Source: Parabacteroides distasonis ATCC 8503
GTDB taxonomy: Bacteria > Bacteroidota > Bacteroidia > Bacteroidales > Tannerellaceae
DNA: 64,000 nucleotides
Direction: 5' to 3'
Assembly: GCF_000012845.1 (NCBI RefSeq)
Contig: NC_009615.1
Span: 1,387,501 to 1,451,500 of the forward strand
Below, one piece after another: positions 1 to 64,000 of the stretch (positions within the stretch are counted from its first letter, which is position 1; each line of letters begins with the position of its first letter). Under the pieces are notes generated by a model that saw only the letters and a list, made by a program, of their open reading frames with translations, ran no database searches and had not been told where the DNA came from. A program made the translations under genes and the position numbers.

Positions 1-199
1 TAGCGATGATAGCAGTCAAGGCAAATAAGCCCCACGCCGGGTATAGTAATTCCGGCTCACCGATCATCGTGCTCAACCCGCTAGCATCGAACGAGAAGAG
101 AGCGTCTCCTTGTTGCAACACGGCCAACGGCAAGAATAAGGTAGCGACCGTAAGCACCACGATAATTAGCAGGTAAACAGTTTGTATTCTTTGTAACAT
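1..199 (-). CDS. DUF4293-family membrane protein, partial
   Basis: The reverse strand reads from an ATG at 199 to the window edge, giving 66 residues that begin MLQRIQTVYLL. The start is a strongly hydrophobic helix, followed by a short polar loop and the beginning of a second hydrophobic stretch. This pattern and the opening residues match the DUF4293 family of small four-helix membrane proteins found in Bacteroidetes, usually next to rpoZ as here. The function of the family is unknown. The gene runs off the window at its 3' end. It is the last visible member of a minus-strand group with rpoZ and bamD. Confidence 0.75.
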   Translation of the reverse strand, partial: MLQRIQTVYLLIIVVLTVATLFLPLAVLQQGDALFSFDASGLSTMIGEPELLYPAWGLFALTAIIA

Positions 200-220
200 G
201 GTAATTAGTTCGTTTTAAAT

Positions 221-254
221 GGAAAGGCCGACTCATTTGAGGGTCAGCCTTTCC
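221..254 (-). terminator. hairpin between rpoZ and DUF4293 gene
   Basis: An imperfect inverted repeat (GGAAAGGC... with ...GCCTTTCC) lies in the 76-bp gap after the rpoZ stop. On the minus strand it is not followed by a long T run, so it may be a weak terminator or attenuator rather than a full stop. Confidence 0.45.
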
Positions 255-275
255 GATGTTCAAAAATATTTCTTC

Positions 276-608
276 TTAGAAGTTATTCTTCTCTTTAGCA
301 GGATTCTTGTAATAAACCTTGCCATCCTCATACTCTTGAGCGGCGATCAACGTTGATTTCGGAAGTTTCTCATAGTAGCGTGAAATCTCGATCTGCTCAC
401 GGTTTTCAAAGACTTCCTCCAAGTTGTCATTGTAAGAAGCGAACTCTTGAAGTTTCTTTTCCAGATCTTGTTTCATCTCAACACTAATCTGATTCGCCCG
501 TTTTGAAATGATAGCGACTGTCTCATATACGTTACCCGTTTCTTCACTTAACTTCATCATGTCACGGGTTACCGTATTGGTAGGAGCGTTTGATTTTCTG
601 TAATCCAT
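276..608 (-). CDS. rpoZ: DNA-directed RNA polymerase subunit omega
   Basis: A 110-residue protein of the Bacteroidetes omega (Rpb6-like) family. Omega helps fold and stabilise the beta' subunit of RNA polymerase in the cytoplasm. The signature is the segment around TGNVYETVAIISKRANQI (residues 25-42), which corresponds to the conserved omega helix that contacts beta'. The acidic, lysine-rich tail is typical of this phylum. It lies 24 bp downstream of bamD and upstream of the DUF4293 gene, a conserved order in Bacteroidales, so co-transcription with bamD is likely. Confidence 0.88.
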   Translation of the reverse strand: MDYRKSNAPTNTVTRDMMKLSEETGNVYETVAIISKRANQISVEMKQDLEKKLQEFASYNDNLEEVFENREQIEISRYYEKLPKSTLIAAQEYEDGKVYYKNPAKEKNNF

Positions 609-632
609 TTTCGTTTTATTGATTAAATTCGC

Positions 633-1442
633 TTAATATGCATCTGTAATTCGCTTGCTGGCATAGTCGTAGAACTTCGTTACCTGCTTTACGTAGTTAC
701 CTTCCGGATACTCGTTCATGTAGTTGTAATACTCGTCAACCACATCCCGGTAACGGCCCTGCAACTTCTCCTCTACGGATACTAGCGCCAACTCGTACTT
801 CGCACGGATGATAAGGAACATGAATTCCTCACGATACTTGGAATACGGGTAATTCTTCAAGGCGTTCTGCGCCGTGATCACGCAAGACTGGAAGTTATTC
901 CCCATATAGGTACCTAGATTGAAATACAAGCGGGTGGCCATCAATTCCTTGTAAGCCAACTTCTCCTGAAGCTCGAACATGATGTTCTGCGCTTCCTCGG
1001 CCCGTTCACTTTGCGGATAATACTCCAAATAAAGTTGCAACTGCTCGATCGCCTTATACGTCTGCGACTGGTCTAACCGGGGATCCGGAGAGTCCAGATA
1101 CAAACCATAACCGGAATAGAAACGGGATAATTCCGTAAACTCCCCTTTCGGATAGGTCGTATAATAGGTCTCGAAGTATTGCGAAGCCGTCTGATAATCT
1201 TTCTGACCGTAATAGCTTTGCGCCAACAAGTACAAGGACTCCTCGGCATAAGCTGTTCCTTTAAAGATTGTAACCAGTTCATCCAGCAGAGTAGCGGATT
1301 TCGAGTATTGCTTCGCGTTGAAGTATTTCTTCGCGTACGAATATTTCAATTCGTAATCCGTGCTCTTCAGTATCTTATTATACTCTCCACAAGAGGATAA
1401 TAGTACTGTCATCATCATCAGTAAAAATACAACCTTTTTCAT
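633..1442 (-). CDS. bamD: outer membrane assembly lipoprotein BamD
   Basis: A 269-residue lipoprotein. The signal peptide ends in a lipobox LLSSC, so Cys18 should be lipidated. The rest consists of TPR-like helical repeats with the tyrosine-rich pattern of BamD/YfiO (for example AEESLYLLAQSYYGQKDY). BamD sits on the periplasmic face of the outer membrane and works with BamA to insert beta-barrel proteins, of which this window encodes many. It is the first gene of a short minus-strand run with rpoZ. Confidence 0.87.
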   Translation of the reverse strand: MKKVVFLLMMMTVLLSSCGEYNKILKSTDYELKYSYAKKYFNAKQYSKSATLLDELVTIFKGTAYAEESLYLLAQSYYGQKDYQTASQYFETYYTTYPKGEFTELSRFYSGYGLYLDSPDPRLDQSQTYKAIEQLQLYLEYYPQSERAEEAQNIMFELQEKLAYKELMATRLYFNLGTYMGNNFQSCVITAQNALKNYPYSKYREEFMFLIIRAKYELALVSVEEKLQGRYRDVVDEYYNYMNEYPEGNYVKQVTKFYDYASKRITDAY

Positions 1443-1508
1443 TCACATACTTTTAGCGTGCAAAATTAGTGCTTTTAGGCGAATAAATGAAACCCAAAAC
1501 GTTAATAT

Positions 1509-1934
1509 TTACAACTTATATAAATCGCTAGCAGCGATCAATTCCAATTTATTCGCTTTCAAAACCTCCGCGCACTTATTGACATCGTCCGGACGGATGA
1601 TCACGTTAGCAGCGTCGCCTTGAGAAAAAGCGTACATATATTCAATGAAGATCCCGGCCGAGGTAATGATATCCATCGCCTTTGCCAAGGCTCCCGGCTG
1701 GTTGGGACAATGCAAGCATACCACGTCGGCCACGCTTACAGCGTATAACTTTTCACGAAGCACGGATATCGCTTTCTCCGTATCGGATACGATTAGGCGA
1801 AGGATACCGAAATCGGAATTCTCGGCTACCGTGAAAGCGGACATATTGACCCCTGCCTCCCCTAATATCTTGGCGACTTCCGTAAAACGGCCTTTCTTGT
1901 TTTCCAGAAAGATTGATAATTGTTTTATTAACAT
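1509..1934 (-). CDS. tandem ACT-domain amino-acid-binding protein
   Basis: A 141-residue protein made of two ACT folds, about residues 1-66 and 70-141. The first begins MLIKQLSIFLENKKGRF, the usual ACT strand-helix start; the second contains CLHCPNQPGALAKAMDII. No enzyme domain is attached, so it is probably a small ligand sensor for an amino acid. It lies 20 bp downstream of the paaK-like gene. In Bacteroidales this pair usually accompanies indolepyruvate:ferredoxin oxidoreductase in aromatic amino acid breakdown, which suggests that ligand class. That link is inference. Confidence 0.82.
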   Translation of the reverse strand: MLIKQLSIFLENKKGRFTEVAKILGEAGVNMSAFTVAENSDFGILRLIVSDTEKAISVLREKLYAVSVADVVCLHCPNQPGALAKAMDIITSAGIFIEYMYAFSQGDAANVIIRPDDVNKCAEVLKANKLELIAASDLYKL

Positions 1935-1954
1935 AGTACTTAATCTTTTAGAGG

Positions 1955-3256
1955 TTATACTAACTTACGTTTATCGATCACGTGTTTTGCCTTACCCATA
2001 CTACGTTCGATACTACGCGGCTCCACGATCTTGATGTCCGGTTGCAAACCGATCACGCTCTGCATGCGGGCGGCGATCTTCTTTTTCAAGGCGATCATCT
2101 TGTTCATCTCATCCGAGTAGTATTCTTGGCGAACCTCCACCTGTATCTGGAAGGTATCGGTATTGTTCATACGATCCACCACGATCAGGTAATGCGCCTC
2201 GAACTCCGGCAGCTCCAAAATTACGGATTCTACCTGAGACGGGAAAACATTTACGCCACGAATAATCAACATATCGTCACTTCTACCTAAAATACGTCCC
2301 ATACGAACTGCCGTACGTCCACAGGCGCACTTCTCGTAAGTCAGCGAGGTCAAATCACGTGTACGGTAACGAAGCATCGGCATACCCTCCTTCGTAAGCG
2401 TGGTGAAGACCAACTCTCCTACTTGTCCCGGTTCCACCGGTTGTAAGGTATTCGGGTCCACGATCTCCGGGAAGAAATGGTCTTCCCACAGGTGGGTACC
2501 GTTCTGGCACTCACACTCGCCACCGACGCCCGGCCCGCAGATTTCCGTCAAGCCATAGATATCGTAAGCTTTGATATTTAGTTTCGTCTCTAATTCCTTA
2601 CGCATATTCTCCGTCCAAGGCTCGGCACCGAACGCTCCGACACGTAGCTGGAATTCCTCCAAGGGAATACCGGACTGGTGGATAGTCTCCGCCAGATACA
2701 AAGCGTAAGAAGGCGTACAAGCCAAACCCTTCGCCCCGAAGTCGTGCATCAACTGGATTTGTTTCTGGGTATTACCGCTACTCATCGGGATCACCGTACC
2801 ACCGATATTCTCCACTCCGGCATGGGCACCCAAGCCTCCGGTAAACATTCCGTAACCATAGGATACTTGCACGGAATCGTTCTTTGTCAAACCATAGGCG
2901 GTCAGGCAACGAGCCACCACCTCGGCCCAAATACCCAAGTCCTTACGGGTATATCCCACGACGATAGGCTTACCTGTCGTACCGGAAGAGGCATGCAGAC
3001 GGACGATCTCGGACATCGGCACGGCCATCAAGCCGAAAGGATAGTTATCACGCAAGTCTTGTTTTACCGTGAACGGTAATTTCGTTATATCATCTATTGT
3101 CTGTATATCGTCGGGAGCAATGCCCATCTCCTGCATTTTCTTGCGATAAAACGGGGAGTTATGGTAAGCATGTTCAACAACTCTTTTCAACCGTAGGCTC
3201 TGTAGTTTCCGCATTTCCTCACGGTCCATACATTCAATAGTTTCGTTCCAAATCAT
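1955..3256 (-). CDS. paaK: phenylacetate-CoA ligase family enzyme
   Basis: A 433-residue member of the adenylate-forming PaaK family, which makes aryl-acetyl-CoA from an aryl acetate, ATP and CoA in the cytoplasm. The AMP-binding loop LHASSGTTGKP is near residues 88-98, followed by the family motif YGLTEICGPG and the C-terminal lid domain with GVNVFPSQVE. Cysteines at CECQNG and KCACGR suggest a structural zinc site as in other PaaK-like ligases. Length is normal. The adjoining ACT protein is probably in the same operon, so the substrate is likely an aromatic amino acid catabolite. Confidence 0.85.
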   Translation of the reverse strand: MIWNETIECMDREEMRKLQSLRLKRVVEHAYHNSPFYRKKMQEMGIAPDDIQTIDDITKLPFTVKQDLRDNYPFGLMAVPMSEIVRLHASSGTTGKPIVVGYTRKDLGIWAEVVARCLTAYGLTKNDSVQVSYGYGMFTGGLGAHAGVENIGGTVIPMSSGNTQKQIQLMHDFGAKGLACTPSYALYLAETIHQSGIPLEEFQLRVGAFGAEPWTENMRKELETKLNIKAYDIYGLTEICGPGVGGECECQNGTHLWEDHFFPEIVDPNTLQPVEPGQVGELVFTTLTKEGMPMLRYRTRDLTSLTYEKCACGRTAVRMGRILGRSDDMLIIRGVNVFPSQVESVILELPEFEAHYLIVVDRMNNTDTFQIQVEVRQEYYSDEMNKMIALKKKIAARMQSVIGLQPDIKIVEPRSIERSMGKAKHVIDKRKLV

Positions 3257-3362
3257 GGTATTTGTCTGTTATCTTTTAAAGTTAGTAGTCTAAATCCGCC
3301 GCAAAGTAACAACTTTTTTTAAATCGGCACCCTTTTGTTACGAAAAATTAGTCACGAGGCGA

Positions 3363-4172
3363 TCATTTCAACTCCTTCACCTTGATATTGCGGAACGCTA
3401 CCTCATCCCCATGATCCTGCAAAAGGATGTGTCCTTTCGGAGCCTCGCCGAAAGCACCACCCGCATTATAAGATGGATCAGCGTATTTACTGCCCTTCAC
3501 CAAATCACGGAACTCCTTGCTGCCACGCTCGTACTCCAATACCTTCACACCATTCAGCCAGTGCTCTACGTGGTTGTTCGGGAATACCTTCACCACGGCC
3601 GTATTCCACTCTCCTACGCCGTTGAAATGGATGTTCTCGCTTTTCTTCAGATCATACAAGCTTCCAAGGGTACGACTACCGGGGAAAGTCGTGTAAAGCT
3701 TGGCATCCGGGTGCTTAGCGTCATCCAATAGCTGAAACTCCAAGCCGTAAGCGGAGCCTTTTTGCTTCTCTTGCTCGGTCACGAAGTATTTAATACCGCT
3801 GTTGGCCCCTTCGGTGATCTTAAAATCCACGCTGAACTCAAAAGCGGAATATTCACCCTCCGTAACGATATCGCCTCCGTTCGTAGACTCGCTACCGTCG
3901 GATTTCTGCACGATCAATTCGCCATCTTTCACCATCCATCCGTGATCCGGGAAAGCGTCTTTGTGCGCTCCACGCCAGCCTTTCGTTGTCTTACCATCAA
4001 AAAGGAGCGCCCAACCCTCGGCTTTCTCTTGGTCGGTCAATTGATTGATCGCCGGTGTAATTACGGCCATCGGTACTACCTTAGCTGTCTCTTCCGTGCT
4101 TTGCGTGTTTTTTCCACCGCAGGCGCAAAGGATCATAGCGCTCATGGCGGTACAAATTACTAGTGTCTTCAT
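3363..4172 (-). CDS. DUF1080 (3-keto-disaccharide hydrolase family) lipoprotein
   Basis: A 269-residue secreted protein. Residues 1-18 form a signal peptide ending in a cysteine (MILCACGGK), so it is a likely lipoprotein. From about residue 50 it matches the DUF1080 beta-jelly-roll fold: it contains [16 protein letters not shown], then SGIKYFVTE and EYQ-type loops, and ends [20 protein letters not shown], a typical DUF1080 end. The family includes lectin-like and 3-keto-glycoside-cleaving enzymes. The substrate cannot be told from sequence. It is a single gene with a -7 box upstream on the minus strand. Confidence 0.85.
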
Positions 4173-4220
4173 GTCTTATTTATTTTTAATATATATATAA
4201 TCAAGCTATGTGTGCGTCCA

Positions 4221-4228
4221 CAAAGATA
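4221..4228 (-). promoter_or_regulatory. -7 box for DUF1080 gene
   Basis: The minus strand reads TATCTTTG, an exact match to the Bacteroidetes -7 consensus TAnnTTTG, 49 bp upstream of the start codon. No clear TTTG -33 element was found at the usual distance. Confidence 0.5.
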
Positions 4229-4251
4229 ATTGATTTCATAAAAAATAGACG

Positions 4252-4259
4252 TATCTTCG
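4252..4259 (+). promoter_or_regulatory. -7-like box for HAD phosphatase gene
   Basis: TATCTTCG is one base from TAnnTTTG. It would place the transcription start near 4266, which leaves room for the ATG at 4287 better than for the one at 4275. Confidence 0.4.
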
Positions 4260-4286
4260 CGATATAAATATTAAATGATTATTTAT

Positions 4287-4925
4287 ATGAAACAGCTAAA
4301 GACCGCCTTGTTCGATTTTGACGGCGTAGTAGTAGATACGGAACCTATTTACGATTTATTCTGGAACGATGCCGCTAAACGTTATGGCTTAGGTATCGAT
4401 AATTTCGCTGATATTATAAAGGGTACGACCCTACCGTATATTCTGGAGAAGTATTTTTCCGGATATACGGAGGAGTTCCGCCAAATGGTGACCAAAGAAT
4501 CTACAGAGTATGAGAAGACGATGCCCTTGCCTCCCATGCCCGGCTCCATCGAGTTCATCCGTATGCTGAAGGAGCACGGCGTACAGATAGGCTTGGTTAC
4601 CAGCTCGGATAACGCGAAGGTGAAACGGGCTTTCGGGCTTCTACATCTGGACAATCTATTCGATACCCTAGTGACCGCCGACCGCATCACGCAAGGTAAG
4701 CCCGATCCGATGTGTTATCTATTGGCGGCGAAAGACTTGAACGTATCTCCCGAGGATTGTATCGTATTCGAGGATTCTTTCAACGGCATACAGTCCGGGA
4801 AGGACGCAGGGATGCGTGTCATCGGGTTAAGTACGACGAATCCGGCGGAATCTTTAAGAGATAAAGTATATGAGGTAATCCCCAATTTCGAGAAAGTCAC
4901 GTTCGAGGATTATTTGAGATGGTAA
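4287..4925 (+). CDS. HAD-family phosphatase / beta-phosphoglucomutase-like
   Basis: A 212-residue HAD hydrolase with all four motifs intact: DFDGVV near the start (nucleophile and acid/base Asp), LVTSSDN (motif II), GKPDP (motif III Lys) and FEDSFNGI (motif IV). The helical cap between motifs I and II is of the beta-phosphoglucomutase type (C1 cap). Substrates in this subfamily are small phosphosugars and cannot be assigned. I prefer the ATG at 4287 because it begins MKQLKTALFDFDG; an in-frame ATG at 4275 adds four residues. The gene is followed by a long hairpin and a 22-bp-period palindrome array. Confidence 0.85.
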   Translation: MKQLKTALFDFDGVVVDTEPIYDLFWNDAAKRYGLGIDNFADIIKGTTLPYILEKYFSGYTEEFRQMVTKESTEYEKTMPLPPMPGSIEFIRMLKEHGVQIGLVTSSDNAKVKRAFGLLHLDNLFDTLVTADRITQGKPDPMCYLLAAKDLNVSPEDCIVFEDSFNGIQSGKDAGMRVIGLSTTNPAESLRDKVYEVIPNFEKVTFEDYLRW

Positions 4926-4950
4926 GCAATCGAGAAAAAGGAAATGATTA

Positions 4951-5072
4951 TTTCCTTCATTCCTTCACCTACCCCTTTACACACACCCACACACATGTAT
5001 GCGTACATTAATAATACGCGTATGCGTATACGTGCGTGTGTGTGTGTAGGAGCCGGTGAAGGAATGAAGGAA
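4951..5072. repeat. long imperfect inverted repeat with alternating purine-pyrimidine tracts
   Basis: Eighteen-bp perfect arms (right arm GGTGAAGGAATGAAGGAA at 5055-5072; its complement within 4951-4969) enclose about 85 bp that also pairs imperfectly: a CA-rich left side against a GTGTGTGTGT right side. Two stretches, about 4989-5009 and 5013-5048, alternate strictly purine-pyrimidine, a pattern prone to Z-DNA. It lies between two convergent genes. It could be an mRNA end structure or a dispersed repeat; no coding potential was seen. Confidence 0.75.
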
Positions 5073-5081
5073 TAAAGGAAA

Positions 5082-5161
5082 CGCCTGTACCGGCAATGGG
5101 CTACACCAGTATCGGCGAGAGCCGGAAGCAGTACTGGTGTAACCCCACGGCAGTACTGCCG
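5082..5161. repeat. 22-bp-period palindrome array E (4 units)
   Basis: Four 14-bp quasi-palindromes at 5082, 5104, 5126 and 5148: CGCCTGTACCGGCA, CACCAGTATCGGCG, AAGCAGTACTGGTG and CGGCAGTACTGCCG. The spacers are exactly 8 bp. All share a GTAC or GTAT centre. The last unit is a perfect palindrome that extends to 24 bp (CCCC...GGGG). Units 2 and 3 pair with each other through TACACCAGTA and TACTGGTGTA. The array ends 22 bp before the stop of the convergent beta-barrel gene. This is the GC-rich member of the array family. Confidence 0.85.
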
Positions 5162-5183
5162 TGGGGCTGTGACTATATTGGGA

Positions 5184-5666
5184 TCAGAAACTATATCCTA
5201 CGCGAACGCCCAGCATGGCCTGATCGAAATCCTTGATGATATTATACTTCACCTCCAATCCTATCGAAAGATTGTCGGTAGCATAAACCTCACCGCCTAA
5301 ACCGATATTGGCTCCCAGACGAGTCTCGTTATGAGAAAGGCCATGGCCCGCATCCCAATTCCAAAAGGACAGACTAAGCCCCGCTAATGGATAAAAACCG
5401 AACATCTCACTTAACTTCACTACATAATGAGCATTCAAGTCGATCGCCCAAGTGCTGTGATTGTCATTCTTTACGAAATAAGTAAGAGACGGGCTCAAAC
5501 GTACCGCATCCGTGATACAATAGCGGTAATCAACTCCTAACGTGGCATTCTTCGAATCGAATCCATAACCGATGTTAAATCCCACGGCAGATTGTCCTTG
5601 CTGCGTCTGCGCATAAGCTCCCAGACTAAAGACTGCTAACATCAGCATCATTACAAACTTTTTCAT
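5184..5666 (-). CDS. small outer membrane beta-barrel protein
   Basis: A 160-residue protein with a signal peptide ending near residue 19 (LGAYAQ) followed by alternating polar and hydrophobic strands. It ends in aromatic Phe (VRVGYSF), the usual C-terminal signal for BamA-dependent insertion. Content and length fit the eight-stranded porin/OmpW-like barrels of Bacteroidetes. No ligand or partner can be deduced. It lies 43 bp downstream of the C69 dipeptidase gene on the same strand, so co-transcription is possible. Confidence 0.78.
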   Translation of the reverse strand: MKKFVMMLMLAVFSLGAYAQTQQGQSAVGFNIGYGFDSKNATLGVDYRYCITDAVRLSPSLTYFVKNDNHSTWAIDLNAHYVVKLSEMFGFYPLAGLSLSFWNWDAGHGLSHNETRLGANIGLGGEVYATDNLSIGLEVKYNIIKDFDQAMLGVRVGYSF

Positions 5667-5709
5667 ACGCTTTCTTTCGTTTAGTTCAACATTAGATTAT
5701 TATTGGTAT

Positions 5710-7350
5710 TTATTTTACTTTCAGTCGATCGCCGGCACTCTTCACGATGCTACGGTAATAGTCCTCGTCATATCCGGGAAAATCGGGAGATGCGGGCTGG
5801 CCGTACGGATTACGCTTGAACTGTCCGTTCACCTCTTTCTTCACGTTTCCATCGATGTATTTTACCAGCAAATACTCACCCAATTGCTTCCAGCGGGCGG
5901 TAGCGGAGTCTGAATTAGTCGTGCTATACCACGTCAAGAACTTGACAGTCTCCGCCGGGTCCTTGGCATACAACTCCTGAGCCGCCTTATCGATAGCCGG
6001 TACGGTCTCTTGATAACCATTCTCCAACTCCTGCTGTACCTTACGGATATCCTGAATCATGAAGCTATATTTGTGGTAAGCCATATTAGCCACCCAGTTA
6101 TGAATCCAGAAAGCGGAAGTCCAAGAGAAGTTCAGCAAATCGCCGTTTCCCACCCGATAGCACTCCGGAACATCCGTTACCGACGCATATACAGGAGTGA
6201 AGACCGCCATATCAGCGTCGTCCACGGCAAACCACAAGATACCACCGATAGCGTCCGGCAACCAGTTACGCATTTGTGGAACAATCACAAAGCCCGTTTG
6301 TTGCGTCGCTATGGCACGTTCATTCGTATATTCCTGCCCGTCTACCTCGAACGTCATCGGCCGCCAGCGGTAAGGAACCTTATACGAGCCGGCACCGGCA
6401 TCTTTCGTCATATCCAGATCCGTTCCCTCGTAATGGTCGCGCATGCCATTCTGTACGTCTTGAACGGAAAGCTTACGATTCGGCTTCACATACAAAGGCA
6501 TCGGCTCCTTGGAAGGATCACCCTTGATAAAATCCGTATACTGATCCATCGTGGTATCATATTTACGGAAGAAAGACCATACACGAGCCTCGCATCCACG
6601 CAAGGCGCTGAAATCATACGGGCAATAAGCCTTGGCGAAACTGAAATCAGCGTCCTTTCCCTTGAAATATCCTTTCTCACGGGCGAAAGAAACCACATCC
6701 GGCGAGTATATGCAATTCTCCTTATCGTCAAACGGTATCTGCTGGATACGGGACTGGTTGGCATGCGCCGAGATACAATCGTCCGGGATGCGGATCGCTA
6801 CCCAAACGGCACCTTTGTTACCCGGTCCCTTACCGATCATCTCCATCACCCAAGCCTCGTTCTTATCGGCGATAGAGAACGTCTCGCCACTGCTGTAATA
6901 GCCATATTCCTTTACTAAGTCCGTCATGACCTTGATCGCCTCACGGGCCGACTTGGAACGTTGCAAAGCGATGTAGATCAAGCTACCGTAATCCATGATA
7001 CCCGTCGTATCCACCAATTCATGGCGTCCGCCGAACGTACTCTCCGTGATAGCCACCTGATGCTCGTTCATGTTACCCACTACGGAATAGGTATTCTCCA
7101 CTTGGGCGATCTTGCCCAGCGGTTTTCCCGTATCCCATTCCTTCACTTCCAACATGGCGCCCTTCGGCCATGTAGCGGCGGGCCAACGATACATCTCCCC
7201 ATACAGGGAATGCGAGTCCGCCGCATAACTAATCATTACCGAACCGTCTGTCGAAGCCTTCTTGCCCACCAGCAAACCGGTACAGGCGATAGCCTCCACC
7301 CCAGATAACAGGGCGGCGCAAGCGGTTAATAAAATCCAACTCTTCTTCAT
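5710..7350 (-). CDS. C69-family dipeptidase
   Basis: A 546-residue secreted Ntn-hydrolase. After a signal peptide (residues 1-22) the mature protein would begin at Cys23 (CTGLLVGKKASTDGS), the N-terminal nucleophile of the C69/U34 dipeptidases. Conserved stretches include NEHQVAITESTFGGR and DYGSLIYIALQRSKSAREAI. The family cleaves dipeptides in the periplasm, feeding peptide catabolism. Length is typical for the Bacteroidetes members. It is followed on the same strand by a small barrel gene and preceded 12 bp upstream by nhaD. Confidence 0.88.
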   Translation of the reverse strand: MKKSWILLTACAALLSGVEAIACTGLLVGKKASTDGSVMISYAADSHSLYGEMYRWPAATWPKGAMLEVKEWDTGKPLGKIAQVENTYSVVGNMNEHQVAITESTFGGRHELVDTTGIMDYGSLIYIALQRSKSAREAIKVMTDLVKEYGYYSSGETFSIADKNEAWVMEMIGKGPGNKGAVWVAIRIPDDCISAHANQSRIQQIPFDDKENCIYSPDVVSFAREKGYFKGKDADFSFAKAYCPYDFSALRGCEARVWSFFRKYDTTMDQYTDFIKGDPSKEPMPLYVKPNRKLSVQDVQNGMRDHYEGTDLDMTKDAGAGSYKVPYRWRPMTFEVDGQEYTNERAIATQQTGFVIVPQMRNWLPDAIGGILWFAVDDADMAVFTPVYASVTDVPECYRVGNGDLLNFSWTSAFWIHNWVANMAYHKYSFMIQDIRKVQQELENGYQETVPAIDKAAQELYAKDPAETVKFLTWYSTTNSDSATARWKQLGEYLLVKYIDGNVKKEVNGQFKRNPYGQPASPDFPGYDEDYYRSIVKSAGDRLKVK

Positions 7351-7362
7351 ATAAATAAAGTT

Positions 7363-8772
7363 TTAAGCAAATAAAAGCATATATACACCGGCGCCGCAAC
7401 AATAGCCGATCAACGCCAAGATAGAGAACCGTTTCGTATAATACATAAAATCGATCTTCTCCAATCCCATTACCGTAACGCCCGTGGCCGAACCAATGAT
7501 CAAGATGCTACCCCCCGTCACGGCACAATAAGCCAAGAAGGTCCAGAAACCACCGTCCGATACAAAGAACTGTGCGTAAGGCGATAAGTCGGCCACCTGC
7601 TCCACGATCGGGTACATACCCATCGTAGCAGCTACCAAGGCTACGTTATCCACGCAGGAGGACAAGGCACCGATCACGAAGCTGATCAGATACGGCTCAT
7701 GTACATGCTTATCCAAGAAAGCGGACATGATACCCAACTGCCCGGAGGTCTCCAGCGCTCCCACGGCCATCAAGATACCCAAGAAAAAGAAGATCGTAGC
7801 CAAATCGATATTCGGCAACAATTGGGAAATACGGAGTTTCTGGGACTCATGCATGTGCAGCTTACTATACATCAAATCCGTATAGAACCAGAGGATTACC
7901 AATCCCAGCAAGACGCCCAAGAACGGCGGCAAGTTCGTCACCATCTGGAAGACAGGCACCAACGCCAAGGAAAGCACACCGATCACGAAGATCATCCGGC
8001 GTGAACGGTTCGGTATCTCCGGTATGTACTCGTCGCCTTGCTCCTCCTCGCTCAACACACGCAAAGTAGATCCTTTCTTGAACAACCAGAAATGGGCGAT
8101 CGTCAACGGCACCAACATATTAACCAAAGCGGGGATAAACACGTGAGAGATCTGGTGCATCGCCGAGATATTCTTTCCGACCCAAAGCAAGATGGTCGTC
8201 ACATCACCAATCGGCGACCATGAGCCGCCGGCGTTCGCCGCTATAATCACCATACAGGCATATTTCAAACGATCCGTACGATCCGGTACCAGCTTACGCA
8301 ACACCGCCATGATCACGATAGCGGCCGCTAAGTTATCCAATAAGGCGGAGAAGAAAAAAGTAGCGAAACTTATATACCACAACAGCTTACGTTTATTCGG
8401 CGTACGGATATACCCGGTCACGGCCCTAAAACCACCATGCTTATCCACGATATCCACGATCAACATGGAACACATCACGAAGAAAAGCGTCTCGGAGACG
8501 TTTCCTAAATGATAAACAATCGCACGGTTCGATATAAAATTAATAAATTGCTCATGCGGGGGCAAGCTGGCCATCTCCGGGTTCTGGGTCAAGAACTCTT
8601 GAAAGATCGTACTGGAGCGTTCGACGAAAATATTGTAGGCATCGAACATCAATATCATCCACATAGAGATAGCCATGAACAACGCTATGGCCGCTTTATT
8701 TATTTTGATCTTATCCTCCAAGGCAATAGCGAGGATTCCTAAGACAAAAATGACAGGCATTAAAATGAACAT
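7363..8772 (-). CDS. nhaD: Na+/H+ antiporter NhaD type
   Basis: A 469-residue inner-membrane transporter of the ion transporter superfamily. It has about a dozen hydrophobic helices, with the family segments FFFSALLDNLAAAIV (conserved Asn in the first half) and GALSSCVDNVALVAAT in the second half, the inverted repeat hallmark. GGSWSPIGDVTTILLW is also typical of NhaD. It exchanges Na+ for H+ for pH and sodium homeostasis. It sits 4 bp from nfo and 12 bp from the dipeptidase gene, so these three are probably one transcript. Confidence 0.87.
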   Translation of the reverse strand: MFILMPVIFVLGILAIALEDKIKINKAAIALFMAISMWMILMFDAYNIFVERSSTIFQEFLTQNPEMASLPPHEQFINFISNRAIVYHLGNVSETLFFVMCSMLIVDIVDKHGGFRAVTGYIRTPNKRKLLWYISFATFFFSALLDNLAAAIVIMAVLRKLVPDRTDRLKYACMVIIAANAGGSWSPIGDVTTILLWVGKNISAMHQISHVFIPALVNMLVPLTIAHFWLFKKGSTLRVLSEEEQGDEYIPEIPNRSRRMIFVIGVLSLALVPVFQMVTNLPPFLGVLLGLVILWFYTDLMYSKLHMHESQKLRISQLLPNIDLATIFFFLGILMAVGALETSGQLGIMSAFLDKHVHEPYLISFVIGALSSCVDNVALVAATMGMYPIVEQVADLSPYAQFFVSDGGFWTFLAYCAVTGGSILIIGSATGVTVMGLEKIDFMYYTKRFSILALIGYCCGAGVYMLLFA

Positions 8773-8776
8773 ATAA

Positions 8777-9622
8777 TCAAGATTTTAATTGTTTATATAG
8801 AAGCTGTATCTCCTCCGGCCAAAGCGCCTCGTCCGGGGTCTCTAGGATTAAGGGCATATTGTCGAAACGGGGGTCCACCATGATCATGCGGAAGGTATCA
8901 AGGCCCATCAAGCCTTTACCGATACTCTCATGCCGGTCCACACGTGATCCCAGCTCCTTTTTAGAATCGTTCAAGTGCATACCCCTTAAATAAGAAAAGC
9001 CGACCACCTCGTCGAAATGACGAAATGTCTCGGCAAATCCCTCCGGTGTCTTTATATCGTAACCGGCGGCAAGCGTGTGCGCCGTATCGAGGCATACTCC
9101 CACCCGGCTCTTATCCTCTACCTCATTTATAATATAGGCGATCTGCTCGAAGGTATATCCCAAGTTCGAGCCTTGCCCCGCCGTATTCTCTATCACGGCA
9201 CATACGCCACTCGTCTGAGCCAACGTGATATTGATCGACTCGGCGATGCGAGACAGGCAGGTATCCACCTCCATCTTCCCCAAATGGCTTCCGGGATGGA
9301 AATTCAGCATTTTCAGTCCCAGTTGCTCGCAGCGTGTCATCTCGTCCAGAAAAGCGTCACGGGATTTCTGCAATCCCTCGGCGTCCGGGTTCCCCAGATT
9401 GATCAAATAGCTATCGTGCGGCAAGATACATCCCGGATCGTAACCGTACGCTTCACACCGCTCCTTAAATAAATGGATACTGTCCGCCTTCAACGGCTGC
9501 GACTTCCATTGCCTCTGATTCCGGGTGAAAAGGGCAAAAGCCTTCGCACCGATCTCATGGGCATTAACGGGGGCATTCTCAACCCCACCGACCGCACTCA
9601 CGTGAGCCCCAACATACTTCAT
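8777..9622 (-). CDS. nfo: deoxyribonuclease IV (endonuclease IV)
   Basis: A 281-residue AP endonuclease of the TIM-barrel EndoIV family, which cleaves 5' of abasic sites in base excision repair. The metal-ligand motifs are present: [27 protein letters not shown] and [26 protein letters not shown] residues (the last begins at about residue 216). Length equals the usual 280. It is tightly linked to nhaD downstream (4 bp) and lies 6 bp from the thioesterase gene upstream, indicating one operon without an obvious functional link. Confidence 0.93.
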
Positions 9623-9628
9623 AATAAC

Positions 9629-10126
9629 CTAACTTTTCTTTTTATTTATACTAATTTCATCCTCAGTCTTACACCCACAAAAACCAAACTCCTCCATCGC
9701 ACGTTCTTGCGGGGTGATGAAATAAACCATCTCGGCACGGGTACACAACTCATTCGCCGAGTTATAGATCTCGGTCTCTATGAAGATGGCGTTCCGTTTC
9801 CGGTCTATCATCCGTCCCCGTATCATCAGTTGGGGCTCGTCCGTAGAGATACTCTTCATAAACTTGGCGTCGAGGCGTGAGGTCACCCCGGAGGTCTGCA
9901 ACTTCCTCAAGACCACCCAGCCGGCCAACTCATCCATCAGCGTAGTCTGTATACCTCCGTGCAACGTACGTAGCCATCCTTGGTAAGTACCTTGCGGCTT
10001 CCAGAACGCCACGATATCGTCACCATCCTCAAAAAACTCCATATGCAGCCCCAGCGGATTGTTCGGAGCGCAACCGAAACACATATAACCGTCCAGCCCT
10101 TCCCACGGATTAATTATCTTTTTCAT
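9629..10126 (-). CDS. PaaI-like hotdog thioesterase
   Basis: A 165-residue single-domain hotdog protein. It contains the PaaI-type motif HGGIQTTLMDELAGW, in which the Gly-Gly turn and the acidic residue form the thioesterase active site. The N-terminal MCFGCAPNNPLGLHMEF is common in the acyl-CoA thioesterases of this group and a second Cys pair lies near the end (FGFCGC). It probably hydrolyses an aromatic or short acyl-CoA in the cytoplasm; the substrate is unknown. It is the first gene of the run leading to nfo and nhaD. Confidence 0.8.
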   Translation of the reverse strand: MKKIINPWEGLDGYMCFGCAPNNPLGLHMEFFEDGDDIVAFWKPQGTYQGWLRTLHGGIQTTLMDELAGWVVLRKLQTSGVTSRLDAKFMKSISTDEPQLMIRGRMIDRKRNAIFIETEIYNSANELCTRAEMVYFITPQERAMEEFGFCGCKTEDEISINKKKS

Positions 10127-10170
10127 ATCACGAAAACAATATTTATATGTTTTTTGTTGCTCAAAGTTAA

Positions 10171-10203
10171 CAAAAAAGCCGGCTCTTGAAAGGAACCGGC
10201 TCT
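10171..10203 (-). terminator. Rho-independent terminator after arginine decarboxylase
   Basis: On the minus strand a hairpin with AGCCGG/CCGGCT arms is followed by six T residues, 31-63 bp after the decarboxylase stop. It separates that gene from the thioesterase operon. Confidence 0.75.
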
Positions 10204-10233
10204 ATAAATATCACAAAAAATACTCAACACGAC

Positions 10234-10773
10234 TTATTCCTCGATCTCCGGTTGAAGGAAATCCACGAAGCAAAGGGCGGCCAACGCCGTTCCATAGCGT
10301 TTCTCGATCGTAATTCCCTCGGTGATAAAGTTAAGCTCTCCAAGATAATACTTCCCATACGTCTTCTGATGAAGATCGTTAATAACACGGATCAGACGAG
10401 ACTCAAGCTCCTCGATGCGGTAACGTCCGCTGACCTCACACACAAGGCCACCAACCTTCTCATCAAAGTTCTCATCCTTATACATCCATGCGTAAACCAC
10501 ACCAGCAGACACGAACTCATCCTGATATCCATGGGATACAGCCATGATCGTTTTCATTTCCGAACCAAATGGAGGAAGGTCTAGTTCATCCATGGTTGCC
10601 AGATGTGCCGTAGCGGGTATCACCGACGAATACGTCATGATATTAAAATCAGAGATACCGGCGTCATAAAGAGCCATGTGGTAAGAACCAGCGTGTTTCT
10701 CCAAGTCTGATTCGCCACTTCCTTTTGTAATAAAAAAGGTGTTTGGAATTAAATTCCCAACTTTCTTTACCAT
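10234..10773 (-). CDS. pyruvoyl-dependent arginine decarboxylase
   Basis: A 179-residue proenzyme of the PvlArgDC family, which makes agmatine from arginine at the start of putrescine and spermidine synthesis. Self-cleavage is expected between Ser49 and Ser50 in MTYSSVIPA, which creates the pyruvoyl group on the alpha chain. GAxxYAWM and the acidic C-terminus are also family-like. It stands alone, with its own terminator, so other polyamine genes must be elsewhere. A TATTTTTG -7 box lies at 10816-10823 on the minus strand. Confidence 0.9.
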   Translation of the reverse strand: MVKKVGNLIPNTFFITKGSGESDLEKHAGSYHMALYDAGISDFNIMTYSSVIPATAHLATMDELDLPPFGSEMKTIMAVSHGYQDEFVSAGVVYAWMYKDENFDEKVGGLVCEVSGRYRIEELESRLIRVINDLHQKTYGKYYLGELNFITEGITIEKRYGTALAALCFVDFLQPEIEE

Positions 10774-10815
10774 CTACAAATATGTTTTACTTATTAATAA
10801 AAGCTTAAGAGCGCA

Positions 10816-10823
10816 CAAAAATA
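10816..10823 (-). promoter_or_regulatory. -7 box for arginine decarboxylase gene
   Basis: The minus strand reads TATTTTTG, matching TAnnTTTG, 43 bp upstream of the start codon. No good -33 element was seen. Confidence 0.45.
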
Positions 10824-11041
10824 GAAACTTTTGCGATATATAACACATAGTTTTCCCTATAAAACTTTAGCCGCAAACATATTTTCACTAAAAAATCATC
10901 ACCGAACCCAGAACTTTCATCCCCTCGGCTCTGTTTATATAGTAAATCAACATAAAAAACTAGAAGACAATGCTTACATTATGTTTAAGTTTATTATTAA
11001 TGATCACAAATAGTCAAATAACAGATAAAAAAGAAGAAGTT

Positions 11042-11617
11042 ATGAAATTCGAGTTAATCCAGTTACCGTACGCAAACGACGGTTTAGAACCAGTTATCAG
11101 CAAACAAACAATTGATTTCCATTACGGAAAACATTTATTGAACTATGTAAATACCCTTAATAAGCTGATTGAGGGCACGAAATTCGAGAACGCTCCGCTG
11201 GAGCAGATCGTTCGTGAGTCTGACGGAGCCATTTTCAACAATGCCGGCCAAGTATTGAATCACAATCTATATTTTACCCAATTCTCCCCGAACGGAGGTG
11301 GCGAACCTACGGGTAAGCTAGCCGAGGCTATCAAGTCTACGTGGGGATCGTTCGAGAACTTCCAGAAAGAGTTCGTGGCCGCCGGTACAGGCTTGTTCGG
11401 CTCAGGATGGGTATGGTTGGCTAAAGATAAAGACGGCAAACTTTCAATTACCAAAGAACCCAACGGTAGTAACCCGGTCGTTAAGGGATTGACTCCGATC
11501 ATGGGATTCGATGTATGGGAGCATTCTTACTATCTGGATTACCAGAACCGCCGTGCGGATCATTTGAACGCATTGTGGAGGATTATCGACTGGGAAACCG
11601 TTGGTAAGAGATATTGA
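11042..11617 (+). CDS. sodB: superoxide dismutase, Fe-type
   Basis: A 191-residue Fe/Mn superoxide dismutase. Metal ligands His27, His74, Asp157 and His161 are all present (HYGKH, LNHNLYF, GFDVWEH), and Gln70 in NNAGQVLNH is the Fe-type outer-sphere glutamine. Bacteroides relatives are often cambialistic, so Mn use is possible. I chose the ATG at 11042, giving a normal N-terminus MKFELIQLPY. An in-frame ATG at 10970 would add 24 residues that look hydrophobic at first; this is probably chance. A GC-rich hairpin with a T run follows the stop. Confidence 0.93.
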   Translation: MKFELIQLPYANDGLEPVISKQTIDFHYGKHLLNYVNTLNKLIEGTKFENAPLEQIVRESDGAIFNNAGQVLNHNLYFTQFSPNGGGEPTGKLAEAIKSTWGSFENFQKEFVAAGTGLFGSGWVWLAKDKDGKLSITKEPNGSNPVVKGLTPIMGFDVWEHSYYLDYQNRRADHLNALWRIIDWETVGKRY

Positions 11618-11649
11618 TTTAATTTGATGTAAGTTACGTGTAGAGAAGA

Positions 11650-11683
11650 GCCGCCCGAGAGTTTTCCCGGACGGTTTTTTTCG
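11650..11683 (+). terminator. terminator after sodB
   Basis: The arms CCGCCCG and CGGACGG pair with one mismatch and are followed by a T run (ggttttttt). Confidence 0.65.
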
Positions 11684-11712
11684 TTCCCTTTTGAAAAAAA
11701 ATGCCTCCAGCT

Positions 11713-11743
11713 ATTGCATCGTAAGATATTATTACTACCTTTG
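11713..11743 (+). promoter_or_regulatory. promoter of the tRNA-Thr/tRNA-Tyr unit
   Basis: The -33 element ATTG (11713-11716), a 19-bp gap and an exact -7 box TACCTTTG (11736-11743) fit the Bacteroidetes primary sigma consensus. The start would fall about 15 bp before tRNA-Thr. Confidence 0.75.
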
Positions 11744-11765
11744 CACCCGCAAACGAATAACAGAT

Positions 11766-11839
11766 GCCTCTTTAGCTCAGTTGGCCAGAGCACGTGATTT
11801 GTAATCTCGGGGTCGTTGGTTCGAATCCGACAAGAGGCT
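11766..11839 (+). tRNA. tRNA-Thr (anticodon TGT)
   Basis: A 74-nt cloverleaf. The acceptor arms GCCTCTT and AAGAGGC pair fully, with T as discriminator. The D arm is GCTC/GAGC and the T arm contains GGTTCGAATCC. The anticodon loop TTTGTAA gives TGT at 11800-11802. The anticodon stem has one T-T mismatch in the middle. The CCA end is not encoded. Confidence 0.95.
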
Positions 11840-11858
11840 CAATAAAACATATTGGAAT

Positions 11859-11941
11859 GGGCAGTTACCAGAGTGGCCAAATGGGGCTGACTGTAACTCA
11901 GCTGGCTTTCGCCTTCGGTGGTTCGAATCCATCACTGCCCA
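11859..11941 (+). tRNA. tRNA-Tyr (anticodon GTA)
   Basis: An 83-nt cloverleaf with acceptor arms GGGCAGT and ACTGCCC, discriminator A, the anticodon stem GCTGA/TCAGC around loop CTGTAAC (anticodon GTA), and the long variable arm normal for bacterial tRNA-Tyr. It lies 19 bp after tRNA-Thr and shares its promoter. The CCA end is not encoded. Confidence 0.95.
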
Positions 11942-11946
11942 CGAAT

Positions 11947-11975
11947 AAAAAGGACTCTTCTTAGAGTCCTTTTTT
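11947..11975 (+). terminator. Rho-independent terminator of the tRNA unit
   Basis: Perfect arms GGACTCT and AGAGTCC with a TCTT loop are flanked by an A run and a T run, six bp after tRNA-Tyr. Confidence 0.9.
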
Positions 11976-11986
11976 GTTTCTATCCA

Positions 11987-12021
11987 TAAAAAAAGTCCTT
12001 CCCTATCACTAGGAAAGAACT
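11987..12021 (-). terminator. terminator after NigD-like gene
   Basis: Reading the minus strand, GTTCTTTCCTA pairs with TAGGGAAGGAC using G-U pairs and is followed by seven T residues. It lies 64 bp past the stop of the minus-strand lipoprotein gene. Confidence 0.7.
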
Positions 12022-12084
12022 TTCAAAAAGCAAGGGAGATTCACTCCCTGCCAAATCCCCATCTATTTAAACGATCAAACCGAC

Positions 12085-12840
12085 CTATTTCAAATTTAAG
12101 GCGCTTCTCTCGGCAGCTATAGATGCTTTTGCCGGAGTAGACTTGCGGGAACAATAATTGAATTCCACAGACTTATCGCCATCGAATGACTTCCATTTTA
12201 ATTTCAACTTAACCGTCTTACCATTCGTATCCGGAAGGCTATCCAATTTAAAAGCGACCAGTCCATCCGCATATGCGCCATATACATCGCCATAAGCGTT
12301 ATGGCGGAACTCTACCTCATAAGGATTCTCCGGGTCCTTGCCTGTCAGTAGGTTTACAAAATGAGCCTTATTGCGGTCTCCCCAGATCGTCCTGAAACGG
12401 AGTGTCAGATATCCGTCCTCGGCGATGGTAACCCAATCGTTCACGATCTCCACAGGGTCGGAGCCATAGATCGAATCGTTGCTAGTCACCCCCAAATCCG
12501 GAGCGATTGGTTTTGTAAGGATACTGTCGATCCAATTAATATTTACGGCCTTGCTGTAAATTCCGCTAGACTCGTTCGTCTCGTCAAAATTCACCAACGC
12601 TCTCACCTCCTTCTGCCCGAAGGGAGAAGAGGTCATATTGACAGGCAACAAGGTCGTGCTATCATCCAATTGAAGAAAATATGAACCATCATCGACCGGC
12701 TTAACCGTCACCAACGCATTCGGCAACACTTTACTGTAAGGATAATCATCATCATCGTCCAAGCAAGATTGAAACCCCATAAAACAAGTAGCCGCCATTA
12801 CACCTACAACTAATTTCCTAAAATTAAAGAATCCGTTCAT
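12085..12840 (-). CDS. NigD-like lipoprotein
   Basis: A 251-residue secreted protein. The signal peptide ends GFQSCLDDDDDYP, with Cys26 as lipidation site followed by an aspartate run. The N-terminal half contains the small OB-like domain of the NigD family (VTVKPVDDGSYFLQLDDSTTLLPVN) and the C-terminal half is the NigD beta-sandwich. NigD-like proteins are common surface or periplasmic lipoproteins in Bacteroidales. Their molecular role is not established. It has its own terminator downstream and shares no close neighbours. Confidence 0.8.
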   Translation of the reverse strand: MNGFFNFRKLVVGVMAATCFMGFQSCLDDDDDYPYSKVLPNALVTVKPVDDGSYFLQLDDSTTLLPVNMTSSPFGQKEVRALVNFDETNESSGIYSKAVNINWIDSILTKPIAPDLGVTSNDSIYGSDPVEIVNDWVTIAEDGYLTLRFRTIWGDRNKAHFVNLLTGKDPENPYEVEFRHNAYGDVYGAYADGLVAFKLDSLPDTNGKTVKLKLKWKSFDGDKSVEFNYCSRKSTPAKASIAAERSALNLK

Positions 12841-12966
12841 AATACTTCCTTTCTAAGTTTATCAATTAAACTAATCAACCTTTTAATTCTATAAAATTAG
12901 AAATGCGTTTTAGGGCGGAAATGCTGCATATGTGTATGTTAATTAAACCAAACAAGGCATGTCTCC

Positions 12967-13803
12967 TTACTTCACGGCGAAATTATACTCGAAAGTATAC
13001 TTATAAGAGCTTGCGGTTCCTCCGTCATTCTCATCGATAGTCATACCCGTTATATAATCTCCCACGGTGGTATAGGTGTATTTGTACTCAGCTTTCACCT
13101 CGCTCTGGTTAGGGATCGTATAGGTGTAGGCACGGATCGGAAGATTCCGGTTTTGGATACCATATAACAAGTTCAGAGGTGTTACAGACTCAAAGCCAAC
13201 CGGCGAGAAAGAACCGATCACTCGCAGAGGGAAGTTCTTAGGAGCCTCCGCCACGCTATACTCGTACCTCATCTCCCGGCTATCCAATGACTGGGCATAT
13301 AGAACCACGTTGCCGTTCTCCCATGTATATTTCTCGTACTCCGGATAACTTCTCTCCTCGTATCCCGTCCCAAACTCTTTCGGCCAACGGGCATTCCAAG
13401 AAGTCAACACCCAATTCGAGCCTGAATAACGATAGGAATATTCATCGCTTACATAGATCTCGTTGCTGGCGTATGGATTCTCTTGAGAGATCTTCTTACT
13501 TGTAATTACATTTCCGCTTAACGTATATTCCTCTATAACCTCACCGGAATGAATGCCTGTGACAGAGAATTTACCATCCGAATAAATGAACAATAACTTA
13601 TCCACTCCCAAATTTATATTTGAGATCTTGCCATCGCTCGTATAATTGATATCAGCGGTAAAAAGCGGGCTTGAAGCTCCGTCTTTATAACAAGAAACTT
13701 TCGTTAGCTTATTCAATTCCGGAACAACGGGATCGTCATCGTCTCCGCAGGCCGTCAGGCTAGCGGCCCCTATTAGTAACAAAAATAGATACTTCTTCAT
13801 CAT
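12967..13803 (-). CDS. envelope lipoprotein, probably DUF4595 type
   Basis: A 278-residue lipoprotein: MMKKYLFLLLIGAASLTACG ends in a clear lipobox and is followed by DDDDP. The mature part is a series of short strand pairs with Tyr-rich ends (YSYRYSGSNWVLTSW, AEYKYTYTTVGDYI), the pattern of the DUF4595 lipoproteins of Bacteroidales. The assignment is by pattern memory and could be a neighbouring DUF. No catalytic motif was seen. It lies alone between the NigD-like gene and the divergent GH3 gene. Confidence 0.65.
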   Translation of the reverse strand: MMKKYLFLLLIGAASLTACGDDDDPVVPELNKLTKVSCYKDGASSPLFTADINYTSDGKISNINLGVDKLLFIYSDGKFSVTGIHSGEVIEEYTLSGNVITSKKISQENPYASNEIYVSDEYSYRYSGSNWVLTSWNARWPKEFGTGYEERSYPEYEKYTWENGNVVLYAQSLDSREMRYEYSVAEAPKNFPLRVIGSFSPVGFESVTPLNLLYGIQNRNLPIRAYTYTIPNQSEVKAEYKYTYTTVGDYITGMTIDENDGGTASSYKYTFEYNFAVK

Positions 13804-13885
13804 TCTTTCGTGTTTTAATCTGTTACGGCAAAAATAGGGCTTTTAAATGAATAACCACTAAAGTAACCTATTTTAAGTGTTCCTG

Positions 13886-13917
13886 TTTGAAAAAATGCTT
13901 CTAAAATCGTAGTTTTG
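13886..13917 (+). promoter_or_regulatory. promoter of the GH3 gene
   Basis: TTTG (13886-13889), a 20-bp gap and TAGTTTTG (13910-13917) match the Bacteroidetes promoter consensus exactly. The predicted leader is about 80 nt. Confidence 0.8.
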
Positions 13918-14005
13918 CTCCATCAATATCAAAGATAACGATCTATCTTAAAATAGTTTACAATAAGTAATAATGTAAGATAAACAATATCTAAAATTTA
14001 ATAAC

Positions 14006-16612
14006 ATGAAAATGAAACAACTGACAGTAGCGATGATCACCCTCCTACTCACCGCCTCTTGTAGTGAAAAACAACAAGATTACCCTTTCCGGAATCCGGA
14101 TCTTCCCTTGGAAGAACGTATCGACGACTTACTATCCCGACTGACACCGGAGGAGAAAATCGGCCAAATGATGAACGTAACCCCCGCCATCGAGCGTTTG
14201 GGAATCCCGACTTACGACTGGTGGAACGAAGCTCTTCACGGCGTGGCTCGTGCCGGACGTGCGACCGTATTCCCACAAGCGATCGCCATGGCGGCTACCT
14301 TCGACGATAACGCCGTTCACGAGACCTTCACGATGGTCAGCGACGAGGCCCGTGCCAAATACCACCAATACCAGAAAGACAAGGAGTACGACCGTTACAA
14401 AGGCCTTACTTTCTGGACCCCAAATATCAATATCTTCCGTGACCCTCGCTGGGGACGGGGTATGGAAACCTATGGCGAGGACCCTTACCTGACCGAGAAG
14501 ATGGGCGTAGCCGTAACCCGCGGATTGCAAGGCGATGATCCTAATTATTACAAGACGCACGCTTGCGCGAAGCATTACGCCGTACACAGCGGTCCGGAAT
14601 GGAACCGCCACGAATTCAACGCTGAAGCTACCCCTCGCGACTTGTACGAGACCTACCTTCCGGCTTTCGAGGCATTAGTTAAGGAAGGCGATGTACAAGA
14701 GGTAATGTGCGCCTATAACCGTTTTGAGGGCAAACCTTGCTGTAGCAGCGACAAATTATTGATCGATATCTTGCGTAATAGCTGGGGATACGACAATATC
14801 ATCCTCTCCGACTGCGGTGCTATCGATGATTTCTGGAGAAAAGACAAAAATACGCCTCGCCATGAGACGCACCCGGACGCTGAGAGCGCATCCGCCGACG
14901 CCGTATTGAACGGTACCGACCTAGAATGTGGCGGTAGCTACCGTGCGCTAAACAAAGCCTTGGCCGACGGTAAGATCTCGGAGAAAGATCTGGACGTATC
15001 CTTACGCCGCCTGCTGAAAGGTCGCTTCGAGCTAGGTATGTTCGATCCGGACGAGCGGGTTCCTTATTCTAAGATACCTTACAGCGTAGTCGAGAGCCCG
15101 GAGCATATCGCCAAGGCACTGGATATGGCACGTAAAAGTATCGTTTTGTTGAAGAACAAGAATAATATGCTTCCTCTGGACAAGAATATCAAGAAGATCG
15201 CCGTAGTCGGACCGAACGCAGCGGACTCGACCATGCTATGGGCCAACTACAACGGCTTCCCGACCAAGACCGTCACGATCGTGGAAGGTATCCGCAATAA
15301 AGTCCCGAACGCAGAGGTTATCTACGAGCTGGGTTGCAACCATACCGCCGATTTTGTCGTGACAGACCTAGGTAGCCACGTATCTTCCACGGCGGGACAA
15401 GGCTTCGCCTCCGAATTCTTCAACAATACCGAGTTCGAGGGTACCCCCGCCTACAAGGGATTAGCGAAAGAGCTTCATTATACCACCGGAGGTAACACCC
15501 AATTCGCCCCGAACGTAAACTTGACAAACTTCACGGCTCGCTTTACGGGCGAGTTCGAGTCTCCGATAGATGGTCCGGTCGAGTTCAAACTATCCGGAAA
15601 CGACGCATTCCGCCTGTATATCGATACGGCTAAAGTCGCCGAAGTATGGGAAAACGAATATGGAGCAGAAAAACTCTATACGCTAAACGCTAAGAAAGGT
15701 GAGAAATATCCCATAAAGATCGAATATATGCAACGCACGGGTAGCGCTGACCTGAACTTTACGGTAGGCGTACGCACACCCGTAGATTTCCAAGCTACGG
15801 CCAGCAAGGTTAAAGACGCTGATGTCATCGTATTCGTAGGTGGTATCTCTCCACGTCTGGAAGGTGAGGAAATGCCGGTAGACGCTGAAGGTTTCCGAAA
15901 AGGCGACCGCACGAATATCGAGATCCCGGCCGTACAAAAGGAAATGGTCAAAGCCTTGGTAGCCACCGGAAAGCCTGTGGTATACGTGGTATGTACGGGT
16001 AGCGCATTGGCGTTGAATTGGGAGAACGATCATGTAAACGCTATCTTGAACGCTTGGTATGGCGGACAAGAAGGTGGAACAGCCGTGGCCGACGTTTTAT
16101 TCGGAGACTATAACCCGGCCGGACGCTTGCCAATCACGTTCTATAAATCCGTAGACCAGCTTCCGGACTTCCAAGATTACAGCATGAAAGGCCGTACCTA
16201 TCGTTACATGACGCAGACTCCGCTTTATCCGTTCGGTTATGGCTTGAGCTATACAACATTCGATTATAAGAACGCTAAGTTGTCAAAGGATAAGATCGCT
16301 TCCAACGAATCGGTTACCCTCTCCTTCGATATCGCCAATACAGGCAAGATGGATGGTGACGAGGTCGCTCAGATCTACATCAAGAACCCGAACGATCCCG
16401 CCGGACCGCTAAAAGCGATGAAAGCATTCAAACGTGTGAACGTGAAGGCTGGCAGCGAACAACCGGTTAGCATCCAATTGGAACCGAAAGCTTTCCAATC
16501 CTTCAATGACAATACACAGACCATGGAGGTTCGCCCGGGTAAATACCAAATCCTATATGGAGGTTCCTCGGACGATAAGACACTGAAAAAGATTGATTTA
16601 GTAATTGAATAA
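14006..16612 (+). CDS. glycoside hydrolase family 3 lipoprotein with PA14 insert
   Basis: An 868-residue secreted beta-glycosidase (beta-glucosidase/beta-xylosidase type). A lipoprotein signal ends at TASC (Cys19). The GH3 N-terminal barrel contains GLTFWTPNINIFRDPRWGRGMETYGEDP and the nucleophile Asp269 in ILSDCGAIDD. The alpha/beta sandwich domain is interrupted at about residues 450-595 by a PA14 domain (FTGEFESPIDGPVEFKL...). The end is a fibronectin III-like domain. PA14-containing GH3 enzymes act on plant or host oligosaccharides; the exact sugar cannot be told. It is monocistronic, with array A 3' of it. Confidence 0.9.
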   Translation: MKMKQLTVAMITLLLTASCSEKQQDYPFRNPDLPLEERIDDLLSRLTPEEKIGQMMNVTPAIERLGIPTYDWWNEALHGVARAGRATVFPQAIAMAATFDDNAVHETFTMVSDEARAKYHQYQKDKEYDRYKGLTFWTPNINIFRDPRWGRGMETYGEDPYLTEKMGVAVTRGLQGDDPNYYKTHACAKHYAVHSGPEWNRHEFNAEATPRDLYETYLPAFEALVKEGDVQEVMCAYNRFEGKPCCSSDKLLIDILRNSWGYDNIILSDCGAIDDFWRKDKNTPRHETHPDAESASADAVLNGTDLECGGSYRALNKALADGKISEKDLDVSLRRLLKGRFELGMFDPDERVPYSKIPYSVVESPEHIAKALDMARKSIVLLKNKNNMLPLDKNIKKIAVVGPNAADSTMLWANYNGFPTKTVTIVEGIRNKVPNAEVIYELGCNHTADFVVTDLGSHVSSTAGQGFASEFFNNTEFEGTPAYKGLAKELHYTTGGNTQFAPNVNLTNFTARFTGEFESPIDGPVEFKLSGNDAFRLYIDTAKVAEVWENEYGAEKLYTLNAKKGEKYPIKIEYMQRTGSADLNFTVGVRTPVDFQATASKVKDADVIVFVGGISPRLEGEEMPVDAEGFRKGDRTNIEIPAVQKEMVKALVATGKPVVYVVCTGSALALNWENDHVNAILNAWYGGQEGGTAVADVLFGDYNPAGRLPITFYKSVDQLPDFQDYSMKGRTYRYMTQTPLYPFGYGLSYTTFDYKNAKLSKDKIASNESVTLSFDIANTGKMDGDEVAQIYIKNPNDPAGPLKAMKAFKRVNVKAGSEQPVSIQLEPKAFQSFNDNTQTMEVRPGKYQILYGGSSDDKTLKKIDLVIE

Positions 16613-16613
16613 A

Positions 16614-16693
16614 AACACTATTGTATTCACGGCTGAACACAATAGTATTCATAGAAAAACACAGTAGTATTCACAATCGAATACTACTGTGTT
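16614..16693. repeat. 22-bp-period palindrome array A (4 units)
   Basis: Units at 16614, 16636, 16658 and 16680 are AACACTATTGTATT, AACACAATAGTATT, AACACAGTAGTATT and AATACTACTGTGTT, with 8-bp spacers. Unit 4 is the exact reverse complement of unit 3, and the cores of units 1 and 2 are inverted. Every unit fits ACNNNNGT at positions 4-11. The array fills the gap between the convergent GH3 gene (stop at 16612) and the barrel gene (stop at 16712). No other terminator is visible there. Confidence 0.87.
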
Positions 16694-16711
16694 TATGTAT
16701 GAAGGTAATGA

Positions 16712-17950
16712 TCAGAATTTTTTAATCAAGAAAGACGGATTGATACGCATGTAAACCCCTGCCGTAAAACTCGTGGCGCTTCCCATCGGTTGTTTTACTC
16801 CATCCGCATCATTCATATCTCCGGAGAGATGATGAAAAACGTCCACATCTACCCCTATCGAGAAACCCTTCGCTAGTTGCCGGGAATATTCCACCCCCAG
16901 ATAGATCATTTGCGGACGGTCGAACGTAACCCCCTCATCAATCATCGAGGCCGCCCCGAAAAACGGGCTACCAAACATAGAGATGAAATCCTCGCAGGTC
17001 CAATACGACGTTTTCACCCGGAAATCATAGATATCGGCGGAAGCACGGGCATACAAGCCATATCCGCTGTCAAAGGGCCATATCTCTCCCGCTTGCTGAT
17101 AATAACCGGTAGCATCCAGTTCCACGTTCAAGTTTTTGAAAATACGATGTCCGGTATTCCATACACCTCCGACACCGATCGCACCATTCATCAAGGTTTG
17201 CACGGAATTGTTGAAGATCGTGTCGATCTCGCCTCCCCTATGCTGCACCAATCCTTGCACCGGCGTATAGAAATGGAAACGGGAAGCCGGGTCGTTGTAC
17301 TTTAGCCGTGAAGAGATCCCGACGGTAAACGCCTCTTGATGCACATCCTCCCGGAAAATAAAGCTCTGCCAGTTCACCCACACATCCAAGTCGAAAGCCT
17401 TCGAGTCATATAACAACTGCAAGCCCGCCTCGGGATCGCAGGTCAAATTCAACTCCGGATTATAAAGAGGCTCTATCAAATTATGGTTGGAAGCGCCGTA
17501 AATATTTCCCAGCACGATGTTCACATGATCCGAGAGAGCCATCTGCGCCCGGAAATAGGGCAACACATGTACCCCTTTTTGGTATTGGTCTCCCTTCCAA
17601 TAAGCGATATCCTGATAAGCCATGCTCGGATATTTATTCGCCCCATGATAGATCAACATATGGACACCCGCCTCCAACTTGATATTCCGCAAAGGATAAT
17701 AAACCGCTTTGCCTTGTACCCAAAGCCCCGGCAACGAATACCCTTTGGTAAATTTACCCGTATACTCGTTATCCTTGAAGAAGCTAATATTATCCAACTC
17801 TACGGACAACTCCCGGGCCTTCTCCGGGTCGATATGATAATCCGTCTTATAGACACGATCCGCGATCTGCGCCTTCAGCGAGGGAGACCAACTCCCCAAT
17901 CCCATCAAGCAAAGACCCACAATGAAACTCCTAACACCTATATTCTTCAT
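16712..17950 (-). CDS. outer membrane beta-barrel protein, unknown function
   Basis: A 412-residue protein starting MKNIGVRSFIVGLCLMGLGS, a signal peptide ending near LKAQ. The rest is strand-rich with many aromatic residues and ends in SFLIKKF, a C-terminal Phe as in inserted barrels. I recognise no named family. A longer reading frame opens upstream at 18022, but the RRM gene's terminator hairpin lies in that extension, so the ATG at 17950 is preferred. It converges on the GH3 gene with array A between. Confidence 0.75.
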   Translation of the reverse strand: MKNIGVRSFIVGLCLMGLGSWSPSLKAQIADRVYKTDYHIDPEKARELSVELDNISFFKDNEYTGKFTKGYSLPGLWVQGKAVYYPLRNIKLEAGVHMLIYHGANKYPSMAYQDIAYWKGDQYQKGVHVLPYFRAQMALSDHVNIVLGNIYGASNHNLIEPLYNPELNLTCDPEAGLQLLYDSKAFDLDVWVNWQSFIFREDVHQEAFTVGISSRLKYNDPASRFHFYTPVQGLVQHRGGEIDTIFNNSVQTLMNGAIGVGGVWNTGHRIFKNLNVELDATGYYQQAGEIWPFDSGYGLYARASADIYDFRVKTSYWTCEDFISMFGSPFFGAASMIDEGVTFDRPQMIYLGVEYSRQLAKGFSIGVDVDVFHHLSGDMNDADGVKQPMGSATSFTAGVYMRINPSFLIKKF

Positions 17951-17991
17951 CACTCTTAAAATTTCTCGCGAACATAAACAAAATACACTGA

Positions 17992-18036
17992 AAAAAGAAA
18001 GCGGGGAAACGGAAGTTTTCACCTCGTTTCCCCGCT
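17992..18036 (-). terminator. strong terminator after RRM gene
   Basis: A perfect 12-bp stem (AGCGGGGAAACG at 18000-18011 with CGTTTCCCCGCT at 18025-18036) is followed on the minus strand by a T-rich run. It lies 38 bp past the RRM gene stop. Confidence 0.85.
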
Positions 18037-18073
18037 TTTTCGTCTTATTTTAAAAATCTCTTTCTTCTAAAAT

Positions 18074-18319
18074 TTAACGTCTAGGGATAGCTTCTTTAAC
18101 AACCATCTGACGACCTTCGTACTCAGCTTGGTTCAACTCCTCGATAGCTTTTTGAGCCTCTGCAGCGTTAGGCATCTCAGCGAAAGCGAAGCCCTTAGAA
18201 CGTTTTGTGTCACGGTCAACAATGATTTTAACTGAGTCTACAACACCATACTCTTCCAGAATCTGTTGTAAGTCTGATTCTCTTACCCGATAATTCAGGT
18301 TTCCAATGTAAATATTCAT
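18074..18319 (-). CDS. RRM-domain RNA-binding protein
   Basis: An 81-residue protein that is one RNA recognition motif. RNP2 is IYIGNL (residues 3-8) and RNP1 is KGFAFAEM (42-49), with the aromatic residues that stack on RNA bases. A short basic tail follows. Bacteroides has several such single-RRM proteins (RbpA-C), reported to act in post-transcriptional regulation. I chose the ATG at 18319 because it begins MNIYIGNL; the longer frame to 18379 adds hydrophobic residues unlike the family. The gene has a strong terminator and a leader of up to 140 nt. Confidence 0.92.
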   Translation of the reverse strand: MNIYIGNLNYRVRESDLQQILEEYGVVDSVKIIVDRDTKRSKGFAFAEMPNAAEAQKAIEELNQAEYEGRQMVVKEAIPRR

Positions 18320-18668
18320 ACGAAAATGATATAAAAAAATAAAAATTAATAATAAAACAAGGATGGTTGGTGAAGTCAATCTCTAAAAGAAAGTATTATC
18401 ATCGCTGATGAATAAATGCTAAAAGATAAAAGAGCTATACAAACTATCTTTTGTTCATGGCACAAAGGAAAGCATTCTATTTGAATTAGCAACTATAAAA
18501 CGATAATTATTTTCAAAAAAACATTCAAGCTCTTTATAACGTCTTTGTTGTTCTAGTCAAATAGTCCTAATTTATAGAAATTTTGACCAATTATATCAAC
18601 GATATAGCCTAAAACTATCTCAGAAATCTCGTAACTTTGCAAAATTATTATTTGAACTAATAAAAGTT
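18320..18668. other. divergent intergenic region, promoters only
   Basis: This 349-bp AT-rich gap lies between the divergent RRM and nucleotidyltransferase genes. On the plus strand TAACTTTG at 18632-18639 is an exact -7 box, 30 bp before the first operon gene. On the minus strand TTCCTTTG at 18463-18470 with GTTG 19 bp upstream is a weak candidate for the RRM gene. No ORF or RNA structure was recognised. Confidence 0.5.
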
Positions 18669-19367
18669 ATGGATTACGCGATCATTGCCGCCGGCGAAGG
18701 CTCCCGCTTGGCGCAAGAAGGTGTTAAGTGGCCAAAGCCTCTGGTTAGACTCAACGGTGTCGCTCTGATAGACCGGTTGATAGACGTTTTTTTGAAAAAT
18801 AACGCAACCTCTATCAGTATCATCGTAAACGAGGAGATGACCGAGGTACAGGATTACCTGAAGGCCCTGCGACTACCTATACCCTTTTACCTATTGGTAA
18901 AATCCACCCCCAGCTCTATGCACAGCTTCTACGAGCTGAGTCATTATCTGGACGGTGATAAGATTTGTTTAACTACTGTAGACACGATCTTCAAGGAAGA
19001 AGAGTTCAGCGGCTATATCCAACAGTTCATCCAAGAGGATAAACTGGACGGATTGATGGCCGTCACTGATTTTATTGATGACGAGAAACCCTTATATGTA
19101 GAAACAGACAACGAACTTTACATCCGGAATTTCCTAGATCAGGCAGACGGTGATTGCCGTTACATATCGGGAGGTATCTATTGCTTGAGGCGTCCGGCTC
19201 TGGGTGTATTGAACAACGCCATCTCGCAGGGAATGTCGAGAATGCGCAATTATCAACGGCAGCTCATCGCCGAGGGGTTGAGGCTAAAGGCCTATCCTTT
19301 CAGCAAGATCATCGACGTGGATCACGCCGATGACATTTTGAAAGCCGAATCATTTTTAAAGTCATAA
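18669..19367 (+). CDS. nucleotidyltransferase (MobA/GlmU-like fold)
   Basis: A 232-residue NTP-transferase. The nucleotide-binding signature AAGEGSR (residues 7-13) is followed by KPLVRLNG, and LTTVD near residue 100 is the metal-binding Asp region. Such enzymes join a phosphorylated sugar, polyol or aminoalcohol to CMP, UMP or GMP. It is the first gene of a tight run that includes a CDP-alcohol phosphatidyltransferase, so a CDP-linked headgroup such as CDP-inositol or CDP-ribitol is the most likely product. That substrate is inference. An exact -7 box lies 30 bp upstream. Confidence 0.82.
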   Translation: MDYAIIAAGEGSRLAQEGVKWPKPLVRLNGVALIDRLIDVFLKNNATSISIIVNEEMTEVQDYLKALRLPIPFYLLVKSTPSSMHSFYELSHYLDGDKICLTTVDTIFKEEEFSGYIQQFIQEDKLDGLMAVTDFIDDEKPLYVETDNELYIRNFLDQADGDCRYISGGIYCLRRPALGVLNNAISQGMSRMRNYQRQLIAEGLRLKAYPFSKIIDVDHADDILKAESFLKS

Positions 19368-19383
19368 AGAATACTGTCTAACA

Positions 19384-20247
19384 ATGAGTAAATTAACTTT
19401 AGCAGGTATCCGCAGAGGAAATCAATTCTCCCCCAATCATATCGGCAACGACGCAGCGATCTTCGCCTTGACAGCCCAGCATTTACGAAAATTGGGATGC
19501 GATGTAAACGAATATATCGAATCGGATCTGCTGCTGCAAGACCCGAAAGAAAAGGGTATCTTTAATATGGTAAGAGACTGGAAGTCCATCCATAAGCTGC
19601 AAGAACTAGAGGATAAAAATTATTTCGTGGTGAACTCAGGTTACGGGATCGAGAATTGTACCCGTGAGAAAATGACCCGCCTCCTATTATCCAACCATAT
19701 CTCCCATCCGGAAAGCTTAATCTTACGGACAGATGAGGATCCGACAGAAGCCCTAGAAAAAGCCGGTTTCTTTAATTGCTGGATCAAACGGGGAGATTTC
19801 CACGCCATTCATAGGGAAGACGTCACCTACGTAAGAAATCCGGAAGAGGCGAGAAGCATACTGAAGGAATACGCCATCCGTGGTATCCCGTCGGCGGTAA
19901 TCAATGAGCATCTGGTAGGCGATTTGGTGAAATTTTACGGGGTAGCTGGAACCGATTTCTTTTATTGGTTCTATCCATCGAACATGCATCATAGTAAATT
20001 TGGTTTAGAAGTTATCAATGGTACAGCGAAGGGGATCCCCTTCGACGAAGCGCAGCTTCGTCTGCTCTGCCACAAGGCAGCCGAGGTATTGAGCATACAT
20101 ATTTACGGGGGAGATTGCATCGTCTCCGAGGATGGTGTCATGCGAATTATCGATTTCAATGATTGGCCTAGTTTCGCCCCTTGCCGGGAAGAAGCGGCTC
20201 CAAACATCGCACGTCGTATCTGGGATCTTATGCGAGAACACATCTAA
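19384..20247 (+). CDS. ATP-grasp-like protein, unknown substrate
   Basis: A 287-residue soluble protein. The middle and C-terminal parts resemble ATP-grasp ligases: INEHLVGDLVKFYGV is like the strand with the grasp Lys, and GGDCIVSEDGVMRIIDFNDWPSF ends with the D-x-N metal-ligand pattern. The N-terminal part (NDAAIFALTAQHLRKLGCDV) looks like the pre-ATP-grasp fold. No specific family was recognised. It lies 16 bp after the nucleotidyltransferase and 21 bp before the CDP-alcohol transferase, so it should act in the same pathway. Confidence 0.65.
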   Translation: MSKLTLAGIRRGNQFSPNHIGNDAAIFALTAQHLRKLGCDVNEYIESDLLLQDPKEKGIFNMVRDWKSIHKLQELEDKNYFVVNSGYGIENCTREKMTRLLLSNHISHPESLILRTDEDPTEALEKAGFFNCWIKRGDFHAIHREDVTYVRNPEEARSILKEYAIRGIPSAVINEHLVGDLVKFYGVAGTDFFYWFYPSNMHHSKFGLEVINGTAKGIPFDEAQLRLLCHKAAEVLSIHIYGGDCIVSEDGVMRIIDFNDWPSFAPCREEAAPNIARRIWDLMREHI

Positions 20248-20268
20248 ATCGTTTTAACAAAATCAATC

Positions 20269-21174
20269 ATGAGTGAGACTAAGTCTACTCCCAGTCTGGA
20301 GTCAACCTTAAAATCTTTGGACACCGAGGAGTTTATCGATATTCATTTCTATCGTCCTATTGGCTACCAATGGGCTTTGTTCTTTAATAAATTGGGGGTA
20401 TCGCCCAATAGTATCACGATCGCCAGCATCTTTATCGGCATAGCGGCAGGTATCTGTTTCTATTTCCAGAGCCTCGCTATCAACGTGATCGGCATGTTAC
20501 TGTTAATCTGGGCAAACTCATATGATAGCGCAGACGGACAATTGGCCCGTATGACCGGACAGAAAAGTGCCTTGGGACGTATCTTGGACGGTGCCGCCGG
20601 CGATTTCTGGTTTATCGCTATCTACGCGGCAATCTGCTTACGCCTCACGCCGGAATGGGGAATATGGATCTGGCTATTGGCGGCTACGACGGGATTCTTC
20701 CATAGCAAGCAAGCGGCCATGGCGGATTATTATCGCAATATTCACTTGTTGTTCTTGAAAGGTAAATCGGGTAGCGAGCTCTCCCACTCTCCCCAATTGA
20801 AGGAGAATTATAAGAAGATGAGTTGGAAACATGACTTTATCTATAAATTGTTCGAGACCTTCTACATTAATTATACGGTAGGTCAAGAAGCATGGACACC
20901 TAAATTCCAACACATGATGAACATCATCCGTGAGAAATACAACGGACAAGCGCCGGAATGGTTCCGTAAGGCTTTTCGAACACAGAGCCTGCCATTAATG
21001 AAATATACGAATATGCTATCATTCAATACCCGGGTGATCGCTTTGTTTGTCAGCCTTTTCATCGACATGCCTTGGCTGTATTTCGTATTCGAGCTGACCG
21101 TATTAAACTCGATGTTGCTCTATATGATCAAAAAGCATGAGCATATTTGTGAAGATTTCAGCAAACAGTTATAA
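20269..21174 (+). CDS. CDP-alcohol phosphatidyltransferase family protein
   Basis: A 301-residue membrane enzyme with about six hydrophobic helices. The signature is Asp86-x2-Asp89-Gly-x2-Ala-Arg94-x8-Gly103-x3-Asp107, then Asp112. The family consensus has the last Asp four residues after the previous one; here the gap is five, a small departure. The family transfers a phospho-alcohol from a CDP-activated donor, usually to make phospholipids. The neighbouring nucleotidyltransferase suggests the donor is a CDP-polyol. An extra cytoplasmic stretch of about 80 residues lies between helices 4 and 5. Confidence 0.85.
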   Translation: MSETKSTPSLESTLKSLDTEEFIDIHFYRPIGYQWALFFNKLGVSPNSITIASIFIGIAAGICFYFQSLAINVIGMLLLIWANSYDSADGQLARMTGQKSALGRILDGAAGDFWFIAIYAAICLRLTPEWGIWIWLLAATTGFFHSKQAAMADYYRNIHLLFLKGKSGSELSHSPQLKENYKKMSWKHDFIYKLFETFYINYTVGQEAWTPKFQHMMNIIREKYNGQAPEWFRKAFRTQSLPLMKYTNMLSFNTRVIALFVSLFIDMPWLYFVFELTVLNSMLLYMIKKHEHICEDFSKQL

Positions 21175-21195
21175 CGTTTTTTACCCCATTCGATT

Positions 21196-21918
21196 ATGTT
21201 CAATTTAGACAAAGTAAAAGGAATCCTCTTTGATTACGGCGGAACGATAGACAGTAACGGCATGCACTGGGCAGAGGTGATCTGGATGGCGTATGAGGCC
21301 TTGAAGGTTCCCGTATCCAAAGCGGTTTTCCGTGATGCTTATGTACATGGAGAAAGAACGCTTGGAAAGAATCCGATCGTGAAGCCTCATCATACGTTTC
21401 TGGATATGCTGCGCTTGAAAAGCGATTTACAAATCCAATGGCTGAAAGAGAACGGGCATTTATCCGCCGAGGCGGTTACCCCGGAGTTACCGGAACAATT
21501 AGCGGATTGGTGTTACGAATACGCCCGGAAGGCAATCGATAGCGCCCGCCCCATTCTGGAGCAATTAGCGGAACGTTACCCATTGGTATTGGTATCGAAC
21601 TTCTATGGGAACATAGAATCCGTGTTGAAAGATTTCGGTTTGGATCATTTATTCGGCGCTATCGTGGAATCGGCGGTCGTAGGTATCCGTAAGCCGGACC
21701 CGGCGATCTTCCGATTAGGAGTGGATAAACTGGGATTTCCCGCCGACGAGATTGTTGTCGTAGGTGATTCCTATGATAAGGATATCGTCCCCGCCACCCG
21801 GATCGGATGCCAGACAATCTGGCTAAAAAGTATTGGTTGGAGCGCTTATAAAGGAAATGAGACTGCCGATATCGTATTATCCGACTTCACGGAAATAAAG
21901 CAAGTATTCGCTTTATAG
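21196..21918 (+). CDS. HAD-family hydrolase with altered motif I
   Basis: A 240-residue HAD protein. Motif I reads FDYGGTID: the nucleophile Asp13 is present, but the second Asp of DxDxT, the usual acid/base, is Gly15. Motif II (LVSNFYGN), Lys in GIRKPDP and motif IV (GDSYDKD) are intact. It lies 21 bp after the CDP-alcohol transferase and probably ends the operon. A phosphatase step removing a phosphate from a lipid headgroup would fit the operon, but the lost Asp makes the chemistry uncertain. Confidence 0.8.
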   Translation: MFNLDKVKGILFDYGGTIDSNGMHWAEVIWMAYEALKVPVSKAVFRDAYVHGERTLGKNPIVKPHHTFLDMLRLKSDLQIQWLKENGHLSAEAVTPELPEQLADWCYEYARKAIDSARPILEQLAERYPLVLVSNFYGNIESVLKDFGLDHLFGAIVESAVVGIRKPDPAIFRLGVDKLGFPADEIVVVGDSYDKDIVPATRIGCQTIWLKSIGWSAYKGNETADIVLSDFTEIKQVFAL

Positions 21919-21970
21919 AATATACATTTTAGACCAGTATAAGCTCAGAAATGACCTTTTTTGGTACTGA

Positions 21971-22009
21971 TAGCATCCTAACTTTGCATATAAAAAAGTT
22001 AGGATGCTA
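21971..22009 (+). promoter_or_regulatory. 15-bp inverted repeat containing a -7 box at the phosphoesterase start
   Basis: Arms TAGCATCCTAACTTT (21971-21985) and AAAGTTAGGATGCTA (21995-22009) pair perfectly around a 9-bp centre. The left arm includes TAACTTTG (21979-21986), an exact -7 box, and the right arm ends on the A of the ATG. Transcription from this box would give a leader of only about 15 nt. The layout would suit an operator or a start-masking hairpin. Confidence 0.65.
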
Positions 22010-22815
22010 TGTTTTTAAAGAAATACATATGGCTTTCTGCCGCTACACTCCTCACGGCTTGCGACTTAATCGACTATCATCCGTATGACGGTCGTCTGGA
22101 TTCCGATACTTCCCGGGAGATCAACCCGACCAATATCGAGCGTATCGAGAAAGTCTGCGAAGGGAAGGACACGATCCGTTTTATTTTTATGGGCGATACC
22201 CAGCGGAGTTATAATGAGACGGAAGATTTCGTCAAGTACGTTAATCAATTAGATAGCATCGATTTCATTATCCATGGAGGAGATTATACGGAGTTCGGCT
22301 TAAAGAAGGAATTCGAGTGGAACGATGATATCTTGTCCAAACTAAAAGTGCCTTACGTAGGGTTGATCGGTAATCACGACGTGATCGGTAATGGCGACCA
22401 AGTATTTCGTAAAATCTTTGGGAATGAGAACTTCTCGTTTGTCGTGAGCGACGTGAAATTCGTATGCCTCAATACGAACGCTATCGAGTATGATTATTCC
22501 CATCCGGTACCCGATTTTAATTTCCTAAAGAATGAGATAGCGGATAGTACCCGTAATAAACGCACGATCGTAGTCATGCACGCCCCTCCCGGGAACGAAC
22601 AGTTCGACAATAACGTGAAAGACGTGTTCCAACTTTATATCAAGACATTACCATCTTTAATGTTCTGCTTGCATGCACATAATCATTGCGTATCGGCAGC
22701 TGATTTGTTTGAGGATGGCATTATCTACTACGGTTGCGCCAATATCGCCAAACGAAGTTATCTTCTTTTTACCTTAACCCCTGACGATTATATGTATGAA
22801 GTGGTCAATTTTTAA
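22009..22815 (+). CDS. calcineurin-like phosphoesterase lipoprotein
   Basis: A 268-residue secreted metallophosphoesterase. The signal peptide ends TLLTACD (Cys18 lipidated). Family motifs are GDTQ (in place of DxH), HGGDYTEFG, IGNHD, VVMHAPP and FCLHAHNH, which together form the dimetal site. The substrate is unknown; related lipoproteins hydrolyse phosphodiesters or phosphomonoesters in the periplasm. It is 90 bp after the HAD gene with its own -7 box, and its last 20 bp overlap the next gene, so those two are translationally coupled. Confidence 0.82.
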   Translation: MFLKKYIWLSAATLLTACDLIDYHPYDGRLDSDTSREINPTNIERIEKVCEGKDTIRFIFMGDTQRSYNETEDFVKYVNQLDSIDFIIHGGDYTEFGLKKEFEWNDDILSKLKVPYVGLIGNHDVIGNGDQVFRKIFGNENFSFVVSDVKFVCLNTNAIEYDYSHPVPDFNFLKNEIADSTRNKRTIVVMHAPPGNEQFDNNVKDVFQLYIKTLPSLMFCLHAHNHCVSAADLFEDGIIYYGCANIAKRSYLLFTLTPDDYMYEVVNF

Positions 22816-23422
22816 GCTTCTCCTCTTAACTTGTGTCTTTTCCCTTACACTCCATGCGCAAGAGGATAAATACACGAAACGAGTGCAACGGTACGAGAAC
22901 GCATGGCAACGGGTCATCCCCCGCTATACAAAAGTACAATTCGCAGGTTCCATGGCGATGCTATCCGTGGGTACCGGTTGGAATTATTACCGGAATCATT
23001 GGGAAACGGATATGTTGCTGGGTATCGTCCCCCGCAACGCAAATGATCACGCAAACGTGACTTTCACCTTGAAACAAAACTATTTTCCTTGGAATATCGA
23101 TCTGGGAGAAAAAGTATCTTTCGAGCCTCTTTGTTGCGGTATCTACGTAAATTTCCTATTTGACCGGGATTTCTGGGCCAAGCAACCGAATAAGTATCCC
23201 CCGGGATATTATTGGTTCTCCACCCGCATCCGTAACCATATCTTTATCGGGGAGCGGATCACACTCAAACTGAATCCAAATAGTAGCTGGCATAAATCCA
23301 TCAGCTTCTTCTATGAGTTAAGCACTTGCGATTTGTATATAATAAACGCTATCGGCAACAGCTACTTGAAGCCAAAAGATTATTTAAGCCTTTCATTCGG
23401 GGTGAAACTACAGATCTTATAA
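22796..23422 (+). CDS. secreted protein of unknown function, coupled to the phosphoesterase
   Basis: A 208-residue protein with signal peptide MKWSIFKLLLLTCVFSLTLHAQ. The rest is strand-rich with many Trp and Tyr (NYFPWNIDL, GYYWFSTRIRN) and ends LSFGVKLQIL, which could be a small outer-membrane barrel. I recognise no family. Its start lies within the end of the phosphoesterase gene, overlapping by 20 bp in another frame, so both products are probably made together and may act at the same site in the envelope. Confidence 0.7.
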   Translation: MKWSIFKLLLLTCVFSLTLHAQEDKYTKRVQRYENAWQRVIPRYTKVQFAGSMAMLSVGTGWNYYRNHWETDMLLGIVPRNANDHANVTFTLKQNYFPWNIDLGEKVSFEPLCCGIYVNFLFDRDFWAKQPNKYPPGYYWFSTRIRNHIFIGERITLKLNPNSSWHKSISFFYELSTCDLYIINAIGNSYLKPKDYLSLSFGVKLQIL

Positions 23423-23428
23423 AAGCAA

Positions 23429-23459
23429 GAAACGGAAGACATTCACTGCCCTCCGTTTC
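23429..23459 (+). terminator. hairpin between convergent genes
   Basis: GAAACGGA and TCCGTTTC pair across 15 bp in the 78-bp gap between two convergent stop codons. There is no T run, so it is a weak candidate. Confidence 0.45.
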
Positions 23460-23500
23460 CCTAAACTACATAAAACACTTAAAAGAACAAACGTTGTCTA

Positions 23501-24130
23501 TCAGAACGCTAGACCTAAGCGGATACCCCAGTTATTCAAACCATCGATATGATAGCTGAGGACATCACCCTTGTTGGTAGCGTAGTTATAATAAGCGGCC
23601 ATATGTACGCCGATCTGTTTCTGAGGTGTGAAGTACACGGTCATACCGATCTCGGGAGCTACATAGAATCCCCAGTTACGATCGTAAACCTTCAACACGT
23701 TCATGTAGGTAGACATCTCACTATAGCTAGCACCTAACTGAGCGCCAACATACGGTTGGAATTGTCCTTCCGGAGCGAAGTTATAACGGAAAGCCGCACC
23801 AAAAGGCAACTGGAAGATAGAATGCTGTTGATCGGAAGTGATTACGGATGTTGAGTTTACCGGAATCGTCTGGCGGTCCACATACTCATTATTTGTATGA
23901 TAAGAGATGAACGCACCTATAGCGAAATTAGGAATCACATAGTAACCACCCTCAGCGTGAGCACCCCAACCGCTGGTCTTCTTAGAAAAGTCTTGACCGA
24001 ACGGAGAGTTGATTTGCCAGTCTACATTGAAATACGCGTTTTTCAAAACCTGGGCGCCAGCCAGAGTAGGCATCGCCATACAAACTACGAGTAAAGCGAT
24101 TAACTTGATTGATTTATTTATCTTTTTCAT
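23501..24130 (-). CDS. outer membrane beta-barrel protein
   Basis: A 209-residue protein: signal peptide to about residue 26 (TLAGAQ), then strand-type alternation and a C-terminal Phe (WGIRLGLAF). FGAAFRYNFAPEGQFQPYVGAQLG is the common motif of Bacteroidetes eight-stranded barrels of the OmpW/opacity type. It lies 30 bp downstream of the DUF4136 lipoprotein gene on the same strand, so the pair is probably co-transcribed. No ligand is indicated. Confidence 0.8.
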   Translation of the reverse strand: MKKINKSIKLIALLVVCMAMPTLAGAQVLKNAYFNVDWQINSPFGQDFSKKTSGWGAHAEGGYYVIPNFAIGAFISYHTNNEYVDRQTIPVNSTSVITSDQQHSIFQLPFGAAFRYNFAPEGQFQPYVGAQLGASYSEMSTYMNVLKVYDRNWGFYVAPEIGMTVYFTPQKQIGVHMAAYYNYATNKGDVLSYHIDGLNNWGIRLGLAF

Positions 24131-24160
24131 AGAATCTCAAACTTTTAATCATTCGAATTA

Positions 24161-24811
24161 TTATTTCTTTACGTACGGAGATTGTACAAATGCTTGCTCG
24201 ATAGCACGAACAGCCAGCTGAGTATCGAATTTATCGGAACCAGACAACAAGCCACTCATGTAAGCAGTCCAAAGAACCGGAAGTTTAGCGTCTGCCTTAG
24301 AAGCGGCAGGAGTATCCAAATCCACTAACTCTGTCAACAAGGAACCTACACTATAGCTATACACTACAGGATACGGGTAATACCAATTTCCCCAACCTGG
24401 TCCCCAGTAACCCGGACTCCAATATCCCGGATAGTTCCACCACCAGTACGGGTAGTTGTAGCCATCGTTGTAGTCAGCGAAATATTGAGTACTTTGTACG
24501 TAAGAAACTTGCAGACCTAAGTCGGCGTTATCTTTGTCTAGCGTGCGTTTGAAACCGCGGCTTTCCATATTATTCACCAATGTAGTGATAATATCGTCTG
24601 CTTCATTGGCTGTCCAGAACTGAGGTTTCTCGCTTGTGCCGATAACCAATACACTATCCGGAATGTAGAACGTAGTGAACGATTCGAATTTCGCGTCCTT
24701 ATCGTGATTCGTGAACACCAGAAAATCATTGTCCAATTTCGACATGTCCGGGTCCTTTTGGCAAGAAGCCAACAGAAGAACTAACAGAAAAAAAGGAAAA
24801 ATCTTTTTCAT
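24161..24811 (-). CDS. DUF4136 lipoprotein
   Basis: A 216-residue lipoprotein with lipobox LLASC. The mature part has the DUF4136 layout: a strand with FESFTTFYIPD, then DDIITTLVNNMESRGFKRT, then DADLGLQVSYV-like residues. In the middle (about residues 118-150) is a stretch very rich in Tyr, Trp, Pro and Gly, which is a common insert in this family. Function is unknown. It precedes the barrel gene at 23501 in what looks like a two-gene unit. Confidence 0.83.
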   Translation of the reverse strand: MKKIFPFFLLVLLLASCQKDPDMSKLDNDFLVFTNHDKDAKFESFTTFYIPDSVLVIGTSEKPQFWTANEADDIITTLVNNMESRGFKRTLDKDNADLGLQVSYVQSTQYFADYNDGYNYPYWWWNYPGYWSPGYWGPGWGNWYYPYPVVYSYSVGSLLTELVDLDTPAASKADAKLPVLWTAYMSGLLSGSDKFDTQLAVRAIEQAFVQSPYVKK

Positions 24812-24919
24812 CTCATTTTAACGTTTAAAACAGTTTATACTATTATTTGTGCTTATATATAAGTCACTATTAAAACAGCATGAGTTGAAAAAGGTTCTAA
24901 AACTATCCTTTTGGGTGTG

Positions 24920-25981
24920 TTAATTAACATATCCTAACCATACGACGGGCTTATGGTCACTGTAGTCTAAATTAGGAGAATCATAAGTTACACCCTTAAA
25001 ATCAGGAGAATAAATTATGTAATCAATTCGAAATATACGCTTTAATTGACGAAAGGTGTACCCGAAACCAGAGCCGCAGTCACGGAACCCATCCGTTAAA
25101 TCACCTTTCACGGTACGGTACGTATAAGAGGCCGGTGTATCATTAAAATCACCGCAAATAATCACGGGCCCCTCCCCGGCATCCAACATCTGACGGATAT
25201 AATCCGCCTGAGTCGCCCGTTTCACGAAATTCTTCTTCATCTGAAAAGCCATATGGAAGGCGGCCTCGGTTTCCTCCAATTGTTTACCCTCTGCATGGGC
25301 TTGGTAAAGACGAGGCTTTACGGCATTCACGCTAGTCGTTTGGAAATGGTTATTAAATACACGAACACTATCCCCTTGGATATCCATGACGGCAAACAAG
25401 GATTTATTGCTAGACTCCGGGTATAGGATAGACTCAAAACGAAGGATCGGATATTTACTGAAAATAGCGTTGCCCGCCGCTTTCGTAGCCGAACGGGTAG
25501 AGCAATAATACGGTAGGAACGATAAGGTCTTGGCGACAGAATCCATCCGCAGGGCCGATTCAACAGGGCATTCTTGGAGGCAAACGATATCCGGGTCCTC
25601 CTTTCTCAGCCAATCCGCTATATTAGGAAGCTGTTTCTTTCCGTCCGTATTGAAATTATTCACGTTATAGGTAATCACCTTAACCGCTTCTTTCCCTATC
25701 GGAATCTCTTTTGGGAAGACCCGTATCTGGAACATCGATATCAAAAACTCCCAGTTCAACAATAACGCCGCCAAAGGTACCCAGCACCAATGACTCCTAA
25801 AGACACACCACATCAAGAAAAGACATAGATTGGCCGCCAATACCGGTAATAACACCAATCCGGGAAACGAGATCCACTCCTTCCCTTCCGGATTAATACG
25901 TCCGGTAGCGAATCCGGCTATGGCCGCCACGACAAAAGCGATCGTAATCAACACAAATAAAATATATATCAACTTCTTCAT
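24920..25981 (-). CDS. membrane-anchored endonuclease/exonuclease/phosphatase family protein
   Basis: A 353-residue protein. The first 90 residues form about three hydrophobic helices; the rest is an EEP domain with ITYNVNNFN, VCLQECPVE (metal Glu), ICGDFNDTP (catalytic Asp/Asn) and YSDHKPV (catalytic His). The active site is complete. Members of the family cleave phosphodiesters in nucleic acids or phospholipids; a membrane-bound form with the domain outside the cytoplasm points to a lipid or a nucleotide substrate. No operon partner was seen. Confidence 0.83.
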   Translation of the reverse strand: MKKLIYILFVLITIAFVVAAIAGFATGRINPEGKEWISFPGLVLLPVLAANLCLFLMWCVFRSHWCWVPLAALLLNWEFLISMFQIRVFPKEIPIGKEAVKVITYNVNNFNTDGKKQLPNIADWLRKEDPDIVCLQECPVESALRMDSVAKTLSFLPYYCSTRSATKAAGNAIFSKYPILRFESILYPESSNKSLFAVMDIQGDSVRVFNNHFQTTSVNAVKPRLYQAHAEGKQLEETEAAFHMAFQMKKNFVKRATQADYIRQMLDAGEGPVIICGDFNDTPASYTYRTVKGDLTDGFRDCGSGFGYTFRQLKRIFRIDYIIYSPDFKGVTYDSPNLDYSDHKPVVWLGYVN

Positions 25982-26002
25982 CCTTCCTATCCTGCGATTT
26001 AA

Positions 26003-26037
26003 ACAAAAAAGGGACTATCCCGAAAAGACAGTCCCCC
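26003..26037 (-). terminator. terminator after OmpA-type gene
   Basis: On the minus strand a hairpin with GGGACT/AGTCCC arms is followed by TTTTTTG, about 55 bp past the ompA-type stop. Confidence 0.75.
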
Positions 26038-26088
26038 AATTCATACCCTATAACCTGTCCGCTTCCGGCAGGGATAGCTTAAAAAAAC

Positions 26089-26772
26089 TTATCGAAGCGT
26101 TCCTTGTTGAGCCTCTTGGATCATTTTCTGATTAGCCAAGATCACGATCTCAACACGACGGTTCAACGAACGACCCTCGGGAGTGTCATTGCTAGCCACA
26201 GGATCATGTATACCTTTACCTTCATAAACCATACGATCCGTGCTTACCCCCTGCATCATCAGGTAATCGTAAACGCTCTTCGCACGTTTCTCGGACAAGG
26301 TCTGGTTATAATCCACCTTACCGGTGTTATCCGTAAAGCCGATGATTCGGATATCCGTATCCGGATTGGCCTTCAAACTGGTAGCGAAGTTACGCAAGGC
26401 ACTCTTGGAAGCGTCGCTCAACGTACTTGAGTTCGTGGCAAACAAGATACCGGAGTCAAAAGTAACCTTCAAGGCCTCACCATTGTTCACGCTCTCGATC
26501 TTCGTGTCCTCAGGCAGGGTAGCTTCCAGCTCCTTCTTCTGCTTATCCATTTTCTTACCGATTAACGCACCGGCTGTACCACCTACGGCCGCACCGATCA
26601 CGGCACCCAATGCGGTATTTCCGGCCAAGGCACCAACACCAGCTCCGACAGCGGCACCACCGCCTACACCGATCGCCGTACCCTTCGCCGTGTTATTCCA
26701 CGTTCCGCAACTCGTAAACACCACTGCCATACATAGCAGTAAAACAGATAATAATTTAATGTTCCTCATCAT
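26089..26772 (-). CDS. OmpA-family peptidoglycan-binding lipoprotein
   Basis: A 227-residue lipoprotein with lipobox VFTSC. Residues 30-75 are a glycine-zipper segment (GVGGGAAVGAGVGALAG), which may insert in a membrane. The C-terminal 120 residues form an OmpA-like domain: ITGFTDNTG-type loop (IIGFTDNTGKVDYN) and LSEKRAKSVYDYL, with NRRVEIVI at the end, which binds diaminopimelate of peptidoglycan. It is 43 bp downstream of the acidic small gene, probably in one transcript. Confidence 0.87.
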   Translation of the reverse strand: MMRNIKLLSVLLLCMAVVFTSCGTWNNTAKGTAIGVGGGAAVGAGVGALAGNTALGAVIGAAVGGTAGALIGKKMDKQKKELEATLPEDTKIESVNNGEALKVTFDSGILFATNSSTLSDASKSALRNFATSLKANPDTDIRIIGFTDNTGKVDYNQTLSEKRAKSVYDYLMMQGVSTDRMVYEGKGIHDPVASNDTPEGRSLNRRVEIVILANQKMIQEAQQGTLR

Positions 26773-26815
26773 CTTCTACAATTTCACTTAAACAACTTTA
26801 TATATATAACAAATA

Positions 26816-27139
26816 TCAATCAAACATGTTGATCGAATCGCAATATTCAAGTTCTCCTTGTACTATAAAAGTGATTTCCTCCGGTTCGAATTTGCCTACG
26901 CCGTCTTTCTGGGCGTTCTTAATTACATAATTTACAACCTCTTCCTCATCGATCTCGATCTCATCGTCGCCATCATCATCTAGCATGCCATTAGATTCAT
27001 AGAAGTCGTAGATCAAGTCTACGATATAGTTGATATCGTCATTACTGAACTTTCCTTTCAGTTCTTGGGGAAGATAATTCTGGATAAATTTTACGGAATC
27101 ATCCTCGTCGTAAAGTAGCTCGTCATTGTTCGTGCTCAT
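26816..27139 (-). CDS. small acidic protein conserved in Bacteroidales
   Basis: A 107-residue soluble protein with a strongly acidic composition, including the segment GMLDDDGDDEIEIDEEEV. It has no signal peptide, membrane helix or recognised domain. The helical look and charge suggest a protein-protein role, which is a guess. A TACATTTG -7 box lies at 27172-27179 on the minus strand, 33 bp upstream of the start. The ompA-type gene follows after 43 bp. Confidence 0.7.
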   Translation of the reverse strand: MSTNNDELLYDEDDSVKFIQNYLPQELKGKFSNDDINYIVDLIYDFYESNGMLDDDGDDEIEIDEEEVVNYVIKNAQKDGVGKFEPEEITFIVQGELEYCDSINMFD

Positions 27140-27560
27140 AATTAATCTTGTTTAATTGGTTTGAATAGCGGCAAATGTACGGAAATATTTTGATTTTATA
27201 TCCCAAAAACAATTAAGCTTATTTACGGACGTGACTTAACAAAAGCAAATGCCCTTACTTGAACATAGTTCTAAAAGAGCTTAGGTTTTATAGGAAGCAA
27301 AGGTAATAAAAATACTTGATTATCATATAGACCTATTATTTTTTATAGCTTCCGGGTAATTTACTGTTCCGCATGATATTTTCTTTGAAAGAATATATTT
27401 CCAACCGAGTACCCCAAAGAGACTTCCAATATCTTTATGGATCACAAAAAACACTAAAGCCAGTCTTATTTGTGTTAAAATCAAAATACACTCCATCATT
27501 TATTTACATATAGTCATTTGATACTCAAGTTCTTTTAGAACTCAGTAAATGTATTAAATT
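27140..27560. other. 421-bp gap with no gene seen
   Basis: This AT-rich region lies between divergent genes. It holds a -7 box for the minus-strand gene (27172-27179). No ORF, tRNA, array unit or strong hairpin was found. No promoter matching the consensus was seen for the histidine kinase gene. It might contain the lost 5' end of the kinase gene, but I see no coding trace. Confidence 0.5.
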
Positions 27561-28652
27561 ATGATTACAATGGAACCTAAAATACAAAGTACCACAAGTA
27601 CCCGAGCTCTCCGGAGCAAAATCGGGCCTATCAAGGCTTACTTATTCAAGGCCTCATATGTAATCAGTCCAATCACGCCAAGCGATCTTAAACATTCCAT
27701 GAAAGGTGCCTACAAATCATTCCTGTCTAAAACCGATCAAGCATACGGCCATTCCACGTCAACAATCAACCCCAAACTTTACCCTATTTCTACCTTTAAG
27801 CAAATGAGCCTCGTAGTAGTCCCGAGTTTCATGATAGAGTCCCCATTCGAGATAGTGGCGATAGCCCTTATCGCCTTTCTACTTATCCTCCTTTCGATGA
27901 GGGAACATCGGCATAAGAAAGACATTCTTGACACCGAACGAAATATGGCCGAAGAAGTGATCCGCTTACGTGAGAAGGCGGAAGAATCAAACCGGTTGAC
28001 AAGTGCTTTCCTCGCCAATATGAGCCATGAGATACGGACCCCATTGAATGCGATCGTAGGTTTCTCGACCCTTATCAGCGAAAGTGAGGATAAAGAGGAG
28101 ATCAAAGAATTCGCTAAAATCATTCACGCAAACAATGAGCTACTCCTTAATTTAATCAATGACATACTCGATATGTCAAAAATAGAAGCCGGTATATTGG
28201 ATTTCCTTTATACGGAAGTAGAGATTAACGAGCTTATACAAACCCTATGGCGGAGTTACCGATTCAAGATCAAGGAAGGAGTAGAATTCCGCACGGAACT
28301 GCCTGCGGAAAGCTACATTATCCATACTGAGAGAAACCGTTTATCCCAAGTACTGGCTAATTTCATCAATAATGCTTGCAAATACACTTTCGAGGGAATG
28401 ATAACGATCGGATATGAAATAAGGAAAGACGATATTTATTTCTTTGTTACCGATACGGGAAAAGGGATAGCGGAAGAAAATATCTCCCGTGTTTTCGATC
28501 GATTCGCTAAATTAGATTCCTTCACCCAAGGTACGGGGCTCGGGCTGTCTATCTGTGAATTAATCATTAAACATTTAGGTGGAGAGATCGGCGTGGAGTC
28601 AAGCGTTGGAAAAGGATCTACATTTTGGTGCACGGTTCCCACCCGGAAATAA
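27561..28652 (+). CDS. sensor histidine kinase with short unusual N-terminus
   Basis: A 363-residue kinase. Residues 95-113 are a single hydrophobic helix, followed by a coiled-coil linker, a HisKA domain with phosphate-accepting His156 ([10 protein letters not shown]), and a HATPase_c domain with [19 protein letters not shown] and TGLGLSI. No receiver domain or nearby response regulator was found. The first 90 residues match no sensor domain I know and contain no signal peptide. This could be a truncated kinase or one that senses through the membrane. Confidence 0.83.
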
Positions 28653-28690
28653 TCGCACCAAGCCGTATCTACCTATTAGTGAAAAATAAA

Positions 28691-28725
28691 AAGGCGGAAT
28701 GATTCACATAGGATCATTCCACCTT
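28691..28725. terminator. bidirectional terminator between histidine kinase and clpB
   Basis: Near-perfect 13-bp arms (AAGGCGGAATGAT with ATCATTCCACCTT) sit between convergent stops, with A/T-rich flanks on both sides. Confidence 0.75.
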
Positions 28726-28774
28726 CATTATTTTATAGAAACACCACGCTTAACGTCAAGCGTTCAAGTCTACT

Positions 28775-31363
28775 TTAGTTCTTAAATTCCAGACCATCGT
28801 CTTTCCTATCGATCACGATCGGACGGTTACGGTCTACCGTTCCACCCAGCAAAGCCTTTGACAACTCGTTCAAGACATACTTCTGAATGACACGTTTTAC
28901 CGGACGGGCACCGAATTGAGGATCGAAGCCCTTGTCGGCGATAAAGTCCACGGCCTCGTTCGTGAAGTCCAAGGCGACACCGTTCGTAGCCAACATCTTC
29001 TTCACGCTGCTCAACTGCAAGGATACGATCTTGCGAATCTCCTCCTCGTTCAGCGGAGTAAACATGATGATATCGTCGATACGGTTCAAGAACTCCGGAC
29101 GGATCGTCTTCTTCAACAGTTCCAGTACTTGGATCTTCGTCTCGTCTACCACCTTGTCATGCGTGGCGGGTGTCATCTTCTCGAAGTTCTCACGGATCAA
29201 GGAAGAACCTAGGTTACTTGTCATGATAATGATCGTGTTCTTGAAGTTGACAACACGGCCTTTGTTATCCGTCAACCGTCCATCATCCAAGACTTGCAAC
29301 AAGATATTGAATACATCCGGATGCGCCTTTTCGATCTCATCGAACAAGACAACCGAGTAAGGTTTCCGGCGAATCGCCTCCGTCAACTGTCCACCCTCAT
29401 CGTAGCCCACATATCCCGGAGGCGCACCGATCAAACGAGTCGCGCTGAATTTCTCTTGATACTCACTCATGTCGATACGGGTCATCATATTCTCGTCATC
29501 GAACAGATACTCGGCCAATGCCTTGGCCAACTCCGTCTTACCCACACCGGTAGTACCGAGGAAGATGAAAGAACCGATCGGTCGTTTCGGATCCTGCAAG
29601 CCGGCACGACTACGACGAACCGCATCGGCGATAGCGTTGATCGCCTCTTCCTGACCAATCACACGGGTATGAAGCTCGGACTCCAGACGTAATAACTTAT
29701 CTTTCTCGCTCTGCATCATCTTGCTGACCGGAATTCCAGTCCAACGGGATACCACATCGGCGATATCGTCGCTATCCACTTCCTCCTTGATCATAGCCGC
29801 GGCACCTTGCATCGTCTTCAACTTAGCCTGTACCTCCCTGATCTCCTCTTCCTTTTGCTTGATCTTACCGTAACGGATCTCAGCGACCTTGCCGTAATCA
29901 CCCTCACGCTCCGCCTTATCAGCCTCAAACTTTAGGTTCTCGATATCGATCTTATTTTGCTGGATCTTATTGATCTGCTCCTTCTCGCTCTGCCACTGAG
30001 CCTTTTGCTTGGTCTCCTCCTCCTTCAAGTCGGCGATCTCTTTGTTGAGTTGCTCCAACTTCGAGGTATCGTTCTCACGCTTGATCGCCTCACGCTCGAT
30101 TTCCAACTGTTTGATACGGCGGGAAACCTCATCCAACGACTCCGGTACGGAATCGATCTGCAAACGCAGACGGGCAGCGGCCTCATCCATCAAATCGATC
30201 GCCTTATCCGGCAAGAAACGATCCGTGATATAACGGGTAGACAACTGTACGGCAGAGATAATCGCATCATCTTTGATACGTACTTTATGGTGATTCTCAT
30301 ATTTCTCCTTCAAACCACGAAGGATGGAGATCGTATCCAACTCACTCGGCTCGTCTACGATAACGGTCTGGAACCGACGCTCAAGCGCCTTATCCTTCTC
30401 AAAATACTTCTGATACTCATCCAACGTCGTGGCACCGATCGAACGTAGCTCACCACGAGCCAAGGCCGGTTTCAAGATGTTAGCGGCATCCATGGCGCCT
30501 TCGCCTTTACCGGCTCCTACCAAGGTATGGATCTCATCGATAAAGAGGATGATCTCGCCCTCGGATTTCGTAACCTCGTTCACCACCGCTTTCAAACGTT
30601 CCTCGAACTCGCCTTTATATTTAGCTCCGGCGATCAACGCGCCCATATCCAACGAGAAGATCTGTTTAGACTTCAAGTTCTCAGGAACGTCACCCCGAAC
30701 GATACGATGGGCCAACCCCTCAGCGATAGCAGTCTTACCTACACCCGGCTCACCGATCAAGATCGGATTGTTCTTCGTACGGCGGCTCAATATCTGCAAG
30801 ACACGGCGGATCTCCTCGTCACGTCCGATCACGGGGTCTAGCTTACCGCTACGGGCACGCTCGTTCAAATTGATGGCGTATTTTCCTAAGGCATCGTAAG
30901 TCTCCTCGGCGGATTGGCTTGTCACCTTATTTCCTTTACGCAATTCCTCGATCGCTTGACGTAACTCTTTCTCTGTCACGCCGGCGTCTTTCAATATCTG
31001 TGAAGCGGTGCTCTTTTCCGTAAACAACGCCAAGATGATCGGCTCCAACGATACATATTGATCCCCCATTTTAGAGGAATAATCGATCGCCTTCTGTAAG
31101 ACAGCGTTCGACTCGCTAGAGAGATAGGGTTCGCCTCCCGAAACCTTAGGATAAGATTCGATTTGGCGATCCAGTACCATATTCAGGTTTTGAGCGTTTA
31201 CCCCTAATTTTTGAAAGATAAAATTAGTAACACTCTCACCCGTCATAATGACAGCTTTCAACAAGTGAACAGGTTCGATAACCTGTTGGTTATTTTTAGT
31301 AACCAACTGTACGGCTTGTTGAACAGCCTCCTGCGCCTTGATTGTAAAATTGTTTAAATTCAT
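28775..31363 (-). CDS. clpB: ATP-dependent chaperone ClpB
   Basis: An 862-residue disaggregase, close to the usual length. It has the N-terminal repeat domain (1-145), a first AAA+ module with Walker [13 protein letters not shown] and Walker [11 protein letters not shown], the coiled-coil M-domain (about 405-535) and a second AAA+ module with [14 protein letters not shown] and [13 protein letters not shown]. It works with DnaK, DnaJ and GrpE to rescue aggregates; dnaJ and grpE are at 50919-52688. A good Shine-Dalgarno AAGGAG lies 11 bp upstream, unusual here. Confidence 0.96.
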
Positions 31364-31611
31364 GTATTTAAGCTCCTTTCTTATATTCTTTTCTAATTTT
31401 ATTTTACACTTATATCCTTACAAAAGAAATACCAAAACGAAAATATGACATTTTGTCTTAATATTATAAAACAGAATAGAGAACTCCCCGTCAAACCGTC
31501 CATTTCGGATGTCATTCGGACGTATCTTTTCAGAAAGAACAAAAGAGAGAGAAAAAAGTTTTGATAGTAAACACACAGTATCTAGGTAAAAACAGTCAAT
31601 GTTCTCAAAAA
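31364..31611. other. clpB upstream region without a gene
   Basis: The AT-rich leader of clpB. A frame could be opened on the minus strand from 31660 but it overlaps array D and has no homolog-like features. One degenerate array-like unit, AAACAGTCAATGTT, lies at 31590-31603 in the 22-bp register of array D. No consensus promoter was recognised. Confidence 0.45.
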
Positions 31612-31669
31612 AACACGTACGAGTTTTTCCGGAAACACGTACATGTTTTTTGAAATTCACGTACGTGTT
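31612..31669. repeat. 22-bp-period palindrome array D (3 clean units)
   Basis: Units at 31612, 31634 and 31656 are AACACGTACGAGTT, AACACGTACATGTT and TTCACGTACGTGTT, each with a GTAC centre and 8-bp spacers. The array lies 35 bp past the stop of the DUF4858-like gene and about 250 bp upstream of clpB, with both genes on the minus strand. Confidence 0.8.
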
Positions 31670-31704
31670 TTTTTCGAGTGGTTATATCCTATAAATCCAA
31701 CAAT

Positions 31705-32331
31705 TTACGGATAGTCATTATAATACTTCCACGTATTCTCCCGTTTCCTGTTTCTCTTCTTGTCACGGGCACTTTTCCAGAAAATAGTCTCTAGTAAATC
31801 CTCTGCGTCGAAATAGACTCTTATGGTAGCGAGTACCCCTCCCCTTCGCTGGCCATCCTTCACGACATCCGAGTATATATTAGTCAGTTTTACGTTGGCA
31901 GCCATAGGAACCTTACCTACCTTAAACTCTTTCCAATCCTGATTCTTAGGGAGCCTAATCGTGTGCGCTTGCTTCTGTATGGCCAATGAACGGGAAGGTG
32001 ACTTAAAATTCAGCAACATGAATAGGACTGGGGTAATCGAATCATAATTAGTCAACCTACGTAAAGTATCTAACTGTACATATTCCGAGAAGTCTTTCGT
32101 AATCGGCAACTCACTTGGCGAGGATAACATATGGGTTCCCGGTTGATCGGGTCGTAGAAAAGTTCCGCTTTCTATCGCCTTCTGAAACTCTGGATTCAAA
32201 CGTATCTCCTCCTTGCCGGATAAAAATTCTTGCAGGCGCAAAGAATCCTGTTCCGTCCACTGCGCATGGGCCATCATAGGTAGGATGGATACTATCAAAA
32301 GGAATATAGGTCGCATCTTCACGTCTCTCAT
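31705..32331 (-). CDS. secreted protein, probably DUF4858 type
   Basis: A protein of about 208 residues with signal peptide MRPIFLLIVSILPMMAHAQ near its start. The mature part begins WTEQDSLRLQEFLSGKEEIRLNPEF, a pattern I associate with the DUF4858 family of Bacteroides; function unknown. The C-terminus is very basic (KSARDKKRNRKREN). The start is uncertain: five in-frame Met codons lie within 54 bp (32316-32370). I chose the one at 32331 because GAGG lies at a suitable distance upstream. Array D follows the gene. Confidence 0.65.
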   Translation of the reverse strand: MRDVKMRPIFLLIVSILPMMAHAQWTEQDSLRLQEFLSGKEEIRLNPEFQKAIESGTFLRPDQPGTHMLSSPSELPITKDFSEYVQLDTLRRLTNYDSITPVLFMLLNFKSPSRSLAIQKQAHTIRLPKNQDWKEFKVGKVPMAANVKLTNIYSDVVKDGQRRGGVLATIRVYFDAEDLLETIFWKSARDKKRNRKRENTWKYYNDYP

Positions 32332-32488
32332 CTTCATAATCCTCATTACATTTTTATCACCAAGACTCATTCCTCTATCGAAACCCCCATTCGAGTCGAG
32401 ATACTTTAAGATTTATTGGGATACTTATACCCTATTTGAATCTTAATATGGATTACCTTTATGCGATCAATCCAAATCCAATATAGAT

Positions 32489-33253
32489 ATGTTGATATTA
32501 TTATCTCCGGCTAAGACAATGACCGGGACATCCAAGATAAAAGCGCCGCAAGGCACGACTCCACGTTTCCAGCAAGAGGCGAACGAGATCGCCCTGCATA
32601 TGACCCAATTTCCCATTGACGAATTAAGTCGTATCCTCAAGCTCAGCCCGAAACTGGCGGCGGAATGTTACCGCAGATACCAAGATTTTCATGCGGAAGA
32701 CAAACAGCCCTTGCAAGCGATACTCGCCTATACCGGTGTCGTATTCAAGAATATCAGCCCGAAAGACTTCACGGAGGAGGATTTTCTTTTCTCGCAAGAA
32801 CATATGCGTTTCGTATCGGGATGCTACGGGTTACTTCGCCCATTAGACCTTATCAAGCCTTACCGGATGGAGTTCGACGTAAAAATCCCGGAACTAGGCG
32901 ACGGGAATATGTACGCCTTCTGGAAGGACAGGCAAACAAATACATTAATCCATGACGTCCGACAGGGAGACAGAATCCTACTGAATCTAGCCAGCTTGGA
33001 TATCCAACCCTCTTTCCAGTGGAAGGAGGTGGAGCGATCCGTCCGGATCATCACGCCCGAGTTCAAGATCTGGAAGAACGGCAAAGCGGAGACGATCGTG
33101 ATCTATGCCAAGATGTGCAGGGGACAAATGAGCCGCTATCTCATAAAGAACCGGATTTCTGACCCGGAGGCATTAAAAGCATTCACATGGGAAGGCTTTT
33201 CCTATAAAGAATCCATGTCCGAGGGGGATAATTGGGTATTTCTACAAGAATAA
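32489..33253 (+). CDS. yaaA: peroxide stress protein YaaA
   Basis: A 254-residue protein of the YaaA/DUF328 family, close to the E. coli length of 258. It starts MLILLSPAKTM, which carries the conserved SPAKT, and contains AYTGVVFKNI, SGCYGLLRPLDLIKPYR and LNLASLDI, all family hallmarks. E. coli YaaA limits free iron and DNA damage during hydrogen peroxide stress and binds DNA through a helix-hairpin-helix. It is a single gene; the neighbours are unrelated. Confidence 0.92.
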   Translation: MLILLSPAKTMTGTSKIKAPQGTTPRFQQEANEIALHMTQFPIDELSRILKLSPKLAAECYRRYQDFHAEDKQPLQAILAYTGVVFKNISPKDFTEEDFLFSQEHMRFVSGCYGLLRPLDLIKPYRMEFDVKIPELGDGNMYAFWKDRQTNTLIHDVRQGDRILLNLASLDIQPSFQWKEVERSVRIITPEFKIWKNGKAETIVIYAKMCRGQMSRYLIKNRISDPEALKAFTWEGFSYKESMSEGDNWVFLQE

Positions 33254-33350
33254 TTCTAGGCTTATCCAATAAAATCAGATGATCTACGTTTTATAAAAAC
33301 AATTCGTAAAAATCATAAAAAGGTTTATCCTTCTTTAATTTAGCGGTGAT

Positions 33351-34421
33351 ATGAAAAGAACCTTTACATATTTATTACTACTTGTTCTATTGGTTTGCGG
33401 AAAGCAAGCCTATAACCTGTTAATCTCGAATGAATCGATCCGCAGCAACCCTACCGGAGCCTTGTCTGACATTGCGGATGAGGTAATCGCCATTCCATTA
33501 CAGGACTCAGGGACGCATTCGATCAGGGAGGCCAAGTATATCCGTCAAGAGGGAGATAACCTATTCCTTATCAGCAATGAGACGCTTTACCGTTTCAATC
33601 GCAAGGGAGAATTTATCTGTCGCATCACCCATCCGGATGACATATGGGTAGCGGGGTATGTAGTGAACCCGGCCAACCAGCAGCTGATCGTACTTGGAAA
33701 CACGGACGATATTTTCTATTACTCATTCAATGGTGATCTCCTTACCCGCAAGAAACTGAAATGCGACCTTCCGGAGAATAGGCATATGCTATCCATATCC
33801 ATGCACAATAACCGGATATTTACCACCGAGGAATGTGTTCATGGGGATACAGCAGGGCAAACCGCTACGATTGAGAAACAGATCGTTGAATACGATTCCT
33901 CTTTCCATAAATTACAATCTCATACGATCCGTCCGGTCGATCTGGAACGTTCCGCATGCCCGATCGGTTGTCTCGCCCCGGAAGTAGCCGTGGAGCTCGA
34001 AAGCGGAACGGTTTATGCCTACGCCCCCTCCTATCAACCCGGGAACTTATTACGGGACACTTTATATATTAAGCAAAAGCGGCAAAGCCAAGCCTTGGAG
34101 AACCTTGCCGGAAAGAATACACTCCCTTTGCTACCGATCCGCATGGGCAGCCGTTTCTGGGTATCTACATACTATAACGCAGAGGATGAGTCCAGAAATT
34201 ACACCTTCTGTTATGATACGGAGAAGGAAGAATGCTGGCAGGTAAAAGAAGGATTAAAAGATAATTTTTATCAAACCGGTAATGTGCGACGAATGGACCC
34301 TATCGATCCCTATTGCCATTCCTATTGTTTCAGCAAATCCGGAGAGGATCTGCGAAATACTTTCCCCGCACAGGCCCAAGGGGAAAGCCTCGTGTTATTT
34401 ATAGTGAAATTGAAAGGGTAA
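33351..34421 (+). CDS. secreted 6-bladed beta-propeller-like protein
   Basis: A 356-residue protein with a hydrophobic signal (MKRTFTYLLLLVLLVCGK; the Cys context is a poor lipobox). The body has repeated blade-like strands (EGDNLFLISNETLYRFNRKGEFI, NGDLLTRKKL), the pattern of the 6-bladed propeller family (NHL/DUF4934-like) of Bacteroidales. No enzyme motif was seen. Members are often surface proteins of unknown ligand. It lies 85 bp before the tricorn-like gene. Confidence 0.65.
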   Translation: MKRTFTYLLLLVLLVCGKQAYNLLISNESIRSNPTGALSDIADEVIAIPLQDSGTHSIREAKYIRQEGDNLFLISNETLYRFNRKGEFICRITHPDDIWVAGYVVNPANQQLIVLGNTDDIFYYSFNGDLLTRKKLKCDLPENRHMLSISMHNNRIFTTEECVHGDTAGQTATIEKQIVEYDSSFHKLQSHTIRPVDLERSACPIGCLAPEVAVELESGTVYAYAPSYQPGNLLRDTLYIKQKRQSQALENLAGKNTLPLLPIRMGSRFWVSTYYNAEDESRNYTFCYDTEKEECWQVKEGLKDNFYQTGNVRRMDPIDPYCHSYCFSKSGEDLRNTFPAQAQGESLVLFIVKLKG

Positions 34422-34472
34422 ATCCAGTTAATATTTCAATAGAGAGCAGACTGATGGGTACAAAATAATATG

Positions 34473-34480
34473 TATCTTCG
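34473..34480 (+). promoter_or_regulatory. -7-like box for the tricorn-like gene
   Basis: TATCTTCG is one base from the -7 consensus and identical to the box at 4252; it lies 26 bp before the ATG. Confidence 0.4.
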
Positions 34481-34506
34481 TACCATTCTAAAAAAGCATT
34501 AAGTAC

Positions 34507-37500
34507 ATGAAAAAACTTTTAACCTGCATTGCCATGGGCTTTGCGACTACCAGCTACGCTGTAACCCCTTTGTGGATGCGTGATGTACAAATTTCTCCTG
34601 ATGGAACAGAGATAGCGTTTTGTTACAAAGGAGATATCTATAAAGTACCGGCCAAAGGAGGAACAGCGACACAACTTACCACCCAAGCATCGTATGAATG
34701 CACGCCAATCTGGTCTCCGGACGGAAAACAAATCGCTTTCGCCAGCGATCGTAACGGCAATTTCGATTTATTCGTAATGCCCTCCAACGGTGGAACGGCA
34801 CAGTGCCTCACCACTCATTCCGCCTCCGAGATTCCATCGGCCTTTACTCCCGACGGCAAATACGTACTCTTCTCCGCATCCATACAAGATCCGGCACAGA
34901 GCGCCTTATTCCCGACCTCGGCCATGACGGAACTCTATAAAGTGCCGGTTGGTGGCGGACGCACGGAGCAAGTATTGGGAACACCCGCCGAGATGGTTTG
35001 CTTCGATAAATCCGGAAAGACATTCTTATACCAAGATCGTAAGGGCTTCGAGGATGAATGGCGTAAACATCATACCTCATCCGTTACCCGGGATATATGG
35101 ATGTACGATACGCAAACAGGAAAACATACCAATTTGACTGACCATGCGGGAGAAGACCGGAACGCCGTATTTACCCCGGATGGACAGACGGTTTACTTTC
35201 TGAGCGAACGCAACGGAGGGTCTTTCAATGTATATTCATTCCCTCTCAACACCCCACAATCTATAACGGCGGTTACTAAGTTCAAGACACATCCCGTACG
35301 TTTCCTCTCTACAGGTAGCGACCAGACATTGTGCTACACATACGATGGCGAGATCTATACACAACGTCCGGGAAGCAATCCGCAGAAAGTGCGGATCGAC
35401 TTGATACGTGACGATCAAGAGCAAATCTGCGATCTGAATTCCAGCAAAGGAGCTACCTCAGCCACCGTATCCCCCGATGGCAAGCAGATCGCCTTAACCC
35501 TAAGAGGCGAGGTATTCGTCACCTCGGCCGATTACAACACGACCAAACAAATCACCCATACCCCGGCCGCCGAAACAGGCGTATGCTTCTCGCCGGATAA
35601 CCGTACCTTGGCTTATGCCAGCGAGCGTGGTGGTAATTGGCAACTTTACTTGGCTAAGATCGCACGTAAGGAAGAAGCTAATTTCCCGAACGCAACGATT
35701 ATCGAAGAGGAAGTTCTCTTACCTTCTAAGACCGTAGAGCGTAATTATCCTCAATTCTCACCGGATGGTAAGGAACTCGCTTTCATAGAAGACCGTATGC
35801 GGCTGATGGTAGTCAACCTTGAGACGAAGAAAGTACGCCAAGTCACGGATGGTTCCACATGGTATAGCACAGCCGGCGGTTTCGATTACTCATGGTCGCC
35901 GGACGGTAAATGGTTCACGCTCCGGTTTATCGGAAACAAGCACGATCCTTATTCGGATATAGGCTTGGTTAGCGCGCAAGGCGGGGAGATCACCAACCTG
36001 ACCAATAGCGGTTACACCAGCACCTCCCCACAATGGGTACTGGATGGAAACGCCATCCTATTCACCACAGAGCGTTACGGAATGCGTGCGCATGCCTCAT
36101 GGGGTTCCTTGAATGATGCCATGCTGGTATTCATGAATCAAGACGCTTATGATAAATTCCGCTTGAGCAAAGAGGATTATGAGTTGCAAAAGGAACTGGA
36201 AAAGGAGCAGAAAGAGGTAACCGGAGACAAAACCGACGACAAGAAAAAAGAAGATAAAGCCGATGAAAAGAAAGACGAAATGCCCAAGGATATCGTAGTG
36301 GAACTGAAAGGAATCCAAGATCGTATCCTACGCCTTACTCCTAATTCCTCCGAAATGGGTAGCGCCGTTATCTCGAAGAATGGCGAGACCTTATATTATT
36401 TCTCGGCTTTCGAAGATAAATACGACCTGTGGAAAATGGACTTGCGCAAGAAAGAGACCAAGTTACTCCACAAGATGAATACCGGATGGGCGAACATGGA
36501 AATGGATAAAGAAGGTAAGAACCTGTTCTTATTGGGTAGCAATTCCATGCAAAAGATGGATATGGGATCGGAAAAACTAACACCGATTCATTACCAAGCG
36601 AACTTAAAAATGGACTTGGCCGCCGAGCGTGAGTATATGTTCGACCATGTCTATAAACAAGAGCAAAAACGGTTCTACAACGTGAATATGCACGGCGTAA
36701 ATTGGGACGCTATGACCGCCGCCTACCGTAAATTCCTGCCACATATTAATAACAACTATGACTTCGCAGAGTTGCTAAGCGAATATCTGGGAGAACTCAA
36801 CGTCTCTCACACCGGAGGCCGCTTCCGTCCGCAAACAAGCGGCAATATTACCGCCAACCTAGGCCTACTTTTCGATTGGAACCATAGCGGCAAAGGTTTA
36901 TTAATCGCTGAGGTAGTGGAAAAAGGCCCGTTCGATCACGCACGTTCCAAAGTAAAAGCCGGTACCGTCATGGAGAAAATAGACGGGCAAGAAATAACCC
37001 CGGATATGGATTACTCCAAGCTATTAAACAATAAGGCCAAAAAGAAGACCTTGGTTTCCCTCTACGATCCACAAACCAAGGAACGCTGGGAAGAGGTAGT
37101 CTTGCCTATCAGTAATGGAGACTTAAATGGCTTGCTTTATACCCGCTGGGTGAAGCAACGTGCCGCCGACGTGGATAAATGGTCGAACGGACGATTGGGA
37201 TACGTCCATATCCAATCCATGGGAGACCCTAGTTTCCGCTCCGTTTACTCCGATATCCTAGGTAAGTATAACGACCGGGAGGGAATCGTCATCGATACCC
37301 GCTTTAATGGTGGTGGACGTTTGCATGAGGATATCGAGATCTTGTTCAGCGGAGAGAAATACCTCACCCAAGTGACACGTGGCCGGGAGGCTTGCGATAT
37401 GCCTAGCCGCCGCTGGAATAAACCTTCCATCATGCTCCAATGCGAGGCTAATTATAGTAACGCACATGGAACCCCGTGGGTTTATAAGCATCAACACATC

Positions 37501-37749
37501 GGACGTTTGGTAGGTATGCCCGTACCGGGAACAATGACTACCGTCTCTTGGGAAACCCTGCAAGATCCAACGCTGGTATTCGGCACACCTATTACCGGTT
37601 ATCGCCTGTCGGACGGTAGTTACTTAGAGAACACACAGCTGGAACCGGATGTTAAAGTCGCTAATTCTCCGGAAACTGTTGTCAAAGGGGAAGATACGCA
37701 ATTGAGAACAGCGGTAAATGAATTGCTGAAAGAGATCGATAAAAAGTAG
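34507..37749 (+). CDS. tricorn-like S41 family protease
   Basis: A 1080-residue protein. A signal peptide (1-18) is followed by a beta-propeller of WD40-like PD40 repeats (about 25-540, for example QISPDGTEIAF and PIWSPDGKQIAF), a second set to about 690, a PDZ domain (about 790-880) and an S41 catalytic domain. Ser767-His768 (LNVSHTG) and Ser984 (NYSNAHG) correspond to the tricorn catalytic residues; the residue after the nucleophile is Asn985 where tricorn has Asp. Residues 560-600 are a Lys/Asp/Glu-rich linker. It degrades peptides, probably in the periplasm. Confidence 0.88.
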   Translation: MKKLLTCIAMGFATTSYAVTPLWMRDVQISPDGTEIAFCYKGDIYKVPAKGGTATQLTTQASYECTPIWSPDGKQIAFASDRNGNFDLFVMPSNGGTAQCLTTHSASEIPSAFTPDGKYVLFSASIQDPAQSALFPTSAMTELYKVPVGGGRTEQVLGTPAEMVCFDKSGKTFLYQDRKGFEDEWRKHHTSSVTRDIWMYDTQTGKHTNLTDHAGEDRNAVFTPDGQTVYFLSERNGGSFNVYSFPLNTPQSITAVTKFKTHPVRFLSTGSDQTLCYTYDGEIYTQRPGSNPQKVRIDLIRDDQEQICDLNSSKGATSATVSPDGKQIALTLRGEVFVTSADYNTTKQITHTPAAETGVCFSPDNRTLAYASERGGNWQLYLAKIARKEEANFPNATIIEEEVLLPSKTVERNYPQFSPDGKELAFIEDRMRLMVVNLETKKVRQVTDGSTWYSTAGGFDYSWSPDGKWFTLRFIGNKHDPYSDIGLVSAQGGEITNLTNSGYTSTSPQWVLDGNAILFTTERYGMRAHASWGSLNDAMLVFMNQDAYDKFRLSKEDYELQKELEKEQKEVTGDKTDDKKKEDKADEKKDEMPKDIVVELKGIQDRILRLTPNSSEMGSAVISKNGETLYYFSAFEDKYDLWKMDLRKKETKLLHKMNTGWANMEMDKEGKNLFLLGSNSMQKMDMGSEKLTPIHYQANLKMDLAAEREYMFDHVYKQEQKRFYNVNMHGVNWDAMTAAYRKFLPHINNNYDFAELLSEYLGELNVSHTGGRFRPQTSGNITANLGLLFDWNHSGKGLLIAEVVEKGPFDHARSKVKAGTVMEKIDGQEITPDMDYSKLLNNKAKKKTLVSLYDPQTKERWEEVVLPISNGDLNGLLYTRWVKQRAADVDKWSNGRLGYVHIQSMGDPSFRSVYSDILGKYNDREGIVIDTRFNGGGRLHEDIEILFSGEKYLTQVTRGREACDMPSRRWNKPSIMLQCEANYSNAHGTPWVYKHQHIGRLVGMPVPGTMTTVSWETLQDPTLVFGTPITGYRLSDGSYLENTQLEPDVKVANSPETVVKGEDTQLRTAVNELLKEIDKK

Positions 37750-37752
37750 TTT

Positions 37753-37796
37753 AAAACGAGACTACTCTCATCGCCTGTCGGGAGTAGTCTCGTTTT
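37753..37796 (+). terminator. terminator after the tricorn-like gene
   Basis: Perfect 15-bp arms (AAAACGAGACTACTC with GAGTAGTCTCGTTTT) start 4 bp after the stop and end in a T run. Confidence 0.9.
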
Positions 37797-37839
37797 ATTA
37801 TGTAACCTTCTATTAAAAAACAGGCGATATTCACTCTGC

Positions 37840-39030
37840 CTAAGTCGTGATATACTTATAGGGAGAATGACTAAAATCCAAGAAACACATCTCATAGCAA
37901 ATGGTCAGCCACACCACAATGCAAGGCCAAGCTTTTATCACATACGGACGGATCAGTCCATTCCGGACAATAGATGGAACCAGCTCTGTAGTGGATAAGC
38001 CAACAATCACCAAGGTAGCTATCCAAAGCCAATAAGTATATTTCTTATGGGGCGATACACTGCATATATACCAGATAGCGACTCCTATCATCGCTATGAT
38101 ATATCCACTCGCCTCGCTTCCCGTACTGAATAATACGACAAATAATAAAACATTAGCCAACAACATAAAGCGAAAAGCCGGATATTTATATTGAGAGATC
38201 CTTAAATATGGAATGCAGAATAAAATCAAGCCCGGTATGATAAGCCACATATCGCTATACTCCGCATTCCCGGATATCTTTCGAACCACTCCTAATAATG
38301 ATATATTTTGTGGATCAGCGAACATATTCAACATATTTTTCACCTTCAATCGCTCAAACCAATCTATATACTGAGAGATCACATACTCAAACCCCAGTGT
38401 ATAAAGCACCGGGATCACAAAGCAAACCAATCCCCAGAAAAGACAAGAGGCTAATAACCTCACTTTCTGCCTTGAGAAGAAAAAGAACGCCAATCCCACG
38501 ATCGGATAGATCTTGATAAATGTTCCGAGCATAATAATGCCTGCCGCCCAGAAATCCTTTTTCTCCAGTATCAAGACAAACGATAATAAGATAAAGGCCG
38601 CTACTGATATATTGAGTTGCTGTACTCCTTGAGCCGTCATCAACTCACAATACGAATACCAATAAATAATGATTTTTTGGGTACTCGACAATGGCAATCG
38701 GCTAATCGCATAAAACAATAGGGCGGTATTACCCGCTATCCATAAGATTATACCCAACCATTCCGGTAACAGGGCGAAAGGAGCTATGATAAGACTAAAT
38801 AAGATTCCATAATGATTTGAATCATAATATTCCGGATAATGATCCCCATATAAGGTTAACCCCTCGATAGCATGCCAATAGACTCCTTCAAATATCTTAT
38901 AATTATTATATTTTCCAATCAACAACTTGACAATAGCAAAAATAACACCGGTTAGCATCCATACCCCGAATACAGTCCGGGGCTCTCTCCATACCGGATG
39001 GGTGGCTAAAGTCTTTAATCTCATATCCAA
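37840..39030 (-). CDS. GT87-like polyprenol-dependent glycosyltransferase (DUF2029)
   Basis: A 396-residue integral membrane protein with about ten hydrophobic helices. The pattern of the N-terminal part (VYWHAIEGLTLYGDHYPEYYDSNHYGILFSL, with an acidic periplasmic loop) and IKIYPIVGLAFFF match the DUF2029/GT87 family, which transfers mannose or another sugar from a polyprenol phosphate on the periplasmic side. The acceptor cannot be told. No sugar-pathway genes lie next to it. Its stop lies 44 bp past the terminator of the tricorn-like gene. Confidence 0.78.
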   Translation of the reverse strand: MDMRLKTLATHPVWREPRTVFGVWMLTGVIFAIVKLLIGKYNNYKIFEGVYWHAIEGLTLYGDHYPEYYDSNHYGILFSLIIAPFALLPEWLGIILWIAGNTALLFYAISRLPLSSTQKIIIYWYSYCELMTAQGVQQLNISVAAFILLSFVLILEKKDFWAAGIIMLGTFIKIYPIVGLAFFFFSRQKVRLLASCLFWGLVCFVIPVLYTLGFEYVISQYIDWFERLKVKNMLNMFADPQNISLLGVVRKISGNAEYSDMWLIIPGLILFCIPYLRISQYKYPAFRFMLLANVLLFVVLFSTGSEASGYIIAMIGVAIWYICSVSPHKKYTYWLWIATLVIVGLSTTELVPSIVRNGLIRPYVIKAWPCIVVWLTICYEMCFLDFSHSPYKYITT

Positions 39031-39092
39031 TTTCTTCCTTTCAATCAGTCCACAAAGATAAAAAACCTAATAAAACGAGCCTAATAAAAAAG

Positions 39093-39129
39093 AAAAGACT
39101 GTCTGGGTATATAACCCGGACAGCCTTTT
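39093..39129 (-). terminator. terminator after the DUF5723 gene
   Basis: Arms AAAAGACTGTCTGGGT and ACCCGGACAGCCTTTT pair with two mismatches; the minus strand ends in a T-rich run. It lies 36 bp past the stop. Confidence 0.8.
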
Positions 39130-39165
39130 CCTTTATGATACAGACTCTATTCTGAGTATTCCCTA

Positions 39166-40572
39166 TTAATTAGCGAATGATTTCAAAGGAACACTTACTC
39201 CCATGTAAAGATTCATGGCGTTACCGCTTACCGGTAAGCATTGTGGAGTTACCTTTGTCAACATATAATCCGATCCAATAAAGAAATTGATCCAAGACGG
39301 TGAGAAATTCAAGGCGATACCATACGTCTTGAACTTACTATGGATAAATGAGTAGCTCAGCGTAGCCTCAAACCATTTCACCGGACGGTAATTACCGGAC
39401 AATGTCAGTTCCGTATAGGCTTTCGGGGAATAAAGACGAGTGCTTGACAATAAGCCGATACCTAACTTGTTTTCCAGCAAACGGTACTCGCCACCGATAT
39501 TGATTGTCGAACGAAGACGGGTAGTGCTTCCGGACTCACCCTCTTTCTTGAAATGAAGCAAGTTCTCGAAATCTTCCTTGATAGCGTCAAACTGATCGCC
39601 CATGCTCGGTATATCACCGTTATTCTCGCCGATAGCCAGATCAAAGCCGTTAAAGTCGAAAGTTCCATCCAACTTACCTACCGTGCTCCCTCCTTTGCTC
39701 CAACTGATAAAACCTAAATCAAGGACAGCGGCGGACAACATGATATTCTCGGTCAATTGGTACGTAGCACCCAAGTCCACTCCCATACCGAAACCGCTAA
39801 GACCCGGAGAATCGAAATCAAAGCTATTATAATAATCACGGCCTTGCTCGTCTACTTCCATTTCCGGGACCAAGCCTTTCATATTCGTCTGCAAGGTACC
39901 GGTAGAGGTAACTTTCCAGCTAGTCTCTCCCATCTCAGCATGCATCTGATCGATCGTAGCGTCCATAGAACCTACGCCCCATAACAATTTAACCTTACCT
40001 CCGACTGTCAACTTATCCGTGATAGGACGAGAATATCCTACACCTGTCTCCAAATAAGCCTCGGCGTACGCCCTGATATTACGAATATCATAGGTACTCT
40101 GAGATCCATTACCCTTTTTCATGAACTCGAACAATGTCTTCGGAGCACGAATATTCGCCAAGCCCTTGATAGAAACATCAACCGTCCAGAATCCCTTGCC
40201 GGCGTACCAGCCACCGGATAGAACCTGCGTGCCAAAATCCATGTTTACCTGATTCTCATCCTTCAAGCCATTCAGGAAAGACTCGGTATTCACGGAGTTA
40301 TCCATGAACGTAACGGTCTCACCATTCTTCGGATAAATAAAATTATCCACAGCTATTCCGTTCGTACCATACGAAGCGCCAACCGCACCTAATACCGGAA
40401 TGGAGACATAGCCTCTCTCGGGACGATACGCCGGATTCATCGTCGTGCGTGCCGTAGAAGATTGCATGAAGTAAGAAGTTCGTATTTGCTGGGCGGATAC
40501 CGACATTCCCACAGTGGTCAATAAACATAAAGCACACAGACCTCTCTTATACATATTATATATAGTATTCAT
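39166..40572 (-). CDS. DUF5723 outer membrane protein
   Basis: A 468-residue protein. The signal peptide ends near residue 27 (MSVSAQQ), then QIRTSYFMQSSTARTTMNPAYRP, the characteristic start of DUF5723 proteins. The remainder is a large strand-rich barrel with YTELTLSGNYRPVKWFEATLSY. The family resembles the PorV/FadL-type outer-membrane barrels; function is unknown. It lies 36 bp downstream of the lipoprotein gene at 40609, so they probably form a two-gene operon. Confidence 0.8.
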   Translation of the reverse strand: MNTIYNMYKRGLCALCLLTTVGMSVSAQQIRTSYFMQSSTARTTMNPAYRPERGYVSIPVLGAVGASYGTNGIAVDNFIYPKNGETVTFMDNSVNTESFLNGLKDENQVNMDFGTQVLSGGWYAGKGFWTVDVSIKGLANIRAPKTLFEFMKKGNGSQSTYDIRNIRAYAEAYLETGVGYSRPITDKLTVGGKVKLLWGVGSMDATIDQMHAEMGETSWKVTSTGTLQTNMKGLVPEMEVDEQGRDYYNSFDFDSPGLSGFGMGVDLGATYQLTENIMLSAAVLDLGFISWSKGGSTVGKLDGTFDFNGFDLAIGENNGDIPSMGDQFDAIKEDFENLLHFKKEGESGSTTRLRSTINIGGEYRLLENKLGIGLLSSTRLYSPKAYTELTLSGNYRPVKWFEATLSYSFIHSKFKTYGIALNFSPSWINFFIGSDYMLTKVTPQCLPVSGNAMNLYMGVSVPLKSFAN

Positions 40573-40608
40573 CTTTCTTTTTCGTAATTTAAATGGTTAG
40601 TACTGGGA

Positions 40609-41667
40609 TCAAATGGAGATACCACCTTCTTTCTTAAGTTTCAAGTTGAAGGTCGTTTTCTGGCCTTTCTTCAAAGCCTCGCCTTGATCTCTACCCGTTA
40701 AATGTAAATTTAGGTCTATATGACGTGCATCCTTCATTTTCGGCATATCCTCCTTCGTGATCTCGAAGATAACCTCTCCAGATTGTCCTTTTACCTCTTG
40801 TGCCGGGAATTGGATATCTACCGGTACATTGTTCTCATCCATGATCACCATCTCGATAGACATATCGAACGGCATCTCGTTCGTAACCTCTCCATAGATC
40901 CTCGCGCTTCCGTCCGAGAAAATATAGTCTACGAAATCCTCATCAAAAGCGTCCTCGATCCGCTCGACGGATACGGCGCTAAATTCCGGTGCCGGAGTCA
41001 ACGGAAGCTCTACCGCATAACGTAACTCACTCAAGGCATCCGCAGGAGCGTTCGTCCATTGTTTGCTATCAGCGGACAAAGACAAATGTATTTTTTGAGG
41101 AACAATCTGTACGATTCCCGGTAACTTCTCGTTCTTGACAAACTTAAAAGCATCCGTCTTCGGATCAAGAGGGCCGATCCAAATATTAGGAGACACCGTT
41201 GACAAGGTAAAATCAGAGGAAGTAGCCTCCTTTTTACTTGTGTTCTCAGCCTCGATAGACAAGCTACAATCCAAAGAGGCATTCTTTACATTCGACTTTA
41301 ACGTAATGTGGGGGTTCGTTAACGCCAAAACGAAATCGCCATCGAACAAGCCATCGATATCCCCAGTCGTTATATCTTCCGAGGCGATCTCCACTTTATC
41401 AGAGGCGGCCCGTAAGCTTTTCCCCTTAATCTTCATCTCTCCATCATAGATCATGACGTAAGCCCCGTCGACTTCCCGAATGGAAGGGACTTTCTCTACA
41501 TTCACAACGTCATCCGACGTTACATAACCCATACCGAGGGGAGCTACCCAAGACTCACCCATTACCGCATCGTCCGTATTGACATCGCTTAAATCATACT
41601 TACTATCCACACATGCCGCTAAACAGCAAGAAGATAGCAATAGCATCACCAAATGTTTGTTTTTCAT
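40609..41667 (-). CDS. envelope lipoprotein of unknown function
   Basis: A 352-residue lipoprotein; signal peptide ends CCLAACVDSKYDLSDVNTD, so Cys19 is the lipidation site. The YDLSDV-type start followed by repeated beta-sandwich strands is common in a Bacteroidales lipoprotein group whose role is not known. ADSKQW... and the C-terminal FNLKLKKEGG are strand-like. It directly precedes the DUF5723 barrel gene, suggesting that the two act together at the outer membrane. Confidence 0.68.
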   Translation of the reverse strand: MKNKHLVMLLLSSCCLAACVDSKYDLSDVNTDDAVMGESWVAPLGMGYVTSDDVVNVEKVPSIREVDGAYVMIYDGEMKIKGKSLRAASDKVEIASEDITTGDIDGLFDGDFVLALTNPHITLKSNVKNASLDCSLSIEAENTSKKEATSSDFTLSTVSPNIWIGPLDPKTDAFKFVKNEKLPGIVQIVPQKIHLSLSADSKQWTNAPADALSELRYAVELPLTPAPEFSAVSVERIEDAFDEDFVDYIFSDGSARIYGEVTNEMPFDMSIEMVIMDENNVPVDIQFPAQEVKGQSGEVIFEITKEDMPKMKDARHIDLNLHLTGRDQGEALKKGQKTTFNLKLKKEGGISI

Positions 41668-41746
41668 ATAAAGTTATTTTTATCAAAATTATGACCCTAA
41701 CAGCGCATAAAAATAAACAAAATAAATGAAAGTTTAGCCATAAAAA

Positions 41747-41778
41747 AAGAGTGGCATCGTATTATTAACGCCACTCTT
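41747..41778 (-). terminator. terminator after the gene at 41800
   Basis: Perfect arms AAGAGTGGC and GCCACTCTT with a 14-bp loop; seven T residues follow on the minus strand. Confidence 0.85.
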
Positions 41779-41799
41779 AGCTTATACTATCTTTGACAA

Positions 41800-42564
41800 T
41801 CAAAATATTCTTCCGCAAATACGAATCTTCATGACCGGATAAACCGTTAGCTTGTCCATGATCTTCGTAAAGGTATCATCCTCGTCTATCTCATTCAACA
41901 AGTCCTTTACATCCCCTGAATCCGTATACACCTCCGGTTTGCCATGGAATTGCACACCCAGCTCAAACATCACGCCAACCCGTTTCTTAGGAACCGCACG
42001 ACCGAATCCAAGACCTAGATAAGGACGAAAACCGGACACTTTCAATCCACCGGATACATTACCGTTATTATCCACCGGAATCGTATAATCACCGATAACT
42101 ATGCCCGCACTTTCTCCTTGGGCGATCAGGTCTTTCAGCTTATCACTATGTCCTTCTATCTTCACCAAGGAAGAACCACCGAAATAGGCGCCGGCCGCAA
42201 CGAAGAACGAAGAAGCGTGAGGAAACGGGTAAACATTCACCAACAACTGTCCAGAAGTACGTTTCAAGCTACCTTTGACATCCATGGAGTATGTATCATT
42301 ATACACACCCGCTCGCGGATCGTTAACATCTACATCCACGTCCGTATTAATGCTGAAACCCGGCATAAAGGTAAGACCACCTCTCAACGCCAGATAAGGC
42401 GTAATAGGAGTAGCGACTTCCACATCTACACCCGTCAAACCAACACCCACTCCTGCCGAAACAGAATTGAAAATCCCTAACTCCTTTTGAGCTGAGATAA
42501 AATTACACGTCGCAAACATGCTCACGAACGCACAAAGAAGAAATAGTCTTTTCATTTTCACCAT
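41800..42564 (-). CDS. outer membrane beta-barrel-like protein
   Basis: A protein of about 254 residues starting MVKMKRLFLLCAF with a signal peptide ending ISAQ. The mature part shows barrel-like strands (AGVGVGLTGVDVEVATP, GFRPYLGLGFGRAVP) and ends KIRICGRIF with a C-terminal Phe. No named family was recognised. A longer frame to 42648 adds 28 residues unlike a signal peptide, so the start at 42564 (or 42555) is preferred. It has its own terminator. Confidence 0.7.
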   Translation of the reverse strand: MVKMKRLFLLCAFVSMFATCNFISAQKELGIFNSVSAGVGVGLTGVDVEVATPITPYLALRGGLTFMPGFSINTDVDVDVNDPRAGVYNDTYSMDVKGSLKRTSGQLLVNVYPFPHASSFFVAAGAYFGGSSLVKIEGHSDKLKDLIAQGESAGIVIGDYTIPVDNNGNVSGGLKVSGFRPYLGLGFGRAVPKKRVGVMFELGVQFHGKPEVYTDSGDVKDLLNEIDEDDTFTKIMDKLTVYPVMKIRICGRIF

Positions 42565-42636
42565 ATAAGTTAAATTGTTATTCACCCTAGACTCACAAAA
42601 ATAAATAAAAAACATGAAACATTCGTTGTAAAAAAG

Positions 42637-42674
42637 AAAAAGCGACATCGAATTTGCCTCGATGTCGCTTTTTT
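42637..42674. terminator. bidirectional terminator
   Basis: AAAAAGCGACATCGA and TCGATGTCGCTTTTTT pair perfectly, with A and T runs on both sides. It serves yebC on the minus strand. Confidence 0.92.
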
Positions 42675-42710
42675 ACGGATAAAGTATACTATTTTACGTA
42701 TAAGCGTACG

Positions 42711-43442
42711 TTATTCCTCCTCAGAATCGTCTTCCTTCATATTATGGAATACGTTTTGAACGTCTTCGTCTTCCTCTAATTTCTCGATAATCTTCTCGAT
42801 AGACTCACGCTGTTCCGGAGTAACCTCCTTCAAATCGTTCGGGATACGTACGAACTCACTACTCAAGATCTCAAAACCATTCTCCTCCAAATATTTCTGG
42901 ATCGCCGAATTCTGCGCGAACTCACCATAAAGAACAACCTCGTCCTCGTCTTCCTCAACCTCATCTACACCGAAGTCGATCAACTCCAACTCTAGGTCTT
43001 CTAAAGAAAGATCCTCTTTTTTGGCGATATGGAATACGCATTTATGGTCGAACAAGAACTCCAAGCTACCGGATGTTCCCAGAGAACCACCGTTCTTATT
43101 GAAATAACTACGAACGTTGGCTACCGTACGAGTCGTATTATCCGTAGCGGTCTCAACGAAGATAGCGATACCGAAAGGACCATATCCCTCATAGTTCATC
43201 TCCTTATAATCCGTGAAATCCTTGGATACGGCACGTTTAATGGCACGCTCCACGTTCTCCTTCGGCATATTCTCCTTTTTGGCGTTCTGCATCAACACAC
43301 GTAAACGAGGATTATTCTCGGGCTCCGGCCCACCTTGTTTTGCCGCGATCGTGATTTCCTTACCTAACTTCGTGAATACACGGGCCATATTGCCCCAACG
43401 CTTAAACTTTCTCGCTTTACGAAACTCAAACGCTCTTCCCAT
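42711..43442 (-). CDS. yebC: YebC/PmpR-family regulator
   Basis: A 243-residue protein of the YebC/TACO1 family: it starts MGRAFEFRKARKFKRWGNMARVFTKLG-like (first 15 residues MGRAFEFRKARKFKR), has DNTTRTVANVRSYFNKNGG and LEFLFDHKCVF. Members act as transcriptional regulators or as translation factors that relieve stalling at proline runs. The acidic C-terminus is a common feature. It lies 39 bp downstream of pheT and may be co-transcribed with it. Confidence 0.93.
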   Translation of the reverse strand: MGRAFEFRKARKFKRWGNMARVFTKLGKEITIAAKQGGPEPENNPRLRVLMQNAKKENMPKENVERAIKRAVSKDFTDYKEMNYEGYGPFGIAIFVETATDNTTRTVANVRSYFNKNGGSLGTSGSLEFLFDHKCVFHIAKKEDLSLEDLELELIDFGVDEVEEDEDEVVLYGEFAQNSAIQKYLEENGFEILSSEFVRIPNDLKEVTPEQRESIEKIIEKLEEDEDVQNVFHNMKEDDSEEE

Positions 43443-43481
43443 ATGTTTATCAGTTTATCTTTATTTTATGTAATTAAATTC

Positions 43482-45944
43482 TTATCTCAATTGAGCACCT
43501 AGCTTTTGTTCCAGATTCGTCTGGATCTTCTTCATGATAGCGTCGATCTGCTTATCGTTCAAAGTCTTGCTCTCATCTTGCATGAAGAAGCTTACGGCAT
43601 ACGACTTCTTGCCCGCCGGAAGATTCTTGCCCTCGTAAACGTCAAACAGAGATACTTCCTTCAATAGCTTGCGATCGCTATCCTTAGCGATTTTCTCGAC
43701 CTCGCTAAACTGTACGCTCTTATCAAGCAACAACGCCAAGTCACGTTTAACGGCCGGGAACTTGGAAATCTCGGAGAAGGTTACTTTCGCCTTCTTGATC
43801 TCCTTCATCAATTGGGTCCACGACAACTCAGCGTAATAAACCTCCATATCGATATCCAACATCTTACGAAGTTTCTTGCTTACGATACCCATCGTACCCA
43901 ATTGACGTCCGGAACCGGTCGTGATGCTTAGGCCCGAAGAATAGATATCATTCGTCAAGTTACCGAAAATAACCCGTTTCATATCCACGCCCAAGCGGAC
44001 CAAGATATTCTCTACGTAAGCCTTCAACTCATAAACGGAAGATTTCTCGTCCGGATGCGCCCAGTTGTTCTCCACTCGGTTGCCGGCTACCCAGATGCCT
44101 AGACGGTAATCCTCACTGAACTGCGCCAAGGTCTCATCTTCCTTCTTATTATCAATATTATAATCATAGCAATTACCGAACTCATAGAAACGGATATTGC
44201 CTTTCTTACGTTTCATGTTATACTCGATGCTCTCCAAGCCGCCAAACAACAAGGTCTGACGCATGCAGTTTAAATCAGCGCTTAACGGGTTCATCAACAT
44301 GACACAATGCGCTTCCGGATAAACAGACAGATCCGTATAATAAGCGGAGCGTGTCAAGGAGTTGTTCATGATCTCGTTGAAACCACAACCGCAAAGTTGC
44401 TCCGAGATCAAGTTCTGCAATTTCCAGCTACGATCCGTAGGAGTCTGGTAACTTAAATTGGACTTCACGTTATCGCTGAACTCCACGTTATTATATCCGT
44501 AGATACGAAGAATGTCCTCGATCACGTCTACATCACGCTGCACATCGATACGATATACGGGAACATGCAAAGTCAAGCCCTCGGCAGTCTCGGATACGAT
44601 CTCCATCTCAAGGCTTGCCAAGATACTTTTCACGGTTTCTACCGGAATATCCTTACCGATCAACGTATTGATCTTCTCGTAAGTCACCTCAACCGTATAC
44701 GGTTCCGCCACGGCAGGATAAACATCCTGTACGGCACCCGTGATCTTACCTCCCGCCAACTCTTGTATCAACAAGGCGGCACGTTTCAATACATACATCG
44801 TATTGTTCGGATCCAAACCACGCTCGAAGCGGAAAGAAGCGTCCGTATTCAAGCCAAAACGACGGGCGGTCTTGCGAATCCACGTCGGATGGAAACAAGC
44901 GGATTCCAAGAATACGTCGGTGGTCTCCTCCGTCACGCCGGAATCCAAACCGCCGAACACGCCACCGATACACATCGGTTCCTCGACGTTACAAATCATC
45001 AAGTCACGATCGGTCAACGTACGCTCCACGCCATCCAACGTGACGAATTTCGTACCAGCCTCGGCTGCCTTGACAATCACTTTATTTCCTTTGATCTTAC
45101 CCGCGTCAAAAGAGTGTAAAGGCTGCCCTAACTCATGCAGGATAAAGTTCGTTATATCCACTACGTTATTGATGGGACGAAGGCCGATCACACGCAAACG
45201 GTTTTGTAACCACTCCGGGCTCTCCTTCACCGTAACGCCCTTGATCGTAACACCGGAATAACGGGGACAAGCCTCCGTATTCTCTACCACGACCTCTACG
45301 CCCGGTGTCTCGTCGTCGATCTTGAAAGCGTCTACCGAAGGACGTCTCAATTCGGCGGGCTTGCCGTTTTGCTTCAAATAAGCGGCCAAGTCACGGGCGA
45401 CACCGAAATGGGAAGTAGCGTCTACACGGTTCGGGGTGATATCCACCTCCAGCACGTAGTCGCTCTTTACATTATAATAATCTTTAGCTAACGTACCTAC
45501 AACAGCGTCGGCGGGAAGTACGATAATACCGTTATGGTCGGTACCGATACCTATCTCGTCCTCGGCGCAAATCATACCGTTGGACTCAACGCCACGGATC
45601 TTGGATCTCTTGATCGTAAAGCATTCATCACCGTCGTACAGTTTCGTGCCGTTCACGGCTACGACCACTTTCTGTCCGGCAGCCACGTTCGGGGCGCCAC
45701 ATACGATTTGTAAAGGAGCCTCGCCACCTACATTTACGGTCGTTATATGTAAATGGTCAGAATTCGGGTGTTCCTCACAAGTTAACACTTCACCGATAAC
45801 CAGTCCCTCAAGTCCGCCCTTAATGGTTTGAACTTCCTCTACTCCACCGGTTTCCAAACCGATAGAGGTAAGCGCCGCAGCAACTTCTTCTGGCTCCAGA
45901 TCGAAATCAAGATACTCTTTCAGCCAATTGTAAGATATATTCAT
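43482..45944 (-). CDS. pheT: phenylalanyl-tRNA synthetase beta subunit
   Basis: An 820-residue subunit, the normal bacterial length. In order: the tRNA-binding OB domain (about 40-150, with HPNSDHLHITTV), B3/B4 editing domain (about 210-390), B5 domain (about 400-470), a catalytic-like core (480-690) and the FDX-ACB anticodon-binding domain at the C-terminus (FSEISKFPAVKRDLALLLD). It pairs with PheS, encoded elsewhere. A consensus promoter lies 60-92 bp upstream. Confidence 0.96.
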   Translation of the reverse strand: MNISYNWLKEYLDFDLEPEEVAAALTSIGLETGGVEEVQTIKGGLEGLVIGEVLTCEEHPNSDHLHITTVNVGGEAPLQIVCGAPNVAAGQKVVVAVNGTKLYDGDECFTIKRSKIRGVESNGMICAEDEIGIGTDHNGIIVLPADAVVGTLAKDYYNVKSDYVLEVDITPNRVDATSHFGVARDLAAYLKQNGKPAELRRPSVDAFKIDDETPGVEVVVENTEACPRYSGVTIKGVTVKESPEWLQNRLRVIGLRPINNVVDITNFILHELGQPLHSFDAGKIKGNKVIVKAAEAGTKFVTLDGVERTLTDRDLMICNVEEPMCIGGVFGGLDSGVTEETTDVFLESACFHPTWIRKTARRFGLNTDASFRFERGLDPNNTMYVLKRAALLIQELAGGKITGAVQDVYPAVAEPYTVEVTYEKINTLIGKDIPVETVKSILASLEMEIVSETAEGLTLHVPVYRIDVQRDVDVIEDILRIYGYNNVEFSDNVKSNLSYQTPTDRSWKLQNLISEQLCGCGFNEIMNNSLTRSAYYTDLSVYPEAHCVMLMNPLSADLNCMRQTLLFGGLESIEYNMKRKKGNIRFYEFGNCYDYNIDNKKEDETLAQFSEDYRLGIWVAGNRVENNWAHPDEKSSVYELKAYVENILVRLGVDMKRVIFGNLTNDIYSSGLSITTGSGRQLGTMGIVSKKLRKMLDIDMEVYYAELSWTQLMKEIKKAKVTFSEISKFPAVKRDLALLLDKSVQFSEVEKIAKDSDRKLLKEVSLFDVYEGKNLPAGKKSYAVSFFMQDESKTLNDKQIDAIMKKIQTNLEQKLGAQLR

Positions 45945-46003
45945 CGCTATAAAATTTATTCTCTAAAGACACGGCCTCTATTGATAGCCGCCGAATTGAC
46001 GGA

Positions 46004-46036
46004 CAAAAGTACGAATAATAATTCAAACGATACAAA
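46004..46036 (-). promoter_or_regulatory. promoter of pheT
   Basis: On the minus strand TTTG (46033-46036), a 21-bp gap and TACTTTTG (46004-46011) match the consensus exactly. Confidence 0.78.
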
Positions 46037-46135
46037 AATATCCTCATGAACTTCTACGAACTCTTAACTGCGCCAACGCATGCGTTTCATTCATTCTTAA
46101 TTTTCTATCGCGAATCATAGATAATAGAGACTCAC

Positions 46136-46168
46136 TTTACGATGAGTCAGAATAAAGATGTACCTTTG
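46136..46168 (+). promoter_or_regulatory. promoter of trmD
   Basis: TTTA (46136-46139), 21 bp, and TACCTTTG (46161-46168). Transcription would begin near 46175, inside the upstream extension of the trmD frame, which excludes the ATG at 46142 as start. Confidence 0.72.
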
Positions 46169-46198
46169 CGGGAGGTTTTAACGTTACAACTATTTTTT

Positions 46199-46873
46199 AT
46201 GCGTATAGATATACTTACCGTACTTCCCGAGATGATCGAGGGGATGATTAATTGCTCTATCGTCAAGAGGGCGCAAGATAAAGGATTAGCGGAGATTCAT
46301 TTACATAACCTACGGGATTACACCACTAATAAATGGAGGCGGGTGGATGATTATCCGTTCGGAGGAGAGGCCGGAATGGTGATGCAGATCGAACCGATAG
46401 ACCGGGCGATCTCAGCGTTGAAAAGCGAACGGGAATATGACGAGGTAATCTATACCTCCCCGGATGGCGAGACACTCAACCAGCCCATGGCCAACAGCAT
46501 GTCTTTACTAAATAATATGATTATCCTCTGCGGGCACTATAAAGGGATCGACTATCGTATCCGTGAGCATTTGATAACGAAAGAGATATCCGTAGGAGAC
46601 TATGTCCTTACCGGAGGAGAGCTGGCCGCCGCTATCATAACCGACGCCGTGGTACGCTTGATACCGGGAGCGATCGGCGACGAGCAAAGCGCCCTCTCCG
46701 ACTCCTTCCAAGATGACTTACTGGCCCCGCCTGTTTATACACGTCCCGCCGATTACAAAGGTTGGAAAGTACCCGAGGTACTATTATCCGGGCACCAGCG
46801 CAAGATCGAAGAATGGCGCTTGCAACAAGCACAAGAGCGTACGGCACGCCTCCGGCCGGATTTATTGAAATAG
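46199..46873 (+). CDS. trmD: tRNA (guanine-N1)-methyltransferase
   Basis: A 224-residue SPOUT methyltransferase that makes m1G37 in tRNAs reading CCN, CUN and CGG codons, which prevents frameshifts. It starts [12 protein letters not shown], and the knot region holds [16 protein letters not shown] and [12 protein letters not shown], with SAM-binding residues. I chose the ATG at 46199 because it matches the family start and lies after the predicted transcription start; the longer frame to 46142 contains the -7 box. Confidence 0.95.
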
Positions 46874-46889
46874 CAGCGTTAAAAAACAA

Positions 46890-46924
46890 GGCCGGGGATC
46901 ATCCCCCCCGATGATACCCCGGCC
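46890..46924 (-). terminator. terminator after tdh
   Basis: GGCCGGGGATCAT pairs with ATGATACCCCGGCC with one bulge; the minus strand continues into TTGTTTTTT. It lies between the convergent trmD and tdh genes. Confidence 0.75.
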
Positions 46925-46961
46925 CCTCTATCCACAAACAATCATGGCTACAACATCACTC

Positions 46962-47915
46962 TTATTTATTGAAACGTTCTTTCAATTTAGCTAACATGTC
47001 TTTTGTCATGGCATCCAAATCATACTCCGGCTTCCAGCCCCACTCTTGGCGGGCGCAAGTATCATCCAAGGAATTCGGCCACGACTCGGCGATAGCCTGA
47101 CGCAAAGGATCTACCTCATACTCCATCTGGAATTCAGGCATATATTTCTTGATATTATTAAAGATGATCTCCGGATCGAAACTCATCGACGCAATGTTGA
47201 AAGAGTTGCGATGAACGAACTTCGTAGAATCCGCCTCCATAATCTCGATAGCGGCACGCAAGCCGTCCGGCATGTACATCATATCCATGAAAGTACCGGC
47301 TGCGATCGGGCAAACGAATTTCTCGCCCTTAGCGGCCGAATAGTAAATATCGACAGCGTAATCCGTCGTACCACCACCCGGAGGTGTTACGTAAGAGATC
47401 AATCCGGGGAAACGAACCGAACGTGTGTCCACGCCGAAACGGATATTATAATAATCGCTTAACAACTCGCCGGATACCTTCGTCACGCCGTACATCGTAC
47501 GAGGATTACGGATCGTATCTTGAGGAGTCTTGTCTTTCGGGGTATTGTTACCGAAAACGCCAATAGAGCTCGGCGTAAATACGGCGCAGTGCATCTCACG
47601 GGCCACCTCAAGCACATTGAACAAGCCCCCCATTCCGATCTTCCACGCCAACTGAGGTTTAGCCTCTGCTACAGCCGACAAAAGAGCCGCCAAGTTGTAG
47701 ATCGTATCAATATTATATTTTGATACCGTCTCAGCGATCTGCTGCTCGTTCGTGATATCCACGATAGCGGAAGGTCCCGATTCTAACAACTCGCCTTTAG
47801 GCTCCGCACCCGGGATATAACCCGCTACTATGTTCCCACCGTAGATACTTCTTAATTTCATGGTTAACTCTGATCCGATCTGACCGGTAGAACCAATTAC
47901 TAATACATTCTTCAT
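46962..47915 (-). CDS. tdh: L-threonine 3-dehydrogenase, SDR type
   Basis: A 317-residue extended short-chain dehydrogenase. The NAD site is GSTGQIGS near the start; Tyr and Lys of YGVTK form the catalytic pair. TPPGGGTTDYAVDIYYSA and the rest match the SDR-type threonine dehydrogenases, not the zinc type. It oxidises threonine to 2-amino-3-ketobutyrate, which the divergent kbl product cleaves. A TACCTTTG -7 box lies upstream at 47950-47957 on the minus strand. Confidence 0.87.
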   Translation of the reverse strand: MKNVLVIGSTGQIGSELTMKLRSIYGGNIVAGYIPGAEPKGELLESGPSAIVDITNEQQIAETVSKYNIDTIYNLAALLSAVAEAKPQLAWKIGMGGLFNVLEVAREMHCAVFTPSSIGVFGNNTPKDKTPQDTIRNPRTMYGVTKVSGELLSDYYNIRFGVDTRSVRFPGLISYVTPPGGGTTDYAVDIYYSAAKGEKFVCPIAAGTFMDMMYMPDGLRAAIEIMEADSTKFVHRNSFNIASMSFDPEIIFNNIKKYMPEFQMEYEVDPLRQAIAESWPNSLDDTCARQEWGWKPEYDLDAMTKDMLAKLKERFNK

Positions 47916-47949
47916 CGCGTTTAATGAGATTTAAGTTTTTTTCCGTCGG

Positions 47950-47957
47950 CAAAGGTA
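47950..47957 (-). promoter_or_regulatory. -7 box of tdh
   Basis: The minus strand reads TACCTTTG, an exact match to the consensus, 35 bp before the start codon. Confidence 0.6.
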
Positions 47958-48094
47958 TAGAGAATAAAACAGTTTAGACATGAATTTCTTCTCTTTTTTA
48001 GTATTAAAATTCAAAAAAAAAACAGACCTTTGTCTGTCGCTTTGACAACGAAGCTACTACTCACATCTAAATACTAATAAAAAACGAAGTTTTT

Positions 48095-49285
48095 ATGTAC
48101 GGAAAACTTAAAGAATTCTTGACAAATGAACTTGAAGGCATCAAAGCCGCTGGTTTATACAAGAACGAGCGTATCATTACTACGCCGCAGAGAGCCGACA
48201 TCAAAGTAAATGCCGGAAGTGATGTTTTAAACTTCTGCGCCAACAACTATCTTGGCCTGTCCGATAACCAACGACTGATCAAGGCCGCGAAAGAAGCCAT
48301 GGATACACACGGTTATGGCATGTCGTCCGTTCGTTTCATCTGTGGAACGCAGGATTTGCACAAGCAATTGGAGGCAGCCATCTCCGACTATTTCAAGACA
48401 GAGGACACGATCCTTTACGCCGCATGTTTCGACGCTAACGGTGGTTTGTTTGAGCCGTTGTTTGGCGAGGAAGACGCTATCATCTCGGATGCCTTGAACC
48501 ACGCCTCTATCATCGACGGTGTTCGTTTATGCAAGGCGAAACGTTATCGCTACGCTAACGCCGACATGGCGGACTTGGAACGTTGCCTACAAGAGGCGCA
48601 GGCCCAACGTCACCGTATCATCGCCACGGACGGCGTGTTCTCCATGGACGGCAATGTCGCTCCGATGGACAAGATTTGCGAGCTTGCCGAGAAATATGAC
48701 GCATTGGTTATGGTGGACGAGTCTCACTCTGCCGGTGTCGTAGGCCCGACGGGTCATGGCGTAGCCGAGCAGTTTGATGTTTACGGACGTGTAGATATCT
48801 TCACGGGTACGCTGGGTAAGGCGTTCGGTGGTGCCATGGGTGGCTTCACGACCGGAAAGAAGGAGATTATCGATATGTTACGCCAACGTTCTCGCCCCTA
48901 CTTGTTCTCCAACTCCGTGGCTCCGGCCATCGTAGGCGCAAGCTTGGAGATGTTCAAGATGTTGAAGGAGAGCGACGCTTTACATACGAAATTAATGAAC
49001 AACGTAAGCTACTTCCGCGACAAGATGCTGGCAGCCGGTTTCGATATCAAGCCGACTCAATCCGCTATCTGCGCCGTTATGTTGTACGACGCTAAGTTGT
49101 CTCAAGATTTCGCCGCCAAGATGCAGGAAGAGGGTATTTACGTAACCGGTTTCTATTACCCGGTAGTACCGAAGGGACAAGCTCGTATCCGTGTACAATT
49201 GTCCGCCGGCCACGAGACTGAGCATCTGGACAAGGCTATCGCAGCGTTTATCAAGGTAGGAAAAGAGCTAGGCGTTATCAAATAA
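48095..49285 (+). CDS. kbl: glycine C-acetyltransferase (2-amino-3-ketobutyrate CoA ligase)
   Basis: A 396-residue PLP enzyme of the alpha-oxoamine synthase family. It cleaves 2-amino-3-ketobutyrate with CoA to glycine and acetyl-CoA. The PLP lysine is Lys242 in FTGTLGKAFGGAMGG, close to Lys244 of E. coli; VDESHSAGVVG holds the pyridine-N Asp. NFCANNYLGL is the usual start of the fold. It is divergent from tdh with a 179-bp gap, together a complete threonine-to-glycine route. A good terminator follows. Confidence 0.95.
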   Translation: MYGKLKEFLTNELEGIKAAGLYKNERIITTPQRADIKVNAGSDVLNFCANNYLGLSDNQRLIKAAKEAMDTHGYGMSSVRFICGTQDLHKQLEAAISDYFKTEDTILYAACFDANGGLFEPLFGEEDAIISDALNHASIIDGVRLCKAKRYRYANADMADLERCLQEAQAQRHRIIATDGVFSMDGNVAPMDKICELAEKYDALVMVDESHSAGVVGPTGHGVAEQFDVYGRVDIFTGTLGKAFGGAMGGFTTGKKEIIDMLRQRSRPYLFSNSVAPAIVGASLEMFKMLKESDALHTKLMNNVSYFRDKMLAAGFDIKPTQSAICAVMLYDAKLSQDFAAKMQEEGIYVTGFYYPVVPKGQARIRVQLSAGHETEHLDKAIAAFIKVGKELGVIK

Positions 49286-49309
49286 CACCTCTCTCATTCA
49301 TCATACAAG

Positions 49310-49346
49310 GCCACATCCGGGCAAGATGATCTGGATGTGGCTTTTT
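49310..49346 (+). terminator. terminator of kbl
   Basis: Arms GCCACATCC and GGATGTGGC pair perfectly and are followed by TTTTT. It lies 25 bp past the stop. Confidence 0.9.
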
Positions 49347-49363
49347 AATCACTAAGAACAATC

Positions 49364-50209
49364 ATGCAACTCAGTAACTACCATAGTCATTGTACTTTTT
49401 GTGATGGAAGAAGTATTCCGGAGGATTTCGTGAGATTCGCCATAACACACGGGTTCCGTGCGTACGGTTTTTCCTCCCACTCGCCGCTTCCGTTCGAGAC
49501 TTTCTGGAATATGTCTAAAGACGATATGCCGGAGTATCTGCAAGAGATAAAACGACTGAAACAGAAATACAGCGATCAACTGGAAATATATGCCGGTCTG
49601 GAGATTGATTATCTGGACGAGACCTATAACGCCTCGATCCCCTATTTCCAAGAGTTGCCCTTGGACTACCGGATCGGTTCCATCCATTTCCTGCCCGTAT
49701 CAGAGCGTCTGGCCGAAGAGAACATGGTCTGTATAGACGGCTCATTCAGGGAATACGCCCACTCCGTGGAGCGGCATTTCGAGGGAGATGTCCGGTTGCT
49801 TGTCAAGCGTTTCTTCGATACCACGATGAAAATGATAGAGGCCGGAGGCATCGATATCGTCGGACATATCGACAAGATCTATATGAACGGACAGAAATAC
49901 GAGATCTTCAATTTTGAAGAGGATTGGTATCGGAAGCCTTTTGAGGCTTGTCTGGATCTGGTTCAGGAGAAAGAATTGATGGTAGAGGTCAACACCAAGA
50001 ACTGGACCAAGAAAAAAGAGCTTTACCCCCGTGTGGAATACCTATCACGGATGCGGAAAATGAATATCCCTGTCATGGTGAACTCCGATTGCCATTATCC
50101 GGATTTGGTGAACGACGGTCGCAAGGAGGTTTTTGAGTTGCTAAAGCAAGCCGGCTTCAAGTCCACCCGTGAGCTCGTGAAAGGCAAATGGCAAGATATC
50201 GCCCTCTAG
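49364..50209 (+). CDS. PHP-domain phosphatase (histidinol-phosphatase type)
   Basis: A 281-residue PHP-family phosphoesterase. The trinuclear metal site is shown by NYHSHCTFCDG (HxH), SSHSP, GLEIDYL, GSIHFLP, GHIDK and VNSDCHYP. It resembles HisJ/HisK-type histidinol-phosphatases (histidine step 8), but there are no his genes nearby, so another phosphate substrate is possible. Its stop codon shares the CTAG with the stop of the convergent cobalamin adenosyltransferase gene. Confidence 0.83.
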   Translation: MQLSNYHSHCTFCDGRSIPEDFVRFAITHGFRAYGFSSHSPLPFETFWNMSKDDMPEYLQEIKRLKQKYSDQLEIYAGLEIDYLDETYNASIPYFQELPLDYRIGSIHFLPVSERLAEENMVCIDGSFREYAHSVERHFEGDVRLLVKRFFDTTMKMIEAGGIDIVGHIDKIYMNGQKYEIFNFEEDWYRKPFEACLDLVQEKELMVEVNTKNWTKKKELYPRVEYLSRMRKMNIPVMVNSDCHYPDLVNDGRKEVFELLKQAGFKSTRELVKGKWQDIAL

Positions 50210-50778
50210 GATTTATTTTTCCGCTTATACAGAAAGGATTGCCAACGCTCCTCGGCGTTCCCTTGACGAAACATGTCATAACGTGCCATCGTAAAGAACA
50301 GATCCGATAAACGATTCACGAACGCCATGATCCCGGCAGGAACCGGGTCTTTCCGATTCAATGTCCACAAGCGGCGTTCGGCCCTGCGGGTGATCGTACG
50401 GGCCAATTGGAGGTGCGCCGAAACAGGTGTGCCTCCCGGAAGGATAAAATACCCGTTATCCTCCATCTGGGCGGATAGATCATCGATATGGGACTCACAA
50501 AAGACGGTCAAATCATCGGGAAGCGGATTCGGATTCTGATCACGGATCGCCGATGGTGTCGCCACATGAGACATCACGGCCATCATCTCACGCTGTATCC
50601 TACCCAGCAACACCTGCCATTCATGATCGGGAGGCAGCAACGTACGGACAATACCGATCTCGGCGTTCAACTCATCCAACGTCCCATTCGCCTCGATACG
50701 GATGTCATCCTTATCGACACGCTCACCGCCATGTATGCCGGTTTTTCCTTTATCTCCTCCACGGGTATATATTCTCAT
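50206..50778 (-). CDS. cob(I)alamin adenosyltransferase, PduO type
   Basis: A 190-residue trimeric four-helix-bundle enzyme. The ATP-binding N-terminus MRIYTRGGDKGKTG, the GTLDELNAEIG helix and RRAERRLW (family R-R-x-E) are clear. It transfers the adenosyl group of ATP to cob(I)alamin, making coenzyme B12 for mutases or ribonucleotide reductases. It lies downstream of dnaJ on the same strand, separated by array B. Its 3' end overlaps the PHP gene by four bases. Confidence 0.9.
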   Translation of the reverse strand: MRIYTRGGDKGKTGIHGGERVDKDDIRIEANGTLDELNAEIGIVRTLLPPDHEWQVLLGRIQREMMAVMSHVATPSAIRDQNPNPLPDDLTVFCESHIDDLSAQMEDNGYFILPGGTPVSAHLQLARTITRRAERRLWTLNRKDPVPAGIMAFVNRLSDLFFTMARYDMFRQGNAEERWQSFLYKRKNKS

Positions 50779-50806
50779 AGGATACTCATTTTAGGACTTA
50801 TGAAAA

Positions 50807-50909
50807 AAGACTACCGTATTCCGGTGATAAACACTATAGTATTCATCTTCAAACACTACTGTGTTTATCCACGAATACTATAGTGTTCTCACACGAACAC
50901 AGTAGTCTT
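50807..50909. repeat. 22-bp-period palindrome array B (5 units)
   Basis: Units at 50807, 50830, 50852, 50874 and 50896 are AAGACTACCGTATT, AACACTATAGTATT, AACACTACTGTGTT, AATACTATAGTGTT and AACACAGTAGTCTT. Spacers are 8 bp except the first, 9 bp. Units 2 and 4 are exact reverse complements. The sequences are nearly those of array A. All five fit ACNNNNGT. The array starts 28 bp upstream of the adenosyltransferase start and ends 10 bp before the dnaJ stop; no terminator hairpin of the usual type is present. Confidence 0.87.
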
Positions 50910-50918
50910 TTCTATTCG

Positions 50919-52073
50919 TTAATCAAAGAAGTGCTTAAACTTACTGAAGATTTTCTCTTTCATCGTCTTATTAGGCTGGAAGTTCGGTGAATTCTCCAAT
51001 CCGTTCAGCGTCTCTTTCTCCGTAGACGACAAAGTCTCGGGGATATATACACTCACGTTCACCAACAGATCGCCCGTACCATAACTATTGATGGAAGGAA
51101 GTCCTTTATTACGCAAACGAAGCACCTTACCCGGCTGCGTACCCGGCTCGATCTTCAATTTCGCCTTCCCGTCAATGGTCGGGACCTCTACCGTGGCTCC
51201 CAAGGCTGCTTGCGGAACACTCAATAGCAGGTTGTATAACAGATCGTTCTCATCACGAATCAACTCCGGATGCGGTTCCTCCTCGATAAGGATCAATAAG
51301 TCACCGTTGATTCCACCATGTCGTGCGGCGTTGCCTTTACCATTCATGGAGAGTTGCATGCCCTCGGCTACACCGGCAGGGATATTGATCGTGATAATCT
51401 CATCGTCGCGAACGACGCCCTCACCATTACACTCCGTACATTTCTTGACAACGATCTTGCCCTCGCCACCACAAGTAGGGCAAGTCGTCTGCGTCTGCAT
51501 CTGCCCTAGGATCGTGTTGGCGATACGGGTAACGACACCGCTACCTTTACACGTATCACACGTTTTCACACCCTCCGAGCCTTCCGCCCCGCTACCGTGA
51601 CAATGCGAACAAGGCACATACTTCTTCACCTTGATCTTCTTTTCCACGCCGTTAGCGATCTCTTTCAGGTTCAGCTTCACCTTCACACGCAAGTCCGATC
51701 CACGGTTCACACGGCGTCCTCCACGAGAACCGCCGAAACCACCGAAGCCACCAAAACCGCCAAAATGTCCACCAAAGATGTCGCCGAACTGTGAGAAAAT
51801 ATCCTCCATGGACATACCACCACCGAAGCCGCCACCTTGTGAAGCCCCGCCGACACCCGCATGACCGAATTGATCATAACGCTGACGCTTTTGCGGATCG
51901 CTCAACACGTCGTATGCCTCAGCCGCCTCCTTAAAGTTCTCCTCCGCTTGCTTATCGCCCGGGTTCTTATCCGGGTGGAATTGTATCGCCTTCTTGCGGT
52001 ACGCTTTCTTTATCTCATCCGCCGAAGCATTCTTCTCAACGCCCAGCACTTCATAGTAATCCCTTTTAGCCAT
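50919..52073 (-). CDS. dnaJ: chaperone DnaJ
   Basis: A 384-residue Hsp40. J-domain with HPD ([11 protein letters not shown]) at about residue 33, a Gly/Phe-rich region, and four zinc-finger repeats: [24 protein letters not shown] and CTECNGEG. The C-terminal substrate-binding domain follows. It stimulates DnaK ATPase. It lies 30 bp downstream of grpE in the usual order; dnaK must be elsewhere. Array B lies directly after the stop. Confidence 0.97.
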
Positions 52074-52103
52074 CCTTGTATTTGTTATTTGCCGATTTTC
52101 CGA

Positions 52104-52688
52104 TTATTCTCCCACTACTACTTTAGCGTGACGTATTACCTTGTCAAATAAGGTATATCCAGTTTGTACGCAATCCAATACCTTGCCCTTCATGTCCGGT
52201 TCCGGAGCGGGAATCGTAGCGATAGCCTCAAACTCCTCCGTATCGAACGGCTTGCCTATGGCCTCGATCGGCTTCACGCCCTGCTGAGACAGATAGCCCA
52301 TGAACTTACCGAAAATCAAGTCCACGCCTTCTTTAACGGCCTCTACATCCTCCGCCGCACGGACGTTCTGCAAGGCACGCTCGAAATCGTCGATAATAGG
52401 AAGAAGGTTCTTTAACGCACCCTCGCCGCCAGTCTTGATCAAATCGGCCTTCTCACGCATCGTACGTTTACGGTAATTGTCAAACTCTGCCATCAAGCGC
52501 AGGTGGGAATCGTTCAATTCGTTATATTTCTTTTGCAAGGCTTCCACCTCACCCGACACATTGTCAGAGCCGGCAGCTTCATCTGCCGCATTTGACTGTT
52601 CTTCCTGCAAATTTGTCGCTTCCTCATTATTCACGTTTTCGTTTTTTGAAGCGTTTTCTTTTTTCTCGTTTGGATTCATCTTGCTCAT
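52104..52688 (-). CDS. grpE: nucleotide exchange factor GrpE
   Basis: A 194-residue protein. An acidic, low-complexity N-terminal tail (about 1-45) precedes a long coiled coil (NELNDSHLRLMAEFDNYRKRT) and a beta-wing with PIEAIGKPFDTEEFEAI. It releases ADP from DnaK. The TGYTLFDKVIRHAKVVVG end is typical. It is the first gene of the grpE-dnaJ operon; no CIRCE or sigma-32-like site was recognised upstream. Confidence 0.96.
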   Translation of the reverse strand: MSKMNPNEKKENASKNENVNNEEATNLQEEQSNAADEAAGSDNVSGEVEALQKKYNELNDSHLRLMAEFDNYRKRTMREKADLIKTGGEGALKNLLPIIDDFERALQNVRAAEDVEAVKEGVDLIFGKFMGYLSQQGVKPIEAIGKPFDTEEFEAIATIPAPEPDMKGKVLDCVQTGYTLFDKVIRHAKVVVGE

Positions 52689-52845
52689 AATCTATCTGAT
52701 TTTTTTCATTACTAACTAATTGTAAGCGAAATACGTTACCACATAAATACCCTTAAAAAGTATATACACAGCATCCATATCAAGTTCATACACTATTATA
52801 GCAGCAAATATATTGCCAACTATTCCACCACATCAAAAATATCTT

Positions 52846-52853
52846 TACCTTTG
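52846..52853 (+). promoter_or_regulatory. -7 box for the PDZ-protein gene
   Basis: TACCTTTG matches TAnnTTTG exactly, 52 bp before the start codon. No suitable -33 element was seen. Confidence 0.55.
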
Positions 52854-52904
52854 CCTATGTTTTAAACGAAACAGGTATTTTTAGAGTAAATAAAATTCCA
52901 GAAT

Positions 52905-54335
52905 ATGATGAGAAGTGTGATTTTATCAACGTTGCTATTAGTATTGGCGGTCTGTACGGTTTCCGCCCAAAACAGGAATACATCCATCTGCCGACTAGGC
53001 TTCACATACGATATCAGCCAGAGCAAGAACTGGGGAAACAACAAGCCGGTCATTAAAAGTATCATCCCTTATTCATCCGCCGAGCAAGCAGGTATTAAGA
53101 AATATGACGTGATCGAGGAGATCAACGGGGTACCCGTGACGGAGGTATCTGTCGACGAGATCCCTCAACTGCTGAATCCCGCCGGAAGAAACGATGTCCT
53201 ATTGACTATCAGCAACCTTTCCTCTCCTTCTAAACAAGTATTGGTAAAGAAGGACTGCAAGAAAAGTAACGCCATCACGGAAGACCAGCTGGCGTCCGCC
53301 TATGCGATGTATAGCTTGGAGACAACCAATGAGCAAGAATTCGTATGCCCGTTCAAGACTACCGTCACATCCGACGGCGTAGATTTCGGTAACTTCAAGA
53401 CATTCGCCTTCTCGACCATCGACGAGAATAACCGTAAACTGGAAACGGTCATCAACGAATGCATCGAGAACGAGTTGACCAAAAAAGGACTTACGGTTGA
53501 TATCGCGAAGCCGGATTTATTGATACAGACTTTCTATTTTTTCGATAAGAACCCGAACTATCTGGGAGCGAATAAAGTATTGGTAGAAAAAGAACCGACT
53601 TACCGGTACAACTTCTCGCACAGTAAGATGGAGAAATTCCCGTTCTTGAATTACGCCGCCGCCGAAGCGGAAGCCGAATATCTGTTGCAATTCGGTATCC
53701 GTATCATCGATCAAAAAGATATCCCCGGACGTGTACTCTGGGAATGTGAGGCGAACGAGTTGCTGGAAGACTCTTATCGTTTAGACGAATACGCCCGGGT
53801 GCATGTCCCGTTGATGTGTATGCAATACCCATACACGAAATACGGACGTAACGTACCGTTCAAGGTGAGCAAGAAGACCTATAATTATACGGGGATCAGC
53901 TACGATATCGATAAATTGGATCAAGTGGTTGACGTAGATCGTAACTCTCCCGCTTATGCGGCAGGCATCCGTCCCCGTGACATTATAGAAAAGATCGGCC
54001 GCCATAAGATGGATCATTCGGCAGAGGAGTTCTCATCCGCCTACAAACGCTTTATCACGAACACGATGCAATATCGTGATCCGAAGACGATGTTTACGGA
54101 TGCGAACGGTTTCAAGTATTGCATGTTCTGGGACGTATTCAAATATCCCCAAATAGCGGATGCGTCGCAAAGCTCCGATTACTTGCCGGCGTTCTCTTAT
54201 TTATACTATTTCGCCCCTTATATTAATCCGTCCGGCAACAACGCCTGTACATTTAATATAAAGCGTGGCAAGACAAAATTAGAAGTAATTATCCGTCCTA
54301 CCATTCGCTCTGAAGTGACGGTAGAGATCAAATAA
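52905..54335 (+). CDS. secreted protein with two PDZ domains around a DUF4136-like domain
   Basis: A 476-residue protein with a signal peptide ending SAQ (residue 21). Residues 45-110 look like a PDZ domain (IPYSSAEQAGIKKYDVIEEI, NGVPV). Residues 150-290 resemble DUF4136 (FGNFKTFAFSTI, LETVINECIENELTKKGL, PDLLIQTFYFF). A second PDZ-like block lies at about 335-400 (VVDVDRNSPAYAAGIRPRDIIEKIG). There is no protease domain. It probably scaffolds or binds peptides in the periplasm. mutS2 follows after 15 bp, probably in the same operon. Confidence 0.7.
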   Translation: MMRSVILSTLLLVLAVCTVSAQNRNTSICRLGFTYDISQSKNWGNNKPVIKSIIPYSSAEQAGIKKYDVIEEINGVPVTEVSVDEIPQLLNPAGRNDVLLTISNLSSPSKQVLVKKDCKKSNAITEDQLASAYAMYSLETTNEQEFVCPFKTTVTSDGVDFGNFKTFAFSTIDENNRKLETVINECIENELTKKGLTVDIAKPDLLIQTFYFFDKNPNYLGANKVLVEKEPTYRYNFSHSKMEKFPFLNYAAAEAEAEYLLQFGIRIIDQKDIPGRVLWECEANELLEDSYRLDEYARVHVPLMCMQYPYTKYGRNVPFKVSKKTYNYTGISYDIDKLDQVVDVDRNSPAYAAGIRPRDIIEKIGRHKMDHSAEEFSSAYKRFITNTMQYRDPKTMFTDANGFKYCMFWDVFKYPQIADASQSSDYLPAFSYLYYFAPYINPSGNNACTFNIKRGKTKLEVIIRPTIRSEVTVEIK

Positions 54336-54350
54336 AGATTTTACAAACAC

Positions 54351-56819
54351 GTGATATATCCACAAAATTTTGAACAAAAGACGGGCTTTGATAAGATCCG
54401 TCACTTAATCACAGAAAAATGTTTAAGCCCGCTCGGGGAAGAGCGGGTAGCGGAGATGGGATTCTCCGCCGATTTCGAGGTCGTATCCAAGCGATTGGAA
54501 CAAACCGATGAGTTTATCCGTATCCTACACGGAGACACGGAATTCCCTGCCAGTTATTTCTTCGACGTGCGCTATTCCTTGAAACGGATTCGGCCGGAAG
54601 GTACTTGGCTGGATGAACGGGAGTTGTTCGACCTCAAACGTTCCTTGCAAACGATCAATGACATCGTACGCTTCTTCAAGCCTATGGACGATGAGGAAAT
54701 CAAGTATCCGGCCTTGACTGAATTGGCGGGAGATATCTTTGTCTTCCCCCAATTGATTGGAAAGATCGATAGTATCCTCGATAAATTCGGCAAGGTCAAG
54801 GACAGTGCTTCCTCCACCCTATCGCAAATCCGCAGGGAAATGACGATCACGATGAGCGGTATTTCCCGCAGCCTGCAATCCATCCTCCGTGCGGCACAAT
54901 CGGACGGGGTTGTCGATAAGGACGTGACACCGACCATGCGCGACGGTCGTTTGATGATCCCGGTAGCCCCGGCCTTCAAACGAAAGATAAAAGGTATCGT
55001 ACATGATGAGTCCGCCAGTGGCAAGACGGTCTTTATAGAGCCGGAGGTGGTCGTGGAAGCGAATAACCGCATCCGGGAACTGGAAGGGGAAGAACGCCGG
55101 GAAATCATTAAGATACTGACGGAATTCACGAACGTGATCCGTCCTTTAGCTCCGGATATCCTACAATCTTACGAGTTTCTTGCCGACATTGACTTCATTC
55201 GTGCGAAAGCGTTATTCGCGGAGCAAGTCAAGGCGATCAAGCCGATCGTGGAGGATAAGCGACAAATGGATTGGGTACGTGCCGTGCATCCGCTCTTATT
55301 CCTGTCTTTACAGAAACAGGGCAAGCAGGTAGTTCCCCTCGATATCGAGCTGACCGAGGGAAAACGGATCTTGATCATATCCGGTCCGAACGCCGGTGGT
55401 AAATCCGTTTGCCTGAAAACGGTCGGATTACTTCAATACATGTTGCAATGTGGTTTATTGATTCCTTTGCATGAGCGATCAAGAACCGGGATCTTCGAGC
55501 ATATATTCATCGATATAGGCGATGAGCAAAGCATCGAGAACGATTTGAGTACCTACAGTTCCCACCTTACCAACATGAAGTATTTCGTGAAGAATTGTAA
55601 CGAGCGGACCATTATCCTAATCGATGAGTTCGGTAGCGGTACGGAACCCCAGATTGGCGGCGCTATCGCCGAGGCTTTATTGGATCGCTTCAACCGGAAT
55701 CATAGCTTTGGGGTAATCACGACCCACTACCAGAATTTGAAGCATTTCGCCGAGGATACGGAAGGTATCGTAAACGGTGCCATGTTGTACGACCGCCATT
55801 TGATGCAGCCCTTGTTCAAGCTTTCTATCGGAAATCCGGGTAGCTCTTTTGCCGTAGAGATCGCACGCAAGATCGGTCTGCCCGAGGACGTGATAGCCGA
55901 CGCTTCCGCGAACGTCGGAGCGGATTATATCAATATGGACAAATACCTGCAAGATATCGTACGCGATAAACGGTACTGGGAAAGCAAACGGCAGAATATC
56001 CGTCAGCAGGAGAAAAAACTGGAAGATGTCACTTCCCGTTATGAACAAGACTTGGAAGCCGTAAACAAGCAACGGAAAGAGATCATCCGGGAGGCAAAGG
56101 CCGAGGCCCAACGTATTCTAGCGGAGGCTAACGCCAAGATCGAGAATACCGTCCGTGAGATCAAGGAGGCCCAAGCGGAAAAAGAACAGACCAAACTGGC
56201 CCGCAAAGCCTTGGAAGAGTTCAAGAACTCCGTCATGGCGACCGAAGAAGAAGACGATAAGATCGCACGCAAGATGGCGAAGCTCAAGGAACGGAACGAA
56301 CGGAAGAAACAGAAACAAAAAGTGACGGCCCAGCCGATATTTAATAAAGAGGTGATAGAGGTCGGCGACAATGTACGCCTTAAAGGGCAGGTTTCCGCCG
56401 GAACCGTTATGGAACTACAAGGAAAGCAGGCCGTAGTAGCATTCGGGATGATCAAAAGCACGGTTAAGCTGGAGCAGTTGGAAAAGGTAAGCAAAGGCCA
56501 GATCAAACGGGAAATCCAGAAAAGCACGTTCGTCAGCTCCCAGACCACTGACAATATGCATGAGAAGAAGATAAACTTTAAGCAAGAAATCGATGTGAGA
56601 GGAATGAGGGGCGATGAGGCATTGCAAAGCGTGACTTATTTTATCGACGACGCCATTCAAGTCGGGGCAGGCAAGGTTCGCATCTTACATGGAACCGGTA
56701 CGGGTATCTTACGTCAGCTAATCCGGGATTATCTGCGCACGGTTCCCGGTGTCCGTCGCTTTCAAGACGAGCATGTGCAGTTCGGAGGCGCCGGTATCAC
56801 CGTTGTTGAGTTTGATTAA
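54351..56819 (+). CDS. mutS2: endonuclease MutS2
   Basis: An 822-residue MutS2 protein, GTG start. Walker A is ISGPNAGGKSVCLKT and Walker B ILIDEFGSGTEP. A long coiled coil (about 520-640) leads to a KOW-like region and the C-terminal Smr endonuclease domain (IDVRGMRGDEAL ... LHGTGTGILRQLIRDYL). MutS2 is known to suppress recombination or to rescue stalled ribosomes, depending on species. It follows the PDZ-protein gene by 15 bp; corA follows by 15 bp. Confidence 0.95.
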   Translation: MIYPQNFEQKTGFDKIRHLITEKCLSPLGEERVAEMGFSADFEVVSKRLEQTDEFIRILHGDTEFPASYFFDVRYSLKRIRPEGTWLDERELFDLKRSLQTINDIVRFFKPMDDEEIKYPALTELAGDIFVFPQLIGKIDSILDKFGKVKDSASSTLSQIRREMTITMSGISRSLQSILRAAQSDGVVDKDVTPTMRDGRLMIPVAPAFKRKIKGIVHDESASGKTVFIEPEVVVEANNRIRELEGEERREIIKILTEFTNVIRPLAPDILQSYEFLADIDFIRAKALFAEQVKAIKPIVEDKRQMDWVRAVHPLLFLSLQKQGKQVVPLDIELTEGKRILIISGPNAGGKSVCLKTVGLLQYMLQCGLLIPLHERSRTGIFEHIFIDIGDEQSIENDLSTYSSHLTNMKYFVKNCNERTIILIDEFGSGTEPQIGGAIAEALLDRFNRNHSFGVITTHYQNLKHFAEDTEGIVNGAMLYDRHLMQPLFKLSIGNPGSSFAVEIARKIGLPEDVIADASANVGADYINMDKYLQDIVRDKRYWESKRQNIRQQEKKLEDVTSRYEQDLEAVNKQRKEIIREAKAEAQRILAEANAKIENTVREIKEAQAEKEQTKLARKALEEFKNSVMATEEEDDKIARKMAKLKERNERKKQKQKVTAQPIFNKEVIEVGDNVRLKGQVSAGTVMELQGKQAVVAFGMIKSTVKLEQLEKVSKGQIKREIQKSTFVSSQTTDNMHEKKINFKQEIDVRGMRGDEALQSVTYFIDDAIQVGAGKVRILHGTGTGILRQLIRDYLRTVPGVRRFQDEHVQFGGAGITVVEFD

Positions 56820-56834
56820 AAAGAGATCCTTATT

Positions 56835-57911
56835 ATGAGACGGAATGAATATACACACAGGAGAAGACATATATCCAACCGGCATTTATCGGACAAGTAT
56901 TATTACGCCGGCGAACATGAGACAGCAACCGGCATCCGTCTCACTCAATACAACGAACAATCTTTGCATACGAAAGAGGTGCGGATAACCGACACCTCTT
57001 TCAGCAAACTAACCGACTCGAATCAGATCAATTGGTTCGAGGTTAGCGGATTGACCAATGCGGATGCCATTACCCGTATCGTAAAAGATTTCGGACTGCA
57101 TAATCTGGACGCTAAGGATATCTTGACTCCCCAACACGTGGTCAAGGTAGAGGAATACAAAGGACGAATGCTTATCGTATTAAACTCCTGCTATTACGAT
57201 GTCAATAACGAGATGCGGTCTGAGCACATCAGCATACTGGTAGCTAACAATACGGTTATCACTTTTACGGAAAGCAACAACCCCGTATTCGAGGCCGCTC
57301 ATAAAGCGCTACTATCCAACATGCTGAACATCCGGAAAAAAGGCAGTGGATTGCTGCTCGCTTTCCTTCTAAACACCATCATAGCGAATCTAGTAGAATC
57401 CGCCTCAAAGGTAGAAGAGATACTAGAGGATATAGAAGAGACTTTGCTCGATCCTAAGAACGATCAGGGTAATATGGGTTCCCTAATCCAACAACACCGC
57501 CATGAGTACATGATTATCCGTAAGAATAGCCTACCGCTGAAAGATCAATTCTCAAAACTATTACGAACAGAGAACGGGATTATCACCCCGGATATCCTAC
57601 CGATCTATAATGACCTGCAAGACCAACTCCAATTCGTTATCCAAACAACGGAAAGCTGCCGGGAAATCACCTCTTCCCTTGTCGATCTTTATATATCCAA
57701 TAACGATCTTAGGATGAACGCCATCATGAAACGGCTGACGATTGTCTCCACCCTTTTCATCCCTTTGACATTCTTGGTGGGCGTATGGGGTATGAACTTC
57801 AAGATAATGCCGGAATTGGATTGGCGTTACGGTTATTTCATCGCTTGGGCCGTCATGATAGCTACCGGAGTATTGACTTGGCTATATATGAAACGAAAGG
57901 ATTGGTATTAA
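56835..57911 (+). CDS. corA: magnesium/cobalt transporter CorA
   Basis: A 358-residue CorA channel, the usual length. A large cytoplasmic N-terminal domain precedes two C-terminal helices; the selectivity motif is GMNF in GVWGMNFKIMPEL, and the C-terminus is basic (MKRKDWY). It takes up Mg2+ or Co2+ as a pentamer. It follows mutS2 by 15 bp and its stop lies 9 bp before the stop of the convergent recombinase gene. Confidence 0.94.
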   Translation: MRRNEYTHRRRHISNRHLSDKYYYAGEHETATGIRLTQYNEQSLHTKEVRITDTSFSKLTDSNQINWFEVSGLTNADAITRIVKDFGLHNLDAKDILTPQHVVKVEEYKGRMLIVLNSCYYDVNNEMRSEHISILVANNTVITFTESNNPVFEAAHKALLSNMLNIRKKGSGLLLAFLLNTIIANLVESASKVEEILEDIEETLLDPKNDQGNMGSLIQQHRHEYMIIRKNSLPLKDQFSKLLRTENGIITPDILPIYNDLQDQLQFVIQTTESCREITSSLVDLYISNNDLRMNAIMKRLTIVSTLFIPLTFLVGVWGMNFKIMPELDWRYGYFIAWAVMIATGVLTWLYMKRKDWY

Positions 57912-57920
57912 AACCAATCC

Positions 57921-58529
57921 TTACGATCTGAAGAATTTCTTCCTATACTTATAAAAAGTATTCTTAGAGACGTTGAAATGCTCGCAAATCGATCCTACCG
58001 ATTCTCCCCGCTCCAACATGTTCATGATCTCCCCCTTATGGGCATCCAAGAAGAACAACTTGGATTCCGAGCCTTTAGGACGTCCCAACCGCTTTCCCGT
58101 ACTTTTCACCTGTTCCAAGGCGTCTTTTGTACGTATGGAAACCAGACTGTGATCAATCTCGTCTACTTGCTTGAAGACATTAATCATCAATTGGCGATCC
58201 ATCCGGTCATCGAATATATAACGGTCGTTTATACAATAGACCGTCACGTCCTTCTCCATGCAAACGGTAAGTATCCCCATCAACTCATATAAGGTAAGAC
58301 ACAAACGGGTAATATCCGATACGATCAAGGCATCCCCTTTCTTCAAGCGTTCGAGAACAAGTTTTAACTTTGGTCCCGGCTGTTTCGCTTTCTCTCCGGA
58401 TACTTCCATGACCCATTTATCCACATGGATATCTTTGGCCGCAGCAAAAGAAGAGATCTCTTCCCTTTGAATATCCAAGTGTTGCCGGTCCGTAGCCACA
58501 TTTAAATACGCTATCGTCATAAATTTCAC
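57921..58529 (-). CDS. serine-recombinase family protein lacking catalytic serine
   Basis: A 202-residue protein of the resolvase/invertase fold, like the Mpi-type invertases of Bacteroides. The start AYLNVATDRQ aligns to the family YxRVSTxxQ, so the catalytic Ser is Ala12 and the catalytic Arg is Asn10. In SDITRLCLTL the first Arg is kept but the second (R71 in gamma-delta resolvase) is Leu. The C-terminal helix-turn-helix (VGSICEHFNVSKNTFYKYRKKFF) is intact. It is an unbroken gene, so it is probably a DNA-binding protein and not a recombinase. Confidence 0.85.
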   Translation of the reverse strand: MKFMTIAYLNVATDRQHLDIQREEISSFAAAKDIHVDKWVMEVSGEKAKQPGPKLKLVLERLKKGDALIVSDITRLCLTLYELMGILTVCMEKDVTVYCINDRYIFDDRMDRQLMINVFKQVDEIDHSLVSIRTKDALEQVKSTGKRLGRPKGSESKLFFLDAHKGEIMNMLERGESVGSICEHFNVSKNTFYKYRKKFFRS

Positions 58530-58605
58530 TAATTGTTTCTAGCGTGAAGGTACAAAAAGAATGAGTATATCTTCAAGATTATGGGATGTTTAACGCTTTA
58601 TTTCG

Positions 58606-58613
58606 TACATTTG
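58606..58613 (+). promoter_or_regulatory. -7 box for the AlkZ-like gene
   Basis: TACATTTG matches the consensus, 18 bp before the ATG at 58632, which supports that start over the one at 58581. Confidence 0.6.
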
Positions 58614-58631
58614 CGTTTATATTCATATATT

Positions 58632-59720
58632 ATGATAACACATATACGAGTAGCTAGCCAACAATTGGAACAACCCCGATTCGAGTCCCCGAAAGAGTTG
58701 GTCTCTTGGATGGGCGCTATCCAGGCGCAGGAGTATGAGATGGCCAAATGGGCGATCGGTATTCGCTTGAGATCCTCTTCCCTTGAAAAGGTAAATGAGG
58801 CTTTGTACAAAGGTGATATTCTACGTACCCATGTGATGCGTCCTACTTGGCATTTCGTGGCCGCCGAGGATATCCGTTGGATGCTTATGCTATCTTCCGA
58901 GCGTATCAAGGCTGCCGTTATGTCGTACGCCAAGGGACATTTCGGGAAGATAGAAAAAACGCTGTTCACAAGATACCTAGATCAGATCGGAAAGATACTG
59001 GAAGGATACAAAAGCCTGACCAAACAAGAAGTAACGACGGAATTGCAAAAATCCGGGATTTTGCCCACCATAGATCACGTAAACCTTTTCCTTACATGGG
59101 GTGAGGTGGAAGGCATCGTCTGTAGCGGGATCGATAAAGGAAAGAAAACGACTTACGCCTTATTGGACGAACGTGTCCCTCCTACTCGTGAACTTTGCAG
59201 GGAAGAGGCTCTGGCGAGATTGGCATCCAGATATTTTCAAAGCCACTCCCCTGCCCAGTTACAGGATTTTGTTTGGTGGTCCGGGCTAACCGCTACCGAG
59301 TGTAGGCTCGCTATCAATCTGATCAAGACGGAGTTAATAACCGAGACGTTCGATTCCCGTGAATATTTCATCCACCAATCATGGAAAGGAAAAAATGAGA
59401 GCAAACCTGTACTGCGTCTCCTCCCCGCCTTCGATGAATACTTGATCAGTTACAAAAACCGCACGGACGTATTGCCGCTAGAACATCATCCAAAAGCGTT
59501 CAACCGATTCGGTACCTTCTACCCAGTTATCTTGTATAACGGAAAGATAATAGGTAATTGGAGCCGCTCCATTAAAAAAAACACCATTCAAATAGAAATG
59601 GACTTTTTCGAGAAGAAGCCCCGCATTCCAGTGAAATTAATCCAGCAGGCCGAAGCGCAGATAGACGCTTTTTATAGAGGCTTATCGCACCGCCCAGCGC
59701 TTCAATGTCGGGAAAAATAA
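58632..59720 (+). CDS. AlkZ-like (HTH_42) DNA glycosylase-type protein
   Basis: A 362-residue protein of the HTH_42 winged-helix superfamily. It begins MITHIRVASQQLEQPRF, with a Gln31-Ala-Gln33 motif in GAIQAQEYEMAKWAIG, which matches the QxQ active site of AlkZ-type enzymes that remove bulky alkylated bases and unhook interstrand crosslinks. LTWGEVEGIVCSGI and LLPAFDEYLISYKNR are also family hallmarks. It stands alone with its own -7 box. Its last 39 bp overlap the 3' end of the convergent zinc-ribbon gene. Confidence 0.83.
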   Translation: MITHIRVASQQLEQPRFESPKELVSWMGAIQAQEYEMAKWAIGIRLRSSSLEKVNEALYKGDILRTHVMRPTWHFVAAEDIRWMLMLSSERIKAAVMSYAKGHFGKIEKTLFTRYLDQIGKILEGYKSLTKQEVTTELQKSGILPTIDHVNLFLTWGEVEGIVCSGIDKGKKTTYALLDERVPPTRELCREEALARLASRYFQSHSPAQLQDFVWWSGLTATECRLAINLIKTELITETFDSREYFIHQSWKGKNESKPVLRLLPAFDEYLISYKNRTDVLPLEHHPKAFNRFGTFYPVILYNGKIIGNWSRSIKKNTIQIEMDFFEKKPRIPVKLIQQAEAQIDAFYRGLSHRPALQCREK

Positions 59721-59957
59721 TTTCATATTCGCTACGGCCTCCTCTTTCGTATAATGAAAGTCCGCATCTTTATTGAACTCATCGACAAACTGGGCACAAT
59801 GATCGATCATCTGATCCATCGTACAAGCCATCGTGAAGGCCCCGTCCTTATAACAATAGCAACAATATTCCTCATTCTTGCTTCCGTCATGGTTCGTTCC
59901 TAACTCCTCATTCTTTTGCAGCGGCATACCGCAGCTTTGGCAAAATTTTGTTTCCAT
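59682..59957 (-). CDS. small zinc-ribbon protein
   Basis: A 91-residue soluble protein. The N-terminus FCQSCGMPLQ and EYCCYCYKDGAF form a four-cysteine zinc ribbon. The C-terminal 45 residues (TMDQMIDHCAQFVDEF) form a helical region. This domain pair is common as a stand-alone zinc-ribbon protein in Bacteroidetes; role unknown. It lies 6 bp downstream of the AraC-type gene on the same strand, so co-transcription is likely. Confidence 0.85.
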   Translation of the reverse strand: METKFCQSCGMPLQKNEELGTNHDGSKNEEYCCYCYKDGAFTMACTMDQMIDHCAQFVDEFNKDADFHYTKEEAVANMKLFFPTLKRWAVR

Positions 59958-59963
59958 ACTAAT

Positions 59964-60581
59964 TTATTTTATTGGTATATAAATCTTTGTCACTTGGGTA
60001 TCGTCATCCTCTTCCGAATAACTCACATATTCCTCAAACGCCATTCCATGCCGTTTGGTATAATTGAAATCTATATTTATAGTATTATATAGTTCTTGTA
60101 ATCCCGCATAACTACCTTTTAAGGTATAAACCGCATATTTTCCTTTCTGCAAACGAATCGTACCGAACATCCCTGATGGAATAATCTCCTTCCCGACCGA
60201 AGCATTACTCCACTTCTCGGTCTCTTCTCTCAGACGTGCTCGCAACTTATCCATATAAGCTTTCGGAGATACGCTGAATTGTTTCTTGAACGCTTTCGAG
60301 AAAGATTGGGGGTTATCATAGCCTACCCGACTCGCTAGATCTGCCAGACTCATATCTTCCGTATGCATATATAGAACCGCTCGCTCTACACGTTGCCTCG
60401 CCACATAAGCATATAATGACTCATTCAAGGCTCCTTTCATAATACGTAGTAGCTGCCGCTCGGACACGTTTACTTGCCCGGCTATTATATCCAGTCGTAA
60501 AGGGAGATGCAAATTCGCATTGATATAATCAATTACTTGATTGATTTTCCGTTGATATATGTTTTCCGTATCAGGCTTCAT
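59964..60581 (-). CDS. AraC-family regulator with GyrI-like C-terminal domain
   Basis: A 205-residue regulator. Residues 15-115 hold the AraC double helix-turn-helix (LDIIAGQVNVSERQLLRI and LASRVGYDNPQSFSKAFKKQFSVSP). The C-terminal 75 residues resemble a shortened GyrI-like ligand domain (GMFGTIRLQKGKYAVYTLKGSY). This layout is known from regulators that sense drugs or small molecules. I chose the ATG at 60581 because the longer frame starts at a TTG with a hydrophobic stretch. It and the zinc-ribbon gene form a unit. Confidence 0.87.
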   Translation of the reverse strand: MKPDTENIYQRKINQVIDYINANLHLPLRLDIIAGQVNVSERQLLRIMKGALNESLYAYVARQRVERAVLYMHTEDMSLADLASRVGYDNPQSFSKAFKKQFSVSPKAYMDKLRARLREETEKWSNASVGKEIIPSGMFGTIRLQKGKYAVYTLKGSYAGLQELYNTINIDFNYTKRHGMAFEEYVSYSEEDDDTQVTKIYIPIK

Positions 60582-60769
60582 CCTATAGATTCTTATGATG
60601 ACAAAAATACATAATCCCAACAGACTGACAATTGTCCAATCTCGCCAATTTGAGATTTCCCCTATATTTGTTTAAAAGCCATCAACTTCAAGATTCTATA
60701 GATTGTAAAATCAGTAATTCTGTTACACTTATCAGTAATTGGTATACAAAAGTAATGGAATATCTTAAA

Positions 60770-60777
60770 TAATTTTG
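60770..60777 (+). promoter_or_regulatory. -7 box for the cupin gene
   Basis: TAATTTTG matches the consensus. Transcription from it would begin near 60785, after the ATG at 60782, which favours the ATG at 60806 as start. Confidence 0.45.
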
Positions 60778-60805
60778 TGATATGGATAAAATCAAGAAAA
60801 CAAAT

Positions 60806-61300
60806 ATGAATATAAAGAAAATAACCATTGCCATGTTGATCACATTAATCTCTATTGGCAATATAAACGCACAAGAAATGAAAACTGAAATTCCAAAAAT
60901 TAGTGAATTCCCTACAGGAAATGAAAACACCGGGTTTGAACAATATTTCTCGGGGAAGTCTTGGCTAGCGCCATTAACAAGCAATAAGGATTTAAACGTA
61001 CCAATGTTTAACGTAACGTTTGAACCTAACTGCCGAAACAACTGGCACACGCATACAGGAGGGCAGATACTCATCGCCGTAGGTGGTGTGGGTTATTATC
61101 AAGAACGAGGTAAAAGCGCCCGTCGTTTACTACCCGGGGATGTTGTCGAAATCGCACCAAACGTAGAGCATTGGCACGGCGCCTCACCGGACAGTTGGTT
61201 TTCGCATATCGCCGTAGAATGCAATCCCCAAACCAACAAAAATACTTGGCTTGAGCCGGTAAGTGATGAGGAATATGGGAAGGCCGTAAATGATAAGTAG
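60806..61300 (+). CDS. secreted cupin-domain protein
   Basis: A 164-residue protein with signal peptide MNIKKITIAMLITLISIGN to about residue 23. The body is one cupin barrel: WHTHTGGQILIAVGGVGYY has the HxH metal ligands and PGDVVEIAPNVEHWHGAS the second motif with its His. It probably binds a metal and a small substrate in the periplasm. Similar proteins are often linked to carboxymuconolactone-decarboxylase genes, but none is near. An ATG at 60782 in frame would add eight residues. Confidence 0.82.
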   Translation: MNIKKITIAMLITLISIGNINAQEMKTEIPKISEFPTGNENTGFEQYFSGKSWLAPLTSNKDLNVPMFNVTFEPNCRNNWHTHTGGQILIAVGGVGYYQERGKSARRLLPGDVVEIAPNVEHWHGASPDSWFSHIAVECNPQTNKNTWLEPVSDEEYGKAVNDK

Positions 61301-61338
61301 TAAATTTTCCTTATCGTTTACACAAACCGAGCCTAAAA

Positions 61339-61440
61339 GACACTCCGGTTTCCATAGGAAGAAACTGCAGTTTCTTCCTATGGAAACTGTAGTTCCCTCC
61401 TTGGGAAACTACAGTTTTCTGCTAAAAAAACTATAGTTTC
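61339..61440. repeat. 22-bp-period palindrome array C (5 units)
   Basis: Units at 61339, 61361, 61383, 61405 and 61427 are GACACTCCGGTTTC, GAAACTGCAGTTTC, GAAACTGTAGTTCC, GAAACTACAGTTTT and AAAACTATAGTTTC; spacers are exactly 8 bp. All fit ACNNNNGT. The two spacers beside unit 2 are reverse complements, so 61348-61387 is a perfect 40-bp palindrome. The array lies 38 bp past the cupin stop and about 100 bp before the end of a convergent small ORF. Confidence 0.88.
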
Positions 61441-61543
61441 ATAAGGTAGAATTACGATAAAACTGTAATACACTAGTAAACAATATATTGAATAAACATT
61501 TCCTCATCCTATAAAAGAAGTTGGAATCTCTCTATCAAAGAAT

Positions 61544-61717
61544 TCAATCCGTACAATTAATATCATTAACAGATTCATTCTCATACACAGACTTTTGTGA
61601 TTTTATAAATATATCACGGTACTCATCAAGTAAGTTAATGTCCTGCAAATCATTAACGCCTAAAATCTCACGGATTAAATCCGCCTTGCCTGCTTCTATC
61701 TCCACTTTCGGTATCAT
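61544..61717 (-). CDS. small ORF of 57 residues, unknown function
   Basis: The minus strand from an ATG at 61717 reads MIPKVEIEAGKADLIREILG and continues for 57 residues to a TGA. It is short, with no signal peptide. The first 30 residues look like an amphipathic helix with the KADLIREILG pattern seen in small Bacteroidales proteins of addiction-module type. No partner gene is present in tandem. It could be the remnant of a longer gene. It lies between array C and the hexokinase gene. Confidence 0.5.
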   Translation of the reverse strand: MIPKVEIEAGKADLIREILGVNDLQDINLLDEYRDIFIKSQKSVYENESVNDINCTD

Positions 61718-61931
61718 ATATCTTAATTTAGATTAATAAATAAAATCATCTGTTTGGTGTTTTAAACAGACATCGTCACCCTTTTGTTTATACAAAATTT
61801 AAATTTAACACAACAAATTTTACAGTATCGAAATTTATCCCCTTAACTTAATCAACCAATAAGGATAGTCAAATCCCTTTCTAAATTGTTATTCACTAAC
61901 AAGGATATTTCAAAATCAAAAAATCAATCTT
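61718..61931. other. AT-rich gap upstream of hexokinase
   Basis: No ORF, array unit or hairpin was recognised. No exact TAnnTTTG was seen in the plus strand. It presumably holds the promoters of the hexokinase gene and of the small ORF. Confidence 0.4.
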
Positions 61932-63140
61932 ATGGAGAAAAATATTTTCTGGTTAGAAAATGACCAACTCAAAGAGATAGCCAGTTCATTTCGGGAAAAG
62001 GTTGAAGAGGGATTAAAACATGAAAATGCGGAGATACAATGCATACCGACTTTTATCTCTCCCAAAACCTCTGATATTAATGGAAAAGCATTGGTTCTCG
62101 ATTTAGGAGGAACCAACTATAGAGTAGCGACCGTCGATCTTGGACAAGGATCACCAACCATCCATCCCAACAATGGGTGGAAAAAAGACATGTCGATCAT
62201 GAAATCACCGGGATATACTCGTGAGGAGCTATTTAAAGAATTAGCCGATATGATTGTCGGGATAAAACGGGATGAGGAAATGCCAATCGGCTATTGTTTT
62301 TCTTATCCAGCAGAATCCGTACTCAGTGGAGACGCCAAATTGTTACGTTGGACAAAAGGAGTCGACATTAAAGAAATGGTAGGGCAATTAGTAGGCAAAC
62401 CACTTCTCGACTACCTAAACGAACATTGTAAAATCAAATTTACAGGTATTAAAGTATTAAACGATACTATCGCCAGCTTGTTTGCCGGCCTAACCGACAA
62501 TAGCTATGACGCCTATATCGGTCTGATCGTAGGAACAGGCACCAACATGGCCACTTTCATTCCGGCGGATAAAATAAAGAAATTAGATCCGAGCTATAAT
62601 ATACAAGGCTTAGTCCCTGTCAACCTAGAGTCGGGTAACTTCCATCCTCCATTCCTCACGACAGTCGATGATACGGTTGACGCCATTTCAGGCAGCCTTG
62701 GAAAACAGCGGTTTGAGAAAGCGGTTTCGGGTATGTATCTAGGCGATATATTGAAAGCAACTTTCCCTTTGGATGAGTTTGAGAATAAATTCGATGCCCA
62801 AAAATTGACCGCTATCATGAACTATCCGGATATTCACAAGGACGTATATGTAGATGTAGCTCATTGGATCTACAACAGATCAGCACAATTAGTCGCCGCA
62901 TCGCTACTGGGCCTTATTCAGTTACTGAGATCATATAATAAAGATATACAAAAAATCTGTCTAGTAGCCGAAGGCAGTCTATTTTGGAGCGAGAATAGAA
63001 AAGATAAAAACTATAACATTCTTGTTCTGGAGAAATTACAAGAACTCCTTAATGAATCCGCATTAGCGGATGTCGAAATCCATATCAACAATATGAATAA
63101 CGCAAACTTGATAGGAACAGGTATAGCGGCGCTCTCTTGA
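61932..63140 (+). CDS. eukaryote-type hexokinase
   Basis: A 402-residue hexokinase of the eukaryotic family, found in Bacteroidales. The ATP phosphate loop is LDLGGTNYRVATVDLG, the sugar-binding part CFSYPAES, catalytic Asp178 in VLNDTIASL, and GTGTNMATF is the second phosphate loop. It phosphorylates glucose or a related hexose at C6. It is shorter than the 460-500 residues of yeast and mammalian halves. It is monocistronic, with a terminator after it. Confidence 0.9.
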   Translation: MEKNIFWLENDQLKEIASSFREKVEEGLKHENAEIQCIPTFISPKTSDINGKALVLDLGGTNYRVATVDLGQGSPTIHPNNGWKKDMSIMKSPGYTREELFKELADMIVGIKRDEEMPIGYCFSYPAESVLSGDAKLLRWTKGVDIKEMVGQLVGKPLLDYLNEHCKIKFTGIKVLNDTIASLFAGLTDNSYDAYIGLIVGTGTNMATFIPADKIKKLDPSYNIQGLVPVNLESGNFHPPFLTTVDDTVDAISGSLGKQRFEKAVSGMYLGDILKATFPLDEFENKFDAQKLTAIMNYPDIHKDVYVDVAHWIYNRSAQLVAASLLGLIQLLRSYNKDIQKICLVAEGSLFWSENRKDKNYNILVLEKLQELLNESALADVEIHINNMNNANLIGTGIAALS

Positions 63141-63200
63141 AATCAATATGAATGAAGTGAATCTTGAACTATAAAATTACGTTTTTCAAAATAAATAGAA

Positions 63201-63241
63201 AGTGCGGGTATTCTTTACATACGATACCCGCACTACTTTTT
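63201..63241 (+). terminator. terminator of hexokinase
   Basis: Perfect 11-bp arms (AGTGCGGGTAT at 63201-63211, ATACCCGCACT at 63224-63234) are followed by a T run. It lies 60 bp past the stop. Confidence 0.88.
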
Positions 63242-63363
63242 CCGCAGAAAAATGATTGTATAATTCACTCATAGCGCATCGCACAAATGGATTCAGCCCC
63301 AGAGGATGAAATATAACCGCAATCATATCAATATTAGCTAGTGGTTTGGATTGGATATCGTAA

Positions 63364-63693
63364 TCAATAGAGAATACCGAAATTTTCCGCCTTATTGATA
63401 GCTTCGATCGCATTATCTACATTTAGCTTTGCCAATATATTCTTTCGGTGATTATTTACCGTATAAATACTAAGATTTAGCTTATAAGCGATCTCTTTGC
63501 TCAGAAAACCTTGCCGAATTAATATTAGTATTTCTTTCTCACGCTTGGTTAATTGAGGTTCGGCTAGAATAACTGTCGACGCAAGTATCAGTCCTGTCTT
63601 TCTATTGATAACTGTCCGTTTGATTCTTTCGGTAGGCGATACAATCGGGATAATACTTGGTTCCGAAAATCTGTACCCGCTGATATTGTGCAA
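63364..63693 (-). pseudogene. LuxR-type HTH fragment, probably decayed at its start
   Basis: A 109-residue reading frame. It holds a complete LuxR helix-turn-helix (LTKREKEILILIRQGFLSKEIAYKLNLSIYTVNNHRKNIL-type; for example SKEIAYKLNLSIYTVNNHR) and a preceding linker. There is no ATG in this frame; only a TTG at 63693. An ATG in another frame at about 63710 begins MRTDTICTI and would join it after a single-base change. A full-length member of this family has an N-terminal sensor of 100 or more residues, which is absent. It is therefore probably a pseudogene or a truncated regulator. Confidence 0.55.
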
Positions 63694-63765
63694 ATTGTAT
63701 CTGTTCTCATTTATCTATTATGCTTTACTTTGCATTATTTTAGTTTTCAAATATATTTAATGATT

Positions 63766-64000
63766 ATGAAGTTGAAATTTGCCAAAAGAATGTCTTATAT
63801 AAAGGCTTCGGAAATAAGAGAAATACTCAAAGTTACAGAACGGGAAGATGTTATTTCATTTGCTGGTGGACTACCTGCCCCTGAGCTATTCCCCATAGAT
63901 GAAATTAACAAAATGAATCAGGTCGTTTTGCAAGAAGCAGGAGCAAAAGCTCTTCAATATACGACTACTGAAGGGTATTATCCTTTACGTGAATGGATTG
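63766..64000 (+). CDS. PLP-dependent aminotransferase class I/II, partial
   Basis: The frame starts MKLKFAKRMSYIKASEIREI and continues to the window edge (78 codons). VISFAGGLPAPELFPIDEI is the N-terminal signature of the 2-aminoadipate/aromatic aminotransferase group (LysN-like). ALQYTTTEGYYPLREWI is also typical. An ATG at 63760 in frame is an alternative. It is divergent from the LuxR-type fragment, which may once have regulated it. The C-terminal three quarters lie outside the window. Confidence 0.82.
   Translation, partial: MKLKFAKRMSYIKASEIREILKVTEREDVISFAGGLPAPELFPIDEINKMNQVVLQEAGAKALQYTTTEGYYPLREWI

Follow-up and report, generated by a model that had tools for sequence, protein, structure and literature searches.

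The window, a stretch of 64,000 nucleotides from the genome of Parabacteroides distasonis ATCC 8503, contains five intergenic arrays of short quasi-palindromes which recur with a period of 22 bp. They raise the question whether such arrays are protein sites on the DNA, hairpins in RNA, or copies of a dispersed repeat.

The arrays of the window and their class in the genome

An earlier note on this DNA had counted 21 units of 14 bp, and all of these are found where it placed them. As it had claimed, each unit is self-complementary at 4-7 of 7 pairs (mean 5.14 vs. 1.92 in 6,139 intergenic 14-mers of the window), and the spacers have 8 bp throughout, save for one of 9 bp which follows the unit at 50807. 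Array A (5082..5161; four units, period 22, family [CT]GCCnGTACnGGC) is located where a HAD hydrolase gene (+) and an OMP beta-barrel gene (-) lie tail to tail. It clusters with an array from the same genome which precedes an HU-HIG domain (L331) by 588 bp. Array B (16614..16693; four units, period 22, family F1 AACACTAYTGTGTT) occupies a 99-bp gap between two convergent stops, those of a GH3 glycosidase gene and of an ORF without Pfam match; it is also present in genome G016, with units and spacers changed. Array C (31612..31669; three units, period 22, family F2 AACACGTACGTGTT, with TTTCnnAAA-like spacers) has a ClpB-type AAA gene (-) on one side and, on the other, a gene (-) which matches DUF4858 at a borderline level. 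Family F2 is represented by 22 loci with at least two units among the host stretches that were read. Array D (50807..50909; five units, family F1, spacers of 9, 8, 8, and 8 bp) lies between dnaJ (-) and a cobalamin adenosyltransferase gene (-), and array E (61339..61440; five units, period 22, family F3 GAAACTnnAGTTTC) is found downstream of a cupin-domain ORF (+). The earlier note had reported 14 units that match ACNNNNGT in register. This number holds, but the arrays were misnamed: the 14 units belong to those at 16614, 50807, and 61339 (arrays B, D, and E), and a match is found for none of the four units at 5082 and for one of the three at 31612.

The genome scan for 22-bp periodicity which had been proposed in the earlier note was performed with a combined palindrome and similarity score on 1.664 Mb (35% of the host chromosome). 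It returned 62 arrays of 14-mers at a lag of 22, vs. 0-2 arrays at each of seven control lags (18, 19, 20, 25, 26, 27, and 28). Intergenic location applies to 55 of the 62. When chains of at least three 14-mers with at least 5/7 pairs were counted in 864 kb at lags between 14 and 60, 18 were found at lag 22 and 0-6 at each of the others; for ACNNNNGT chains with at least four units, the count is six at lag 22 and zero at all other lags in the same 864 kb. Because of this excess at lag 22 over other lags, chance is excluded as the source of the arrays. The two-unit pattern AACAC..GTGTT has 77 matches in the genome, vs. none for the reversed control. Each phased array consists of 3-9 sites, and the period of 22 bp is common to families which are unrelated in sequence, so that there are many families but only one geometry. 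Single-linkage clustering at 0.55 chained 39 of 65 arrays into one group and was uninformative for these. Pieces were obtained for 42 of the 62 arrays, and 31 of these were taken further. Arrays are also present in other Parabacteroides.

The earlier note's statement that the class is not CRISPR agrees with the unit structure. CRISPR arrays have near-identical repeats of ca 23-50 bp and unique spacers of like length, whereas here 14-bp units vary within an array and are separated by 8-bp spacers. Rfam at gathering thresholds matched only two tRNAs in the whole window, and thus none of the arrays was assigned to a known structured RNA. Neither these arrays nor array binding by HU-HIG proteins were found in a literature body consisting of titles and the beginnings of abstracts, with thin coverage of subscription papers.

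Constraint on the units and the RNA-level alternative

Orthologous gaps were aligned, as the earlier note had suggested, for gain and loss of units, and arrays were found to change between species mostly by units of 22 bp. For G016, 19 gaps were used and 2 skipped; for G050, 7 were used and 16 skipped as too different to align. Within orthologous arrays, units diverge about half as fast as spacers. Between the host (G000) and G016 (19 arrays), changes amount to 73/1096 in units, 58/480 in spacers, and 286/2430 in other intergenic sequence (unit vs. spacer, Fisher p 0.0005); the values for G050 (7 arrays) are 47/406, 47/176, and 197/662 (p 1e-5). In the G016 comparison, 24/628 positions of the outer arms are changed vs. 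49/468 in the centre. The constraint falls on two half-sites of 4 bp which are one turn apart, and the centre is freer.

The chain of RNA hairpins which the earlier note had offered as its second option is less well supported by these and further data. In this reading, the arrays act at the RNA level as hairpin chains or as extended bidirectional intrinsic terminators, which grew by duplication of 22-nt segments consisting of arm and loop. We consider this unlikely. Several arrays do occupy places where related species have intrinsic terminators. At the dnaJ site (array D), G016 has five units, G050 has a two-unit hairpin with a T-run, and G001 has none, while ordinary hairpin terminators are found there in many other species. 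By eye, A-runs and T-runs are seen beside many F1 and F2 arrays. However, an elevated number of T after arrays is seen only in ++ gaps (3.9 of 8, background 2.4) and not in -- gaps (2.4). Convergent gaps are enriched (16 of the 55 arrays with two called neighbours vs. 70 of 529 gaps), but divergent gaps also hold 13 of the 55, which is close to the expectation from 140/529. The folding z is about -6 on both strands relative to shuffles of single bases, and good folding is inherent in any palindrome. Among unit changes relative to G016, single changes break a pair in 25 cases and make one in 12, vs. only four compensated double changes. New arm mismatches between species, read on the + strand irrespective of gene direction, are of G-U type in 12 cases and of A-C type in three. 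On the sense strand of arrays in tandem gaps, 30 G-U mismatches are found vs. 18 A-C mismatches, a bias too weak to be retained as an RNA signature. A single long hairpin made from the whole array fitted some F2 arrays of three units as well as array D, but overall the pairing of mirror units is not clearly above that of other units (8.89 vs. 8.48 of 14), being higher in 22 arrays, lower in 35, and equal in five. Also, RNA offers no reason for a period of exactly 22 across unrelated families.

HU-wHTH genes and their upstream arrays

The listing of array neighbours comprises 101 genes which are shorter than 2,400 nt and do not cross the end of a stretch. Of their products, 94 were scanned, with five short ORFs and two genes at stretch edges set aside; HU-HIG and Bac_DNA_binding are the commonest Pfam families (four each). 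HU-HIG was reportedly defined in a 2017 paper by Burroughs and others. We refer to proteins with an HU-HIG domain and a C-terminal winged helix as HU-wHTH, and 19 such genes, taken from the best-scoring HU-HIG loci (8 of 54 in G018), were read from five genomes. The host has only four of them vs. many more array families. These candidate binders have profile matches to HU-HIG (PF18291 / TIGR01201), those of L332 and L343 being below the TIGR01201 cut-off. The structural model of L328 (pLDDT 88.6) predicts an HU fold with a C-terminal winged helix and has PDB matches to HU and IHF.

An array lies upstream of all 19 genes, and each gene has a palindrome of its own; three of these arrays have a period of 21 rather than 22. 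Against 60 shuffled versions of its sequence, every array scores higher than the 95th percentile (L352 only just, with 5.5 vs. 5.1), a test which by itself is passed by 11-22% of ordinary genes (27/239 other genes, and 55/250 of those with a gap of at least 150 bp). At a strict threshold, 13/19 HU-wHTH genes are retained, vs. 38/1,399 called genes of the host sample (p 1e-16) and 22/250 wide-gap genes. An array was found for only 3/11 short-type HU-HIG loci of other species. Outside HU-HIG, two winged-helix proteins gave weak matches (621017, 1498903), and their loci have no array at the strict threshold. The arrays upstream of 19/19 HU-wHTH genes are a further observation for which the RNA-level reading offers no reason.

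Families F4 and F7 occur elsewhere in the host genome and have the same unit family as an array upstream of an HU-wHTH gene from that genome. L328 (family F4) and L332 (family F7) each match 4/62 host arrays at a similarity of at least 0.83, and as this count includes the array beside the gene itself, there are three further arrays for each. Family F7 has 21 matches in the host, 16 in G016, and none in 36 other genomes. For the L332 protein, identity is 96% in G016, 67% for the next best, and 38% in the close relative G050, so that F7 co-occurs only with the near-identical L332 gene (2/38 genomes). Across 16 genes, protein identity follows half-site similarity (Mantel test with hand-picked units and phases, three period-21 arrays left out; r 0.41, p 0.0002). 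Two of the 16 are exceptions: the site of their closest protein matches poorly, at ranks 10 and 13 among 15. Among six arrays sampled from other species, one (G012) matches that of its own L355 at 0.95, and the other five have no match of at least 0.6 to the HU-wHTH arrays compared.

For the window arrays, no family match was found among the 13 of 19 HU-wHTH arrays that were scored, two of which are from the host (best values 0.33-0.49); the host period-21 arrays (L338, L343) were compared by eye only. Three window arrays exceed the 95th percentile of shuffled sequences (0.44), the 99th percentile being 0.50. Ten genes beside F1, F2, F3, F5, and F6 arrays were inspected, and none is an obvious array binder. 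One of the ten is an ECF sigma gene beside an F5 array, and a second ECF sigma gene lies beside another F5 array. It is conceivable, with a chance that we put at clearly less than even, that the arrays are protein sites but that a non-HU family reads F1, F2, F3, and A, the HU-wHTH proteins being restricted to families like F4 and F7. F3-like arrays occur also in G012 and G018, and therefore the F3 binder may be a conserved protein. On the other hand, the window arrays have the period, the half-site geometry, and often the AC....GT core of HU-wHTH arrays, and F1 and A arrays are found within 1.5 kb of HU-HIG genes, although not directly upstream. This variant is compatible with the reading that we prefer.

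According to that reading, the arrays are sites at the DNA level, and part of the families are probably bound by an HU-wHTH paralog which would be autoregulated and have dispersed targets. The earlier note had proposed that the units are repeated sites to which a dimeric protein binds on one DNA face. The half-site constraint, the period across unrelated families, and the 19/19 HU-wHTH arrays support this geometry, and from them we infer binding. Each unit would be a two-fold site with two half-sites of 4-5 bp, one helical turn apart. Since units repeat every 22 bp, dimers would be aligned on one face and could bind cooperatively. The genus would carry many such families side by side, and the likely binder for part of them is a lineage-specific paralog from the HU superfamily, HU-wHTH. 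It may bind in a sequence-specific manner to the array over its own promoter, resulting in autoregulation, and to arrays of the same family scattered between genes, as a regulator or nucleoid organiser. Families F1, F2, F3, and A would work likewise, with Gly-tailed HU-HIG proteins as candidate binders. More tentatively, Parabacteroides chromosomes might carry several mutually orthogonal systems, each consisting of a sequence-specific HU-superfamily protein and private phased palindrome arrays with a period of 21-22 bp, scattered between genes. Such systems would arise, diverge, and replace each other fast, their cooperative stretches on one DNA face organising the nucleoid or forming regulons; we rate this somewhat below an even chance.

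HU-type proteins are known to bend DNA without regard to its sequence. If our reading is correct, a branch of them with a fused reader domain, its own operator array, and scattered targets would mark and shape the bacterial chromosome in a novel manner, and part of the large HU-HIG expansion of the genus (54 PF18291 matches in one genome) would have a candidate role. The 19 candidate protein-site pairs from five genomes make the evolution of specificity directly testable and are a list of possibly orthogonal DNA-binding parts.

Relation to dispersed repeats and to known DNA-binding systems

We consider it very unlikely that the arrays are dispersed selfish repeats of the REP, BOX, or MITE type without a binding role for the host. 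Each family does have many copies, and ACAATAAG is found 70-99 bp ahead of an array unit at nine F2-type places in the host. It stands exactly at both ends of two F2 loci, and nearly so at others, resembling boxA-boxBn-boxC. However, orthologous loci have conserved units between freely diverging spacers, and HU-wHTH genes are paired with some of the families. A flank motif common to all arrays was not obtained: the top words occur in at most 8/124 flanks, and ACAATAAG (8) was traced to F2. An origin from RAYT/REP was rejected, as the REP-type Y1 transposase (PF01797) has no match in the three array genomes compared (G000, G016, and G050); across the genus, 8/38 genomes have one.

Pneumococcal BOX elements are organised as boxA-boxBn-boxC. 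Some F2 loci are similar in that conserved ends enclose repeats whose number varies, but these ends are lacking in most arrays, their unit is a short dyad, and genes for DNA-binding proteins are paired with some of the families. In ParB-parS and MatP-matS, a sequence-specific protein organises the chromosome through scattered chromosomal sites. The arrays would likewise be scattered protein sites, as we infer here, but they are phased arrays of 3-9 sites, with several families of one geometry per genome. With REP and BIME elements (see also PMC3733652), the arrays share the intergenic location, the palindromic nature, the multiple copies, and a frequent position near gene ends; they differ by the 14-bp unit, the exact 22-bp period, and the many families per genome. 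BrickBuilt MITEs from Porphyromonas gingivalis contain short tandem repeats (a minisatellite) and come from a bacterium of the same order, and the main text of PMC4596501 does not contain the terms palindrom, 22 bp, 23 bp, 23-bp, 23-nucleotide, or Parabacteroides. Classical HU binds DNA without sequence specificity, according to the abstract of PMC5683647. The candidate binders resemble HU and IHF by profile match and by the HU fold in the model, but HU-wHTH proteins add a winged helix, and the gene lies behind its own palindrome array.

A period of 22 bp in the host chromosome

All 21 units (14-bp quasi-palindromes) that the earlier note claimed for the window were found, and they match its description. 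They form array A (5082–5161), B (16614–16693), C (31612–31669), D (50807–50909, in the dnaJ gap), and E (61339–61440). The note had also assigned 14 units of three arrays a common motif, ACNNNNGT, at the same position; the 14 units concerned are those of the arrays at 16614, 50807, and 61339, while the motif is absent at 5082 (0/4) and present in one unit at 31612 (1/3). An alternating CA/TG-rich stretch (4978–5048) immediately precedes array A.

The window covers positions 1387501–1451500 of the host chromosome, a single contig (C1) of 4,811,379 bp, of which 864 kb were scanned (40 spaced 20-kb stretches and the window). Chains of palindromic 14-mers numbered 18 at lag 22 (unit plus 8-bp spacer) versus 0–6 at the remaining lags from 14 to 60. 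Over the same lags, chains of at least four ACNNNNGT units occurred only at lag 22, where there were six. A score combining palindromicity and similarity retrieved 62 arrays from 1.664 Mb at lag 22 versus 0–2 at lags 18–20 and 25–28. For the 864 kb, the counts were one at lag 21 and five at lag 23. The 22-bp palindrome arrays are thus not a product of chance; scaling up the sample would give about 180 for the whole chromosome.

According to a simple codon-pair caller, used without annotation, 55 of the 62 arrays lie between two genes: 16 convergent, 26 tandem (16 and 10), and 13 divergent. Four others are inside called ORFs, two of which score weakly, and three are at stretch edges. Against the background of all gaps longer than 90 bp (70 convergent, 319 tandem, and 140 divergent), arrays are over-represented in convergent gaps and about as frequent in divergent ones as expected.

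Unit families, range, and turnover

One geometry is common to many unit sequence families. Automatic clustering chained many of them together; the following were set and named by eye: F1 (AACACTAYTGTGTT; arrays B and D), F2 (AACACGTACGTGTT; array C), F3 (GAAACTnnAGTTTC; array E), the A family (array A), F4 (GAAACGATCGTTTC, equally written TTCACnnnnGTGAA after a half-period shift), F5 (GGCACnnnnGTGCC), F6 (AGTACTGCAGTACT), and F7 (TGCATGATCATGCA); further families exist. Two of three sampled F5 arrays (GGCAC..GTGCC) precede an ECF sigma factor gene by ~100–130 bp (L017:18265–18768 and L068:7214–7816).

Three further genomes of the genus also have arrays, built from other unit sequences (G012, 7 in 120 kb; G014, 3 in 140 kb; G018, 3 in 140 kb; control lags 0–1). 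Seventeen loci from named Parabacteroides gave 9 arrays in 316 kb (control lags 0–3), and 14 other Tannerellaceae loci gave 1 in 215 kb, with 4 at lag 21. Two wider samples stayed at control level: 49 further loci, of which nearly all are Bacteroidales, gave 4 arrays in 826 kb (5, 3, and 4 at lags 21, 23, and 24), and 20 stretches from genomes of the same order gave 2 in 246 kb (controls 0–4). A two-unit F1/F2 pattern matched 14/25 genomes of the genus and 1/16 others. From these counts, the array class looks centred on Parabacteroides.

In orthologous gaps of G016 and G050, units are mostly gained or lost in multiples of 22 bp; locus 2554596, for example, has two extra units, whereas one insertion at 379591 measures 21 bp and one at 1594814 measures 24 bp. 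The dnaJ gap holds five units in the host and G016, two in G050 (three of array D being missing), and none in G001; in many other species, an unrelated hairpin terminator is seen there (30 loci, judged by eye). Between matching flanks, the G050 gaps orthologous to 752575, 962533, and 1392582 hold another family; at the ortholog of 1938868, located at a contig end, a different-family array adjoins one flank only.

Divergence in units is about half that in spacers or in the rest of the intergenic DNA, and within each arm it is the outer four bases that are constrained. Such a pattern is expected of a pair of half-sites separated by one turn. It would also fit a 5-bp stem with a free loop, but few changes are compensated (4 double changes versus 25 pair-breaking singles).

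HU-HIG genes beside arrays

HU-HIG (PF18291) and Bac_DNA_binding, with four each, are the commonest Pfam families among 94 scanned array neighbours. The host has 23 HU-HIG matches; an array at the strict threshold (period 21–23) is present within 1.5 kb of 9 of the 14 strongest and 0 of the 9 weaker ones. G018 has 54 such matches versus 14–23 in G000 (the host), G012, G013, and G014. HU-HIG proteins are of two types: one is Gly-tailed, and the other, ~200 residues long, carries a winged helix at its C terminus (HU-wHTH). In four other species, the 30 best HU-HIG loci were read (in G018, 8 of 54 matches). An array accompanies 13/19 with an ORF of at least 170 residues and 3/11 with a shorter one; at 15 of the 16 loci, it lies upstream of the HU-HIG domain start, no more than about 230 bp away.

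The HU-wHTH set comprises 19 genes, 15 from other genomes and four from the host, the latter being all that the winged-helix profile found together with HU there. Within 250 bp upstream of each of the 19 lies an array scoring above the 95th percentile for shuffles of the same sequence (marginally so for L352; period 22 in 16, 21 in 3); the same is true of 27/239 other host genes and 55/250 host genes with a wide upstream gap. At the strict threshold, 13/19 have one (11/15 in other species, 2/4 in the host); the baseline, from the host only, is 38/1,399 called genes and 22/250 with a wide gap.

Some dispersed arrays resemble those upstream of these genes. Among the 62, four F4 arrays match the L328 array and four F7 arrays the L332 array, own array included in both cases, and a period-21 array of odd palindromes at G000:393205 is closely similar to that of L343. 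The same comparison was run on six arrays from other species: for five of them, similarity to the HU-wHTH arrays compared stayed below 0.6, and for the sixth, from G012, it reached 0.95 against L355 of that genome. In G014, the AAACACCGGTGTTT arrays look, by eye, like the one in front of a short-type HU-HIG gene of that genome (L209, L366). F7 has 21 matches (10 loci) in the host, 16 in G016, and none in 36 other genomes, some incomplete; a near-identical L332 protein occurs in G016 only (96%; next 67% and 55%, G050 38%). For 16 genes, with units and phases chosen by hand, half-site similarity correlates with protein identity (r 0.41, p 0.0002), and the closest protein's site has a mean rank of 3.9 of 15 versus 8 expected.

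The five window arrays have the same geometry but match none of 13 HU-wHTH arrays compared (best 0.33–0.49; null 95th percentile 0.44, 99th 0.50); we thus do not class them as HU-wHTH operators. F1 and A arrays are within 1.5 kb of the Gly-tailed HU-HIG genes L336 and L331, not directly upstream, which may be chance.

Proposed mechanism and similarity to known systems

We consider it most likely that each unit is read by a dimer. The 22-bp step would place dimers on one DNA face, where they could contact each other and bind cooperatively; an array upstream of the binder's own gene would provide feedback, and dispersed arrays would extend control to other intergenic regions, possibly regulating neighbours, insulating transcription units, or organising the nucleoid. 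The L328 model (pLDDT 88.6, pTM 0.58) combines an HU fold with a C-terminal winged helix; its best PDB match is the Bacteroides protein 4FMR, followed by HU proteins.

In the host, F2 (L181, L184, L186, L029, L094, and others) occurs as bare three-unit arrays and also within elements of ~200–230 bp; at L182 (G000:1308000–1308880), an F2 array is directly followed by one resembling the A/F11 family, by eye two families in tandem. The longer F2 elements, with ACAATAAG exact at both ends in two and nearly so in others, recall BOX elements.
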